Positions 1 to 42,754 of a stretch of DNA of 42,754 nt are shown here, piece after piece. The notes beneath the pieces were generated by a model, which worked only from the letters and a program-made list of their open reading frames with translations, was not told the DNA's origin and searched no databases. The translations under genes were made by a program, and so were the position numbers. The stretch comes from Tidjanibacter sp. (GTDB lineage Bacteria > Bacteroidota > Bacteroidia > Bacteroidales > Rikenellaceae), in the NCBI GenBank assembly GCA_017503465.1, contig JAFVSY010000095.1:1-42754 (forward strand). The letters are read 5' to 3'. Position 1 is the first letter of the stretch. The number at the start of each line of letters is the position of its first letter.

Positions 1-245
1 AAAATGGAAAATTGAAAATGGAAAATTAGGGTGTGCCTGCGGCACGGGTATTAAAAAAACAGACGTTAGACGTTAGACGTTAAAAAACGCAAAGTGCGGT
101 GCAAATGCAAGGGCATCAGAATGATGCTTTCCCCATTTTGGTCGGGGTGCTATCTGACGTTTGATAGCGGTAAAAAACGCAAAGTGCGAGGCAAATGCAA
201 GGAATACAAGAAAACCCCCACCGAAGTTTGCTTATCGCAAATGAG

Positions 246-272
246 CGGCCACAGGCCGTTTTGTGTTTTTTT
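246..272 (+). terminator. Rho-independent terminator, plus strand
   Basis: A CGGCC-ACA-GGCCG hairpin at 246-258 is followed by TTTTGTG and seven more T. It would stop plus-strand transcription entering from outside the window. Confidence 0.55.
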
Positions 273-340
273 GGTCGGGTGCTATCTGACGTTTGATAGC
301 GGTAAAAAACGCAAAGTGCGGAGGGAATTTTGCACCAAGC

Positions 341-388
341 AAAAAGGCGAGTCCGCAGTTTGCTTATCGCAAATGAGGAACTCGCCTA
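341..388 (-). terminator. Probable tpiA terminator
   Basis: On the minus strand AGGCGAGT pairs with ACTCGCCT across an inner TTTGC-GATAA-GCAAA hairpin, and a T run follows. It begins about 40 bp after the tpiA stop, on the correct strand to end that transcript. Confidence 0.6.
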
Positions 389-428
389 TTGAAGTGCGGT
401 GTGAAATTCACCCGCAATGTGCGTTTTT

Positions 429-1181
429 TTAGAAGCCTTTGCCGATTGCAACAAAATCCTCCGCCTTCAGAGCAGCGCCACCAATCAGGCCACCATCAAC
501 ATTCTCCTTGGCGAAAATCTCCTGTGCATTGCTGGGCTTGCACGAACCACCATACAGAATGGGAGTCGAAGCAGCAGCCTCGCCAAACTTCTCGGCCAAC
601 ACGGTGCGAATGTAGGCGTGAATCTCCTCGGCCTGCTCGGCAGTGGCGGTCTTGCCGGTGCCAATGGCCCACACGGGCTCGTAGGCAATCACGAGGTCGG
701 CAAACTGCTCCTCGGTGAGGTTGAACACATCCTCCTCAATCTGTGCCTTCACAACCTCAAAGTGGCGCTCGGCCTCACGCTCCTCCAAGCGCTCGCCAAC
801 GCAGTAGATGGGCTTCAGACCATTGGCATAGGCCTGTGCCATCTTCTTGTTGAGGGTCTCGCTTGTCTCGCCATAGTACTCCCTGCGCTCGCTGTGGCCC
901 AAGATAACGTACTCCACGCCCAGCGAAGCAATCATCGCTGCGCTAACCTCACCGGTGTAGGCACCCTTTGCCTCGGCGGCACAGTTCTGTGCGCCCACGG
1001 CCACACGGCTACCCTTGGCGGCCTCGGCCACCTGCGAGAGGTGGGTGAAAGGAGGGCAAACGATGAAGTTCACGCACTCACATACCTCGGCACTCTGTGC
1101 CATAACATTCTTAACCAACTCTAAACCTTCTGCGGGGGTGGTGTTCATCTTCCAGTTGCCCGCTACAATTTTCTTACGCAT
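429..1181 (-). CDS. tpiA: Triosephosphate isomerase
   Basis: This cytoplasmic TIM-barrel enzyme of glycolysis and gluconeogenesis interconverts dihydroxyacetone phosphate and glyceraldehyde 3-phosphate. The 250-aa protein has the usual family length. The catalytic set is complete: the lysine in NWKMN (K11), the histidine in GHSERR (H96) and the glutamate in [10 protein letters not shown] (E168), followed by the flexible phosphate-gripping loop GTGKTA. The ATG start is well placed, because the protein begins directly with the first barrel strand ([11 protein letters not shown]). The gene sits alone, with a hairpin terminator behind it and a tandem GTCNACC repeat just upstream of its start. The assignment is essentially certain. 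Confidence 0.98.
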
Positions 1182-1188
1182 AAAAAAA

Positions 1189-1220
1189 GTCTACCGTCTA
1201 CCGTCCACCGTCTACCGTCA
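1189..1220 (+). repeat. Tandem 7-mer GTCNACC array, left flank of the four-helix-bundle gene
   Basis: There are four and a half copies of GTC(T/C)ACC immediately upstream of the tpiA start. The matching array on the other side of the neighbouring small gene (1653-1681) runs in the inverted orientation. Confidence 0.75.
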
Positions 1221-1280
1221 ATAGTCTTATGGAGATAGACAAATTAAAGTTTATAAAAATACAGTTTAATCTATTATCTA

Positions 1281-1637
1281 TTATTTTGTTTTACCGTCTG
1301 TTAAGTATGTTATCAAGCTATGAATGTTTGCGGCTATACGTTCACAATCATTGCGGATAACTGCGACCTTCGAATTGTCAACTTGGAATAAATCTACCAT
1401 TAAATATAGCATACTCCTAACCTCGCCACAACTACCATTAGCAATGTGTAGGAACTTTACGAAATTGGCATCTGAGCCCGATACGGAGCCTTCTGCGATG
1501 TTATTCATCACCGAAATTGCTGCTCGTCTGATTTGGTCATTAAAGGACCAATCTTTGATGGTGTCTGTAAGAAAATAAACATCTTTAACCATCTTATGAG
1601 CATCTTGCCACACTCGCAAATCCTCAAATCTTTTCAT
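1281..1637 (-). CDS. Four-helix bundle protein (S23 / Avd-like family)
   Basis: The 118-aa protein matches the four-helix bundle family (PF05635), known from 23S rRNA intervening-sequence proteins and the Avd accessory proteins of diversity-generating retroelements. Recognisable marks are the start KRFEDLRVWQDAHK, the central QIRRAAISVMNNIAEG and the later FLHIANGSCGEVRSML. I chose the ATG at 1637. The longer frame to 1706 only translates the flanking repeat and lacks family sequence. It is a solo copy between tpiA and lysS, with no reverse transcriptase, variable repeat or rRNA nearby. Its function is unknown; family members are thought to bind nucleic acid or partner proteins. The inverted repeat flanks suggest that it moves as a small cassette. 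Confidence 0.88.
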   Translation of the reverse strand: MKRFEDLRVWQDAHKMVKDVYFLTDTIKDWSFNDQIRRAAISVMNNIAEGSVSGSDANFVKFLHIANGSCGEVRSMLYLMVDLFQVDNSKVAVIRNDCERIAANIHSLITYLTDGKTK

Positions 1638-1652
1638 AACTAATAATTTGTC

Positions 1653-1681
1653 GGTTGACGGTCGACGGTCGACGGTTGACG
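1653..1681 (+). repeat. Tandem 7-mer GGTNGAC array, right flank of the four-helix-bundle gene
   Basis: There are about four copies of GGT(T/C)GAC, the reverse complement of the GTCNACC unit found at 1189-1220. The two arrays therefore form an inverted pair around the four-helix-bundle gene. Confidence 0.75.
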
Positions 1682-1684
1682 ATG

Positions 1685-3418
1685 TTAAGCGTTGGCTTCC
1701 ACCCAACGCTTAACGTCCTCCATTGTGGGGTTTTTGAGGCCAAGTTTGTTCTTCTTGTTGAAGCCACAGAGGTCGTTGAAGAGTTTGCCGGCGGAGAGTT
1801 TCTGCAACATCTCAACCTTCACAAAGCTCATCTTCTGCAACACCGATATCCACTCGGCAGGGATACCCTTCTCAATGTACTTCTCATCGGAGTCCTTCTG
1901 GCTACCCTTCTCGGGCTTCATCTGCGGGAAGAGGAGCACATCTTGGATGGTCTGCTGACCGGTCATAAACATTGTGAGGCGGTCGATGCCGATACCCATA
2001 CCCGAGCAGGTGGGCATACCATACTCCAATGCCCTCACGAAGTCCATATCAATGAACATAGCCTCGTCATCGCCCTTTTCGCTCAGGCGCAACTGCTCCT
2101 GGAAACGCTCATACTGGTCGATGGGGTCGTTGAGCTCCGAGTAGGCGTTGCAGAGCTCCTTACCATTCACGAAGAGTTCAAAACGCTCGGTGAGGTCGGG
2201 GTTGCTACGGTGGCGTTTGCACAGGGGCGACATCTCGATGGGATAGTCGGTGATGAAGGTGGGCTGAATGAGGTGCTCCTCGCAGTAGGTGCCGAAGATG
2301 GCGTCAATCAGCTTGCCCTTACCCATTGTGCTGTCAATCTCCACATTGAGCCTCTGGCAAGCCTCCCTGAGCTGCTCCTCGCTCTGACCGGTGATGTCGT
2401 AGCCGGTTTTCTCCCTGATGGCATCGGTCATAGAGAGGCGGCGGAAGGGGGCCTTGAAACTGATGGTATTACCTGCGATATTCACCTCGTTGGTGCCATT
2501 CACGGCCACACACACCTTCTCCAGCATCTGCTCGGTGAACTCCATCATCCAGAAGTAGTCCTTGTAGGGGACGTAGATTTCCATACAGGTAAACTCGGGG
2601 TTGTGGGTGCGGTCCATACCCTCGTTGCGGAAGTTGCGCGAGAACTCATAGACACCATTGAAGCCACCCACGATGAGCCTCTTGAGGTAGAGCTCGTTGG
2701 CGATGCGGAGGTAGAGGTCGGTGTCGAGCGAGTTGTGGTGTGTGATGAAGGGCCTTGCGGCTGCGCCACCGGGGATGGGCTGCAACACGGGAGTGTCCAC
2801 CTCCAAGCAACCTGCCTCGTTGAAGAAGGTCCTCATAGTGTTCATAATCTTGGCCCTCTTGACGAAAACCTCCTTCACGTGGGGATTCACAATGAGGTCC
2901 ACATACCTCTGCCTGTACCTCTGCTCGGGGTCGGTGAAGGCGTCAAAGACCTGACCGTCTTTTTCCTTGACGATGGGCAGCGGACGGATGCTCTTGGAGA
3001 GGATGGTGAACTCCTTGCAGTGTATGGAGAGTTCGCCCGTTTGTGTGATGAAAGCGAAGCCACGCACACCGATGATGTCGCCAATGTCGAGAAGTTTTTT
3101 GAACACGGTGTTGTAGAGGGTGGTGTCGCCCTCGGGGCAGACCTCATCACGGCGGATGTAGACCTGAATACGACCTGTGTGGTCTTGGAGTTCAAAGAAG
3201 GATGCGCTACCCATAATTCGGCGGCTCATCATACGTCCTGCGATGGTAACCTCGGCGAAGTTGCCCACCTCGGGGTTAAATTCGGCAGCGATTTGTGCTG
3301 CTGTTGCGTTCACGTGGTACTGCGCTGCGGGATAGGGGTCGATACCGAGGTCCCTCAATGCCTGCAACGAGGCCCTGCGCTGAATCTCCTGCTCGGAGAG
3401 ATTAAGGTTTGTACTCAT
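1685..3418 (-). CDS. lysS: Lysyl-tRNA synthetase, class II
   Basis: This cytoplasmic enzyme charges tRNA-Lys with lysine using ATP. The 577-aa protein has an N-terminal OB-fold anticodon-binding domain (about residues 55-155, with [11 protein letters not shown]) and a class II catalytic core. Motif 2 is visible as [20 protein letters not shown] and motif 3 as [12 protein letters not shown]. It is about 70 residues longer than the Escherichia coli enzyme. The extra C-terminal tail ends in [18 protein letters not shown], a tail I associate with Bacteroidetes LysRS. The stop codon lies four bases from the repeat array next to the four-helix-bundle gene. A TATCTTTG promoter box lies about 45 bp upstream of the start. 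Confidence 0.97.
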
Positions 3419-3462
3419 AGTTGTATACCTATTATTTATATATTATATTCCACTTTAGCCCA

Positions 3463-3470
3463 CAAAGATA
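3463..3470 (-). promoter_or_regulatory. lysS promoter, -7 box
   Basis: TATCTTTG on the minus strand is an exact match to the Bacteroidetes -7 consensus TAnnTTTG, about 45 bp upstream of the lysS ATG. No clear -33 TTTG is seen at the expected distance; an A/T-rich TTGAAAA repeat lies there instead. Confidence 0.55.
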
Positions 3471-3517
3471 CCGATTAAAATTGAGAATTGAAAATTGACA
3501 AAACAAAGTTTGTCAAT

Positions 3518-3556
3518 AAAAAAAGCGAGGCGCAAAATGCGCCTCGCTTGCTTTTT
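3518..3556. terminator. Bidirectional intrinsic terminator
   Basis: A perfect 10-bp stem (GCGAGGCGCA with TGCGCCTCGC, loop AAA, 3524-3546) is flanked by A and T runs on both sides. It lies about 70 bp after the stop of the 977-aa lipoprotein gene and insulates lysS from it. Confidence 0.8.
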
Positions 3557-3624
3557 GTGAGCCTTGTGGTGCGGAGGACCGCCAAGGGCCCTCCAACAGC
3601 CACAAAGTTTACTCAACTTGATTA

Positions 3625-6558
3625 CTACTCTTCACCATAGATAGATACCCAAACAGGAGTTCTAACGGTCTCATACCAGTTACCCTCTGCATCCTGCCAA
3701 GTAATATAAACCTGATAGCTGCTGGTACCGGACAAGGTAGCAGTAAATGCATACTCACTAGAGATTTCGTAGGCTGTCGAGTTACTGGGTTTTATCTGAT
3801 TGTTTGTAGGCAGTGTACTCTTAACTGCGTAGCCAATCATATTATCAATCCACTTGTGGGGCTCCACCTCGCCAAAGTTATAACCATTGCAAATCTGGAA
3901 GATGGCCTTTGTAGCACCTGCGGGAGGAGTAACCGTGATAGGCATAGTCAACTCTTCGGGTTGTTTCTTCTGCTCTTCGGTCATCTCACTAGGAAGGGTC
4001 ATACCATCGGCCTTAAATGCACGCTCTACAAACTGTTTAGCCTCTTCTCTGGTCATTTCTTCTCCAGTCACATAACCGGCCATTGCCATTTCTACATATT
4101 CTTCATACGTTGCCAATGCAGCCTCATATGCAGTTACGGTAACAGTGTGTTCACCTGCGACAACCGTAGGTTTGGCAGCAGCGGTATACTTCTCATTGTC
4201 CTTGAAGATAATGCTCAAAACCTCCACAGTGGAGAAGTGTTTGTAGCAAGGCTCAGTAACCTTTCCATCCTTATCAACTCCGATAAGTACAAGGAGGTAT
4301 TCGTAACCATAGGCCAAACCAACAGAAGTATTGCCACCGCCGGCACCTTTCATATAACCCTTAGGCTCATAATTACCGTCTGCATTAGTAGGCATTGTAG
4401 ACATATCAACAAGTCCATACAGATTTTCGTTGAACACACTCATAACCTTTGAATCAACTTCTTTCTGAACGAGGACTTCAGACACGTTGCTCTTAAGGGA
4501 GAAATAAACCTTATCAATCTCACCACCGGTAGTTGTGTAGTTGAAGGAGTAGCTTGCTACATCATATTTCATAGTACGCGAGATGGGCAAGTTCCAGTTT
4601 GTAATCTCAATCTTGACAGGGCTATATTCCATACTCTTCGAGGAGAACTCCTTAACTACACGGGGACCCATTTTGCCCTCTTTATCAATGCTGAATGCTA
4701 CGACAGCAACAGTGGTAGCAGGCTCCAAACCTGTGATTTTGTGAACAAACTCATCCTCACCGAGAGTAACGGTGTACTCCTCTCCCTTGGTAATCTCTGC
4801 AAAAAGGTCCTCGTCAGATGTGAAACTATCAACGGCTGCTTTTGAAGGAAGATGACCAACATAGGTCCTATAGGTGTCCTTAGCAGGAACTATAGGAGCA
4901 GCAATCTCGTTCAATTTATTGGGAGTGTACTCACCAAAGGTTGCGGTAAGCATACCGCCAGTGGTGTAACCCTTGGTCTTGAATGTGAATATCTGAACCT
5001 CCTCCCAAACATAGTCGGCGTTGGTCTTCAAGCTCGAAAGAGGCAGAACATAAAGATTGAAGGTATTGTTAGCATCGGGCATAACACTCTCCGAGAGGGA
5101 GAACAACGAGCCATTGAAGTTGTTGCCCTCAATGGTCTTACCAAATGCCCCCCATCCCCTTGTCATACGAGAGAACATACTCTCTGCATCTTCAGCATAC
5201 TTGGAGTTGTAGGCTGTTATCATAAAGCCATCGGCACCCTCAACGGTAACGTCAACAACGATGTCCTTGAAAGAGTTGCTCACAAGAGTAGCCTCTACAT
5301 ACTGAGGAACAAAACTTGTAGACATAATATCCTCCACGTATACCGAAGCATAACGGCTGGTCTTAACGAAACCAACAACAGTATAGGAGGTACCACGCTC
5401 AAGCTCGTAACCAAGAGTCTTGGCAAACTCTTTAAGATTAACAACAGTTTGGCCGGCCACATCGCAAACTGCCACCTCGTAGGGATACTGCTCATAGTCG
5501 TATGCTGACAAGAAAGCATCCAAGTCAGCATATTTGGAGGTGGGGTACATAGTGTAGTGGATGGGAGCAGGACCTAACACATACGAGTAGGTTGGTGTCA
5601 AGTTCTCGGTAATCATATTGTTCACAATAACAAGCTCGCTACCTGCCTGAACATTGAAAGAGATACCACCTTCAGCAGAAGCCTTCACGTTCAAGGAAGC
5701 AACCATAGCCTTACCCTCTTTCGAGATGGCAAGCACCTTGATAACACCGGCCTGAGCGCCAGCCTCAGCGCCCTCGCTCAAAGGCATAACACCAATATCG
5801 TCATCCTCTTCACCCTGCTCAACTGCTGCGGGAGCAGTAACAGACAATGTGACGCCGTCAACCTCAACAGTCCAACCAGTAGGAACAACCAAAGGAACAA
5901 TCTCAACAATGCCATCCAAGGTCATCGAAACCTTCTCGGTCTCGCCAACACCAACAAAAACAGTACTTGCGTTCACGTTGAATGCAACCTGCTCATAGAG
6001 AGCGAACTTCAGCACCTCGCCGTTCTGCAAGGTCAGGCAAGCGTGGTTCTCCTTCACGTCAATTGCAGCAAACAGGCTGGGAGCCTGAGTTGCAACCCAG
6101 CTCTTGCCACCGTCTACCGAAACCTCGATGATGCCCTCAGCATTCACGCGCAGTTCGGGAGCATTGTGGAAAGCCACTTTGTTGCCATTTGCATCGGTAA
6201 TGATGGTGGTAACATTACCATCAACCTTTGCCCAATACTGTACGCCATCCTCAGTAACAACGGTCAGACCGTTCTCTACATACTCAGGATAGAGAGTCAG
6301 GGTCTTGCCATCAGCCAAGGTGAACTTCCAAGCGCCGTCCTCCTGAACCTCTGCCAAGGCAACCTTCTCGTCAATCAAAGCACGCAAAGCGGCAACCTCG
6401 TTGTCCAAACGCTCCTCCAGATTGGTAACGCGCTCGGCAAGGTCTGCAACCTGCTGCTTCAGCTCGGTGTCATCGTATGCTTCAGCACACGAAACAGCGG
6501 CAACGCCAACAACGGCAACAAGTGCCATTGCTTTCAGATTTTTGAAAAATCTTTTCAT
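3625..6558 (-). CDS. Large lipoprotein with DUF4988 / PL29-type N-terminal domain
   Basis: This is a 977-aa predicted outer-membrane lipoprotein: a hydrophobic signal ends in VAAVSC, with C24 as the lipidation site. Residues 30-65 form a heptad-rich coiled coil (ELKQQVADLAERVTNLEERL). Next comes the DUF4988-type module, with Gly/Asp-rich hairpins such as GDGxxW-like WKFTLADGKTLTLYP and YWAKVDGNVTTIITDANG; databases often label this as the PL29 lyase N-terminal domain. The remaining 700 residues look like several FN3-like beta domains (for example GLEPATTVAVVAFSIDKEGK). I see no catalytic domain and would not call it a lyase. It is a single gene with its own terminator. Its role is unknown; a surface-exposed binding or structural protein is plausible. 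Confidence 0.75.
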   Translation of the reverse strand: MKRFFKNLKAMALVAVVGVAAVSCAEAYDDTELKQQVADLAERVTNLEERLDNEVAALRALIDEKVALAEVQEDGAWKFTLADGKTLTLYPEYVENGLTVVTEDGVQYWAKVDGNVTTIITDANGNKVAFHNAPELRVNAEGIIEVSVDGGKSWVATQAPSLFAAIDVKENHACLTLQNGEVLKFALYEQVAFNVNASTVFVGVGETEKVSMTLDGIVEIVPLVVPTGWTVEVDGVTLSVTAPAAVEQGEEDDDIGVMPLSEGAEAGAQAGVIKVLAISKEGKAMVASLNVKASAEGGISFNVQAGSELVIVNNMITENLTPTYSYVLGPAPIHYTMYPTSKYADLDAFLSAYDYEQYPYEVAVCDVAGQTVVNLKEFAKTLGYELERGTSYTVVGFVKTSRYASVYVEDIMSTSFVPQYVEATLVSNSFKDIVVDVTVEGADGFMITAYNSKYAEDAESMFSRMTRGWGAFGKTIEGNNFNGSLFSLSESVMPDANNTFNLYVLPLSSLKTNADYVWEEVQIFTFKTKGYTTGGMLTATFGEYTPNKLNEIAAPIVPAKDTYRTYVGHLPSKAAVDSFTSDEDLFAEITKGEEYTVTLGEDEFVHKITGLEPATTVAVVAFSIDKEGKMGPRVVKEFSSKSMEYSPVKIEITNWNLPISRTMKYDVASYSFNYTTTGGEIDKVYFSLKSNVSEVLVQKEVDSKVMSVFNENLYGLVDMSTMPTNADGNYEPKGYMKGAGGGNTSVGLAYGYEYLLVLIGVDKDGKVTEPCYKHFSTVEVLSIIFKDNEKYTAAAKPTVVAGEHTVTVTAYEAALATYEEYVEMAMAGYVTGEEMTREEAKQFVERAFKADGMTLPSEMTEEQKKQPEELTMPITVTPPAGATKAIFQICNGYNFGEVEPHKWIDNMIGYAVKSTLPTNNQIKPSNSTAYEISSEYAFTATLSGTSSYQVYITWQDAEGNWYETVRTPVWVSIYGEE

Positions 6559-6789
6559 ACGTTTAAGAAAAATTAGTTAATAAAAAAATGTAATTGTTTG
6601 AGTTTATTTCAGTTTGTAAAATTAGGTTTCCAAACATCTCTGTCGGCAGTGCAAAAAATGCAAACTCCACACAGCGCATAAAGGTATTGCTTTTTTTTGG
6701 TTTTACCAAATCACGTCCATTTTTTCGCAAAAAATACCTTATTTTCCCACTCGGTTGTCTTTATTTTCGCACATCCAATGGGGTAAAAT

Positions 6790-6825
6790 AAAACACAAGA
6801 GCGGGCCGATTGGGGCAACCGGCCC
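6790..6825 (-). terminator. Terminator behind the TlpA / DUF6029 gene pair
   Basis: On the minus strand GGGCCGGTT pairs with AATCGGCCC (one mismatch) and is followed by a T-rich tail at 6785-6800. It lies about 90 bp after the DUF6029 stop codon. Confidence 0.6.
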
Positions 6826-6837
6826 GACTAAAGTCCC

Positions 6838-6882
6838 TAAAGCCCTCCGAGCCCTCCGAGCCCTCAGAGCCCTCAGAGCCCC
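6838..6882 (+). repeat. Tandem 9-mer GCCCTCCGA array
   Basis: There are about five copies of GCCCTC(C/A)GA in a row between the DUF6029 stop and its terminator. The adjoining AAGTCCCTAAAG resembles, in reverse complement, the CTTTAAGGAC repeats at 40270 and 42650. Confidence 0.6.
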
Positions 6883-6912
6883 TATGCCACCGAGAACGAG
6901 AAAACGCTCGCT

Positions 6913-8601
6913 TTAGAAGGAAGAGGTGATGGTGAGGTTGCCACCCGTGTAGGCGGGCATTGTGCGGCACACACCACCGGAGCAAACAAGACCCGCACGG
7001 TTGCGACCATAGCCAAGGGCTATGCGGGTGCGAGAAGCCGTATAGCTCACACCAAAATTGTAGTAGTGTACGCGCTCGGCACCGTGGTTGAACGTGTCGC
7101 CCGCATAGAGGCTCCAGCGAGGCGCCCAGTTAATCTCAAAAAGGGCCGCCATCCAGTCGTAGCCGTTCATATCGTCCTGCGAGTAGAGGTACTGCAACTC
7201 CAGTCGGGTGGAGAGTTTGGGGGTGTACTTATAGAGCATATCGGCCACAAAAATGTGAGCCGTAGCCGACACGTCATTCATTCCGTGGTTAATGTTACGC
7301 TGTTGCATCGCATAGAGCGCCTTCAGCTTGAACTTGCGGGTGAAGAACTTCTCCATACCCACGTTCACATTGAGCCACAACCTATTGTCGGGCAATGCAC
7401 TACCCTCCTCCTTGAGGTTGTAGTAGGTCGAGAGGTTGAAGTTCATCTTCATACCCCTCTTACCGCCCAGCAACGTGCCGCGGCGGAAGTGGTAGTAGAC
7501 ATCCAACTGACCGCCAATCTCGCCACTGCTATACAAGCCGTAGTAGTCGTTAATGTAGTAGCACTCAGGAATATAGGGGTTGATATTGGTCAGCGTATAG
7601 GAATACTGCGCACACAGGGCAGGAACGTAGTTAAGGTAGTTGTTGGTGATGTTTTCATCGCCACGCACCACATCCGTGTAGTCAATCAGCGACTCCATCC
7701 ACTCCAACCTACGCACCGAGAGATTCACACCCAAGCCGCCACCACTATAACCGAGGTCCACAAGTTGCGCATTGGAGTTCTTCACAAAATATCCGTTCGG
7801 AGCAATGGAGGTCGCAAAGTAGTTGCGCCCCGCATCCACCCATTCGGCACGAGCCACAAAACCACCACTCTCCACATTCAGCCTACCGGAGTAGCCCACA
7901 TTCAGTTGCGACACATCCACACCAGCAGCCACCGCCTTTGGTTCAACAGCACCACGGCGGCCCAACACCGAGCCCTCAACCGCTACCGTTGCACTCTCCC
8001 AGCCCAGCAGGTTTGAGAGCGACAGCGACACATCCGCACCGCCAATCAGAGTCTTTGACCACTCGTTGTAGACAACGTGTCGGTCAGCCGCAGCACGCTC
8101 CGCAGTCATCGGCAAGCGGGGCAGACCACCCAGCACCTTCACATCCACAATACCTCCCAGAGAGTAGGTCAGCCTACCGCCCAACACCGCCGTGTTGTAG
8201 CCCAAGGCCCTATCCTCATAGCTGCGGAACAAGAGACCACTACCAAATTGGTCGTAGAATGTTCCCGCCGTAAGGCCCAATGAGCGACTGCGCCAATCGA
8301 CATAGAAATTGGCCAACTTTGCACCGTGGAGGTTGGTGGGAAAACCCACCAAAGCGGGTGCGTAGGCCTCCGCCTGAAGGCCCGCCGAAAGGGCACCGCG
8401 ATAGTAGTCCACCTTGAGGTAGTTGTTGGAGCCAATGCCACCCTCCGGCACCGTTACGGGTATCCGATTATCGTTCACATAGCCAATGGAGTTACTCTCC
8501 AGACTACCAGTTACATAACCCTTGTTACCTTGGCCACACAAGGCCGAACAGCAGGCAAGCGAGAGCACCAACGCGAGAGCGATTTTTGTGTATTGTTTCA
8601 T
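6913..8601 (-). CDS. DUF6029 family outer-membrane beta-barrel-like protein
   Basis: The 562-aa protein starts at the ATG at 8601, which gives a clean signal peptide (MKQYTKIALALVLSLACC to SALCGQ). The upstream in-frame extension to 8643 is not signal-like. The body is rich in alternating aromatic and polar strands, with the family marks GYVTGSLESNSIGYVNDN, FYDQFGSGLLFRSYEDRALGYN and GGRLTYSLGG, as in DUF6029 proteins of Bacteroidetes. These look like outer-membrane barrels, and the C-terminus ends in an aromatic residue (NLTITSSF) as barrel proteins usually do. It lies 132 bp behind the TlpA-like thioredoxin on the same strand and is probably co-transcribed. Substrate and function are unknown. 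Confidence 0.8.
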   Translation of the reverse strand: MKQYTKIALALVLSLACCSALCGQGNKGYVTGSLESNSIGYVNDNRIPVTVPEGGIGSNNYLKVDYYRGALSAGLQAEAYAPALVGFPTNLHGAKLANFYVDWRSRSLGLTAGTFYDQFGSGLLFRSYEDRALGYNTAVLGGRLTYSLGGIVDVKVLGGLPRLPMTAERAAADRHVVYNEWSKTLIGGADVSLSLSNLLGWESATVAVEGSVLGRRGAVEPKAVAAGVDVSQLNVGYSGRLNVESGGFVARAEWVDAGRNYFATSIAPNGYFVKNSNAQLVDLGYSGGGLGVNLSVRRLEWMESLIDYTDVVRGDENITNNYLNYVPALCAQYSYTLTNINPYIPECYYINDYYGLYSSGEIGGQLDVYYHFRRGTLLGGKRGMKMNFNLSTYYNLKEEGSALPDNRLWLNVNVGMEKFFTRKFKLKALYAMQQRNINHGMNDVSATAHIFVADMLYKYTPKLSTRLELQYLYSQDDMNGYDWMAALFEINWAPRWSLYAGDTFNHGAERVHYYNFGVSYTASRTRIALGYGRNRAGLVCSGGVCRTMPAYTGGNLTITSSF

Positions 8602-8686
8602 CTGACAAGATTGGTTGGTAGTGTAATGAAAAACGTCGGGCACCCATCATTCAAGCCCCCGAACTATCTCTGCTATCGAAAACGCA

Positions 8687-8712
8687 TTGCCATCCGCAAC
8701 TGCGAATGGCAA
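8687..8712 (-). terminator. Hairpin between the thioredoxin and DUF6029 genes
   Basis: A TTGCCATCCGCA / TGCGAATGGCAA inverted repeat has one mismatch. On the minus strand only four T follow, so it may be a weak terminator or an mRNA-stabilising structure between the two genes. Confidence 0.4.
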
Positions 8713-8733
8713 CACATTTCGGGACCTTTTCCC

Positions 8734-9216
8734 CTATTTGAGCGATTTGATTACGTTGAAGAGTTCATCCTCGCCACCTGCCTGATAGGCGGTGTGGGAG
8801 TAGACAATCTTGCCCGTCTTATCCACCACAAAAACGTGAGGCAACACGGGAGCGTTCATTGCACGCTGGAAGTCCTGATTTTTGTCATAGAGCAGGGTGA
8901 AGTCGCCCCAGCCGTTGCCCTCGGCCAGCGCACGAGCCTTGGCGGAGTTCTTCGCATCGTCCACCGACACGGCCACAACCCGAAAATCGGCCTCCTCCAA
9001 CCAGTCGGGATACTTCTCGCTGATGGCGTTGAGTTCGAGAATGCAGTTGCTGCACGAGACGGCCCAGAAGGAGAGAATCATCGGAGTCTCGCCATCCACC
9101 AGAGTGGAGGTCTTAATGCTCTTACCCCTGCTGTTTTCCACCTTTACGGAGGGTATTTGGGCCATCACAACGCCCGCCCCAAGCACAGCCAAAACGGCCA
9201 ACGCAAACTTTTTCAT
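8734..9216 (-). CDS. TlpA-like periplasmic thioredoxin-fold protein
   Basis: This 160-aa secreted thioredoxin-fold protein has a signal peptide in residues 1-19 (ending VVMAQ). The redox motif is FWAVSCSNC (C55 and C58, CxxC form CSNC), the cis-proline loop is APVLPHVFVVD, and the C-terminal helix is short. It resembles the AhpC/TSA-TlpA group and would act in the periplasm as a thiol-disulfide reductase. The first gene of a pair with the DUF6029 barrel, it is divergent from two lipoprotein genes, one of which also carries a CPNC motif. A near-perfect promoter lies 110 bp upstream. Confidence 0.88.
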   Translation of the reverse strand: MKKFALAVLAVLGAGVVMAQIPSVKVENSRGKSIKTSTLVDGETPMILSFWAVSCSNCILELNAISEKYPDWLEEADFRVVAVSVDDAKNSAKARALAEGNGWGDFTLLYDKNQDFQRAMNAPVLPHVFVVDKTGKIVYSHTAYQAGGEDELFNVIKSLK

Positions 9217-9325
9217 CTTACAAATTTGAAGTTTTTAGTTACCTATATATTTGCTTACCCGCCACGTCTGCCCTAATTTACTAATTATCACACAACTGTG
9301 CGTGCAAACACATCTTTCGGTGTAG

Positions 9326-9356
9326 CAAATATACGTCATTTTTTCAATCCTGCAAA
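9326..9356 (-). promoter_or_regulatory. Promoter of the TlpA / DUF6029 pair
   Basis: On the minus strand this reads TTTG (9353-9356), 19 bp spacer, TATATTTG (9326-9333). It is an exact match to the Bacteroidetes housekeeping promoter in both boxes and spacing. Confidence 0.75.
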
Positions 9357-9488
9357 CATTTTACCTTTTATTATATGAGCCAAGTGGAGTCGTTCCTATT
9401 GCAATCCGAAACTAAACTGCACAATGGGTGGAAAATATGAAACAAAAAAGCGGAAAAAATGGACAATATCTTATTATTCGGCGGGCAG

Positions 9489-9521
9489 ATTGAAAGGTTA
9501 CAAATTTTATTTGTATATTGT
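9489..9521 (+). promoter_or_regulatory. Weak candidate promoter of the 1072-aa lipoprotein gene
   Basis: ATTG at 9489-9492 is followed by a 21-bp spacer and TATATTGT, which deviates from TAnnTTTG in its last bases. It lies about 70 bp before the ATG. Confidence 0.35.
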
Positions 9522-9592
9522 GCCCGATTTTGGTGAATTGCAACCGCAAAGAAAACAACAAAATATTTTAACTTTTACATTTCAAACAAACA

Positions 9593-12500
9593 ATGAAAAG
9601 ATTTTTCAAACTCGCACTTTGGAGCGTGGCAGTAGCCATCTTCGGGCTTGCAGCCTGCACCGAAGACCCCAACAACGGTGGCGGTGGTGGCGACGACATC
9701 ATCAAGAACCCCATTGAGGATGCTACTTTAAGCGTGAAAATCAACTCCGTGAGTATCAATGGCGCAAAGGGTGCCATTGTAACCGAAATCCTCAACGAGG
9801 TTGCCTACGTGGTTGAGCCCACCGCAGAGGCAAAAGAGTACACCGCCGAGGAGCTCTTCGAGCAGGGCACCATCATCGAGGTGCAGCAGGAGGACGGCAC
9901 CGGTGCTGTGCGTCTGAACATTGAGGAGCTCGCCGACAACACCGAGTACACCCTGCAAATGGCAGGTCGCCTCGTGCAGGAGCCCGAAGAGGAGGGTGGC
10001 GCAGAGCAGACCTACACCTTTGAAACCGTGGTAAAAGCAACATTCACCACCTCCATCCGCCCCGTGATGAAGGCTGAAATCATTGAGGGCAGCCAGACTG
10101 CCAACTCCGCAAAACTCAAAGTTACAACCGCCAACATCTCCCGCTTCGGTTACAAGGTGTTCACCGCCGAAGAGGTCGCAGCAGAGAGTTTTGTGGCTCC
10201 CAGCCCCGCCATCATCTTCGCCGAGGGTACACTTCTGAGCGACATCGCAATGGGCGACACCGAACTCCACATCACACACTTGGCTGCCAACACCGAGTAT
10301 GTGGTCTACATCGCTGGTGAGTTGGCCGAAACGGAGAACTTCTATGAGGAGGTACTCAAAGTGGAGGGTATCAAAACCACCGACTTTGCCGAGAACATCA
10401 GGGTGTATGACATAACCTACAACACATTCAATGTAGACGTTAAAGCCCCCGCAACTCTCGGCAACCACGTCATCAAGTGGGCCACTTGCGACCTCTACAC
10501 CTACAACACCAACATCATCTATGGCAGCCTTGGTGGCCGTCCCACTTCTATGGCCGAGGCTATGAACCTCAATGATGAAGCCTTCGGCAACTACTTCAAC
10601 AAGTCTACCACCCTCACATTCAGCGAGGAGAACTCCTACAAAGAGTATAATGGCGACATAGTGACATACTATATGAGCCTCGTGCCCGGTCAGCCACAGG
10701 TGGTTATGCTTGGTGAGTTCCGCTGGGGCGAGTCGCTCTTTGGATGGGGCTATGGATACTACACACCCCTCTTCGACTCCAAATACTACGTTACCGAGTT
10801 GGACCTCGCTCGCACGGAAGAGGATATGCTTAACATCGCTCGCAATCAGGGTAAATATTGGGACGAGGGCGCATTCTTCCACAAACTCGATGTACAACTC
10901 CAAAAGCCCGAGTTGCTGACCAAGAAGATTGATGTGAATATCGAAACCCGCCCCGATGGAGCGGCCATCTCCATCACCCCCGAGGAGGGTATTGACAACT
11001 TCATCGTCTACATTGAAAACCAAGAGATGCACAATGTGCTTGTGAATATGCTCGATGGCGAGGAGGGTTACAACAAACACATTCAGTGGTGGATTACCAG
11101 TTACACCGCAATGCTTGAGGGTGCAACTCCCTTCACAAGGAAGAAAAACTATCCGGAAGGCACTGTACGTTTGGAATTGGATGACTTCTTCTATGAGCAC
11201 GCCATCACTCGTGAGGACATCTATCGCATACATATCGTAGGCCTTGACGATGACGACCAAAGCGATGGTTTTATGGACGGCCACATCCAGAACTACGCTT
11301 CCTATGAATTCCAACTCAAAGAGGCCACTGAGCCCGAGCCCACATTTGAGCTCACCTTTGTGCCCGAGCAGAGCACCGCAACCAAGGCTGTGTTCAACCT
11401 GCGTTGTACCTCCACCGCCACCTCAAAGGCCAAAAAGGCATACTATGTGGCCAACAGCGAAAGGGCTTGGCATCAGATAACCGGTTCGTGTCAAGCGCTG
11501 CTTGACTCCTATGGCGCACCGCTTGAGGGTACCGATATTGATGCCATCAACAGCCCTGAGGGCCTGAACATCCCCATCCCCACATTCCCCAACGAGCGCA
11601 TCTACATAGCTGCCAAAATTAGCAATGTAGATGGTACTCGCGTCTACTCCAGCGAGCCCGTCATCTCCGACATCGCTATGCAGAACCCCAGCAGCCTTGA
11701 CATCTCCGCACTCAACGCATTGGCCGGCGATTGGACTGCAACCGCAACCATCGGCTACGATGAGAAGCAGACTGACGAGTCGGGCAACTTCATTCAAGAC
11801 ACCGATGGCAACTACGTCACCAACTGGAAAGAGGAGCAGGTGCAGTGCAAGATTACCATCGGTGGCAACCAGACCTATCCTGAGACTCTGCCCGAGGATG
11901 TAATCAAAATCTTTGAGGATGCCAAGGTAAGCCGCGAGAATGCTCTTGCCTATTTTGAGGAGTTCAAAGTTGCCGTTGATGCCTACAATCAGAACTTGCG
12001 CAACAACAACCAGATTATCTGTAAGGGTTGGGGCTTTGACACCACGGGCTACATTCAGAGCACCTATGCCGATGCCTACGAACTCTTCTCCTCGGCCGAC
12101 TATGGTGGAGCCTACACTCTTGCACCCATCTTCGACTTCGGTCCGAAGTGGAGTATCCAGACCGATGGTACCAACTTTTGGGTGCCCTTCAACACCAACA
12201 CCTACTTCCCCCTCTCTTCGCACACCTCCACCAAGACTGTCTTCGGCAATATTTGGAATGAGTACCACCTGATTGGCAACAGCGGTAAGAGCACAAGGGC
12301 CTATGGCGACATTGACGAGAGTTTCAAGTGGTTTGAGACAGGCTACTATGCCGATGGTCGCTTCCCCGTGGAGATTTCCAACGGCGGCAACACCCTCACC
12401 ATCAAGCCCGTAGACATTGAGGTTATCTCCTACAAACTCAGCGATGATGGTTTGTCTTACATTGAGAGTGGTCGCGAGGTGCAAACCTTCTACCCCTGCG

Positions 12501-12811
12501 CCGGACATAATCAGGACAACAGTGGTTCGTTCTACTTCGCAAGCCGCATCGTTTCGGACATTGTGCTGACTCGTGGCTACACCGAGCCCGCTACTCCTGC
12601 TGTGGCCAAGGCCGCTGCGATGAAGAACGCCAGAAAGCGTGTGGTTAGGGAGGTAGAGTCGCACCAAGAGATTAGGACCGTTGATGTTCCAAGGGCTCGC
12701 ACCTCCTTCGAGGGCGAGGGTGTGAAGACCTACGAATATCCCGTAATCGGTGTGGAGGAGTTCCACAGGAGGAACATCAAGTACCTCAACAGCCTCCGTG
12801 GCAACAAATAG
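9593..12811 (+). CDS. Large lipoprotein of unknown function (1072 aa)
   Basis: The signal sequence resembles that of the 977-aa lipoprotein (MKRFFKLALW to FGLAAC), with C22 as the lipidation site. A flexible stretch follows (NNGGGGGDD), fitting a surface-tethered protein. Residues 45-280 show two or three FN3-like repeats with NTEYTLQMAGRL and NTEYVVYIAGEL. The later region (about 705-960) begins with NALAGDWTATATIGYDE, which I cannot assign to a family. No catalytic motif is evident. It is followed after 91 bp by the Omp28-like gene, probably as one operon. Homologous lipoproteins of unknown role would be expected in Bacteroidales, but I cannot name one. Confidence 0.75.
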   Translation: MKRFFKLALWSVAVAIFGLAACTEDPNNGGGGGDDIIKNPIEDATLSVKINSVSINGAKGAIVTEILNEVAYVVEPTAEAKEYTAEELFEQGTIIEVQQEDGTGAVRLNIEELADNTEYTLQMAGRLVQEPEEEGGAEQTYTFETVVKATFTTSIRPVMKAEIIEGSQTANSAKLKVTTANISRFGYKVFTAEEVAAESFVAPSPAIIFAEGTLLSDIAMGDTELHITHLAANTEYVVYIAGELAETENFYEEVLKVEGIKTTDFAENIRVYDITYNTFNVDVKAPATLGNHVIKWATCDLYTYNTNIIYGSLGGRPTSMAEAMNLNDEAFGNYFNKSTTLTFSEENSYKEYNGDIVTYYMSLVPGQPQVVMLGEFRWGESLFGWGYGYYTPLFDSKYYVTELDLARTEEDMLNIARNQGKYWDEGAFFHKLDVQLQKPELLTKKIDVNIETRPDGAAISITPEEGIDNFIVYIENQEMHNVLVNMLDGEEGYNKHIQWWITSYTAMLEGATPFTRKKNYPEGTVRLELDDFFYEHAITREDIYRIHIVGLDDDDQSDGFMDGHIQNYASYEFQLKEATEPEPTFELTFVPEQSTATKAVFNLRCTSTATSKAKKAYYVANSERAWHQITGSCQALLDSYGAPLEGTDIDAINSPEGLNIPIPTFPNERIYIAAKISNVDGTRVYSSEPVISDIAMQNPSSLDISALNALAGDWTATATIGYDEKQTDESGNFIQDTDGNYVTNWKEEQVQCKITIGGNQTYPETLPEDVIKIFEDAKVSRENALAYFEEFKVAVDAYNQNLRNNNQIICKGWGFDTTGYIQSTYADAYELFSSADYGGAYTLAPIFDFGPKWSIQTDGTNFWVPFNTNTYFPLSSHTSTKTVFGNIWNEYHLIGNSGKSTRAYGDIDESFKWFETGYYADGRFPVEISNGGNTLTIKPVDIEVISYKLSDDGLSYIESGREVQTFYPCAGHNQDNSGSFYFASRIVSDIVLTRGYTEPATPAVAKAAAMKNARKRVVREVESHQEIRTVDVPRARTSFEGEGVKTYEYPVIGVEEFHRRNIKYLNSLRGNK

Positions 12812-12902
12812 TTCCCACAGAGAAATGACTCGCTCTCCGAGGGAGAGAACTCACAAACAACCGAAAGAAAACCGAGCAGAAAAAGATAGAAAACAGACGC
12901 TT

Positions 12903-14341
12903 ATGAAACTGACAAAGATATTTGCTGTTGTGGTGGCCGCATTGGTGGCCCTGACCGCTTGCCGTGGCACCGAGGAGGAGCAATTCCAGGGCGATGGCAC
13001 GGGCTTCAAAGTAACCGCATCGGCAGGTGTTATCTATGCAGACGGAACCGACAAGGTGGTCTTTACGGCCACCTTCGACGGCTTCGCCCTTGCAGCCGAT
13101 GCCATCACCGCCTACAACAAGAGGATGGTAACATTATGCCCCTTGAGGAGCTCACCTTCACCACCACCGTGGCAGGTGCCTACACCTTCTACTTCACCTA
13201 CGACAAGGCGGGCCAAACCCACACCTCGGAGGATGTGGAGGTGATTGCTGTGGAGAAAGCCAAGTTGGATTTCGCAGACAACGATGAGCAGGGCCTCACC
13301 ATCACCGCTTCGCACTCGCTCTTCCAAGTGGGTGTGGATGAGGTTTACCTCATTGTGCGTAAGGACGGCAAAGTGATGGACGCCATCACCGATGAGGAGG
13401 TTACCTTCTACGACTACTCCGACAACAAGGAGATTGCAATGACCACCAAGAAGGTTACGGACGACAACGGTGTGGAGATGTATATGTATCGCTACAACCC
13501 CAAAGAGGCTTGCGTCCGCACCATCTGGGCCGGCTACAAAACCCTCAACACCAAGAACAAACCGGTGAAACTGACCGCCGTGGATATTCCAATTCCTATG
13601 GCCGCCATCGACACCGACCCCGACAACACCTCCTTCAAACGCAGGTCGCTGCTCTTCCAACTCACCGGTACGGCTTGCCCCAACTGTCCGAGGCTTATTG
13701 AGGTTATCAAAAATCTGTGGGCCAACGAGAAATATGCCGACTCGTTTGTACACGTGGGTGTTCACACCTACAACAACACCGACCCGATGTACTACGCCGA
13801 GGCAGGTTTTGTGAACGCAATCCGTGGCGTGGACTCCTATCCCGCCTATGTGCTCGACCTCCTCTATAGTGGCGCACACGAAAACCAAACCTTCCGCAAC
13901 GAACTCGATGCCGCACAGGCCGAGGGTACCAAGGCAGGTATTGCTGCCCGCATCCAGAGCGATGGCCTAACTGCATTGGCGAGGGTGAGCGTGAAGGCCT
14001 CCGTGGAGGGCGAATATTGCGTGGCTGCTATGCTCGTGGAGAGCAACATCACCGCCACCCAATCGGGCGACCTCAATGGCGAGCACAAAGTGCACGAAAA
14101 TGCGCTCCGCCTTGCCGATGGTAAGAACAAGGGAGAGTACATTGGCCACTCGCTGGGCACCTTGAAAGCCGGCGAGGTTGGCGAATACCTCTTCAATATG
14201 CCCCTCAAGAGCAGGTGGGTGCAGCCCAACTGCCACGTGGTGTTCTACGTTACCACTCCCGATGCCAAGGGCACTTTCCGCGTAACCAACGCCATTGCTT
14301 CGGAGTCGCTCAACTGCACCGTTGAGTTTGACTACAAGTAG
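12903..14341 (+). pseudogene. Omp28-related outer-membrane lipoprotein, split by a frameshift
   Basis: The first frame (12903 to about 13121) gives a lipoprotein signal (MKLTKIFAVVVAALVALTAC, C20) and the start of an Ig-like domain ending in ADAITAYNK. The continuation EDGNIMPLEELTFTT is in the frame of 13121-14341, so one base appears to be missing near 13116-13122 (context AACAAGAGG). The joined product would be about 479 aa. Its C-terminal half is a thioredoxin-like Omp28-type domain with FQLTGTACPNCPRL (a CxxC) and VHTYNNTDPMYY. The downstream frame is fully open for 400 codons with normal codon use. This points to a very recent mutation or a consensus error rather than an old pseudogene. 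A hairpin terminator follows at 14376. Confidence 0.8.
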
Positions 14342-14375
14342 TAGGTTCCGACACCCCATACAGACACAACCATAG

Positions 14376-14400
14376 GGGCCGCCACAGTGGGCGGCCCTTG
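14376..14400 (+). terminator. Terminator behind the Omp28-like gene
   Basis: GGGCCGCC pairs with GGCGGCCC across a 6-base loop, 35 bp after the stop codon. The T tail is short, so efficiency is uncertain. Confidence 0.55.
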
Positions 14401-14440
14401 TTGTGGACTTTGTTGATTAAGAGAAACATACACTCCCCCT

Positions 14441-15769
14441 ATGAATTTGAAGATTTCCGACCACTTCACAACACGCACCCTGCTGCGTTACACGCTGCCC
14501 ACCATCGTGATGATGATTTTCACCTCGGTGTACAGCATCGTGGACGGGCTCTTTGTATCCAACTTCGTGGGCAAAACGCCCTTTGCGGCCATCAACTTCA
14601 TCTACCCCGTCTTTATGGTCATCGGCTCGGTGGGCTTTATGATGGGCACGGGTGGGTGCGCTCTGGTGGCCAAAACCCTCGGCGAGGGCAATCAGGAGAA
14701 GGCCAATCGGATATTCTCGTTGGTGGTCTACGTCACCTTTGGTGTGGGCGTGGCGCTGAGCACCGTGGGCTTCCTGCTGGTGGAGCCCATCTCCCGCTGG
14801 CTCGGGGCCGAATGCGACCTGCTGGCCGACTGCGTGCGCTATGGTCGCATACTCTTTCCCGCATTGCCTATGTGGCTGTTGCAGACGATGTTCCAACCCT
14901 TTGTGGTGGCAGCCGAAAGGCCCACACTGGGGTTGCTGATTTCGGTGGGTGCAGGGGTGGCCAACATAGTGCTCGACTACCTCTTCATCATCCCCTTCGG
15001 TTGGGGCTTGGAGGGTGCGGCACTCGCCACCGCACTGAGCCAATGTGTGGGCGGTCTGGTGCCCCTTATCTTCTTCCTCTCACACAACGGCACCACACTC
15101 CGCATCGGCCCCACACGTTGGGACGGCAAAGCCCTTGCGCAGACCTGTCTGAATGGCTCCTCGGAGATGGCGACCAACATCTCGGCCTCCATCGTGGTGA
15201 TGCTCTACAACGCACAACTTCTGCGCTACATTGGCGAGAACGGAGTGGCCGCCTTTGGAGTGGTGGGCTACGTTCAGTTCATCTTCATTGCCGTATTCCT
15301 CGGCTACTCCATCGGGTCGGCCCCAATCGTGAGTTACAACCACGGAGCACAACGCCACGGCGAATTACGTGGGGTTGTAAGGCGTAGTTTCCGACTGATG
15401 GTGGGATTTGGTGTGTTGCTCACCGCCCTTGCGGAATTGCTTGCAGAGCCCCTATCGCACCTCTTTGTGGGCTACGACCAAGAGCTCTTCGCTCTCACCA
15501 CCCACGCACTGCAAATCTACTCGCTCTCGTTCCTCATCTGCGGGCTCAACATCTACACCTCGTCGCTCTTCACGGCACTCAACAACGGAGTGGTGTCGGC
15601 GGTGGTATCCTTCTCACGCACACTGATTTTCGAGTGTGGAGCGGTGCTGCTCATCCCTCGCTTGCTGGGTATCGACGGCATCTGGTGGTCGGTGTGTTTT
15701 GCGGAGGTTGCGGCCCTTGCTCTCTGCTCCATATTCCTCGTGCGCAACAAGGAGAAATACCACTATTAG
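14441..15769 (+). CDS. MATE family efflux transporter
   Basis: This 442-aa inner-membrane protein has about twelve hydrophobic segments in two homologous halves. It begins FTTRTLLRYTLPTIVMMIFTSVYSIVDGLFVSNFVG, the standard opening of MATE antiporters of the DinF/MepA-like branch. Such proteins export cationic drugs or metabolites against Na+ or H+. Internal FVVAAERPTLGLLISVGAGVANIVLD is the typical loop and helix of the first half. Length and start agree with the family. It stands alone between two terminators. Its substrate cannot be told from sequence. Confidence 0.93.
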   Translation: MNLKISDHFTTRTLLRYTLPTIVMMIFTSVYSIVDGLFVSNFVGKTPFAAINFIYPVFMVIGSVGFMMGTGGCALVAKTLGEGNQEKANRIFSLVVYVTFGVGVALSTVGFLLVEPISRWLGAECDLLADCVRYGRILFPALPMWLLQTMFQPFVVAAERPTLGLLISVGAGVANIVLDYLFIIPFGWGLEGAALATALSQCVGGLVPLIFFLSHNGTTLRIGPTRWDGKALAQTCLNGSSEMATNISASIVVMLYNAQLLRYIGENGVAAFGVVGYVQFIFIAVFLGYSIGSAPIVSYNHGAQRHGELRGVVRRSFRLMVGFGVLLTALAELLAEPLSHLFVGYDQELFALTTHALQIYSLSFLICGLNIYTSSLFTALNNGVVSAVVSFSRTLIFECGAVLLIPRLLGIDGIWWSVCFAEVAALALCSIFLVRNKEKYHY

Positions 15770-15840
15770 AATCGAGGGCGTGTGCGCCGCCTTCAACAAC
15801 GCTCCAGGCACCGACAAAACGCTCCTCTCCCCGTCAGTAT

Positions 15841-15880
15841 AAATCACCCCCATCAGGAGTTCCTGACGGGGGTGATTTGT
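15841..15880. terminator. Bidirectional terminator between MATE gene and PUL operon
   Basis: A stem of about 18 bp (AAATCACCCCCATCAGGA with TCCTGACGGGGGTGATTT, one G-T wobble, loop GT) is followed by TGTTTGTT. The convergent arrangement means it can end both the MATE transcript and the long minus-strand PUL transcript, whose last stop is at 15952. Confidence 0.85.
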
Positions 15881-15951
15881 TTGTTAGGATTTAAATTCCG
15901 GACAGCCCCTGTTCTACATTCTCATCGAAGGCTGCCCACCGGCGGACATAC

Positions 15952-17145
15952 CTACTTTTTCTGAGGTACAATGCAGACACTCAGCCTGCTGTCGGCTCCG
16001 TGCCACATATTCTCCACCGTAAAGTTCATTGTGTCGCCTTTAATCATAAGGTTCTGCTGCGACATCGGCGAGAGGGTAATCTCTCGCTGGCCCTCGGCTT
16101 TGAGCACAAAGGGGAGCGAAGAGTTGTTCACAAGCCTTATGAGTTTTTTGCCATCGGGCCTGTCGAGGATATCCTCGGCACTCACACAAGCCTCAAAGAG
16201 TGCTTTCAGGAGCGACTCCTCGCCTGCCATTGTACCAAACGAATAGGCTATGGTGCGGCGCTCAGCGAGTGCTTCACGCACACCCTCTTCCGTACACTCA
16301 TTGGCCAAAATCATCGTAAAGTTGCGGATTTGTCCGTTGAGATAGAAGTCTGCCGTGGTGTTGTGGATGTCGGTGCTGGAAGCCATAAAGAACCCATATT
16401 TTTTGGCCCTATCAATGGCCTTGGGATAGAACTCGTTGGTGTTCATAATCTCGATGCCATCGATGAGTCCTTTCTCGTAGACCCTCTGCTCAAACTCGTG
16501 CATCTCCAAACTCTCTCGTTTCCACCCGGGGTGGTTGTGCATAATGATGGCTCCTTGTGCGCGAGCGTTGAGGATTGATTTTTCGGGGTCGTCATCATAG
16601 ATGGTATTGTTGTTTTTGGTGAAGAGGGCATTGAAGTGTCCGTAGAGTTCGGGCCTGCGGGTAACTTCGATGCCTCGGATAACCATAATACCATAGTAGT
16701 TCAGACTCTTTTGCAGTCCATAGAAGGGTGCGTTGAGGTCCACTTTGATGCCATTTTCATCGGCAATGGTCTTGCTTATGGCATAGTTCACCGGCTTGGT
16801 ACCTTTGGGCACATAACCGCGCAAGAACTTAATCATATCGGGCTCAAACTTGCGCCATTCGAGGTGGTCGGTGATGGCCAAAATGTCGAGTCCGTCCATC
16901 CACGCCTCTCGGATGCGCATATCGGGCGAGAGGTGTCCATCGGAGAAGAACGTGTGGGTGTGGAGGTCGGCTTTGAAGACCTTGTAACCATTGACATCGG
17001 GAATCACAATATTACGGCGCTCCACGGGGGTGCAGGCGGTGTGATGCAGGATGTCGGGGTTGATGTTGTCTTGATAGTAGAGTTGTGCGCTTGCACCTTG
17101 GCAGAGGGCCACCACTCCGAGAAGTACCAATAGTATTTTCTTCAT
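15952..17145 (-). CDS. Secreted PHP-domain phosphoesterase
   Basis: The 397-aa protein has a signal peptide in residues 1-20 (GVVALCQGASA) and a PHP metal-dependent phosphoesterase domain. The metal-binding motifs are visible: DLHTHTFFSDG (H62 and H64), AITDHLEW, a middle HNHPGW and SSTDIHNT near the end. It resembles the Sb-PDE-like phosphodiesterase group seen in Bacteroidetes. It would act in the periplasm on a phosphate mono- or diester. As the last gene of the PUL operon, 90 bp after GH88 on the same strand, it is likely to process something liberated from the same glycan. The true substrate is unknown. Confidence 0.85.
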   Translation of the reverse strand: MKKILLVLLGVVALCQGASAQLYYQDNINPDILHHTACTPVERRNIVIPDVNGYKVFKADLHTHTFFSDGHLSPDMRIREAWMDGLDILAITDHLEWRKFEPDMIKFLRGYVPKGTKPVNYAISKTIADENGIKVDLNAPFYGLQKSLNYYGIMVIRGIEVTRRPELYGHFNALFTKNNNTIYDDDPEKSILNARAQGAIIMHNHPGWKRESLEMHEFEQRVYEKGLIDGIEIMNTNEFYPKAIDRAKKYGFFMASSTDIHNTTADFYLNGQIRNFTMILANECTEEGVREALAERRTIAYSFGTMAGEESLLKALFEACVSAEDILDRPDGKKLIRLVNNSSLPFVLKAEGQREITLSPMSQQNLMIKGDTMNFTVENMWHGADSRLSVCIVPQKK

Positions 17146-17235
17146 AAGGATGGGTTTTGTGTGGTTTTATGTTTGACAATGGTGGCAACCTTGTGTGTTA
17201 CCACCATTGCCTGCAATGCTTTGCGTTATGCGTTC

Positions 17236-18423
17236 CTACTCCCTACCGAGGGCCTGCCAACGCAGGAGGCCTTCCAAGAAGTAGTAGTCGGCATAGGTCA
17301 GAGGAACATCCACCTCGCCACCTGCGGGCTTGTGGCCCACGCCGTGTCGGAGGATGAAGTTGTTGTTGGTGCCGGGCTGTGCGAGATACTCATCGGAGGC
17401 GAGTGTGCGCAACTGCCTTTCGGCCACGGCGAGATAGGCCTCACTACGCTCGGGCACGAAACCGCTCAACTCGATGAGAGCCGAAGCCATAATGGCTCCT
17501 GCCGAAGCATCTTGGAGGTCGTTGGGGATGTCGTGCGAGTTGAAATCCCAGTAGGGGATGCCGTCCTCGGGGAGATAGGGCAGAATCATCTCGGCCACCT
17601 TTGTTGCCTGCTCAAGGTAGGCTTGCTCTCCGGTCATACGATGCATCATTGTGAAGCCATAGAGTGCCCAAGCCTGACCACGAGCCCACCTCGACTCATC
17701 GGCGAAACCTTGCACTGTTTGTTTCTTGTTGATGCTACCATCTTTGGGATTGTAGTCCACGAGGTGATAGGTGCTGTAGTCGCTGCGGAAGTGGTTTTTC
17801 ATTGTGGTGTTGGCGTGGGTTTTGGCAACGTGTTTGAGTTGCTCATCGCCATCACGATTGGCCACCCACATAATGAGTTCAAGGTTCATCATATTGTCGA
17901 TGATAACGGGGAAGTCCCACAACTCTTTTTTGAAGTCCCAACTACGGAGCGAGCCGATAGTGGGGTTGAAACGGCTTGCGAGCGACTTTGCGCCGTTGCG
18001 GAGCACGGGAACATAGTCTTCGTTGCCGGTCAGACGGTAGCCGTTGCCATAGCTGCAAAAGAGTTGGAAGCCCACATCGCGGTCGGTAGTTACCCACTGC
18101 AGGGGGTCGAGTTTGAGTGTGTGCTTTTCGGCCAGAGCCTTGATTTCCTCATCTTTGGTGTACTCATAGATGTACCACATCGAGCCGGGGTAGAAGCCGC
18201 TGCACCACCAGTAGATGTCGGTGTGTACGAAACGGTTACGCTCGAAAGTTCGGGGACAACGTCCCTCGGGAAGAGTGGCGTCCATATTTTTGCAATGTGC
18301 GGCAGCCACCTCCATCACCTCTTTGGTGATTTGCTCCATACTCTTCTCCCCGCTTTGCGTCCCCACACAAGAGATGGACGCAAGCGAGAAGATAGCCAGA
18401 GCGGTGATAAACAGTTTTTTCAT
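17236..18423 (-). CDS. GH88 unsaturated uronyl hydrolase, lipoprotein
   Basis: The 395-aa protein is a glycoside hydrolase family 88 enzyme. It removes 4,5-unsaturated glucuronyl residues left at the non-reducing end after a polysaccharide lyase has cut. The signal sequence ends SLASISC (C19), so it is probably a lipoprotein. The two acidic residues expected from characterised GH88 enzymes are in place: D116 in TTDRDVGF and D176 in VIIDNMMN, 60 residues apart. Other family marks are DESRWARGQAWALYGF and LQDASAGAI. It lies 29 bp behind the fimbrillin-lyase fusion gene. Its presence is the best evidence that the neighbouring heparinase-like proteins act as uronate-specific lyases. Confidence 0.93.
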   Translation of the reverse strand: MKKLFITALAIFSLASISCVGTQSGEKSMEQITKEVMEVAAAHCKNMDATLPEGRCPRTFERNRFVHTDIYWWCSGFYPGSMWYIYEYTKDEEIKALAEKHTLKLDPLQWVTTDRDVGFQLFCSYGNGYRLTGNEDYVPVLRNGAKSLASRFNPTIGSLRSWDFKKELWDFPVIIDNMMNLELIMWVANRDGDEQLKHVAKTHANTTMKNHFRSDYSTYHLVDYNPKDGSINKKQTVQGFADESRWARGQAWALYGFTMMHRMTGEQAYLEQATKVAEMILPYLPEDGIPYWDFNSHDIPNDLQDASAGAIMASALIELSGFVPERSEAYLAVAERQLRTLASDEYLAQPGTNNNFILRHGVGHKPAGGEVDVPLTYADYYFLEGLLRWQALGRE

Positions 18424-18452
18424 CGCTTTGAGTTGTTGTTTGTAGTTATTTC

Positions 18453-21248
18453 CTATTTAAACTGCCACTGAACATAAACTTGGTCACCAGCAGCAAAATT
18501 GCCTTGGAAACCAATGCGGTGGTAGCCGGCAAGTTCACCCGTCAGTTCCTCCACAAATGGAGCCATAGTCATATTGGCACTGTCGGTACACACCATCATT
18601 GTTGTCGTTCCGTTATTTACAACCTTACAGTTTTTCGACACAAATTTAATACTCATCTCAACCCCATTTTGTACAAGTTTGAGGTTTGTGCCCTTATTGG
18701 TTACCGCTACCGCAGGAGGAGTGATAATCTGCCAACGATAGGTGCAGGCCTTCTGAACTTGGAACTTATCATAAACGGTCAGGTAGCCCACAGCATTACC
18801 ATTGGCATCGTTGAACATATAGTCGCGCACCATATTGTCGGCACCAATACCAAGAATGTACTTATTGGCCTTTTTGCCCTCTTTCTCGATACCACAGAGT
18901 TGCCAACGAGTGTAGTATTTTCCTTTTGTACCCCAAGGGCTATCTCCCCAAGTGGAGTCGAGGAATGTTTTACCATCATAGTGAGAGGGAACCCAAGTGG
19001 TACCTCCGTCAGTACTGATATTGGGTACGTTGTGGTTGTAGTTGTTGTAGCGTGCCACATTCCATCTCTGCGAAGTGGTGGCATAGTCCCAGAATTTTGC
19101 ACCAATCTCATTAGCATAGGCAGCCTCATCGCCACCACCGAGGTCGCACACCCAACGCATACCTTTGTAGTCATAGACAAACGAGCCACCATCCTTCTGT
19201 GCACGATTGGTATTGGCAAGACCGCCCTTGATACCGATGTAGGCTTGTGCATTGTAGGTGGCCTCATCCTTGGGGGTGAGAATCATTACGGCAGGCATAC
19301 CGGTTGCTCTCACACCATCCTCGGCCATAAAGTAGGCACTCTTTGCACCTGCGTTAGGTGCAGCGGGAGTGGCGGTTGCCTGACTTGCATCCATCAGAGC
19401 AAAGATGGTGGGCAGCAGGCGGAATTCGCTGAAACTCTCCTTGTAGGCACCCTTGTCATAGAGTTGCTTCTCGTTGTAGAGCAGATTTACGTCTTTCTCC
19501 TTGCGAGCAAAGAACCAGTTGGGCAATTTGGGTTCCCACTCCTCTTGTGCATCGCCATAGTTGAATACTTTACCCGAGGAGCCAATCATAAAGAGGGCCC
19601 AAGTTGCACTTCCTGCCAAACCGGTGCTCTTGGTATAAAGACCACCATCGGTGGCAAAGATTTTCTCCAAGGCGGTGATGAGGATGGCCTCATAGGTGGT
19701 CGAGTGTGCCCAGTGGTCATAGCCCTCATTGTAGGCACCATAAACATCGTAGGGCACAAAGCCACTTGCAAGGTTGGCAGCCACAGCACCATCAACGAGG
19801 GCAGCGGCAGCAGCCTTACCCTTTTCGTAGGTGGCCAAACCTGCCAACACGGCAGCCGAGTTGCAGATGGCATTGGTGGAGTTGTTGGTGGTGGAGGTGA
19901 GGGTGGCGGCGTTGGTGGTCAGTGCCTCCAAAGCTGCCTCACGAGTGGTGGCATTCAGGTCGTAGTGCAACCAGTCGTAGCCCAAAGCCACTGCGGTGGT
20001 CAGTTCGGCCACATCGATAATCCAGTTCTCGCCATTCCAATCGGTCCAACCACACACAGCGTTGATGTCCTTCTCGGCCTGAATGAGATACTCGGCCTTA
20101 TTGGTCATTCGGTAGCCATAGGAGAGGAACAAAATACGCTCCAAAGCCTTCTCGCTGACGGCGGTCAAACGATTATAAACCAAAGCCTTGCTCAAATCGC
20201 CCTCGCCCAAAATCTCCTCGCAACGAGCCAAAATGGTCTCGTGGAATTGTTTGGCCACAGCATTGGTCTGCACGGTGGTTTTCAGGGTTTTGAGGTCGTC
20301 TGCGTTGATGAGCAAGCGGGGGTGAGCCGCAGCCTCCAATTTGGCATAGTCGAAGGTGCCGGTGGGGGTAGCCGAAGTGTCATCGGCACTCTCGCCTGCG
20401 AGCCCGTCAATGGCAATCACTGCTTGGCTGCCTGCGGGCAGACCTGCTGCGGGCACAGCCTTCTTGAAAATCTCCTCGCCATTGAGCACAATGGCCAAGG
20501 TCTTGCCTGCGTGGCCCGGGGTAACGGGCACATAGAGGGTGGTTGCGGTGGTCGAAATCACCTCGGGACCCTCCACAACAGTGGTGTTGCTACCGCTATT
20601 GAGAGTGAGCGCACCGTTGGTGAGGTTCAGAGTGCCCTCGCCATTGATTTTCTCTCCCTCCTCGGCAACCACTTCAAGGCTCTCCACAGCCAGAGTGCCA
20701 TCAGCAGTCGAAAGGCGCACCTCCAACACTGCCAATGCGTGGGCGAAATTAAGACCAACGCCATCAGCCTTTACACTGGTGGCCGAAGCATAGAGCAGGT
20801 CGGCAGCAGCAGCCTCGGCCAACGAGCCATCGGTGGTGGCAGGCACTGCAAAGGGTACAGCATCCGCAGTGGCAGCCTCGGCAGCGTAGGGATAGTAGGC
20901 ATAGAAAGTGTGCTCGCTACTCTCATCTTTCCACGAGATGGGCGAAGTGGAGGTAAAGTGTACCTGTGCGCCCTCCTCGGCGGGAGTGTAGAGAACATTG
21001 GCACTCTCGGTGAGAGTCTCGAAGATACCGATTTGGTCGGCACTCTTCCAAGTGGTGGCCAACACGCCACCATTTTCGGCATTGGGTGTGAGCAGAGTGC
21101 GTGAGCAGTCGGTTGCCACGCCCTCAAACACCACCGCACCGGCGGGGAGATTGGTCTCGGGACCAATCTCCTCTGCGGGTTCGTTTACGCAGGCGAAAGC
21201 CACCATTGCGGCTCCCAACACTGCTATGTATTTCACAAACTTTTTCAT
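18453..21248 (-). CDS. Lipoprotein fusing a fimbrillin-like domain to a heparinase II/III-type lyase
   Basis: The 931-aa protein has a lipoprotein signal (C20 in MVAFAC). Residues about 30-285 look like a Bacteroidales fimbrillin (Mfa/Fim-like) domain, with TTWKSADQIGIFET, HTFYAYYPY, ADLLYA and LNFAHALAVLEVRL. After a linker SADDTSATPTG, residues about 298-931 match the heparinase II/III architecture: an alpha toroid with HPRLLI, SYGYRMT and CGWTDWNGENW, then a C-terminal beta-sandwich with DGGSFVYDYKGMRWVCDLG. It is a close paralogue of the next gene. Compared with the two other lyases here, WNQVCNGG is replaced by TNAICNSA, YGT by HST, and the H of HxDxGSF is Q684. Catalysis may therefore be altered or lost. 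It is probably surface-exposed. Confidence 0.85.
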   Translation of the reverse strand: MKKFVKYIAVLGAAMVAFACVNEPAEEIGPETNLPAGAVVFEGVATDCSRTLLTPNAENGGVLATTWKSADQIGIFETLTESANVLYTPAEEGAQVHFTSTSPISWKDESSEHTFYAYYPYAAEAATADAVPFAVPATTDGSLAEAAAADLLYASATSVKADGVGLNFAHALAVLEVRLSTADGTLAVESLEVVAEEGEKINGEGTLNLTNGALTLNSGSNTTVVEGPEVISTTATTLYVPVTPGHAGKTLAIVLNGEEIFKKAVPAAGLPAGSQAVIAIDGLAGESADDTSATPTGTFDYAKLEAAAHPRLLINADDLKTLKTTVQTNAVAKQFHETILARCEEILGEGDLSKALVYNRLTAVSEKALERILFLSYGYRMTNKAEYLIQAEKDINAVCGWTDWNGENWIIDVAELTTAVALGYDWLHYDLNATTREAALEALTTNAATLTSTTNNSTNAICNSAAVLAGLATYEKGKAAAAALVDGAVAANLASGFVPYDVYGAYNEGYDHWAHSTTYEAILITALEKIFATDGGLYTKSTGLAGSATWALFMIGSSGKVFNYGDAQEEWEPKLPNWFFARKEKDVNLLYNEKQLYDKGAYKESFSEFRLLPTIFALMDASQATATPAAPNAGAKSAYFMAEDGVRATGMPAVMILTPKDEATYNAQAYIGIKGGLANTNRAQKDGGSFVYDYKGMRWVCDLGGGDEAAYANEIGAKFWDYATTSQRWNVARYNNYNHNVPNISTDGGTTWVPSHYDGKTFLDSTWGDSPWGTKGKYYTRWQLCGIEKEGKKANKYILGIGADNMVRDYMFNDANGNAVGYLTVYDKFQVQKACTYRWQIITPPAVAVTNKGTNLKLVQNGVEMSIKFVSKNCKVVNNGTTTMMVCTDSANMTMAPFVEELTGELAGYHRIGFQGNFAAGDQVYVQWQFK

Positions 21249-21288
21249 TGCAATATATATGTTCTATCGGGTTAGTTGCTCTTTGGAC

Positions 21289-23337
21289 TTATTTCTCGGG
21301 GAAGGAAACGTGGAGTTTAACCTCATCGCCCTGTACAAAGTTACCCTCGAAACCAATCACGTGGTAGCCCTCAAACTCGCCGGTCAGAGGCTCAACAAAG
21401 GCAACCATTTTGGGATTGGTGTTGGTATTAACAACCATCTGCTCGCCATTGAGGTAGCAGTTCTTGGTGGTCAGTTTCAGACGGCGGCTGCTACCATCAG
21501 GCAGGGTAAGTTTTACGTTGGTATTCATATTCTGGACAACGATCTCTTTGGGAACAACACACTGCCAACGGTAGGTGCAATCTTTCAGCACGTCAAACTT
21601 CTCCCAGATGCTCAACTGGCCGGCAGCATTAAACTGGAAGTCGCGCTCCAAAGGCCTTGTAGCATCATCAATGCGGCTCACATAGGGAGCAGCATTGTCG
21701 CTATTGACGCCACCCATATTCCAACGAGTGTAGTTCTTGCCGTTCGCACCCCAAGGACTGTCGGCCCACGCGGTGTTGAGAGTGGTCATACCATCGGTAG
21801 CAGCGGTGGGTTTGGTGGTTGCGCCAACCTCATAGAAGTTGGGCACGTTGTGGGCCAAGTTGCTGTATGCCCAAGCGGAGGTCCACCTTGCCGAGCCGGT
21901 AGAGTAGTTGTGGTAGTCGGCACCGGCAGCCTCGGCATAGGCAGCCTCGTTGCCTGCGCCCAAGTCGGTTACAAGACGCACACCCTTGAAGTCATACACA
22001 AACGAGCCGTTGTCTTGGTGACCGTTGTAGCCGTTGGCAGAGCCACCCTTCACAGCGTAGTAGGAATCAACGCCCTCGTCGGTGGAGAACACTGCAACGA
22101 AAGCCATACCATCGGCAGCCTCGCCATTGTTGTCGCAATACCAGTAGTGGCTGGTGGGGGCAGCAGGAATCTTGGTTGCCTGTGCGGGGTCCATCAGTGC
22201 GAAAATTGCGGGCAACAAGCGGTACTCGCTGAAACGGCCCTTGTAGGAGACGCCATCGTTGTAGAGTTTCTTCTCAACGTGGAGATACTTGGTGTCGTTC
22301 TCCTTGCGAGCGAAGAACCAGTTGGCCAGTTTGGGCTCGGCCTTCTCCTGTGCGTTGCCATAGTTGAACACATTGCCCGAGGTACCAACCATAAAGAGAG
22401 CCCACTCGGCACTCTTAACAAACGACTCGCTGGTAGCATACAAACCACCATCGTTGGCAAACACGGCCTCCAATGCGCTAATCAACATAGCCTCATAGGT
22501 GGTGGCGTGTGCCCAGATGTCGTAGCCCTCAACGTAGGCACCTGCGTGGCCATAGGGTGCAAAACCGCCCTTCTTGTTGGCAGCCACTGCATCGTCAAGC
22601 AGTTTTGCTGCGGTAGCCTTGCTACCATTGTCATACATCGCCAGTGCAGCCAAACCGGCAGCAGCGTTGCAGATGGCATTGGTGGAGTTCTCTGCCTCGG
22701 TAACGAGTGCAGGAGCGTGTGCTTTCAGTGCAGCCAAAGCAGCCGTGCGGGTTGCCTCGCTAAGGTTGTCGTAGAGCCAGTCGTAGCCCAAAGCCACAGC
22801 AGCGGTAAGTTCGGCAGCATCAATAACATAGTTCCCACCATTCCAATCGGTCCAACCACACACAGCATTGATATCCTTCTCGGCCTGAGTGAGATACTCG
22901 GCTTTCTGGGTGGTACGGTAGCCATAGGAGAGGAAGAAAATGCGCTCCAAGGCCTTCTCTGCCACGGTGGTCAGGCGTTTGTTCACCAAATCGTTGGCAA
23001 GGTCGCCCTCGGTGAGAATTTCATCGCAACGCTCTATGATGCTGGTGTTGAAAATCTTTGCAGCAGGATTGCTGGCCAAAGCACCCGATTGGAGTGCAGT
23101 CATAGCCTCGGCAGAGATGAGCACGCGAGGGTGAGCAACTGCATCGAGTTTGGTGTAGTCAAACGAGCCCGTAGGAGTTGCCTCGCTGTCGGGTCCGGGT
23201 GTGGGTTTGTCGGGGTCGGGGGTAGGTTTGACATCTTCCTTACCTGGGTCTTGGGGGTCTTTAATTTCGGGGTCCTCGCAGGAGACCATTGTTAAAGCGG
23301 CCAAAAGTGTAGCGGCAAAAACTGCAATTTTTTTCAT
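21289..23337 (-). CDS. Heparinase II/III-type lyase, lipoprotein
   Basis: This 682-aa lipoprotein has C20 in LTMVSC, followed by acidic EDPEIKD (like a surface-export signal) and a Pro/Asp linker KPTPDPDKPTPGPD. The lyase part starts at TGSFDYTKLDAVAHPRVLI. The toroid has SYGYRTTQKAEYL, CGWTDWNGGNY and ALGYDWLYDNLS. The central motif is TNAICNAA, with WAHATTYE about 50 residues later. The zinc-site elements are HQDNGSF, VTDLGAG and AHNVPNF, all with the expected ligand residues. It shares long stretches with the fimbrillin-fused protein downstream, also at DNA level (around 20040 and 22850), which points to a local duplication. It probably cleaves a uronate-containing glycan at the cell surface. 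Confidence 0.87.
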   Translation of the reverse strand: MKKIAVFAATLLAALTMVSCEDPEIKDPQDPGKEDVKPTPDPDKPTPGPDSEATPTGSFDYTKLDAVAHPRVLISAEAMTALQSGALASNPAAKIFNTSIIERCDEILTEGDLANDLVNKRLTTVAEKALERIFFLSYGYRTTQKAEYLTQAEKDINAVCGWTDWNGGNYVIDAAELTAAVALGYDWLYDNLSEATRTAALAALKAHAPALVTEAENSTNAICNAAAGLAALAMYDNGSKATAAKLLDDAVAANKKGGFAPYGHAGAYVEGYDIWAHATTYEAMLISALEAVFANDGGLYATSESFVKSAEWALFMVGTSGNVFNYGNAQEKAEPKLANWFFARKENDTKYLHVEKKLYNDGVSYKGRFSEYRLLPAIFALMDPAQATKIPAAPTSHYWYCDNNGEAADGMAFVAVFSTDEGVDSYYAVKGGSANGYNGHQDNGSFVYDFKGVRLVTDLGAGNEAAYAEAAGADYHNYSTGSARWTSAWAYSNLAHNVPNFYEVGATTKPTAATDGMTTLNTAWADSPWGANGKNYTRWNMGGVNSDNAAPYVSRIDDATRPLERDFQFNAAGQLSIWEKFDVLKDCTYRWQCVVPKEIVVQNMNTNVKLTLPDGSSRRLKLTTKNCYLNGEQMVVNTNTNPKMVAFVEPLTGEFEGYHVIGFEGNFVQGDEVKLHVSFPEK

Positions 23338-23371
23338 ATTATTGTTCGTTTTTTTAGATTAGTTTTTTTTG

Positions 23372-23500
23372 TTACAAAGTCTCCCAGCCCTCAAAGAGAA
23401 CGTACTCATCCACCTCGCTAAGGCTGGTTGCGATACCTGCCGACACCGAGATTTCCTCAATCTCCACGGCAGGCGGTGCGTACAAAGTTTTCTGTTTCAT
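23372..23500 (-). CDS. 42-aa micro-protein inside the PUL operon
   Basis: An ATG at 23500 opens a 42-codon frame ending in TAA at 23372. The product begins MKQKTLYAPPAVEIEEI, continues SVSAGIATSLSEVDEY and ends FEGWETL. It sits 29 bp behind one lyase gene and 34 bp ahead of the next, on the same strand, filling most of an otherwise unexplained gap. I recall a large, poorly described group of 40-80-aa Bacteroidales peptides with the same start pattern (MKK-x-Y-x-x-P-x-VE followed by a Gly-Ile/Phe and Ser). No signal peptide or membrane segment is seen. Its function is unknown. Confidence 0.65.
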   Translation of the reverse strand: MKQKTLYAPPAVEIEEISVSAGIATSLSEVDEYVLFEGWETL

Positions 23501-23529
23501 AGTTAATAATATGTTTGTAAGAATAAATG

Positions 23530-25596
23530 TTAGTACCTATTCTTGGAGAAGATAACCGACACATTCATTGTCTCCTCCGGAGCAAGTTGCAACTCATAAG
23601 CAACGATTTCGATGCCGGTGTTGGGCTCATCCCACGAATTGGGGCCTTGGGCCGGATAGGTCATCAGCTTGAGTCGCTTTGAGGGGTCCAAAGTGCCCTT
23701 GTCGTGGTTGATTTTGAATGTGAGGTAGAGTGTCTGACCTGCCTGTTCGAGCTTGACGTGTGTGTCATCTTCGATGGTAACCGTTGAGGGGGTAACCATA
23801 GTCCAACGCACTGTGGGGTTCTTACCCGGGCAAGCGGTCATCCAGTCGGTAACCATCATATCCTCGTTGTTGTTGATGAACTCGGCAACCCTTGTGGGCG
23901 AGTCATACTGCGGGAAGTTCTTGTTGGTTGCAACATCGTGGTTGTTACCATCGAAGTTGTAGCCATACATAGTGAACTTACCTCCGAGTTGGCCCGGATT
24001 GTCGTCAAACCACTGTGGAACGATGAAGGCCTTGCTGGTACAGTTGTGCTTGGTGCCGTTGATGGTGATGACGTTGTGTCCGAAGTTGTTCAGGCGGAAG
24101 ACATCCCACCTTCTGGATGTTTTGGTCATATCCCACAACTGTCCACCAATGGCAGTGTTGGTGTCGCCATAGGTAGGTCTGCCGAGGTCCATAGCCCACC
24201 TCACGCCATAGGCGTCATAGACAAAACTACCTCCGTCCAAGTGGGCGTGGGTGCGGTTGGAACGACCGCCCACAATGCCGAGGAATTTGTCGCTCTCCGA
24301 CATTGTCCAGTCGGTGTGGATAATCACCTGAGGAACACCGGTGTTGCTGTCGCCATCGGGTGCCCACCAGAGTTGTTTGGTGGGTTTTACGGGCTCGCTC
24401 TTGACGTGGTCGAAGTTCATCATTGCAAACAGGGTAGCCAACAGACGGCCCTCGTCGAGTTCGTCGCAGTATTTGCGTTCTTTGATGAGCATCTTCTCCA
24501 CAAAGAGCAGCGAGGGGTCGTTTTGCTTTTTGGCGAAGTACCACATAGGGAACTTACCCATCCACTCCTCGTCGGCATCGGCATAGTTGAACGCCTTGCG
24601 CGAGGGGCCCAACATATGGAGCATCCACTCGGCTGTCTTCTGGAAGCCTTGGCTGTGGGAGTACAGACCTGCTGCATCATCGCCGAAGATTTTCTCCAAC
24701 GCACACATCATCAGCACCTGATAGGTGGTACCATAGCCCCAATAGAGGTAGCCTTCGTTGTAGGCACCGCTGTCGCCATAGGCTGTGTAGCCATATTGTT
24801 TGTTGCTGGCGAGGCTCTGCTCAATCATCTCCACAGCACGAGCCTTGTTTTTCTCATACATAGCAAGGGCGGAGATAATCATACCTCCGTTGCAGACCTG
24901 ATTCCAGTTGGCTTTGTTTTTGAGGAACGACTGCCCTTTGGTTTTGCTGAAAGCATACTCCTCAATCTTACGGCGAGCAAGCTCTCGGGTGGCTGGTTTG
25001 AGGTCATTGTAGAGCCAGTCCAAACCGATTGCCACGCCTGTTGCCATCTCGGCCACATCGAGGAAGTGGTCGTGGTGCCAATCCTGAAACTCACACACGT
25101 TGTTGATGAGCCTCTCGGCCTTGGCCAAGTAGGCGTAGTTACCCGTCATACGGTAGGCATAGGCGAGTTGGGTGATGCGAGTGAGTGCATTACGCGACAC
25201 ATTGAGAATACTGCCGCCCGAAATGGTGTACTTCAAGTCCGTATAGCCGACATACTTGTCGCATCGCTCCAAGATGGTCTCGTGAACATACTTTGTGAAG
25301 TCGGTGGAGAGCACCTTCTCTTTGAGTTCTACCCAATCGGCTGCGGTGTAGAGAATACGTGGGTGAGGTGCTGCATCGAGTTTGGAGTAGTCGAGTGAGC
25401 CCTTCGGGGTTGCCGAAGTGTCATCGGGAGTCTCCACCCCCGTGTTGGTGCCACCTGTGTTGGTGCCACCCTGCTCCACATCGGGGTTGGGCTTTGGTTT
25501 GGGTTTTGGTACAGGCTCAACCTCCTCTCCACAAGCCCACAGACTTACAGATATCAGGAGTGTGAGTAGCCAAGTTGTCATTCGTTTGATTTTCAT
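23530..25596 (-). CDS. Heparinase II/III-type lyase, lipoprotein with long linker
   Basis: This 688-aa lipoprotein has C22 in VSLWAC, followed by GEEVEP and a long unstructured Pro/Lys then Gly/Thr/Asn linker up to about residue 60, as expected for display on the cell surface. The linker ends in DDTSATPKG, as in the fimbrillin-fused lyase. The catalytic part has HPRILYT, CEFQDWHHDHFLDVAEMATG, ANWNQVCNGG and YWGYGTTYQ. The zinc-site elements are HAHLDGGSF, AMDLGRP and GHNVITI, all complete. It belongs with the next gene to the subclass with a Tyr in the YGT motif. It is predicted to be an active uronate-specific lyase, but the substrate family number cannot be fixed without a search. Confidence 0.88.
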   Translation of the reverse strand: MKIKRMTTWLLTLLISVSLWACGEEVEPVPKPKPKPNPDVEQGGTNTGGTNTGVETPDDTSATPKGSLDYSKLDAAPHPRILYTAADWVELKEKVLSTDFTKYVHETILERCDKYVGYTDLKYTISGGSILNVSRNALTRITQLAYAYRMTGNYAYLAKAERLINNVCEFQDWHHDHFLDVAEMATGVAIGLDWLYNDLKPATRELARRKIEEYAFSKTKGQSFLKNKANWNQVCNGGMIISALAMYEKNKARAVEMIEQSLASNKQYGYTAYGDSGAYNEGYLYWGYGTTYQVLMMCALEKIFGDDAAGLYSHSQGFQKTAEWMLHMLGPSRKAFNYADADEEWMGKFPMWYFAKKQNDPSLLFVEKMLIKERKYCDELDEGRLLATLFAMMNFDHVKSEPVKPTKQLWWAPDGDSNTGVPQVIIHTDWTMSESDKFLGIVGGRSNRTHAHLDGGSFVYDAYGVRWAMDLGRPTYGDTNTAIGGQLWDMTKTSRRWDVFRLNNFGHNVITINGTKHNCTSKAFIVPQWFDDNPGQLGGKFTMYGYNFDGNNHDVATNKNFPQYDSPTRVAEFINNNEDMMVTDWMTACPGKNPTVRWTMVTPSTVTIEDDTHVKLEQAGQTLYLTFKINHDKGTLDPSKRLKLMTYPAQGPNSWDEPNTGIEIVAYELQLAPEETMNVSVIFSKNRY

Positions 25597-25610
25597 AGCC
25601 TTTTATGAGT

Positions 25611-27434
25611 TTATTTAACTTCTTTCAGTGTTACCTTCACCTTCACCGACTCTCCCGCAGGCACTTTGTAGTCGAACACAATACGACAAGTGCCCGTGTT
25701 GGCATAGTCGAAGTAGTTGGGCGACACATTGTCCCACACGTGCAGGTTTACCTCAACGGGGGCGTCAACCTTCACCTCCATCCTCTTTCCATCGGCGGTG
25801 AGGATGAATGTGTTCTTATCGCCTACCACAGCCTCTGCCGGAGTACACATAGTCCAACGTATGGTTTGCTCCTGCTGGCCGCCCACAACATTGTCGGTTA
25901 CACACAACTTCTTGCCATTGTGCAACACCACACTTCGGGTTGCGCCACCCACGGCATCGCCCAACACAGCACCGAGGTCTACCTCGGCACCCTTTTTGGT
26001 GCGGGTGTTCCAAGTGCGGGTGATTTCGGCCTTGCCATCCACAATGTGGTTGGCGCCATCAAGGGTGAGAGTGTTGTGTGCATCGGGGCCTATGCGATAG
26101 ACATCCCAACGCTGGGAGTTTTGTGTCATATTCCACAGGTCCACACCCTCTTTTTCGAGGCTGTAATATGCCTGCATACCGAGGTCCATAGCCCACCTTA
26201 CGCCGTCATACTCAAAGACAAACGAGCCGGCGTCCATATGTGAGTGGGAGAAACTTGCGAGTCCGCCCTTGATGCCGAGATAGGTGTCGTTGGGGCTTGT
26301 CCAGCCACTACGATAGATGTAGAGAGGGTTGATACCATCACTCTCCCACACTGTTTCGGTGGGAGGGGTGATGTTGCTCAAATCCACCCTTGAAGCAAAA
26401 ATAAGCAAGCAGGGCAGGTGCCTCTCTTCGTTGTACTCGCCAAAGTCGGTGTTAGCATCGGCGAGGTATTTCATTTCGAGCCACATAAGCGATGGGTCGC
26501 CGGTCTTGTAGGCAAACCACGGCATCATAATATTGCTGTATGCTCGTGGGTTGGCATCCGAGAAGCAGAAACAATCGCCACTCGGGGCGGTCATAAACTG
26601 CACAAAACGAGCCGAGCGCAACAGTCCGGGAGCCTCGTTGAGGCCACTTGCGTGTCCGAGGACTGTTTCGAGGGCATCGTTGAGCAACACCTGATAGGAG
26701 GTGCCGTAGGTCCAATATTGGAAACCTTCGGGATAGGCGCCATCGGGAGCATAGTTTTGCAGTGCAAGGTTGATTGACCCCAGAGCCTTGTCCACAATCA
26801 CTTTGGCCAATTCGGGCTCATCCTCGGCAATGGCGAGCGCAGCACACACAAGTCCACCATTGCAGACCTGATTCCAATTGGTCTTTGAACGGTAGAATTT
26901 TGCCTGCTTCGTTTGGGCCACATTGAGTGCCTTGTCAATCATTCCCTTGCGAATGGTGGCACGACTCTGCTCGGAAAGGCCGTCATAGAGCCAATCATAG
27001 CCTATGGCGAGTCCGAAAGCCATTTCGCCAACATCCAGGAAGTGGCTTGGGTTCCAGTCGCTGAACTCACAAGCGGCCAACATCTCCTGTTCGGCACGTT
27101 GCAGATAGGCCACATTGCCCGTCATTCGGTAGCCATAGGAGAGGTAGAGTGTCCTTTTGAGTACGGCGCGCGACACATCGAGGAGCCTCTTGCCGGTTTT
27201 TATTCGAGTGGATGTCGGCTTGTCAAGTGTAGCATCGCAAAAGCGTAAGATGCGCTTGTGTATCCCCATCATTTCGGGGTGCGTAGCGATGAGCCTTTCC
27301 ACCTGCGCCTCACCACCCTCCTGCCAGAGCAGACGAGGGTGGGAGGGGAGGTTGGTGTAGTCATACGCCTGAGCACGAAGAGCGCCCACGCCAACAAGCA
27401 ACATCAATGCTACTACTGTGAGAATTCTTTTCAT
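25611..27434 (-). CDS. Heparinase II/III-type lyase, periplasmic
   Basis: The 607-aa protein has a type I signal peptide (MKRILTVVAL to LRAQA) and no lipidation cysteine, so it is probably soluble in the periplasm, unlike its three paralogues. The mature protein starts directly with the lyase domain (YTNLPSHPRLLW). The toroid has LYLSYGYRMTGN, CEFSDWNPSHFLDVGEMAFG, KTNWNQVCNGG (185-194) and YWTYGTSYQ (240-248). The beta-sandwich has HSHMDAGSF, AMDLGMQ and AHNTLTL. All presumed catalytic and zinc-ligand positions are kept. It is the first enzyme gene after susD (29 bp gap) and ends 14 bp before the next lyase. It would degrade imported oligosaccharides to unsaturated di- or trisaccharides for GH88. 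Confidence 0.9.
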   Translation of the reverse strand: MKRILTVVALMLLVGVGALRAQAYDYTNLPSHPRLLWQEGGEAQVERLIATHPEMMGIHKRILRFCDATLDKPTSTRIKTGKRLLDVSRAVLKRTLYLSYGYRMTGNVAYLQRAEQEMLAACEFSDWNPSHFLDVGEMAFGLAIGYDWLYDGLSEQSRATIRKGMIDKALNVAQTKQAKFYRSKTNWNQVCNGGLVCAALAIAEDEPELAKVIVDKALGSINLALQNYAPDGAYPEGFQYWTYGTSYQVLLNDALETVLGHASGLNEAPGLLRSARFVQFMTAPSGDCFCFSDANPRAYSNIMMPWFAYKTGDPSLMWLEMKYLADANTDFGEYNEERHLPCLLIFASRVDLSNITPPTETVWESDGINPLYIYRSGWTSPNDTYLGIKGGLASFSHSHMDAGSFVFEYDGVRWAMDLGMQAYYSLEKEGVDLWNMTQNSQRWDVYRIGPDAHNTLTLDGANHIVDGKAEITRTWNTRTKKGAEVDLGAVLGDAVGGATRSVVLHNGKKLCVTDNVVGGQQEQTIRWTMCTPAEAVVGDKNTFILTADGKRMEVKVDAPVEVNLHVWDNVSPNYFDYANTGTCRIVFDYKVPAGESVKVKVTLKEVK

Positions 27435-27463
27435 AGCGTGTGTTGTTTGCTGAGAAGATAGGA

Positions 27464-29296
27464 TTAGTACTGCCAGCCTTCGGTGCGAGGCAGGTTGCTG
27501 TTGCGCTGCTGCTCAACTGCGGGGATAGCCCAACGGAGCATCTTCTCACCGTGCCAGTAGTGTTTGGTGAACACGTTACCCCACATACCCTGAATACCGA
27601 GTTGGTCCTGACCTTGGAATTTGCTGTCGTGGTAGGTGCCCCAGCGAACTTCGTGGAAGTAGTTGACACCCTCGCAGCAGAGCTCGATGCGGCTCTCATA
27701 GCGAATGGCTGCCAAAGCCTCCTCTTTGTTGCTCACGCCATTCAGACCGGCGCCAACGTGGAGTGCGGGCATACCACCACGGGTGCGCACCTCGTTGATG
27801 AGAGCCACAGCCTCGGCAATCTTATTCTGCTGTGCCAAAGCCTCGGCCCACTGCAACTGAATGTCGGTGTAGCGGATGATTGGAATGTCGGTGTGGCAGT
27901 ATGCACGGCTCAGAATTGCATCCTTCTGGGTCTCGTTGTACTTGCGATAGAGGTAGAACCAAGTTACGGTCTTACGTTTGTCGTGCCACAAGTCCCAACC
28001 ATTGGCATCGCCACCCTGATTACGTTTGATAAAGGGATAGCGGAACACTTTGGTAACCTGATTACCGTTGCTCTGCGAGGGCTCATAGCAATCCATCTCT
28101 GCATAGGGAGTGAGCACGAGGAGCTGCAACCTTGGGTCCCTATTCTCATAAGCCTTCATAACCCTCTGCTCGTTACCTGCGGGCAGATAGTATTTGTCCA
28201 CCACGGCGGCACCTACGCTCTTTTTGAGGTTGTCGTAGTTGGTCTTGTAATCGGTGTCAAGCCTGTTGCGGGCGAAGAATACCTCACGCTCTGCAACCTT
28301 CATTGTATTCCACTCGGGGAACACTGTGGTCCACTCAAACTCCGAGCCATCGGCCATCTGGAAGTCGTCCACCCAGTTGCTGTTGGGCATCATACACGAA
28401 ATACCGTTGTATTGGTCCCTCGAACCAATGATTTGTTGAAGGTTACCACTATAACCTTTCTCTGCGTCAAGCTGCAAGGGGAAAATCATCTCGCTGTTAC
28501 GCTCGGCAGCAGCGGTCCACTGGTTCTGATAGGTACCTGCGGCCACGCTGTAGTTGTGCAGAGCGAAACCACACTTTTTCACATTATCGAAGTCGCTGGC
28601 AGCAAGTGCCCACTCCTCCAACCACATATAAATCTGGCCACGCAAAGCATAGGCAGCACCCTTCGAAGGACGGCCATACCTCTCGCCGGAGAGGTTGTTG
28701 TTTGCAAAGTGCTCATTATCAATACAGTATTTGAGGTCCTCCAAGCACTGTTTCCAGATGTCGGCCCTTGGGGTAACACCCTTGTAGCAATCCTCGGCAT
28801 TCACGGGCTCGGTGTAGAGAGGCACATCGTGGAAGAGCATTGCCAAACGGTGGTAGAAGAAGGCGCGAAGGAACCTAACCTCGCTCATCCAGTTGCCAAA
28901 GGTTGCCTCGTCCAAACCTGCACGGTGGAGGTTGGCGATGGCATCGTTACAACGGTGGATGCCGGTGTAGGCCCACTTCCACTCATAGCTCAAATAGGCA
29001 TAGCTGGCTTTGAGAGATGCGTTGTTGGCCAAAATACCATTGAAATAGCTGGTCGAATAGCCGTGGGCTTCCATACCATAGAAGTTGTAGCCACTCGAAC
29101 CCTTATCTACTGCATACTGTTCGAGGTCGTCATTGTAGAATATTCGGTAGATGCCATTGATGCCCTGTTGTGCAAGGTTCTCCGATTCCCACATATTACC
29201 TGTGGCAATCTCATTGTAGGGAGCGGTGTCGAGAAAGTCGGTACAACCCACCATCAGCACGCTGCTCAAAATCAGACTGAATATAATCTTTTTCAT
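27464..29296 (-). CDS. RagB/SusD family nutrient-uptake lipoprotein
   Basis: This 610-aa surface lipoprotein (C18 in VLMVGC) is of the SusD family, the lid that binds glycan over the SusC channel. Diagnostic features are the start TDFLDTAPYNEI, GINGIYRIFYND and TPR-like helices such as YALRGQIYMWLEEWALAASDFDNV. Later marks are the C-terminal RYTDIQLQWAEALAQQN and ALAAIRYESRIELCCEG. It lies 59 bp behind the susC homologue. Together they define the import step of the locus. No SusE/F-type surface glycan-binding protein is seen behind it. Confidence 0.96.
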   Translation of the reverse strand: MKKIIFSLILSSVLMVGCTDFLDTAPYNEIATGNMWESENLAQQGINGIYRIFYNDDLEQYAVDKGSSGYNFYGMEAHGYSTSYFNGILANNASLKASYAYLSYEWKWAYTGIHRCNDAIANLHRAGLDEATFGNWMSEVRFLRAFFYHRLAMLFHDVPLYTEPVNAEDCYKGVTPRADIWKQCLEDLKYCIDNEHFANNNLSGERYGRPSKGAAYALRGQIYMWLEEWALAASDFDNVKKCGFALHNYSVAAGTYQNQWTAAAERNSEMIFPLQLDAEKGYSGNLQQIIGSRDQYNGISCMMPNSNWVDDFQMADGSEFEWTTVFPEWNTMKVAEREVFFARNRLDTDYKTNYDNLKKSVGAAVVDKYYLPAGNEQRVMKAYENRDPRLQLLVLTPYAEMDCYEPSQSNGNQVTKVFRYPFIKRNQGGDANGWDLWHDKRKTVTWFYLYRKYNETQKDAILSRAYCHTDIPIIRYTDIQLQWAEALAQQNKIAEAVALINEVRTRGGMPALHVGAGLNGVSNKEEALAAIRYESRIELCCEGVNYFHEVRWGTYHDSKFQGQDQLGIQGMWGNVFTKHYWHGEKMLRWAIPAVEQQRNSNLPRTEGWQY

Positions 29297-29355
29297 ATCT
29301 TTCTTTTATCTTCTATATTTACATTATATATAAATAGGTGTGCCGAATGGATGCA

Positions 29356-32300
29356 TTAGAACGAAATCTGTGCACCAATTGCATACTGTTTCATCAGAGG
29401 ATAGGTTACCGAAGTTCCCATCTCGGGGTCCAAACCGGGGTAGTTGGTCAGAGTCAAGAGGTTCTCACCCGACACATAGAGGCGGAGTTTGTCCATCTTG
29501 ATTTTCCTTGTCCATTTGGAGGGCAGGGTGTAACCAATCTGAAGGTTTTTGAGTTTGAGGTAGTCGCCCTTATAGCGGTAGAACTCGGTATTGACACCAT
29601 TGTTCAAACGGGACTCGTTGGTCAAACGGGGGTTCTTGGCGTTGATGTTGGTGCGAGGATCCTCGGGATTCATCGGGTCATAGAAGTAGTGGTCATCGGC
29701 CACGCTTTGCATCAGACCATAACCGAGTTTGGTACGAGTGGTGTTGTAGATGTCGTCCTCCCAGTAGAGTTCGAAGCCTGCGCTACCTGCCCACAACATA
29801 TAGAAGTCGAAGCCCTTGTAGTTCATCGAGAAGTTCACACCGAAGTTGTAGATGGGCTGACGGCTGGTGCCGGTGAAGTTCTGGTCGTTGGTCTCACCAT
29901 AGTTGCCATCACCGTTGGAGTCGGCCACGATGAAGTCGCCATACCACAGCGTGTCTTGTTCAGCCTTGCTCAAGCCAAAGAACTTGTAGCCGCTGGCCAT
30001 CATTGCCTGTACCCAAGCCAAATCCTGCTCGGTACGAATCATACCATCCACGGGACCTTGGTCGAGGCCGGGCTCGCCACCCTCGTAGTTACCATTACCC
30101 TTGTAGAGCTCATACATATACATCTCACCCAGCGAGTGGCCCTCTAGAATCAGACCACCGAAACCGCTCTGTACAACATCACCATAGTTGTTGTGGAAAG
30201 TGGTGGGGTTGCCCTCTTCGTCATATTCCCAATATTTCTCAAGGGTGCCTTTGTACTTCATCACGCGGTTTTTGTTGTAGGCGAAGTTACCCTCGATGCG
30301 GTAGCCGAAGTCGCCAATGCGGTCCTCCCAAGCGAGAGTCAGCTCCACACCACGGTTACGCACCTCAGCAATGTTCTGAGTTGCACCGGTTACAGTACCC
30401 ATAGTGATGGGGATGGAGGGAGTGTAGAGAATACCATTGGTATATTTCTCATAGAGGTCGATTTCACCGGTGAGTCGGTTGTTGAATGCACCCCAATCCA
30501 AACCGATGTTGGTGGTGGTAGTGCTCTCCCACTCGAGTGCGGTGTTGCTCAACTTGTTGATTGCAAGGCCGGTTGAAGGTTTGCCATCAACCACCACCTT
30601 GTTGGTTACATAACTTGCCTGCCAATCGTAGTTGCCGCTTGCGCAGTTACCCATACGGCCCCACGATACACGCAGTTTCAGGTTGCTCAGATAGTCCTCA
30701 GCGAAGTCCATAAAGTCCTCCTCGTGGATGCGCCAACCGGCACTAAACGAGGGGAATACACCCCAACGGCTCTCGGGAGCAAACCTCGAAGAACCATCCA
30801 CACGCACGTTGGCCTCGAAGAGGTATTTGTCCCTGAAAGAGTAGTTGGCCCTACCAAAGTAGGACATCAATGCCCAGTCGGTTGCGCTGCTGCTCGAGCC
30901 ACTCAACTCGGTGGCGGTGCTCAACTGGGTAAGAGTCCAGTCGGCCATACCAATCTTAGATACCGAGAAAGACTCCGATTTGTAGAACGAAGTGGAGAAA
31001 CCACCAAGCAGGTTAAGTTTGTGGTCCTCGCCGGTCTCGGGGTCCCAACGAACCAAAATCTCCGAGTTCTCGCGGTGATATTTGGTCGATTTGTTGGTGA
31101 TGGTCTGATTGTCCAGAGTGGTCTTGCTCACAACCTCGTTGGTGAGGTGGTTGTAGGTGCCTTTGGGGAAGCCCCAAGTTGCATAGTCGAGCCAATCGGG
31201 AGCGTAGTTGTAACTTGCCTCGATGGTCAGACTCTTGACGGGATTGATGATACCATAGAGGGTGAAGTTGCCACGGAAGTATTTGTCGTAGCCCTTACGT
31301 ACCATAGTCTTGAAGATGTTGTTGGCGGTGGTGGACTCCTCAACTGCCACGGGAATACCCCAAGCATCATCCTCACCGGGGTAAACACCCGGAACAGTAG
31401 CACCAAGGTATTTGAAACCCTCACTCACCTTCGAGAGGCCCTTGTTCTGCTTAACACCATTAAGGCGGGTACCAATCTTCAACCAATCGTAGACCTTAAT
31501 CTCCAAGTTGGTACGCAGAGAGAATTGGTCCATACCGGTGTCCATACCCCTCTGGTTCATAATACCCTCAACATCCTGATAGCCGAGCGACATAAAATAG
31601 GTCGCATTGCCATTGCCGCCCGAAACGGAGACGTTGTGTTTGGTGGAGTAGCCTGTGCCGACAATCTCATTGAACCAATCGGTGTTGGGATAGGCCATAT
31701 AGTTGGGCAGACCGCCCTCCGAAATACCATTGGGGTCCTGCGAAGCGAGTTCCCAAGCGTCAATGGTCGATTCGTTGTAAACATCGGGCCTGCCCATATT
31801 GTAGGCACCCTCGTTGTGGAGCCTCATATGCTCGGCATAGTTGCTCACAAATTTGAGTTTGTTTTGGGGCTGCTGGAAAGTACCATAGAAATTATAGGTA
31901 ACTTTGGCCTTGCCTGCACCCTTCTTGGTGGTTACAAGCACAACACCGTTTGCTGCCCTCGAACCATAGATGGCAGCCGAAGCAGCATCTTTCAGAATGG
32001 TGATGCTGGCAATATCCTCGGTGTTCACGTTGTTCATATCCCACTCAATACCATCCACCAACACCAGAGGAGAGTTGGAGTTGAGCGAGTTGTTACCACG
32101 AATAAGAATGGTACCACCGGTGCCGGGCTGACCCGAAGATTGGTGTACCTGAACACCTGCCGACAAACCGGCCAGTGCGGTCGAAGCATTGAGCACAGGG
32201 CGGCTGGCCATCGACTCATCGAAGTTTACGGTAGCAACAGAGCCGGTCAGGTCGGCCTTGCGCTGCACGCCATAGCCCACAACAACCACCTCTTCCAGAG

Positions 32301-32595
32301 CCTCTGCGCTGGGAGCCAAAGCGACATTGTGGGTTCCTGCCTTGGAAATCTTCACCGTCTGAGGCTCATAACCCATATACTCGAAGATAACTTCGGCCTT
32401 GGGTGCCACCTTCAAGGTGTAGTTACCATCGGCATCGGTAACGGTTCCGCTACCATCCTGCAACACGACAACGGTCGCTCCCACAAGGGGACTGTTTCCC
32501 TCGTCGGTTACTTTACCGGAAATTGTGATTTGCTGTGCAAATGCCCCGAGGCTGCACATTGCAAACACAACCAAAAGTAGTAGTTTTTGTTTCAT
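29356..32595 (-). CDS. SusC/RagA family TonB-dependent outer-membrane transporter
   Basis: This 1079-aa outer-membrane protein imports oligosaccharides with energy from TonB. It has a signal peptide (SLGAFAQ). A carboxypeptidase-regulatory-like domain at about 22-100 contains GKVTDEGNSPLVGATVVV. The SusC hinge follows (LEEVVVVGYGVQRKADLTGSV), then the plug with ILIRGNNSLNSNSPL and GSRAANGVVLVTTKKG, and a 22-strand barrel ending in an aromatic residue (IGAQISF). The length is normal. It is the first gene of the minus-strand PUL operon and faces the hybrid regulator gene across a 378-bp intergenic region. Substrate specificity is inferred from the co-transcribed lyases and GH88, not from this protein. 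Confidence 0.97.
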   Translation of the reverse strand: MKQKLLLLVVFAMCSLGAFAQQITISGKVTDEGNSPLVGATVVVLQDGSGTVTDADGNYTLKVAPKAEVIFEYMGYEPQTVKISKAGTHNVALAPSAEALEEVVVVGYGVQRKADLTGSVATVNFDESMASRPVLNASTALAGLSAGVQVHQSSGQPGTGGTILIRGNNSLNSNSPLVLVDGIEWDMNNVNTEDIASITILKDAASAAIYGSRAANGVVLVTTKKGAGKAKVTYNFYGTFQQPQNKLKFVSNYAEHMRLHNEGAYNMGRPDVYNESTIDAWELASQDPNGISEGGLPNYMAYPNTDWFNEIVGTGYSTKHNVSVSGGNGNATYFMSLGYQDVEGIMNQRGMDTGMDQFSLRTNLEIKVYDWLKIGTRLNGVKQNKGLSKVSEGFKYLGATVPGVYPGEDDAWGIPVAVEESTTANNIFKTMVRKGYDKYFRGNFTLYGIINPVKSLTIEASYNYAPDWLDYATWGFPKGTYNHLTNEVVSKTTLDNQTITNKSTKYHRENSEILVRWDPETGEDHKLNLLGGFSTSFYKSESFSVSKIGMADWTLTQLSTATELSGSSSSATDWALMSYFGRANYSFRDKYLFEANVRVDGSSRFAPESRWGVFPSFSAGWRIHEEDFMDFAEDYLSNLKLRVSWGRMGNCASGNYDWQASYVTNKVVVDGKPSTGLAINKLSNTALEWESTTTTNIGLDWGAFNNRLTGEIDLYEKYTNGILYTPSIPITMGTVTGATQNIAEVRNRGVELTLAWEDRIGDFGYRIEGNFAYNKNRVMKYKGTLEKYWEYDEEGNPTTFHNNYGDVVQSGFGGLILEGHSLGEMYMYELYKGNGNYEGGEPGLDQGPVDGMIRTEQDLAWVQAMMASGYKFFGLSKAEQDTLWYGDFIVADSNGDGNYGETNDQNFTGTSRQPIYNFGVNFSMNYKGFDFYMLWAGSAGFELYWEDDIYNTTRTKLGYGLMQSVADDHYFYDPMNPEDPRTNINAKNPRLTNESRLNNGVNTEFYRYKGDYLKLKNLQIGYTLPSKWTRKIKMDKLRLYVSGENLLTLTNYPGLDPEMGTSVTYPLMKQYAIGAQISF

Positions 32596-32802
32596 ACAAA
32601 AAGACTTTTAAGGAGTTAATATTTAGGTTTATGATTTGTTGAATGATTTTTGTATTTCGGTAGGAGTCGATGTACACATTGCACATCCTTCTCATAAGGT
32701 CGGTTTTGTTGTAGTCTCGGTGTCGGTTTTTAGGTTGTTTTGCCACTCCGTGAGTGGGTGCATTTTGATAGTGTAAAATTAGGTATTACCTTTCAAGGAA
32801 AT

Positions 32803-32876
32803 TAGTCCAAACTCGCCATTTTGCACCATTCTTGGCTTGTGTTTGGCTCACGAGCCGAGGTAAAATAGTCCAAACT
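32803..32876. promoter_or_regulatory. Candidate operator: paired direct repeats 63 bp apart
   Basis: TAGTCCAAACT occurs at 32803-32813 and again at 32866-32876. The start-to-start distance is 63 bp, six turns of B-DNA, so both copies face the same side of the helix. A 5-2-5 palindrome lies between them. The position, about 210-280 bp upstream of susC, suits binding by the AraC domain of the adjacent hybrid regulator; this is inference. Confidence 0.45.
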
Positions 32877-32917
32877 GTTCAAAATACACCACCAACCGAC
32901 CAACCCGATTGTTGCTC

Positions 32918-32948
32918 GTTGAAAAACAACTTTGTTGTTTTACTTTCG
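32918..32948 (+). promoter_or_regulatory. Candidate promoter of the hybrid two-component regulator
   Basis: GTTG at 32918-32921 is followed by a 19-bp spacer and TACTTTCG at 32941-32948, one base off the TAnnTTTG consensus. It lies 25 bp before the chosen ATG. Confidence 0.5.
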
Positions 32949-32973
32949 CGAAAAAGATTACGATTGTGAACCT

Positions 32974-35900
32974 ATGAAAAACCGCTTTTTAACCACACTC
33001 ATTACCGCTTGTCTGCTGTGTGGGCAGTTATGCTTGGCACAGCCTATGTCGGTAATGCGACAATATGACGCCACGTCGGGACTCTCCGACAACACCGTGC
33101 GCACCATCTTGCAGGATGCTGCCGGCCACATCTGGCTTGGAACCAAAGATGGCATCAATCGTTTCAACGGTGTGCACTTCACTCGTTTCGGAAGCTATCC
33201 CCGCACCACCGACAACCCACTGCTCAACACTCTCAAATTGTGTCCTCACAACACCGACGAGAACAAGATTTGGGTGGCCGCCGTGGATGGCCTCTACCTC
33301 TTTGACCAGACGAGCGGCGAGTTCACCTTCTTGGACGTTAAGGCCGAAGATTCGGTTGGGTTGAAAACACTTGTTGCCGATGTGTGCTATGATGCTCTCG
33401 GCGGCCTTTGGATAGCCACAGTCAACGGACTCTTCTACTACAACGAACTGTTGGGGTGTCTGAAACACTACACCCACGACGGGAGTCAGCCCTCCTCGCT
33501 GCCAAGCAACGCCGTGTCGTGCATTTTGCGCGACTCTTCGGGGGATATGTGGTTCGGAACACGTATGGGCCTCGCCCGCTATCGCAGAGGAGTGGACAAA
33601 TTCGACAACTACTATTTGGAGCACAAACGGGCAGATTCCACACCTTTTGAGGTAACGGCAATTGTGGAGAGCAGCGACGGGGAACTTTGGCTCGGCACAC
33701 GCTACGATGGATTGTTGCGTCTGAACCAAACCACAGGCAAATTTCGCTCCTATCCCGTGGTGGGCACCTCCAAAGACAACACGTGGATACGCGCCCTGCA
33801 CGAGCGCAACAACAACACCCTGCTGGTCGGCACCGAAGACGGACTCTTCATCTTTGACCTCCACACAAAAACCATCCAACACCAAAAGTCGTTGGGTGTG
33901 GAGTCGGTGTACAGCCTTATGGCCGACCGCGAAGGAGGCCTCTGGATTGGCACCTATTTCAATGGTGTTTACTATCTCTCGCCCCAGAGTAACAATATGC
34001 GCTGGTACTACGATGATGGTGCGGAGGGTTCACTCACGGGTAATGCTGTGAGTCAGTTCTGCGAGGACGAGAAGGGCAACGTGTGGGTGGCCACCGAAAA
34101 TGGAGGTCTTAACTACTTCGACAGGCGCACGGGCGAATTTGCCCACTATGGCGCCACCAACGCAAACCACGCAGTGAGCCACAACAACATACACGCACTG
34201 ATGCTCGATGGGCACCGATTGTGGATTGGTACCTTCTCCAAAGGTGTGGACATTATGGACACGCGCACTCGCCGCATCGTCAAAAACTACCATCACAGCC
34301 AAGACGACACCAACTCCTTGCCCAACAACTATGTCTATTGCATCTACCAAACCCGCAATGGGGATGTTTATGTGGGCACAATGGCCGGCTTCTGCAAGTA
34401 CCAGCCCAAGAGGGACAATTTCCACCGCTTTGAGCAGCTGCGCGATATTTTTGTCTACGATATGGTGGAGGACAACGAGGGGCGTCTTTGGCTCGCATCC
34501 AAAGACAACGGCGTGTGGTGCTACCACCACGGAGAGTTCAAAAACTACCTGAATGTCCCCAACGACCACAGCTCGCTCGGCAACAACCACGTAATTCGTG
34601 CCCACTTGGACAAGAGCGGAAAGGTGTGGTTTGCAACCGAGGGCGGCGGCATTTGTTGCTACAATGCCGACACCGACAGTTTCACCAACTACGACCACCG
34701 CCGCAACCTCTACCACCACATCATCTATGGTATCCTCGACGACGACGAAGGCAACCTTTGGCTCTCATCCAACTATGGCATCGTGCGCTACAATCCCACG
34801 ACATTCGAGCAGGTTGTATATACCCACGAGGATGGTTTGCAGAGCAACCAATTCAACTACCGCTCGTCAATGAAGGGTTCCGATGGGATGCTCTACTTTG
34901 GCGGTGTGAACGGATTTAACTGTTTCCATCCCGACCGCTTTCACCGCAACGAGGTGAAACCGACAGCCAACATCTCCGGCATCGTTCTTCATAAACCCTC
35001 GTCGGCCTATGAAATATCCAGTGTGAGTGCCAAAGACAAGGTGGTGATAAATCCTCAAACTGCCTCTTTCGAAATCAGTTACGAGTGTTTGAGCTTCGTT
35101 TCGCCCTCCAAGAACAAGTATGCCTACAAGGTCAACAAACTGCACGAAGATTGGGTGCTGACCGACAAACCCTCCGTAACTTTTATGGATATGCCGGCAG
35201 GCGACTATCGTTTCCTTGTGAGAGTGGCGAACAATGACGGGGTGTGGAGCGACAATGAGTGTTTCGTGGACCTGACCATACAGGCCCCATTCTGGCGCAC
35301 CACCACCGCCAAAATACTCTATTCCCTTGTGGCAGCGTTGATTTGTGCTCTGATACTGAGGCGCTATTTGGGTTGGCAGAAAAACAAACGCAACAGGGAA
35401 ACCAAAGAGATGGAGGTGGCGATGCAACAGGAAATCTATCGCTCCAAAATTGAGTTCTTCACACACGTTGCACACGAAATCAAAACACCCCTCACGCTCA
35501 TCAAAGCACCTTTGGAGGCTGTGCTCGAAGAGGGCAAGTGGGGCGAAGACACGCAAGAGAACCTTATGGTGATGCAGCAGAATACCGACCGCCTGATGGA
35601 GCTCATCAAACAACTGCTCAGCTTCCGTAAAATCGACAACGAGGGATACCAACTATCATACAGTCGTGTGGATATCAACGACTTTGTACGACGCATTGTA
35701 AAACGCTTCGACTCGTCCAAAAAATCCATACGTATCACTGCCAACCTGCCCAAAGAATCGCTTGCGTGGATGGTCGATTCGGAGGCCTTGACAAAGATTG
35801 TGAGCAATCTGTTGGCCAACGGATTGAAATATGCCAATGGTCGCATTGAAGTAGAGGCGACAACCGTGGTGGTGGATGGAAAGAGTATGCTGGAACTCTC

Positions 35901-36939
35901 GGTGAGCGACGATGGCCCCGGCATTACCGACTCCGAAAAAGCCAAAATATTTGAGCCCTTCTATCGCTCTGCAACCACTTCGTCAGAGAATGGTTTTGGT
36001 ATTGGGTTGAGCCTTGTGAAATTGTTGGTGGACAAACACGAGGGTGTCATCACCGCAGGCCGTAGCGAGGCCTTGGGTGGCTTGATGGTAACCATACGCC
36101 TGCCACAAGGCATAGCTACTCCCACCAAAGAGAACATCGAGAGGGTGGAAAGCGAAACAGAGGAGCCTATGGTGGATATCTCCGGACACGAATGTAACCT
36201 CCTGATTGTGGAAGATACCGAGGAGATGCTGGAATTCTTGATGAAAAACCTCGGCTACCACTTCAACGTCTTTGGGGCAAAAAATGGGCGCAAAGCATTG
36301 GAAGTGCTCGAACAGCAAGCCATAGACCTCATTGTGAGCGATATTGTGATGCCGGAGATGGACGGATTTGAATTGTTGGGGGCTGTGAGGGGCGACAAAA
36401 TGTTGTGCCATATTCCTGTGGTGCTGCTCTCGGCACAAGGCACCGTGAACTCCAAAATCACCGGACTCGACTATGGCGCCGATGCCTACATCGAAAAGCC
36501 CTTCTCGCTCAACCACATCAGGGCCACCATCGACAACCTGCTGAAGAACCGCAAGGTACTCTTTGACAGGTTTGCAAGTATGCCGAGTCTTGAATATGGC
36601 AAGGGCGAACTCAAACGCCACGACAGCGAGTGGTTGGAGCAGGTTAATGGTATTATCACCCACAATTTCACCAACGAGAAGTTTAGTGTCGATATGCTCG
36701 CAGCCGAGATGGCTCTCTCGCGCAGCAACCTCAGGCGCAAACTCAAAGGTGTAACAGGACTTGCCCCAATTGACTACATCCGACTCGTGAGGCTCAAATC
36801 GGCAGCCACTCTGCTCAAAGAGGGCAAACACCGAGTGAATGAGGTGTGCTATATGGTTGGTTTCCAAAACCACTCCTACTTTGCCCGTTGCTTCCAAAAG
36901 CAGTTTGGTGTATTGCCGAAAGACTATATGAAAGAGTAG
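32974..36939 (+). CDS. Hybrid two-component system regulator (sensor, kinase, receiver, AraC DNA-binding)
   Basis: This 1321-aa inner-membrane regulator has a signal sequence (ending CLAQP) from the ATG at 32974. The frame to 32932 adds only non-signal residues. Periplasmic part: about fourteen Reg_prop beta-propeller repeats (pattern xLWxGTxxGLxxxN, residues 25-690), then a Y_Y_Y domain (about 700-770). One membrane segment lies near 778-798. Cytoplasmic part: HisKA with HVAHEIKTPL (phospho-accepting H834), an ATPase with N, G1 and G2 boxes (NLLANGLKYA, DDGPGI, GFGIGLSLV), a receiver with VSDIVMPEMDG (D1123) and an AraC HTH (about 1235-1321). All key residues are present. It should sense an oligosaccharide and activate the divergent susC operon. 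Confidence 0.96.
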   Translation: MKNRFLTTLITACLLCGQLCLAQPMSVMRQYDATSGLSDNTVRTILQDAAGHIWLGTKDGINRFNGVHFTRFGSYPRTTDNPLLNTLKLCPHNTDENKIWVAAVDGLYLFDQTSGEFTFLDVKAEDSVGLKTLVADVCYDALGGLWIATVNGLFYYNELLGCLKHYTHDGSQPSSLPSNAVSCILRDSSGDMWFGTRMGLARYRRGVDKFDNYYLEHKRADSTPFEVTAIVESSDGELWLGTRYDGLLRLNQTTGKFRSYPVVGTSKDNTWIRALHERNNNTLLVGTEDGLFIFDLHTKTIQHQKSLGVESVYSLMADREGGLWIGTYFNGVYYLSPQSNNMRWYYDDGAEGSLTGNAVSQFCEDEKGNVWVATENGGLNYFDRRTGEFAHYGATNANHAVSHNNIHALMLDGHRLWIGTFSKGVDIMDTRTRRIVKNYHHSQDDTNSLPNNYVYCIYQTRNGDVYVGTMAGFCKYQPKRDNFHRFEQLRDIFVYDMVEDNEGRLWLASKDNGVWCYHHGEFKNYLNVPNDHSSLGNNHVIRAHLDKSGKVWFATEGGGICCYNADTDSFTNYDHRRNLYHHIIYGILDDDEGNLWLSSNYGIVRYNPTTFEQVVYTHEDGLQSNQFNYRSSMKGSDGMLYFGGVNGFNCFHPDRFHRNEVKPTANISGIVLHKPSSAYEISSVSAKDKVVINPQTASFEISYECLSFVSPSKNKYAYKVNKLHEDWVLTDKPSVTFMDMPAGDYRFLVRVANNDGVWSDNECFVDLTIQAPFWRTTTAKILYSLVAALICALILRRYLGWQKNKRNRETKEMEVAMQQEIYRSKIEFFTHVAHEIKTPLTLIKAPLEAVLEEGKWGEDTQENLMVMQQNTDRLMELIKQLLSFRKIDNEGYQLSYSRVDINDFVRRIVKRFDSSKKSIRITANLPKESLAWMVDSEALTKIVSNLLANGLKYANGRIEVEATTVVVDGKSMLELSVSDDGPGITDSEKAKIFEPFYRSATTSSENGFGIGLSLVKLLVDKHEGVITAGRSEALGGLMVTIRLPQGIATPTKENIERVESETEEPMVDISGHECNLLIVEDTEEMLEFLMKNLGYHFNVFGAKNGRKALEVLEQQAIDLIVSDIVMPEMDGFELLGAVRGDKMLCHIPVVLLSAQGTVNSKITGLDYGADAYIEKPFSLNHIRATIDNLLKNRKVLFDRFASMPSLEYGKGELKRHDSEWLEQVNGIITHNFTNEKFSVDMLAAEMALSRSNLRRKLKGVTGLAPIDYIRLVRLKSAATLLKEGKHRVNEVCYMVGFQNHSYFARCFQKQFGVLPKDYMKE

Positions 36940-37030
36940 AAAAAGATTGGCCGGGAATGTGAAAGGCTGTCCAAAAACAATTTCGCAAACAAATTTTAAC
37001 AGCCTCTGAAAAACGTAAAACATAAAATGA

Positions 37031-37038
37031 TATATTTG
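37031..37038 (+). promoter_or_regulatory. Promoter of the aldose 1-epimerase gene, -7 box
   Basis: TATATTTG is an exact match to the Bacteroidetes -7 box, 25 bp before the ATG. No clear -33 TTTG is seen. It indicates that the epimerase gene can be transcribed independently of the regulator gene. Confidence 0.55.
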
Positions 37039-37063
37039 TTGTCTAAAAAAATGTGAAAACAAA

Positions 37064-38188
37064 ATGAAAAAACTACTACTCCTTGTGGCTACCATCGCCA
37101 CCCTGTGCGCTTGCTCGCAAGAGCAACAGCCTCAACTCCTCGATGCCGACAATTTTGCCACCACCATCGACGGTAAACCCGTGGCTCTCTACACCCTCAA
37201 AGGGGGCAGTTTGGTGATGCAGGTTACCAACTTTGGCGGTCGCGTGGTGGCCCTCTGGACTCCCGACCGAGAGGGTGTTATGGAGGATATAGTGTTGGGC
37301 TACAACAACATTGACACATACATCAACAACCCCGGTGAGCGTTTCCTCGGTGCTTGTGTAGGTGTTGTGGCCAACCGCATTGGCGAGGGCCGCTTTGTGC
37401 TCAATGGCAAAGAGTACCACACCCCGCTGAACAACAATGGGCAGACGCTCCACGGAGGCAACCGTGGTGTGGATATGGTTGTGTGGGACGTGGTGGAGGC
37501 CGGCGACAACTTCATCACCCTGCACCTGCTGGCAGCCGACGGCGAGGAGGGCTTCCCCGGCAATAGGGATATCACGATGACCTACACACTCACCGAGCAG
37601 GACGAATTCCGCGTTGACTACCTCATCACCACCGATGCGCCCGCTTTGGTGAACATCTCCCACCACTCCTTCTTCAACCTCAAAGGAGAGGGCCGTGGCA
37701 CCATCCTCGACCACGTGCTCACCATTGACGCAGACCACGTTACCCCCACCAACGAGTGGCTCATACCCACAGGCGAGGTGGCTGCTGTGGAGGGTACCCC
37801 CTACGATTTCCGCCAACCCCACACCATCGGTGAGCACATCGACACCCCCAACGAGCAACTCGCTTTTGGCAAGGGTTACGATGCCAACTGGTGCCTCAAT
37901 CGTGCAGACGATGGCACGGTGCAGAGCGTGGCCACACTCTACTGCCCCTCCAATGGTCGCCATATGGAGGTGCTGACCGACCAAGTGGGTTTGCAGTTCT
38001 ACTCGGGCAACTTCTTCGACGGCACAACCACGGGTAAGTATGGCCGCACGCTCAACTTCCGCGAGTCGGTAGCCCTTGAAACCCAAAAGTGGCCCGATGG
38101 TATAAACCACAACCATTTCCCCTCCATTGTGCTCAACCCCGAGGAGCAGTACACCCACACCTGCATCTACCGATTTACGGCCAAATAG
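37064..38188 (+). CDS. Aldose 1-epimerase (mutarotase), lipoprotein
   Basis: The 374-aa protein is a galactose-mutarotase-type enzyme that interconverts alpha and beta anomers of free sugars. The signal sequence ends LCACS (C17), so it is secreted and lipid-anchored rather than cytoplasmic as in Escherichia coli GalM. Active-site marks are present: the histidine in TLHGGNRG, the histidine pair in VNISHHSFFNL and the C-terminal glutamate in NFRESVALETQKW. Strand marks are VVANRIGEGRF and YDFRQPHTIG. It follows the hybrid regulator by 124 bp on the same strand with its own promoter box. It may serve sugars released by the neighbouring PUL, but it could be a general periplasmic mutarotase. Confidence 0.93.
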   Translation: MKKLLLLVATIATLCACSQEQQPQLLDADNFATTIDGKPVALYTLKGGSLVMQVTNFGGRVVALWTPDREGVMEDIVLGYNNIDTYINNPGERFLGACVGVVANRIGEGRFVLNGKEYHTPLNNNGQTLHGGNRGVDMVVWDVVEAGDNFITLHLLAADGEEGFPGNRDITMTYTLTEQDEFRVDYLITTDAPALVNISHHSFFNLKGEGRGTILDHVLTIDADHVTPTNEWLIPTGEVAAVEGTPYDFRQPHTIGEHIDTPNEQLAFGKGYDANWCLNRADDGTVQSVATLYCPSNGRHMEVLTDQVGLQFYSGNFFDGTTTGKYGRTLNFRESVALETQKWPDGINHNHFPSIVLNPEEQYTHTCIYRFTAK

Positions 38189-38249
38189 GGGAAGAGGGGG
38201 GTAACACGTGTAAAAAAACACGTCCCATTTCAATTTTCAATTCTTTTGT

Positions 38250-38257
38250 TATATTTG
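38250..38257 (+). promoter_or_regulatory. Promoter of the GtrA-like gene, -7 box
   Basis: TATATTTG lies 32 bp before the ATG at 38290, an exact TAnnTTTG match. The upstream TTTC at about 20 bp is a weak -33 element. Confidence 0.55.
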
Positions 38258-38289
38258 TGGTGGAGAAACACACACAAATAGGCTTTCCT

Positions 38290-38715
38290 ATGGGAACAAA
38301 AAAAGACTACAAAGAATTTTTCAGAGTACTCAAGTTTGTGCTCTTTTCGGCCAGCGCAGGCATCATTCAGATGGGCACCTTTGCGCTGTTCAACGAACTA
38401 ACATCGTGGCCCTATTGGCCCTGCTACCTCATTTCGTTGGTGCTGTCCATCCTCTGGAACTTCACCCTCAACCGTCAGTTTACCTTCAAGTCCACCGCCA
38501 ACGTGGGCGCAGCAATGCTCAAGGTCTTTGGCTACTACTGCGTCTTCACCCCCACCACCACCGTCTTGGGCAACTGGCTGGCCGAGGGACTGATGTGGAA
38601 CGAGTATCTCGTTACGGGCCTCAATATGCTCCTTAACCTCTCCACCGAGTATCTCTTCCAGAGGTTTGTGGTCTACAAGGGTAAAATAGACAACCGAAAA
38701 GCAACCAAAGAATAA
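38290..38715 (+). CDS. GtrA-like family membrane protein
   Basis: This 141-aa inner-membrane protein has four predicted helices and is of the GtrA family (PF04138). Relatives are thought to move lipid-linked sugars across the membrane or assist cell-wall glycan assembly. The diagnostic part is ISLVLSILWNFTLNRQFTF, the conserved NF-N-R-FTF motif after the second helix. It ends with EYLFQRFVVYKG. I chose the ATG at 38290 because it starts a short basic segment right before the first helix and lies behind a good promoter box; the longer frame overlaps the epimerase gene. No glycosyltransferase is adjacent, so its partner is unknown. Confidence 0.9.
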   Translation: MGTKKDYKEFFRVLKFVLFSASAGIIQMGTFALFNELTSWPYWPCYLISLVLSILWNFTLNRQFTFKSTANVGAAMLKVFGYYCVFTPTTTVLGNWLAEGLMWNEYLVTGLNMLLNLSTEYLFQRFVVYKGKIDNRKATKE

Positions 38716-38790
38716 CATAACATCCCCCCCTCTGTTTTTTCGTGTGCATTTTTTCAGAAAATGGGTAAACTTTTTCGCCCCCCGAGGTGT

Positions 38791-38798
38791 TACTTTTG
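38791..38798 (+). promoter_or_regulatory. Promoter of the DUF6549-like gene, -7 box
   Basis: TACTTTTG matches TAnnTTTG exactly and lies 27 bp before the ATG at 38826. Confidence 0.5.
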
Positions 38799-38825
38799 GG
38801 CACAAAACCAACCCATTTTGCTGTT

Positions 38826-39503
38826 ATGAAAATCTCACGTTCCAACCTCGTTGCGGCCTGCACACTTGCCGCACTATTGCTCCTGCTTGCAGGTTCCGTC
38901 GTACTGCTCTGTCGTGCCCACGCCTCCAACCAACGCCTGGCCGAAAGCAACCGCACACTCACCGAACAAAACCAGGCACTCGCCTCACGCCTCGACCACT
39001 CCGACCACCTGGTGGCCTCGCAGCGGCTCTCCATAGGCCGTCTGCGGATGACCATCGGGGAGTTGGAAGAGTTGCACCGAGAGGATGCCGAGCGCATCCG
39101 TGCCCTCGGTGTGGGCCTGCGCAACGTGCGCACCTACACCCTCACGGCCACCTCCACCCTGCTCGATACGCTCCTAACCACCGCACTGCAAGATACTATC
39201 TGTGAGGACTTTAGGACCGAGCGATTGGTCGATAGTCTGGCCTCCGAGCGACTGTCCGACAGTATGACCACGGCACCCATCCGTTGGAGGGACCCTTGGG
39301 TGGAACTCACCCTCACCCCACGAGCCGATGGGCAGGCACACCTGCACCTGCTCTGCCACGACACCCTCACGCAGGTGGTCCACCGCATACCCCATTGCTG
39401 GTGGATATTCCGTTGGGGCACCAAGGCCCTCCGCCAAGAAATTCGCTCCTCCAACCCACACACAAAGATTGTATTCTCCGAATACATAGAAATTGAAAAT
39501 TGA
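38826..39503 (+). CDS. DUF6549-like membrane-anchored coiled-coil protein
   Basis: The 225-aa protein starts at the ATG at 38826. It has one N-terminal membrane segment (LAALLLLLAGSVVLLC, about 12-27), a long heptad-rich helix (about 33-95, LAESNRTLTEQNQALASRL) and a compact C-terminal part. The end reads WWIFRWGTKALRQEIRSSN followed by HTKIVFSEYIEIEN. I associate this ending with DUF6549 proteins of Bacteroidales, often found in prophage or mobile-element contexts. The build recalls inner-membrane spanins, but no lysis genes are near. The last codons and the stop lie inside a TTGAAAA repeat array. Function is unknown and the family call is from memory. Confidence 0.65.
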   Translation: MKISRSNLVAACTLAALLLLLAGSVVLLCRAHASNQRLAESNRTLTEQNQALASRLDHSDHLVASQRLSIGRLRMTIGELEELHREDAERIRALGVGLRNVRTYTLTATSTLLDTLLTTALQDTICEDFRTERLVDSLASERLSDSMTTAPIRWRDPWVELTLTPRADGQAHLHLLCHDTLTQVVHRIPHCWWIFRWGTKALRQEIRSSNPHTKIVFSEYIEIEN

Positions 39504-39513
39504 AAATTGAAAA
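39493..39513 (+). repeat. TTGAAAA tandem repeat
   Basis: Three 7-bp units span the end of the DUF6549-like gene (its TGA stop is made by the repeat) and the promoter region of rsmE. Related A/T-rich units occur near 1-28, 3478-3499 and 40398-40422. Confidence 0.65.
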
Positions 39514-39519
39514 TTTTGG

Positions 39520-39527
39520 TATCTTTG
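39520..39527 (+). promoter_or_regulatory. rsmE promoter, -7 box, implying a leaderless mRNA
   Basis: TATCTTTG is an exact -7 consensus that ends only four bases before the rsmE ATG at 39532. Transcription would start at or about the start codon, so the mRNA should be leaderless or nearly so. The repeat TTG at 39500-39502 gives a 17-bp spacer. Confidence 0.6.
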
Positions 39528-39531
39528 CGGT

Positions 39532-40242
39532 ATGTTACTATTCTATGCACCCGACATAACCACACCCCTCTACACCCTCGACGAGGTGGAGAGTGGGCAC
39601 TGTGTGAGAGTGTTGCGCCTGCGTGAGGGCGACACACTCCACCTCACCGACGGACGTGGCACCCTCTATGATGCCGAGGTGGTGGACCCCCACCCCAAGC
39701 GTTGCTCGGTGCGCATCGTAGCCGAGCACCACAACTGGGAGCAGAGGCCCTACACACTCACCGTGGCGGTGGCCCCCACCAAGAACATCGACCGTATCGA
39801 GTGGTTTGTGGAGAAGGCCACCGAGTGTGGCATCGACCGCATAATCCCCACCCTGTGCGACCACTCCGAGCGCAAGGTGGTCAAGGGCGAGCGACTCGAC
39901 AAAATCGCCATCAGCGCAATGAAGCAGTCGCTCAAGGCCTACCTGCCACAGATTGACCCCCTCACACCCCTACGCCAGGTGTTGGCAATGCCCTTTGAGG
40001 GCACCAAACTCATCGCCCACTGCGAGGAGGGAGTCCCGAGGGTGTTCATCGGCGAGGAGTTGCGCAAGGGGGAGAACGTGTTGGTGCTGATTGGCCCTGA
40101 GGGCGATTTCAGCCCCGAGGAGATTGCTCTGGCAAGGGAGCAGGGCTTCCGAGAGGTGAGCCTCGGTGAGTGCCGACTGCGCACCGAAACCGCCGCCCTC
40201 GCCGCCGCAATGTTCACCGCTTTTGTAAATAGTAAAGAGTAA
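39532..40242 (+). CDS. rsmE: 16S rRNA (uracil-1498-N3)-methyltransferase
   Basis: This 236-aa cytoplasmic SPOUT-class enzyme methylates N3 of U1498 in 16S rRNA using S-adenosylmethionine. An N-terminal PUA-like domain carries HCVRVLRLREGDTLHLTDG. It is followed by the knotted SPOUT fold with VAPTKNIDRIEWFVEKATE, RIIPTLCDHSE and the cofactor loop VLIGPEGDFSPEEI. The C-terminal signature is LGECRLRTETAALAA. Length and motifs are canonical. A strong -7 box directly abuts the start. It is a housekeeping gene, independent of its neighbours. Confidence 0.97.
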   Translation: MLLFYAPDITTPLYTLDEVESGHCVRVLRLREGDTLHLTDGRGTLYDAEVVDPHPKRCSVRIVAEHHNWEQRPYTLTVAVAPTKNIDRIEWFVEKATECGIDRIIPTLCDHSERKVVKGERLDKIAISAMKQSLKAYLPQIDPLTPLRQVLAMPFEGTKLIAHCEEGVPRVFIGEELRKGENVLVLIGPEGDFSPEEIALAREQGFREVSLGECRLRTETAALAAAMFTAFVNSKE

Positions 40243-40265
40243 AGAGTAATTAGTAAATATTTTTT

Positions 40266-40300
40266 TCTGAAGGGCTTTAAGGACATTAAGGACATTAGGG
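40266..40300 (+). repeat. CTTTAAGGACAT-type intergenic repeat
   Basis: GGGCTTTAAGGACATTAAGGACATTAGGG-like units (each about 9-10 bp) lie behind rsmE. The same family occurs at 42639-42671 and, inverted, near 6830. Confidence 0.55.
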
Positions 40301-40397
40301 AAAATTTTTCAATTCTCGCAAATGCGAGTAAGCGAGCGCAAAGGCTGCTTGCAGACTCTGCCGAGCGGGAGCATTTTAGACAAAACAACGTTTTGTC

Positions 40398-40422
40398 AAT
40401 TCTCAATTCTCAATTCTCAATT
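40398..40422 (+). repeat. TCAATTC tandem repeat upstream of the chromate transporter
   Basis: There are three and a half copies of a 7-bp unit (AATTCTC) just before the probable start of the first chromate transporter gene. This suggests that the frame upstream of 40427 is not really coding. Confidence 0.6.
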
Positions 40423-40426
40423 TATT

Positions 40427-41002
40427 TTGGCTTCTTTGTTTGACATATTCTGGTCGTTTCTGAAAATTGGCGCTTTCACCTTCGGTGGAGGCTATGCGAT
40501 GATACCACTCATTGAGGCCGAGATGATACAAAAGCGTGGGTGGCTCACACGCGAGGAGTTCATCAACCAACTAACTCTTGCACAGAGCATTCCGGGGCCC
40601 ATTGCGCTCAACACAGCAGTCTTTGTGGGCTACAAAACAAGGGGCGTAAAAGGTGCCCTTGCAGCCCTCGTGGGAGTGGTCATTCCCTCCTTCACAATCA
40701 TCCTGCTGATTGCGCTCTACTTCACCGACTTCAAGGACAACCCCACCGTGGCCGCCGCTTTCAAGGGTATGAGGCCCGCAGTGGTGGCACTCATTGCCGC
40801 CCCCATCATCAATATGGCGCGCGGTATGGAGTGGTGGAAGATTGGCATTGCACTCGGTGCGGCTGTGGTGATATGGCTGCTGGGTGTATCGCCCATACTA
40901 TTTATAATAATAGGTGCCGTCGTTGGCATCGGCTGGTCGTTCCGCCCCGAGGGTGCAAGGGGTAGCAAGCAGGAGCGAGGAAAGGAGGATGGGGAGCAAT
41001 GA
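40427..41002 (+). CDS. Chromate transporter, half-size subunit 1
   Basis: This inner-membrane protein of the CHR family is of the short type, with one domain of about 190 aa that works with a second short subunit. Marks are LKIGAFTFGGGYAMIPLIE and LAQSIPGPIALNTAVFVGY, both conserved in CHR domains. The family exports chromate, or exchanges it for sulfate. The start is uncertain. The ATG at 40322 would add 35 residues that translate a tandem repeat, so I prefer TTG at 40427 (191 aa, typical length); TTG at 40436 is also possible. The stop overlaps the start of subunit 2 by four bases (ATGA), which implies translational coupling. Confidence 0.88.
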   Translation: MASLFDIFWSFLKIGAFTFGGGYAMIPLIEAEMIQKRGWLTREEFINQLTLAQSIPGPIALNTAVFVGYKTRGVKGALAALVGVVIPSFTIILLIALYFTDFKDNPTVAAAFKGMRPAVVALIAAPIINMARGMEWWKIGIALGAAVVIWLLGVSPILFIIIGAVVGIGWSFRPEGARGSKQERGKEDGEQ

Positions 41003-41520
41003 TTTACCTGCAACTACTCCTCTCGTACCTCAAAATCGGTTTCTTCGGCTTTGGCGGTGGCTATGCAATGATTTCGCTCATCTACAACGAGATAGTCGTG
41101 CAGCACGGCTGGCTCACTGCGGCCGAGATGGCCGACGTGGCCGCCATATCGCAGATGACCCCCGGCCCCATTGCCATCAACTGCGCCACCTATGTGGGCT
41201 ACTCCGTTACGGGCACCGTGTGGGGCTCGGTGGTGGCCACCCTTGCGGTGTGTCTGCCCTCGCTCACGCTGATGATGTTGGCCACCCGTTTCTACCTCAA
41301 ACTACACGCCAACAGGCACTTTGCGGGTGCAATGGAGGGTATGAAACCGATGATGATTGGCCTGATTCTCTCCTCGGCCCTGATGCTCTTTGGGCCCGAG
41401 ACCTTCATCGATTGGAAGAGTTGGCTCATCTTTGGAGGCTGCTTTGTGGCCTCGGTGCGCAAGGTGAACCCCATCCTACTCATTCTGCTCTCGGCCGTGG
41501 CCGGCATTGTACTCTATTAG
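40999..41520 (+). CDS. Chromate transporter, half-size subunit 2
   Basis: The 173-aa CHR-family membrane protein is paralogous to the preceding subunit. It repeats FGFGGGYAMISLIYNEIV and ISQMTPGPIAINCATYVGY at matching positions. It has about six hydrophobic segments. In this family two short subunits of opposite topology form the transporter, and the four-base overlap with the upstream gene fits that pairing. No regulator is adjacent. In gut anaerobes the natural substrate may be another oxyanion rather than chromate; this is inference. Confidence 0.92.
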   Translation: MIYLQLLLSYLKIGFFGFGGGYAMISLIYNEIVVQHGWLTAAEMADVAAISQMTPGPIAINCATYVGYSVTGTVWGSVVATLAVCLPSLTLMMLATRFYLKLHANRHFAGAMEGMKPMMIGLILSSALMLFGPETFIDWKSWLIFGGCFVASVRKVNPILLILLSAVAGIVLY

Positions 41521-41608
41521 GGGGCACATTGGCACGAGTTTTGCTCCTTTGTGGGGTGAACTGTGCGTTAAGGCAGAGTAGGCTAAATGTGAAAAAACTC
41601 GTGTTTGA

Positions 41609-41639
41609 TTTGGATATTAGGGGAAAATACTCTATCTTG
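41609..41639 (+). promoter_or_regulatory. Promoter of the sigma factor gene
   Basis: TTTG at 41609-41612, a 20-bp spacer and TATCTTG at 41633-41639 follow the Bacteroidetes promoter pattern closely. The box ends about 92 bp before the ATG, leaving an untranslated leader. Confidence 0.55.
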
Positions 41640-41731
41640 CGCACAGTTTCAATTAAACTTTTTGTTTCACTAAAATTCGTTTTTGCCTATCGAGAAATAT
41701 CTACTCTAAACCAACAAAAAATATGTAGAGT

Positions 41732-42328
41732 ATGATACGAAATTCTGTCAGTGGTGTGAGCAGCGACCAAGAGTTGCTCAACGCCTATCTCGCAGGCAAC
41801 AATCAGGCTATTTCCCAACTCATCGAAAGGCACCGCAGGCGTGTCTACGACTATGTGTACATTATGGTCAAGGACCCCGAGGTGGCCGAGGATATTTGTC
41901 AGGAGACCTTTGTCAAGGCAGTGAGGGTAATCGAGCAGGGCCGCTACACGGACAATGGTAGGTTCCTCTCGTGGGTGATGCGAATCGCCCACAATCAGGT
42001 CATCGACCACTTCCGAGCCCAAAAGAAGGTGCAGGTTACCAACGAAAGCGAAGCCGGCTACGACATCATCGGCACTCAGCGATTGAGCGAAGGCTCCGTG
42101 GAGGACCAGATGGTCAGAGAACAAATCGAGGCCGACCTGCGCAAGCTGATTGACAAGTTGCCCACCGAGCAGAGCGAGGTGGTCAAGATGCGCTACTATG
42201 GGGGCCTCTCCTTCAAGGAGATAGCCGAACAAACCGAGGTTAGCATCAACACCGCACTCGGCCGTATGCGCTATGCACTGACAAACCTCCGCAAGATGAT
42301 TAAGGAAAATAAAATGATTTTGTCCTGA
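41732..42328 (+). CDS. RNA polymerase sigma factor, sigma-70 / ECF type
   Basis: The 198-aa protein has only sigma regions 2 and 4, as in ECF sigma factors. Region 2 (about 22-95) includes VYDYVYIMVKDPEVAEDICQ, ETFVKAVR and the DNA-melting segment SWVMRIAHNQVIDHFR. Region 4 (about 132-188) is a helix-turn-helix with LPTEQSEVVKMRYYGGLSF and KEIAEQTEVSINTALGRMR. No transmembrane anti-sigma gene follows; instead a 48-codon ORF starts 68 bp downstream. The sigma factor lies behind its own promoter. The regulon cannot be told from here. Confidence 0.94.
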   Translation: MIRNSVSGVSSDQELLNAYLAGNNQAISQLIERHRRRVYDYVYIMVKDPEVAEDICQETFVKAVRVIEQGRYTDNGRFLSWVMRIAHNQVIDHFRAQKKVQVTNESEAGYDIIGTQRLSEGSVEDQMVREQIEADLRKLIDKLPTEQSEVVKMRYYGGLSFKEIAEQTEVSINTALGRMRYALTNLRKMIKENKMILS

Positions 42329-42396
42329 CGTGATGCAATAAACCCACGGCACGGTGCGTTATCTATGCAGATTAACCACAAAAAACGCATTTGCCT

Positions 42397-42543
42397 ATGG
42401 GAGAATTGGACTACAGTGAAAAGCAAAACTGTTTGTCGGGCAATGATGAGGAGTTGTTCCTCGAACACGTGGTGTGTGGAGAGCACGAGTTGCTCTACTT
42501 GGACACTTGCCTGCATGAGATATTTGCCCAAACAGTGAATTAG
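42397..42543 (+). CDS. Small acidic protein downstream of the sigma factor (48 aa)
   Basis: An ATG at 42397 opens 48 codons ending in TAG at 42541. The product is acidic (MGELDYSEKQNCLSGNDEEL), with two His/Cys-containing stretches: HVVCGEHE in the middle and DTCLHEIF near the end. The stop is followed within 25 bp by a strong terminator, so the ORF would be the last gene of a sigma-factor transcript. No membrane segment is seen. The spaced Cys and His residues could bind a metal, so a tiny anti-sigma or modulator is conceivable but unproved. I do not recognise the family. Confidence 0.5.
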   Translation: MGELDYSEKQNCLSGNDEELFLEHVVCGEHELLYLDTCLHEIFAQTVN

Positions 42544-42564
42544 GTGTTAGAGAAGTTTGATTGG

Positions 42565-42598
42565 GACGAGGAAGCCGTGAGGCCTCCTCGTCTTTTTT
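42565..42598 (+). terminator. Rho-independent terminator behind the sigma factor operon
   Basis: GACGAGGAAGCC pairs with GGCCTCCTCGTC (one mismatch, loop GTGA) and is followed by six T. It is a canonical intrinsic terminator. Confidence 0.85.
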
Positions 42599-42754
42599 AT
42601 GTATGGTGCGACCTACCGCCGCTGGGGCTGATGGGACTACTAGGGCTTTAAGGACTTTAAGGGCCTTAGTGAATTTGCCCTTTCGGCCCTTTTCAAAACA
42701 GACGTCCCCGCTGCTGCGCCCCCCTCTAACTCAGAGGGGGACAATTTTGAATTT
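42599..42754. repeat. Window end: intergenic repeats and hairpin
   Basis: There is no gene. Copies of the CTTTAAGGA unit occur at 42639-42671. A CCCCCTCT / AGAGGGGG hairpin lies near 42720-42740, and the A/T-rich sequence at the end resembles the start of the window. Confidence 0.5.

Follow-up and report, generated by a model that had tools for sequence, protein, structure and literature searches.

A locus of Tidjanibacter sp. encodes four lyase-like proteins beside a SusC/SusD pair, and raises the question of which polysaccharide it serves and whether all four proteins cleave it. The source organism is a gut bacterium of hoofed animals. The window, the whole 42,754-nucleotide stretch analysed here, has the same extent as its contig (JAFVSY010000095.1), and the genome is 85% complete.

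Locus layout and enzyme families

Gene calls and profile searches of the window located nine genes at positions 15952–36939, and these include a regulator and a SusC/SusD pair whose neighbouring CAZyme genes run in the same direction, the arrangement of a Bacteroidota PUL. The initial annotation described a nine-gene minus-strand operon. The gene count holds, but the HTCS gene is divergent from the operon on the plus strand, leaving eight minus-strand genes (SusC, SusD, four lyase-fold proteins, GH88 and PHP) with intergenic gaps of 14–192 bp. SusC/SusD, GH88 and PHP were recovered as annotated (profiles TIGR04056, PF07980, PF07470 and PF02811).

32932..36939, plus strand: HTCS hybrid two-component regulator with the full set of usual domains (Reg_prop, Y_Y_Y, HisKA, HATPase_c, Response_reg, HTH_18)
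29356..32595, minus strand: SusC-type TonB-dependent transporter, 1079 aa (TIGR04056, 850 bits)
27464..29296, minus strand: SusD-type lipoprotein, 610 aa (PF07980, 114 bits; lipobox MVGC)
25611..27434, minus strand: P6, predicted PL35 lyase, 607 aa (8khv, E 4e-156; triad N186, Y240, H397)
23530..25596, minus strand: P5, PL35-type lipoprotein, 688 aa (PF07940; triad N230, Y285, H450; LWAC lipobox)
21289..23337, minus strand: P4, putative pseudo-lyase lipoprotein, 682 aa (triad residues replaced; MVSC lipobox)
18453..21248, minus strand: P3, fimbrillin-like domain and putative pseudo-lyase, lipoprotein, 931 aa (PF13149; triad replaced; 8khv fold)
20424..21059, minus strand: fimbrillin-like (Mfa_like_1) domain of P3, residues 64–275 (PF13149, 98 bits, E 1.2e-27)
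18420..19813, minus strand: P3 segment exchanged in L007 (RGIG1970), from DNA identity, boundaries approximate (300-column bins)
17236..18423, minus strand: GH88 unsaturated uronyl hydrolase (3wiw, E 1.5e-103; lipobox SISC)
15952..17145, minus strand: PHP-domain metallohydrolase, signal peptide without lipobox (PF02811, 32 bits; 3e38, E 1e-47)

P6 matches the solved structures 8khv, 8khw and 9o3q with E values of 4e-156, 5e-125 and 1e-65, respectively, and a tree places it among PL35 proteins. P3–P6 are mutually homologous (every pair among them has E 5e-59 or lower in a BLAST comparison of 15 sequences), and the similarity to PL35 extends to both sequence and fold. On these comparisons the lyases belong to PL35, a characterised GAG lyase family, and the match of P6 to 8khv rules out a new, undescribed lyase type. 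The original label of four heparinase II/III-type lyases is thereby narrowed to PL35, and only two of the four proteins (P6 and P5) pass the Pfam heparinase II/III cut-off. The same two, and no others, have the catalytic residues: the Asn/Tyr/His triad of PL35 (PMC12088678) is intact in P6 and P5. In the accessible text on GAGases II and VII (8khv, 8khw; PMC12088678, PMC11262172), these enzymes share with P6 and P5 the family, the triad and the metal-ligand positions. Compared with these enzymes, the triad is missing from P3 and P4, P3 has an added fimbrillin-like domain, and the residue at N191 of GAGase II is Thr in P6 and Ala in P5. BcPL35, less similar to P6 than GAGase II is (E 1e-65 versus 4e-156), also has Thr at position 191, and the position varies across triad-intact PL35 sequences. 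GAGase III requires His at this position, which makes an alginate lyase unlikely.

By motif, the 688, 682 and 931 aa proteins (P5, P4 and P3) have a lipobox and the 607 aa P6 has none, in agreement with the three lyase-type lipoproteins and one non-lipidated protein originally noted. P6, with a signal peptide but no lipobox, would be periplasmic or secreted. Acidic residues after the lipobox are the surface-export rule for Bacteroidota lipoproteins. Such residues follow the lipobox in P3, P4 and P5, as expected of surface lipoproteins, and P5 also has a linker. The proposed split of lyase labour between surface and periplasm is therefore retained as a split, but not as a four-way sharing of catalysis, because two of the proteins lack the triad.

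The GH88 protein (PF07470, 45 bits) has 3wiw as its best PDB match, and alignments with 3wiw and 1vd5 show that it retains the family similarity and the Asp of the D(I/L/V)GF motif. The Asp of the 1vd5 WTDGF motif is Ser in the window protein and Thr in 3wiw. We take the Asp residues of both motifs to be catalytic, and 3wiw is presumably a heparin-active UGL.

Substrate and related loci

The family assignments uphold the view of a uronic-acid polysaccharide locus with lyase and GH88 chemistry. According to the available part of PMC11262172, the characterised enzymes of PL35 favour GAGs that contain GlcA and are unsulfated or hypo-sulfated. A low-sulfate substrate fits this preference, and the target is most likely a low-sulfate, GlcA-containing GAG (hyaluronan, chondroitin or heparosan-like stretches). 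The nearest solved structures to the SusD protein indicated no substrate.

The reported lack of a local sulfatase was confirmed: the S1 sulfatase motif as written for the search is absent from all 82 ORFs of 100 aa or longer in the window, and none of the genome's five PF00884 matches is on this contig. S1-motif proteins were found on two other contigs (C38 and C57), and a C57 neighbour has a near variant of the motif. The C38 sulfatase is closest to carrageenan sulfatases, and the 475 aa C57 protein to YidJ and a 2-O GAG sulfatase. Sulfatase absence as a rule of PL35 loci was rejected, the motif being present in two of 33 loci (L032 and L035, Verrucomicrobiota by title) and absent from 31, as judged by motif in the stored flanks. 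The step from a missing sulfatase to an undescribed substrate, also taken in the initial annotation, is weakened by PUL25 of Bacteroides caccae, a published locus that like the present one combines PL35 and GH88 without a chondroitin sulfatase of its own (PMC12269599). In the accessible text of that paper, PUL25 prefers unsulfated chondroitin and the authors suggest a sulfatase from outside the locus; a single PL35 is named there, with no pseudo-lyase, and unlike the window locus PUL25 has GH109, GH154 dehydratase and M60-like genes. The B. thetaiotaomicron HS/CS loci, as presented in the available part of PMC9067506, likewise combine lyases, GH88, HTCS, SusC/SusD and a surface glycan-binding protein, but their lyases are of families PL8, 12, 13, 15, 29 and 33 (some genes distal) and sulfatases lie in the locus.

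Closer gene orders occur in B. xylanisolvens XB1A (L024), B. congonensis (L010), B. acidifaciens (L012) and Bacteroides sp. GM023 (L013), where HTCS, SusC, SusD, P6-type, P5-type and GH88 genes lie in the order seen in the window. The stored flanks of these four loci contain no P3/P4 or PHP homologue; after GH88 they have lipoproteins of 157 and 682–687 aa, plus a 477 aa gene of the SASA-type esterase family (domain tested in L024 only). The idea that PHP belongs invariably to PL35 loci was rejected: of 33 loci, some truncated where their contig stops, only those of the close strains L006 and L007 show the gene. G237 is a third genome with PHP, and across Rikenellaceae 84 of 268 genomes have matching proteins, frequently as multiple copies.

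Were the substrate a bacterial capsule or some other undescribed polymer of uronic acids, and not a host GAG, this would suit the Thr and Ala of P6 and P5 at the N191 position, the PHP enzyme and the esterase-family gene of the related Bacteroides loci. However, GAGase II is the closest solved protein to P6, 3wiw is the closest to the GH88 protein, and the Thr is shared with a chondroitin lyase, BcPL35, at a site that varies in the family. Such a substrate is thus considered unlikely.

Catalytic positions, selection and exchange in P3 and P4

The Asn, Tyr and His of the PL35 triad are replaced by S457, H512 and R682 in P3 and by S218, I274 and N438 in P4. Lacking the triad, these proteins were not filed as active lyases. 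The 119 triad-intact PL35 sequences compared also share Y427, E242, R446, D405, H457 and H136 without exception. P3 and P4 keep E242, R446, D405 and H457, have Glu at the Y427 position (E464 in P4) and have lost H136, for which replacement by an aromatic residue is not claimed since a second alignment gives Asn. The metal-ligand positions D405, D421 and H457 are retained in both proteins; P4 keeps its metal-ligand positions, and in P3 the ligand His H403 is replaced by Q684. Two cleft residues turn acidic in both (R94 to Glu and Y427 to Glu), so that polyanion binding there should weaken.

The triad is gone from P3 and P4 in all four genomes that have them, and the replacements are not always identical (Asn for Arg in P3 of L007, Leu for Ile in P4 of G237). 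Among the PL35-like proteins of Rikenellaceae, four clades have altered triads. By eye, two of these clades (L102, L114, L123, L131, L159, L160, L162 and L163) look non-lipidated, and triad loss is thus not always paired with a surface lipoprotein. An AF2 model of P3, in which the N-domain is poorly modelled, gave 8khv, 8khw and 9o3q as the top three Foldseek matches (TMt 0.84 for 8khv). P3 by this model, and P4 by homology, are predicted to share the PL35 fold; by alignment, both have kept the fold without the known PL35 catalytic residues. Among the matches listed in literature searches (titles, abstract openings and openly readable papers), there was no inactive PL35 or lyase-derived surface glycan-binding protein.

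The dN/dS relative to G237 is 0.14 for P4, 0.07 for the P3 toroid and 0.08 for the P3 beta-domain; relative to L006, the beta-domain has a value of 0.49, the highest among P3 domains in that pair. These ratios indicate purifying selection on P3 and P4, and since the frames are open and dN/dS stays under 1, decaying pseudogenes are ruled out. In the sister strain L007, the C-terminal part of P3, including the beta-domain, is swapped for one of 28–49% identity. The DNA identity is 53–85% in five bins inside the segment, 97–100% in three bins before it and 98–99% in the bins after it. Of 268 Rikenellaceae genomes none provided a donor, the best other match (48%) being the window P3 itself.

The swap within unchanged flanks, and the ratio of 0.49 against the close strain L006, would also suit P3 and P4 as partners of P5 in structure or regulation, or as surface proteins that vary under phage or immune pressure, and not as glycan binders. 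The conservation of the same domain against G237, the place of both genes inside a PUL operon and their branching from the P5-type lyase of that operon argue against this, and we consider it improbable. Rather more doubtful is a different catalytic set acting on another linkage, for example H512 and R682 of P3, a possibility for which the His and Arg at the Tyr and His positions and the retained D405, D421 and H457 positions could be cited; P4 has Ser, Ile and Asn at the triad positions, and P3 of L007 has Asn for the Arg.

Alanine mutants of the triad residues in GAGases II, III and VII lost activity on CS-C (PMC12088678). In the accessible portion of PMC12269599, BcPL35 Y232A kept about one third of its activity, so that loss of the Tyr alone need not abolish catalysis; the His mutant and the Y427-position mutant were below detection. 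That all four proteins cleave, each with its own linkage or sulfation preference and split between surface and periplasm, as their homology, shared operon, three lipoboxes and the Tyr mutant might suggest, is very improbable, since none of the three residues essential on CS-C, nor Y427, is present in P3 or P4.

Proposed working of the locus

P3 and P4 are PUL lipoproteins with the acidic export signal (by motif) and without catalytic residues, features of surface glycan-binding proteins. Beyond SusD, GH88 and the lyase-fold proteins, the operon encodes no further lipoprotein. Additional lipoproteins are present in loci whose core is similar (157 and 682–687 aa in the four Bacteroides loci, 673 and 685 aa in L009, 159 and 675 aa in L101), which was counted in favour of a surface glycan-binding role for P3 and P4. 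In the larger extra lipoproteins the N-half is fimbrillin-like, as in P3 (hhalign 94%, E 1e-7), where this domain spans 212 residues and is absent from the earlier description of the locus; their C-halves score 0.1% against P3, with five shuffles at 0.4% or less. Fimbrillin-like domains are common among Bacteroidales lipoproteins, and the shared architecture therefore does not imply orthology. An AF2 model of the 682 aa lipoprotein of a related locus (pLDDT 42) was set aside. A FISUMP domain in the larger lipoproteins was suggested by eye only, and NCBIfam gave no match in the four tested.

The reading that we favour, with a probability of about 0.55, is a PL35-based PUL for low-sulfate GAGs in which P3 and P4 are dead-lyase surface glycan-binding proteins. 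By analogy with published GAG loci, the HTCS would sense an unsaturated disaccharide. P5, a surface lipoprotein with an intact triad, would cut the chain by beta-elimination, and P4 and P3 would most probably retain the polysaccharide on the cell surface beside SusC/SusD, the fimbrillin-like domain of P3 possibly serving as a stalk. Fragments would be imported via SusC/SusD, finished by the non-lipidated P6 in the periplasm and processed by GH88 with release of 5-keto-4-deoxyuronate. The C-terminal part of P3, including the beta-domain, appears exchangeable by recombination. Glycan binding by P3 and P4 is proposed, and the R94E and Y427E changes speak against the PL35 cleft as the GAG site. 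More tentatively, at slightly less than even odds, duplicated lyases here became dead surface glycan-binding proteins, one of them behind a fimbrillin-like domain and with a C-terminal part exchanged between strains, and similar catalytic-residue loss took place several times in Rikenellaceae PL35-like proteins.

PULs are usually read by their counts of lyase and hydrolase genes. Half of the apparent lyases here lack the catalytic residues of their family, and counting overstates degradation. Apart from SusD, the operon seems to have no other lipoprotein for binding glycans. If the dead lyases bind glycans, Bacteroidota can build capture proteins from their own enzymes, and these proteins might be used as affinity reagents that recognise low-sulfate GAGs. 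In that case dead polysaccharide lyases would form a glycan capture class that is currently annotated as enzymes, and the repeated triad losses make this idea open to comparative test.

Organization of the locus

The nearest named records to the source genome (1.97 Mb, 85% complete) are MAGs of Tidjanibacter sp., a genus placed in Rikenellaceae, recovered from the rectum of water deer and the ceca of goat and water buffalo; the window is the entire contig C98 of the source genome, 42,754 bases. The PUL was initially annotated as a nine-gene minus-strand operon. All of these genes were found; however, the HTCS gene is encoded on the plus strand and only the remaining eight on the minus strand, with intergenic gaps of 14 to 192 bp, in the following order:

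336 bp upstream of SusC, plus strand, HTCS
minus strand, SusC
minus strand, SusD
25611-27434, minus strand, P6, PL35-type protein (607 aa)
23530-25596, minus strand, P5, PL35-type protein (688 aa)
21289-23337, minus strand, P4, PL35-type protein (682 aa)
18453-21248, minus strand, P3, PL35-type protein (931 aa)
minus strand, GH88
15952-17145, minus strand, PHP

The reported lack of sulfatases at the locus was confirmed. Of the 82 ORFs in the window with 100 aa or more, none carries the S1 sulfatase motif; no sulfatase was found in the 15.9 kb and 5.8 kb flanking the PUL, and none of the five PF00884 matches in the genome is on this contig. Two proteins on other contigs carry the S1 motif (C38, 500 aa; C57, 540 aa), and a 475 aa protein adjoining the latter has a near variant of it. 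Among 33 compared PL35 loci, an S1-motif protein is located nearby in two Verrucomicrobiota MAGs (L032 1182-2618 and L035 10391-11977), the other 31 showing none in the flanks compared. The PHP proteins at 15952-17145 and at G000:C128:2687-3841 are secreted metallohydrolases of a family expanded in Rikenellaceae, with matches in 84 of 268 genomes and up to 10 per genome. Outside the PUL, at 9593-12811 of the window and adjoining an Omp28-type gene, is a gene for a protein of 1072 aa whose N-terminus resembles that of a lipoprotein and which has no match to Pfam at E 0.001.

Catalytic residues, selection and fold of P3 and P4

P6 is similar to three PL35 lyases of solved structure, GAGase II (E 4e-156), GAGase VII (5e-125) and BcPL35 (1e-65), and P3-P6 are homologous to one another, with pairwise identities of 28% (P4/P6) to 53% (P3/P4) and E ≤ 5e-59 in a 15-sequence set; thus all four are PL35 or PL35-derived. 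P6 and P5 fall into two separate clades; a long branch holding P3 and P4 joins the P5 clade of Tidjanibacter, the pairing having support of 0.70 and 0.62.

The published catalytic set of GAGase II is Asn192, Tyr246 and His401, with alanine mutants inactive on CS-C (PMC12088678); residue numbers were matched to the structure chain with an offset of 22. The triad is kept in P6 (N186/Y240/H397) and P5 (N230/Y285/H450) but lost in P4 (S218/I274/N438) and P3 (S457/H512/R682), so that of the four lyases proposed initially, four PL35-type proteins remain but only two retain the triad. Both P3 and P4 have Glu at the position of Tyr427, the equivalent of which is required in BcPL35. As a caution, the BcPL35 mutant with Ala for the triad Tyr retained about a third of its activity, that of the His mutant being below detection (PMC12269599). 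The triad is also fully lost, with some different replacements, in P3 and P4 of the other three strains having them. P4 retains the metal-ligand positions, and P3 has three of the four.

That P3 and P4 are relics is ruled out by their open reading frames and dN/dS below 1. Against the related genome G237, P4 has a dN/dS of 0.14 and P3 of 0.12 (0.07 in the toroid, 0.18 in the fimbrillin-like domain), while P5 has 0.07 and GH88 0.03; synonymous sites of P6 are saturated. Values are higher among close strains (P3 against L006 0.33, beta-domain 0.49; P4 0.16; SusD 0.24). The AF2 model of P3 (mean pLDDT 67) has a confident toroid, a moderate beta-domain and a poor N-domain, and aligns to GAGase II (8khv) with a TM of 0.84 by target length.

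Residues 64-275 of P3 match Mfa_like_1. Loci with a similar core encode large lipoproteins, four of which were scanned without a Pfam match at E 0.01. Profile comparison matched their N-halves to the P3 N-domain at 94% and E 1.2e-7; the C-halves gave 0.1%, and five shuffles 0.4% at most. Such N-domains are common, and the likeness therefore indicates shared design rather than proving orthology. The C-halves resemble FISUMP by eye; NCBIfam detected none in the four tested, the one weak hit being in a distant relative on contig C115 of the same genome. This 729 aa protein (DUF4906, FISUMP match below cut-off) belongs to a second PL35 locus (L095, L107, L108) with SusC, SusD, two triad-intact PL35 proteins and GH88.

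P3 of the sister strain L007 shares 96-100% identity with the window protein over its first 500 residues, and only 28-49%, by segment, over residues 620-931. The replaced DNA block spans about 19813 to 18420, identity returning to 98-99% in GH88, and it too encodes a dead copy, with N in place of H401 and Q in place of H403. A search of 268 Rikenellaceae genomes turned up no donor. The normal flanks on both sides and the intact frame make an assembly error in this single MAG unlikely.

Distribution of triad loss

The survey comprised 134 non-redundant PL35-like ORFs from the 33 compared loci and Rikenellaceae genomes, plus three references; ORFs below 330 aa or with weak matches, including those in G016, G050 and G107, and short N-terminal matches were left out. 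N/Y/H is present in 119 of the 135 sequences having all three columns (references included) and 16 deviate; two more deviate with gaps. These 18 form four clades, some surrounding nodes being modestly supported. The first is P3/P4 (eight sequences, four related genomes). The second, in other Rikenellaceae, is a 659 aa lipoprotein with Y/A/M for the triad, flanked by two triad-intact PL35 genes (L096 11724-13703; L097 10530-12509). The remaining two look non-lipidated (L102, L114, L123, L131, L159, L160, L162, L163); L102 deviates at Tyr only and L114 retains His. In the order-level set, 23 of 295 genomes match (own genome included) and 19 loci were used, with the triad intact in 19/19 proteins having all three columns and two more partial. 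Across these searches, P3/P4-type proteins were seen in just four genomes, each belonging to this genus.

Substrate and proposed role of the pseudo-lyases

The window GH88 is closest to 3wiw, a heparin-active Pedobacter enzyme, and a heparosan-like product with 1,4 linkage would thereby be favoured. PL35 GAGases cleave domains in which D-GlcA accompanies hexosamine that is unsulfated or carries 6-O- or N-sulfate (PMC11262172); BcPL35 has a preference for unsulfated chondroitin and a locus without chondroitin sulfatase (PMC12269599). HA, chondroitin and heparosan are all candidates, none preferred overall. Between their HTCS and SusC genes, four Bacteroides versions of the locus encode a 477 aa protein (L024 3136-4569, L010 3137-4570, L012 3136-4569, L013 3158-4591); in L024, the one tested, it has a SASA-type esterase domain, a hint of an O-acetylated substrate.

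P3 and P4 are putative glycan-binding proteins, given their lost catalytic residues, kept fold, selection, surface-type signals and operon position, with no other candidate; the change of two cleft residues to acidic ones counts against this role. The kind of locus is already known, and what is new here is the pseudo-lyases and the exchange within P3.
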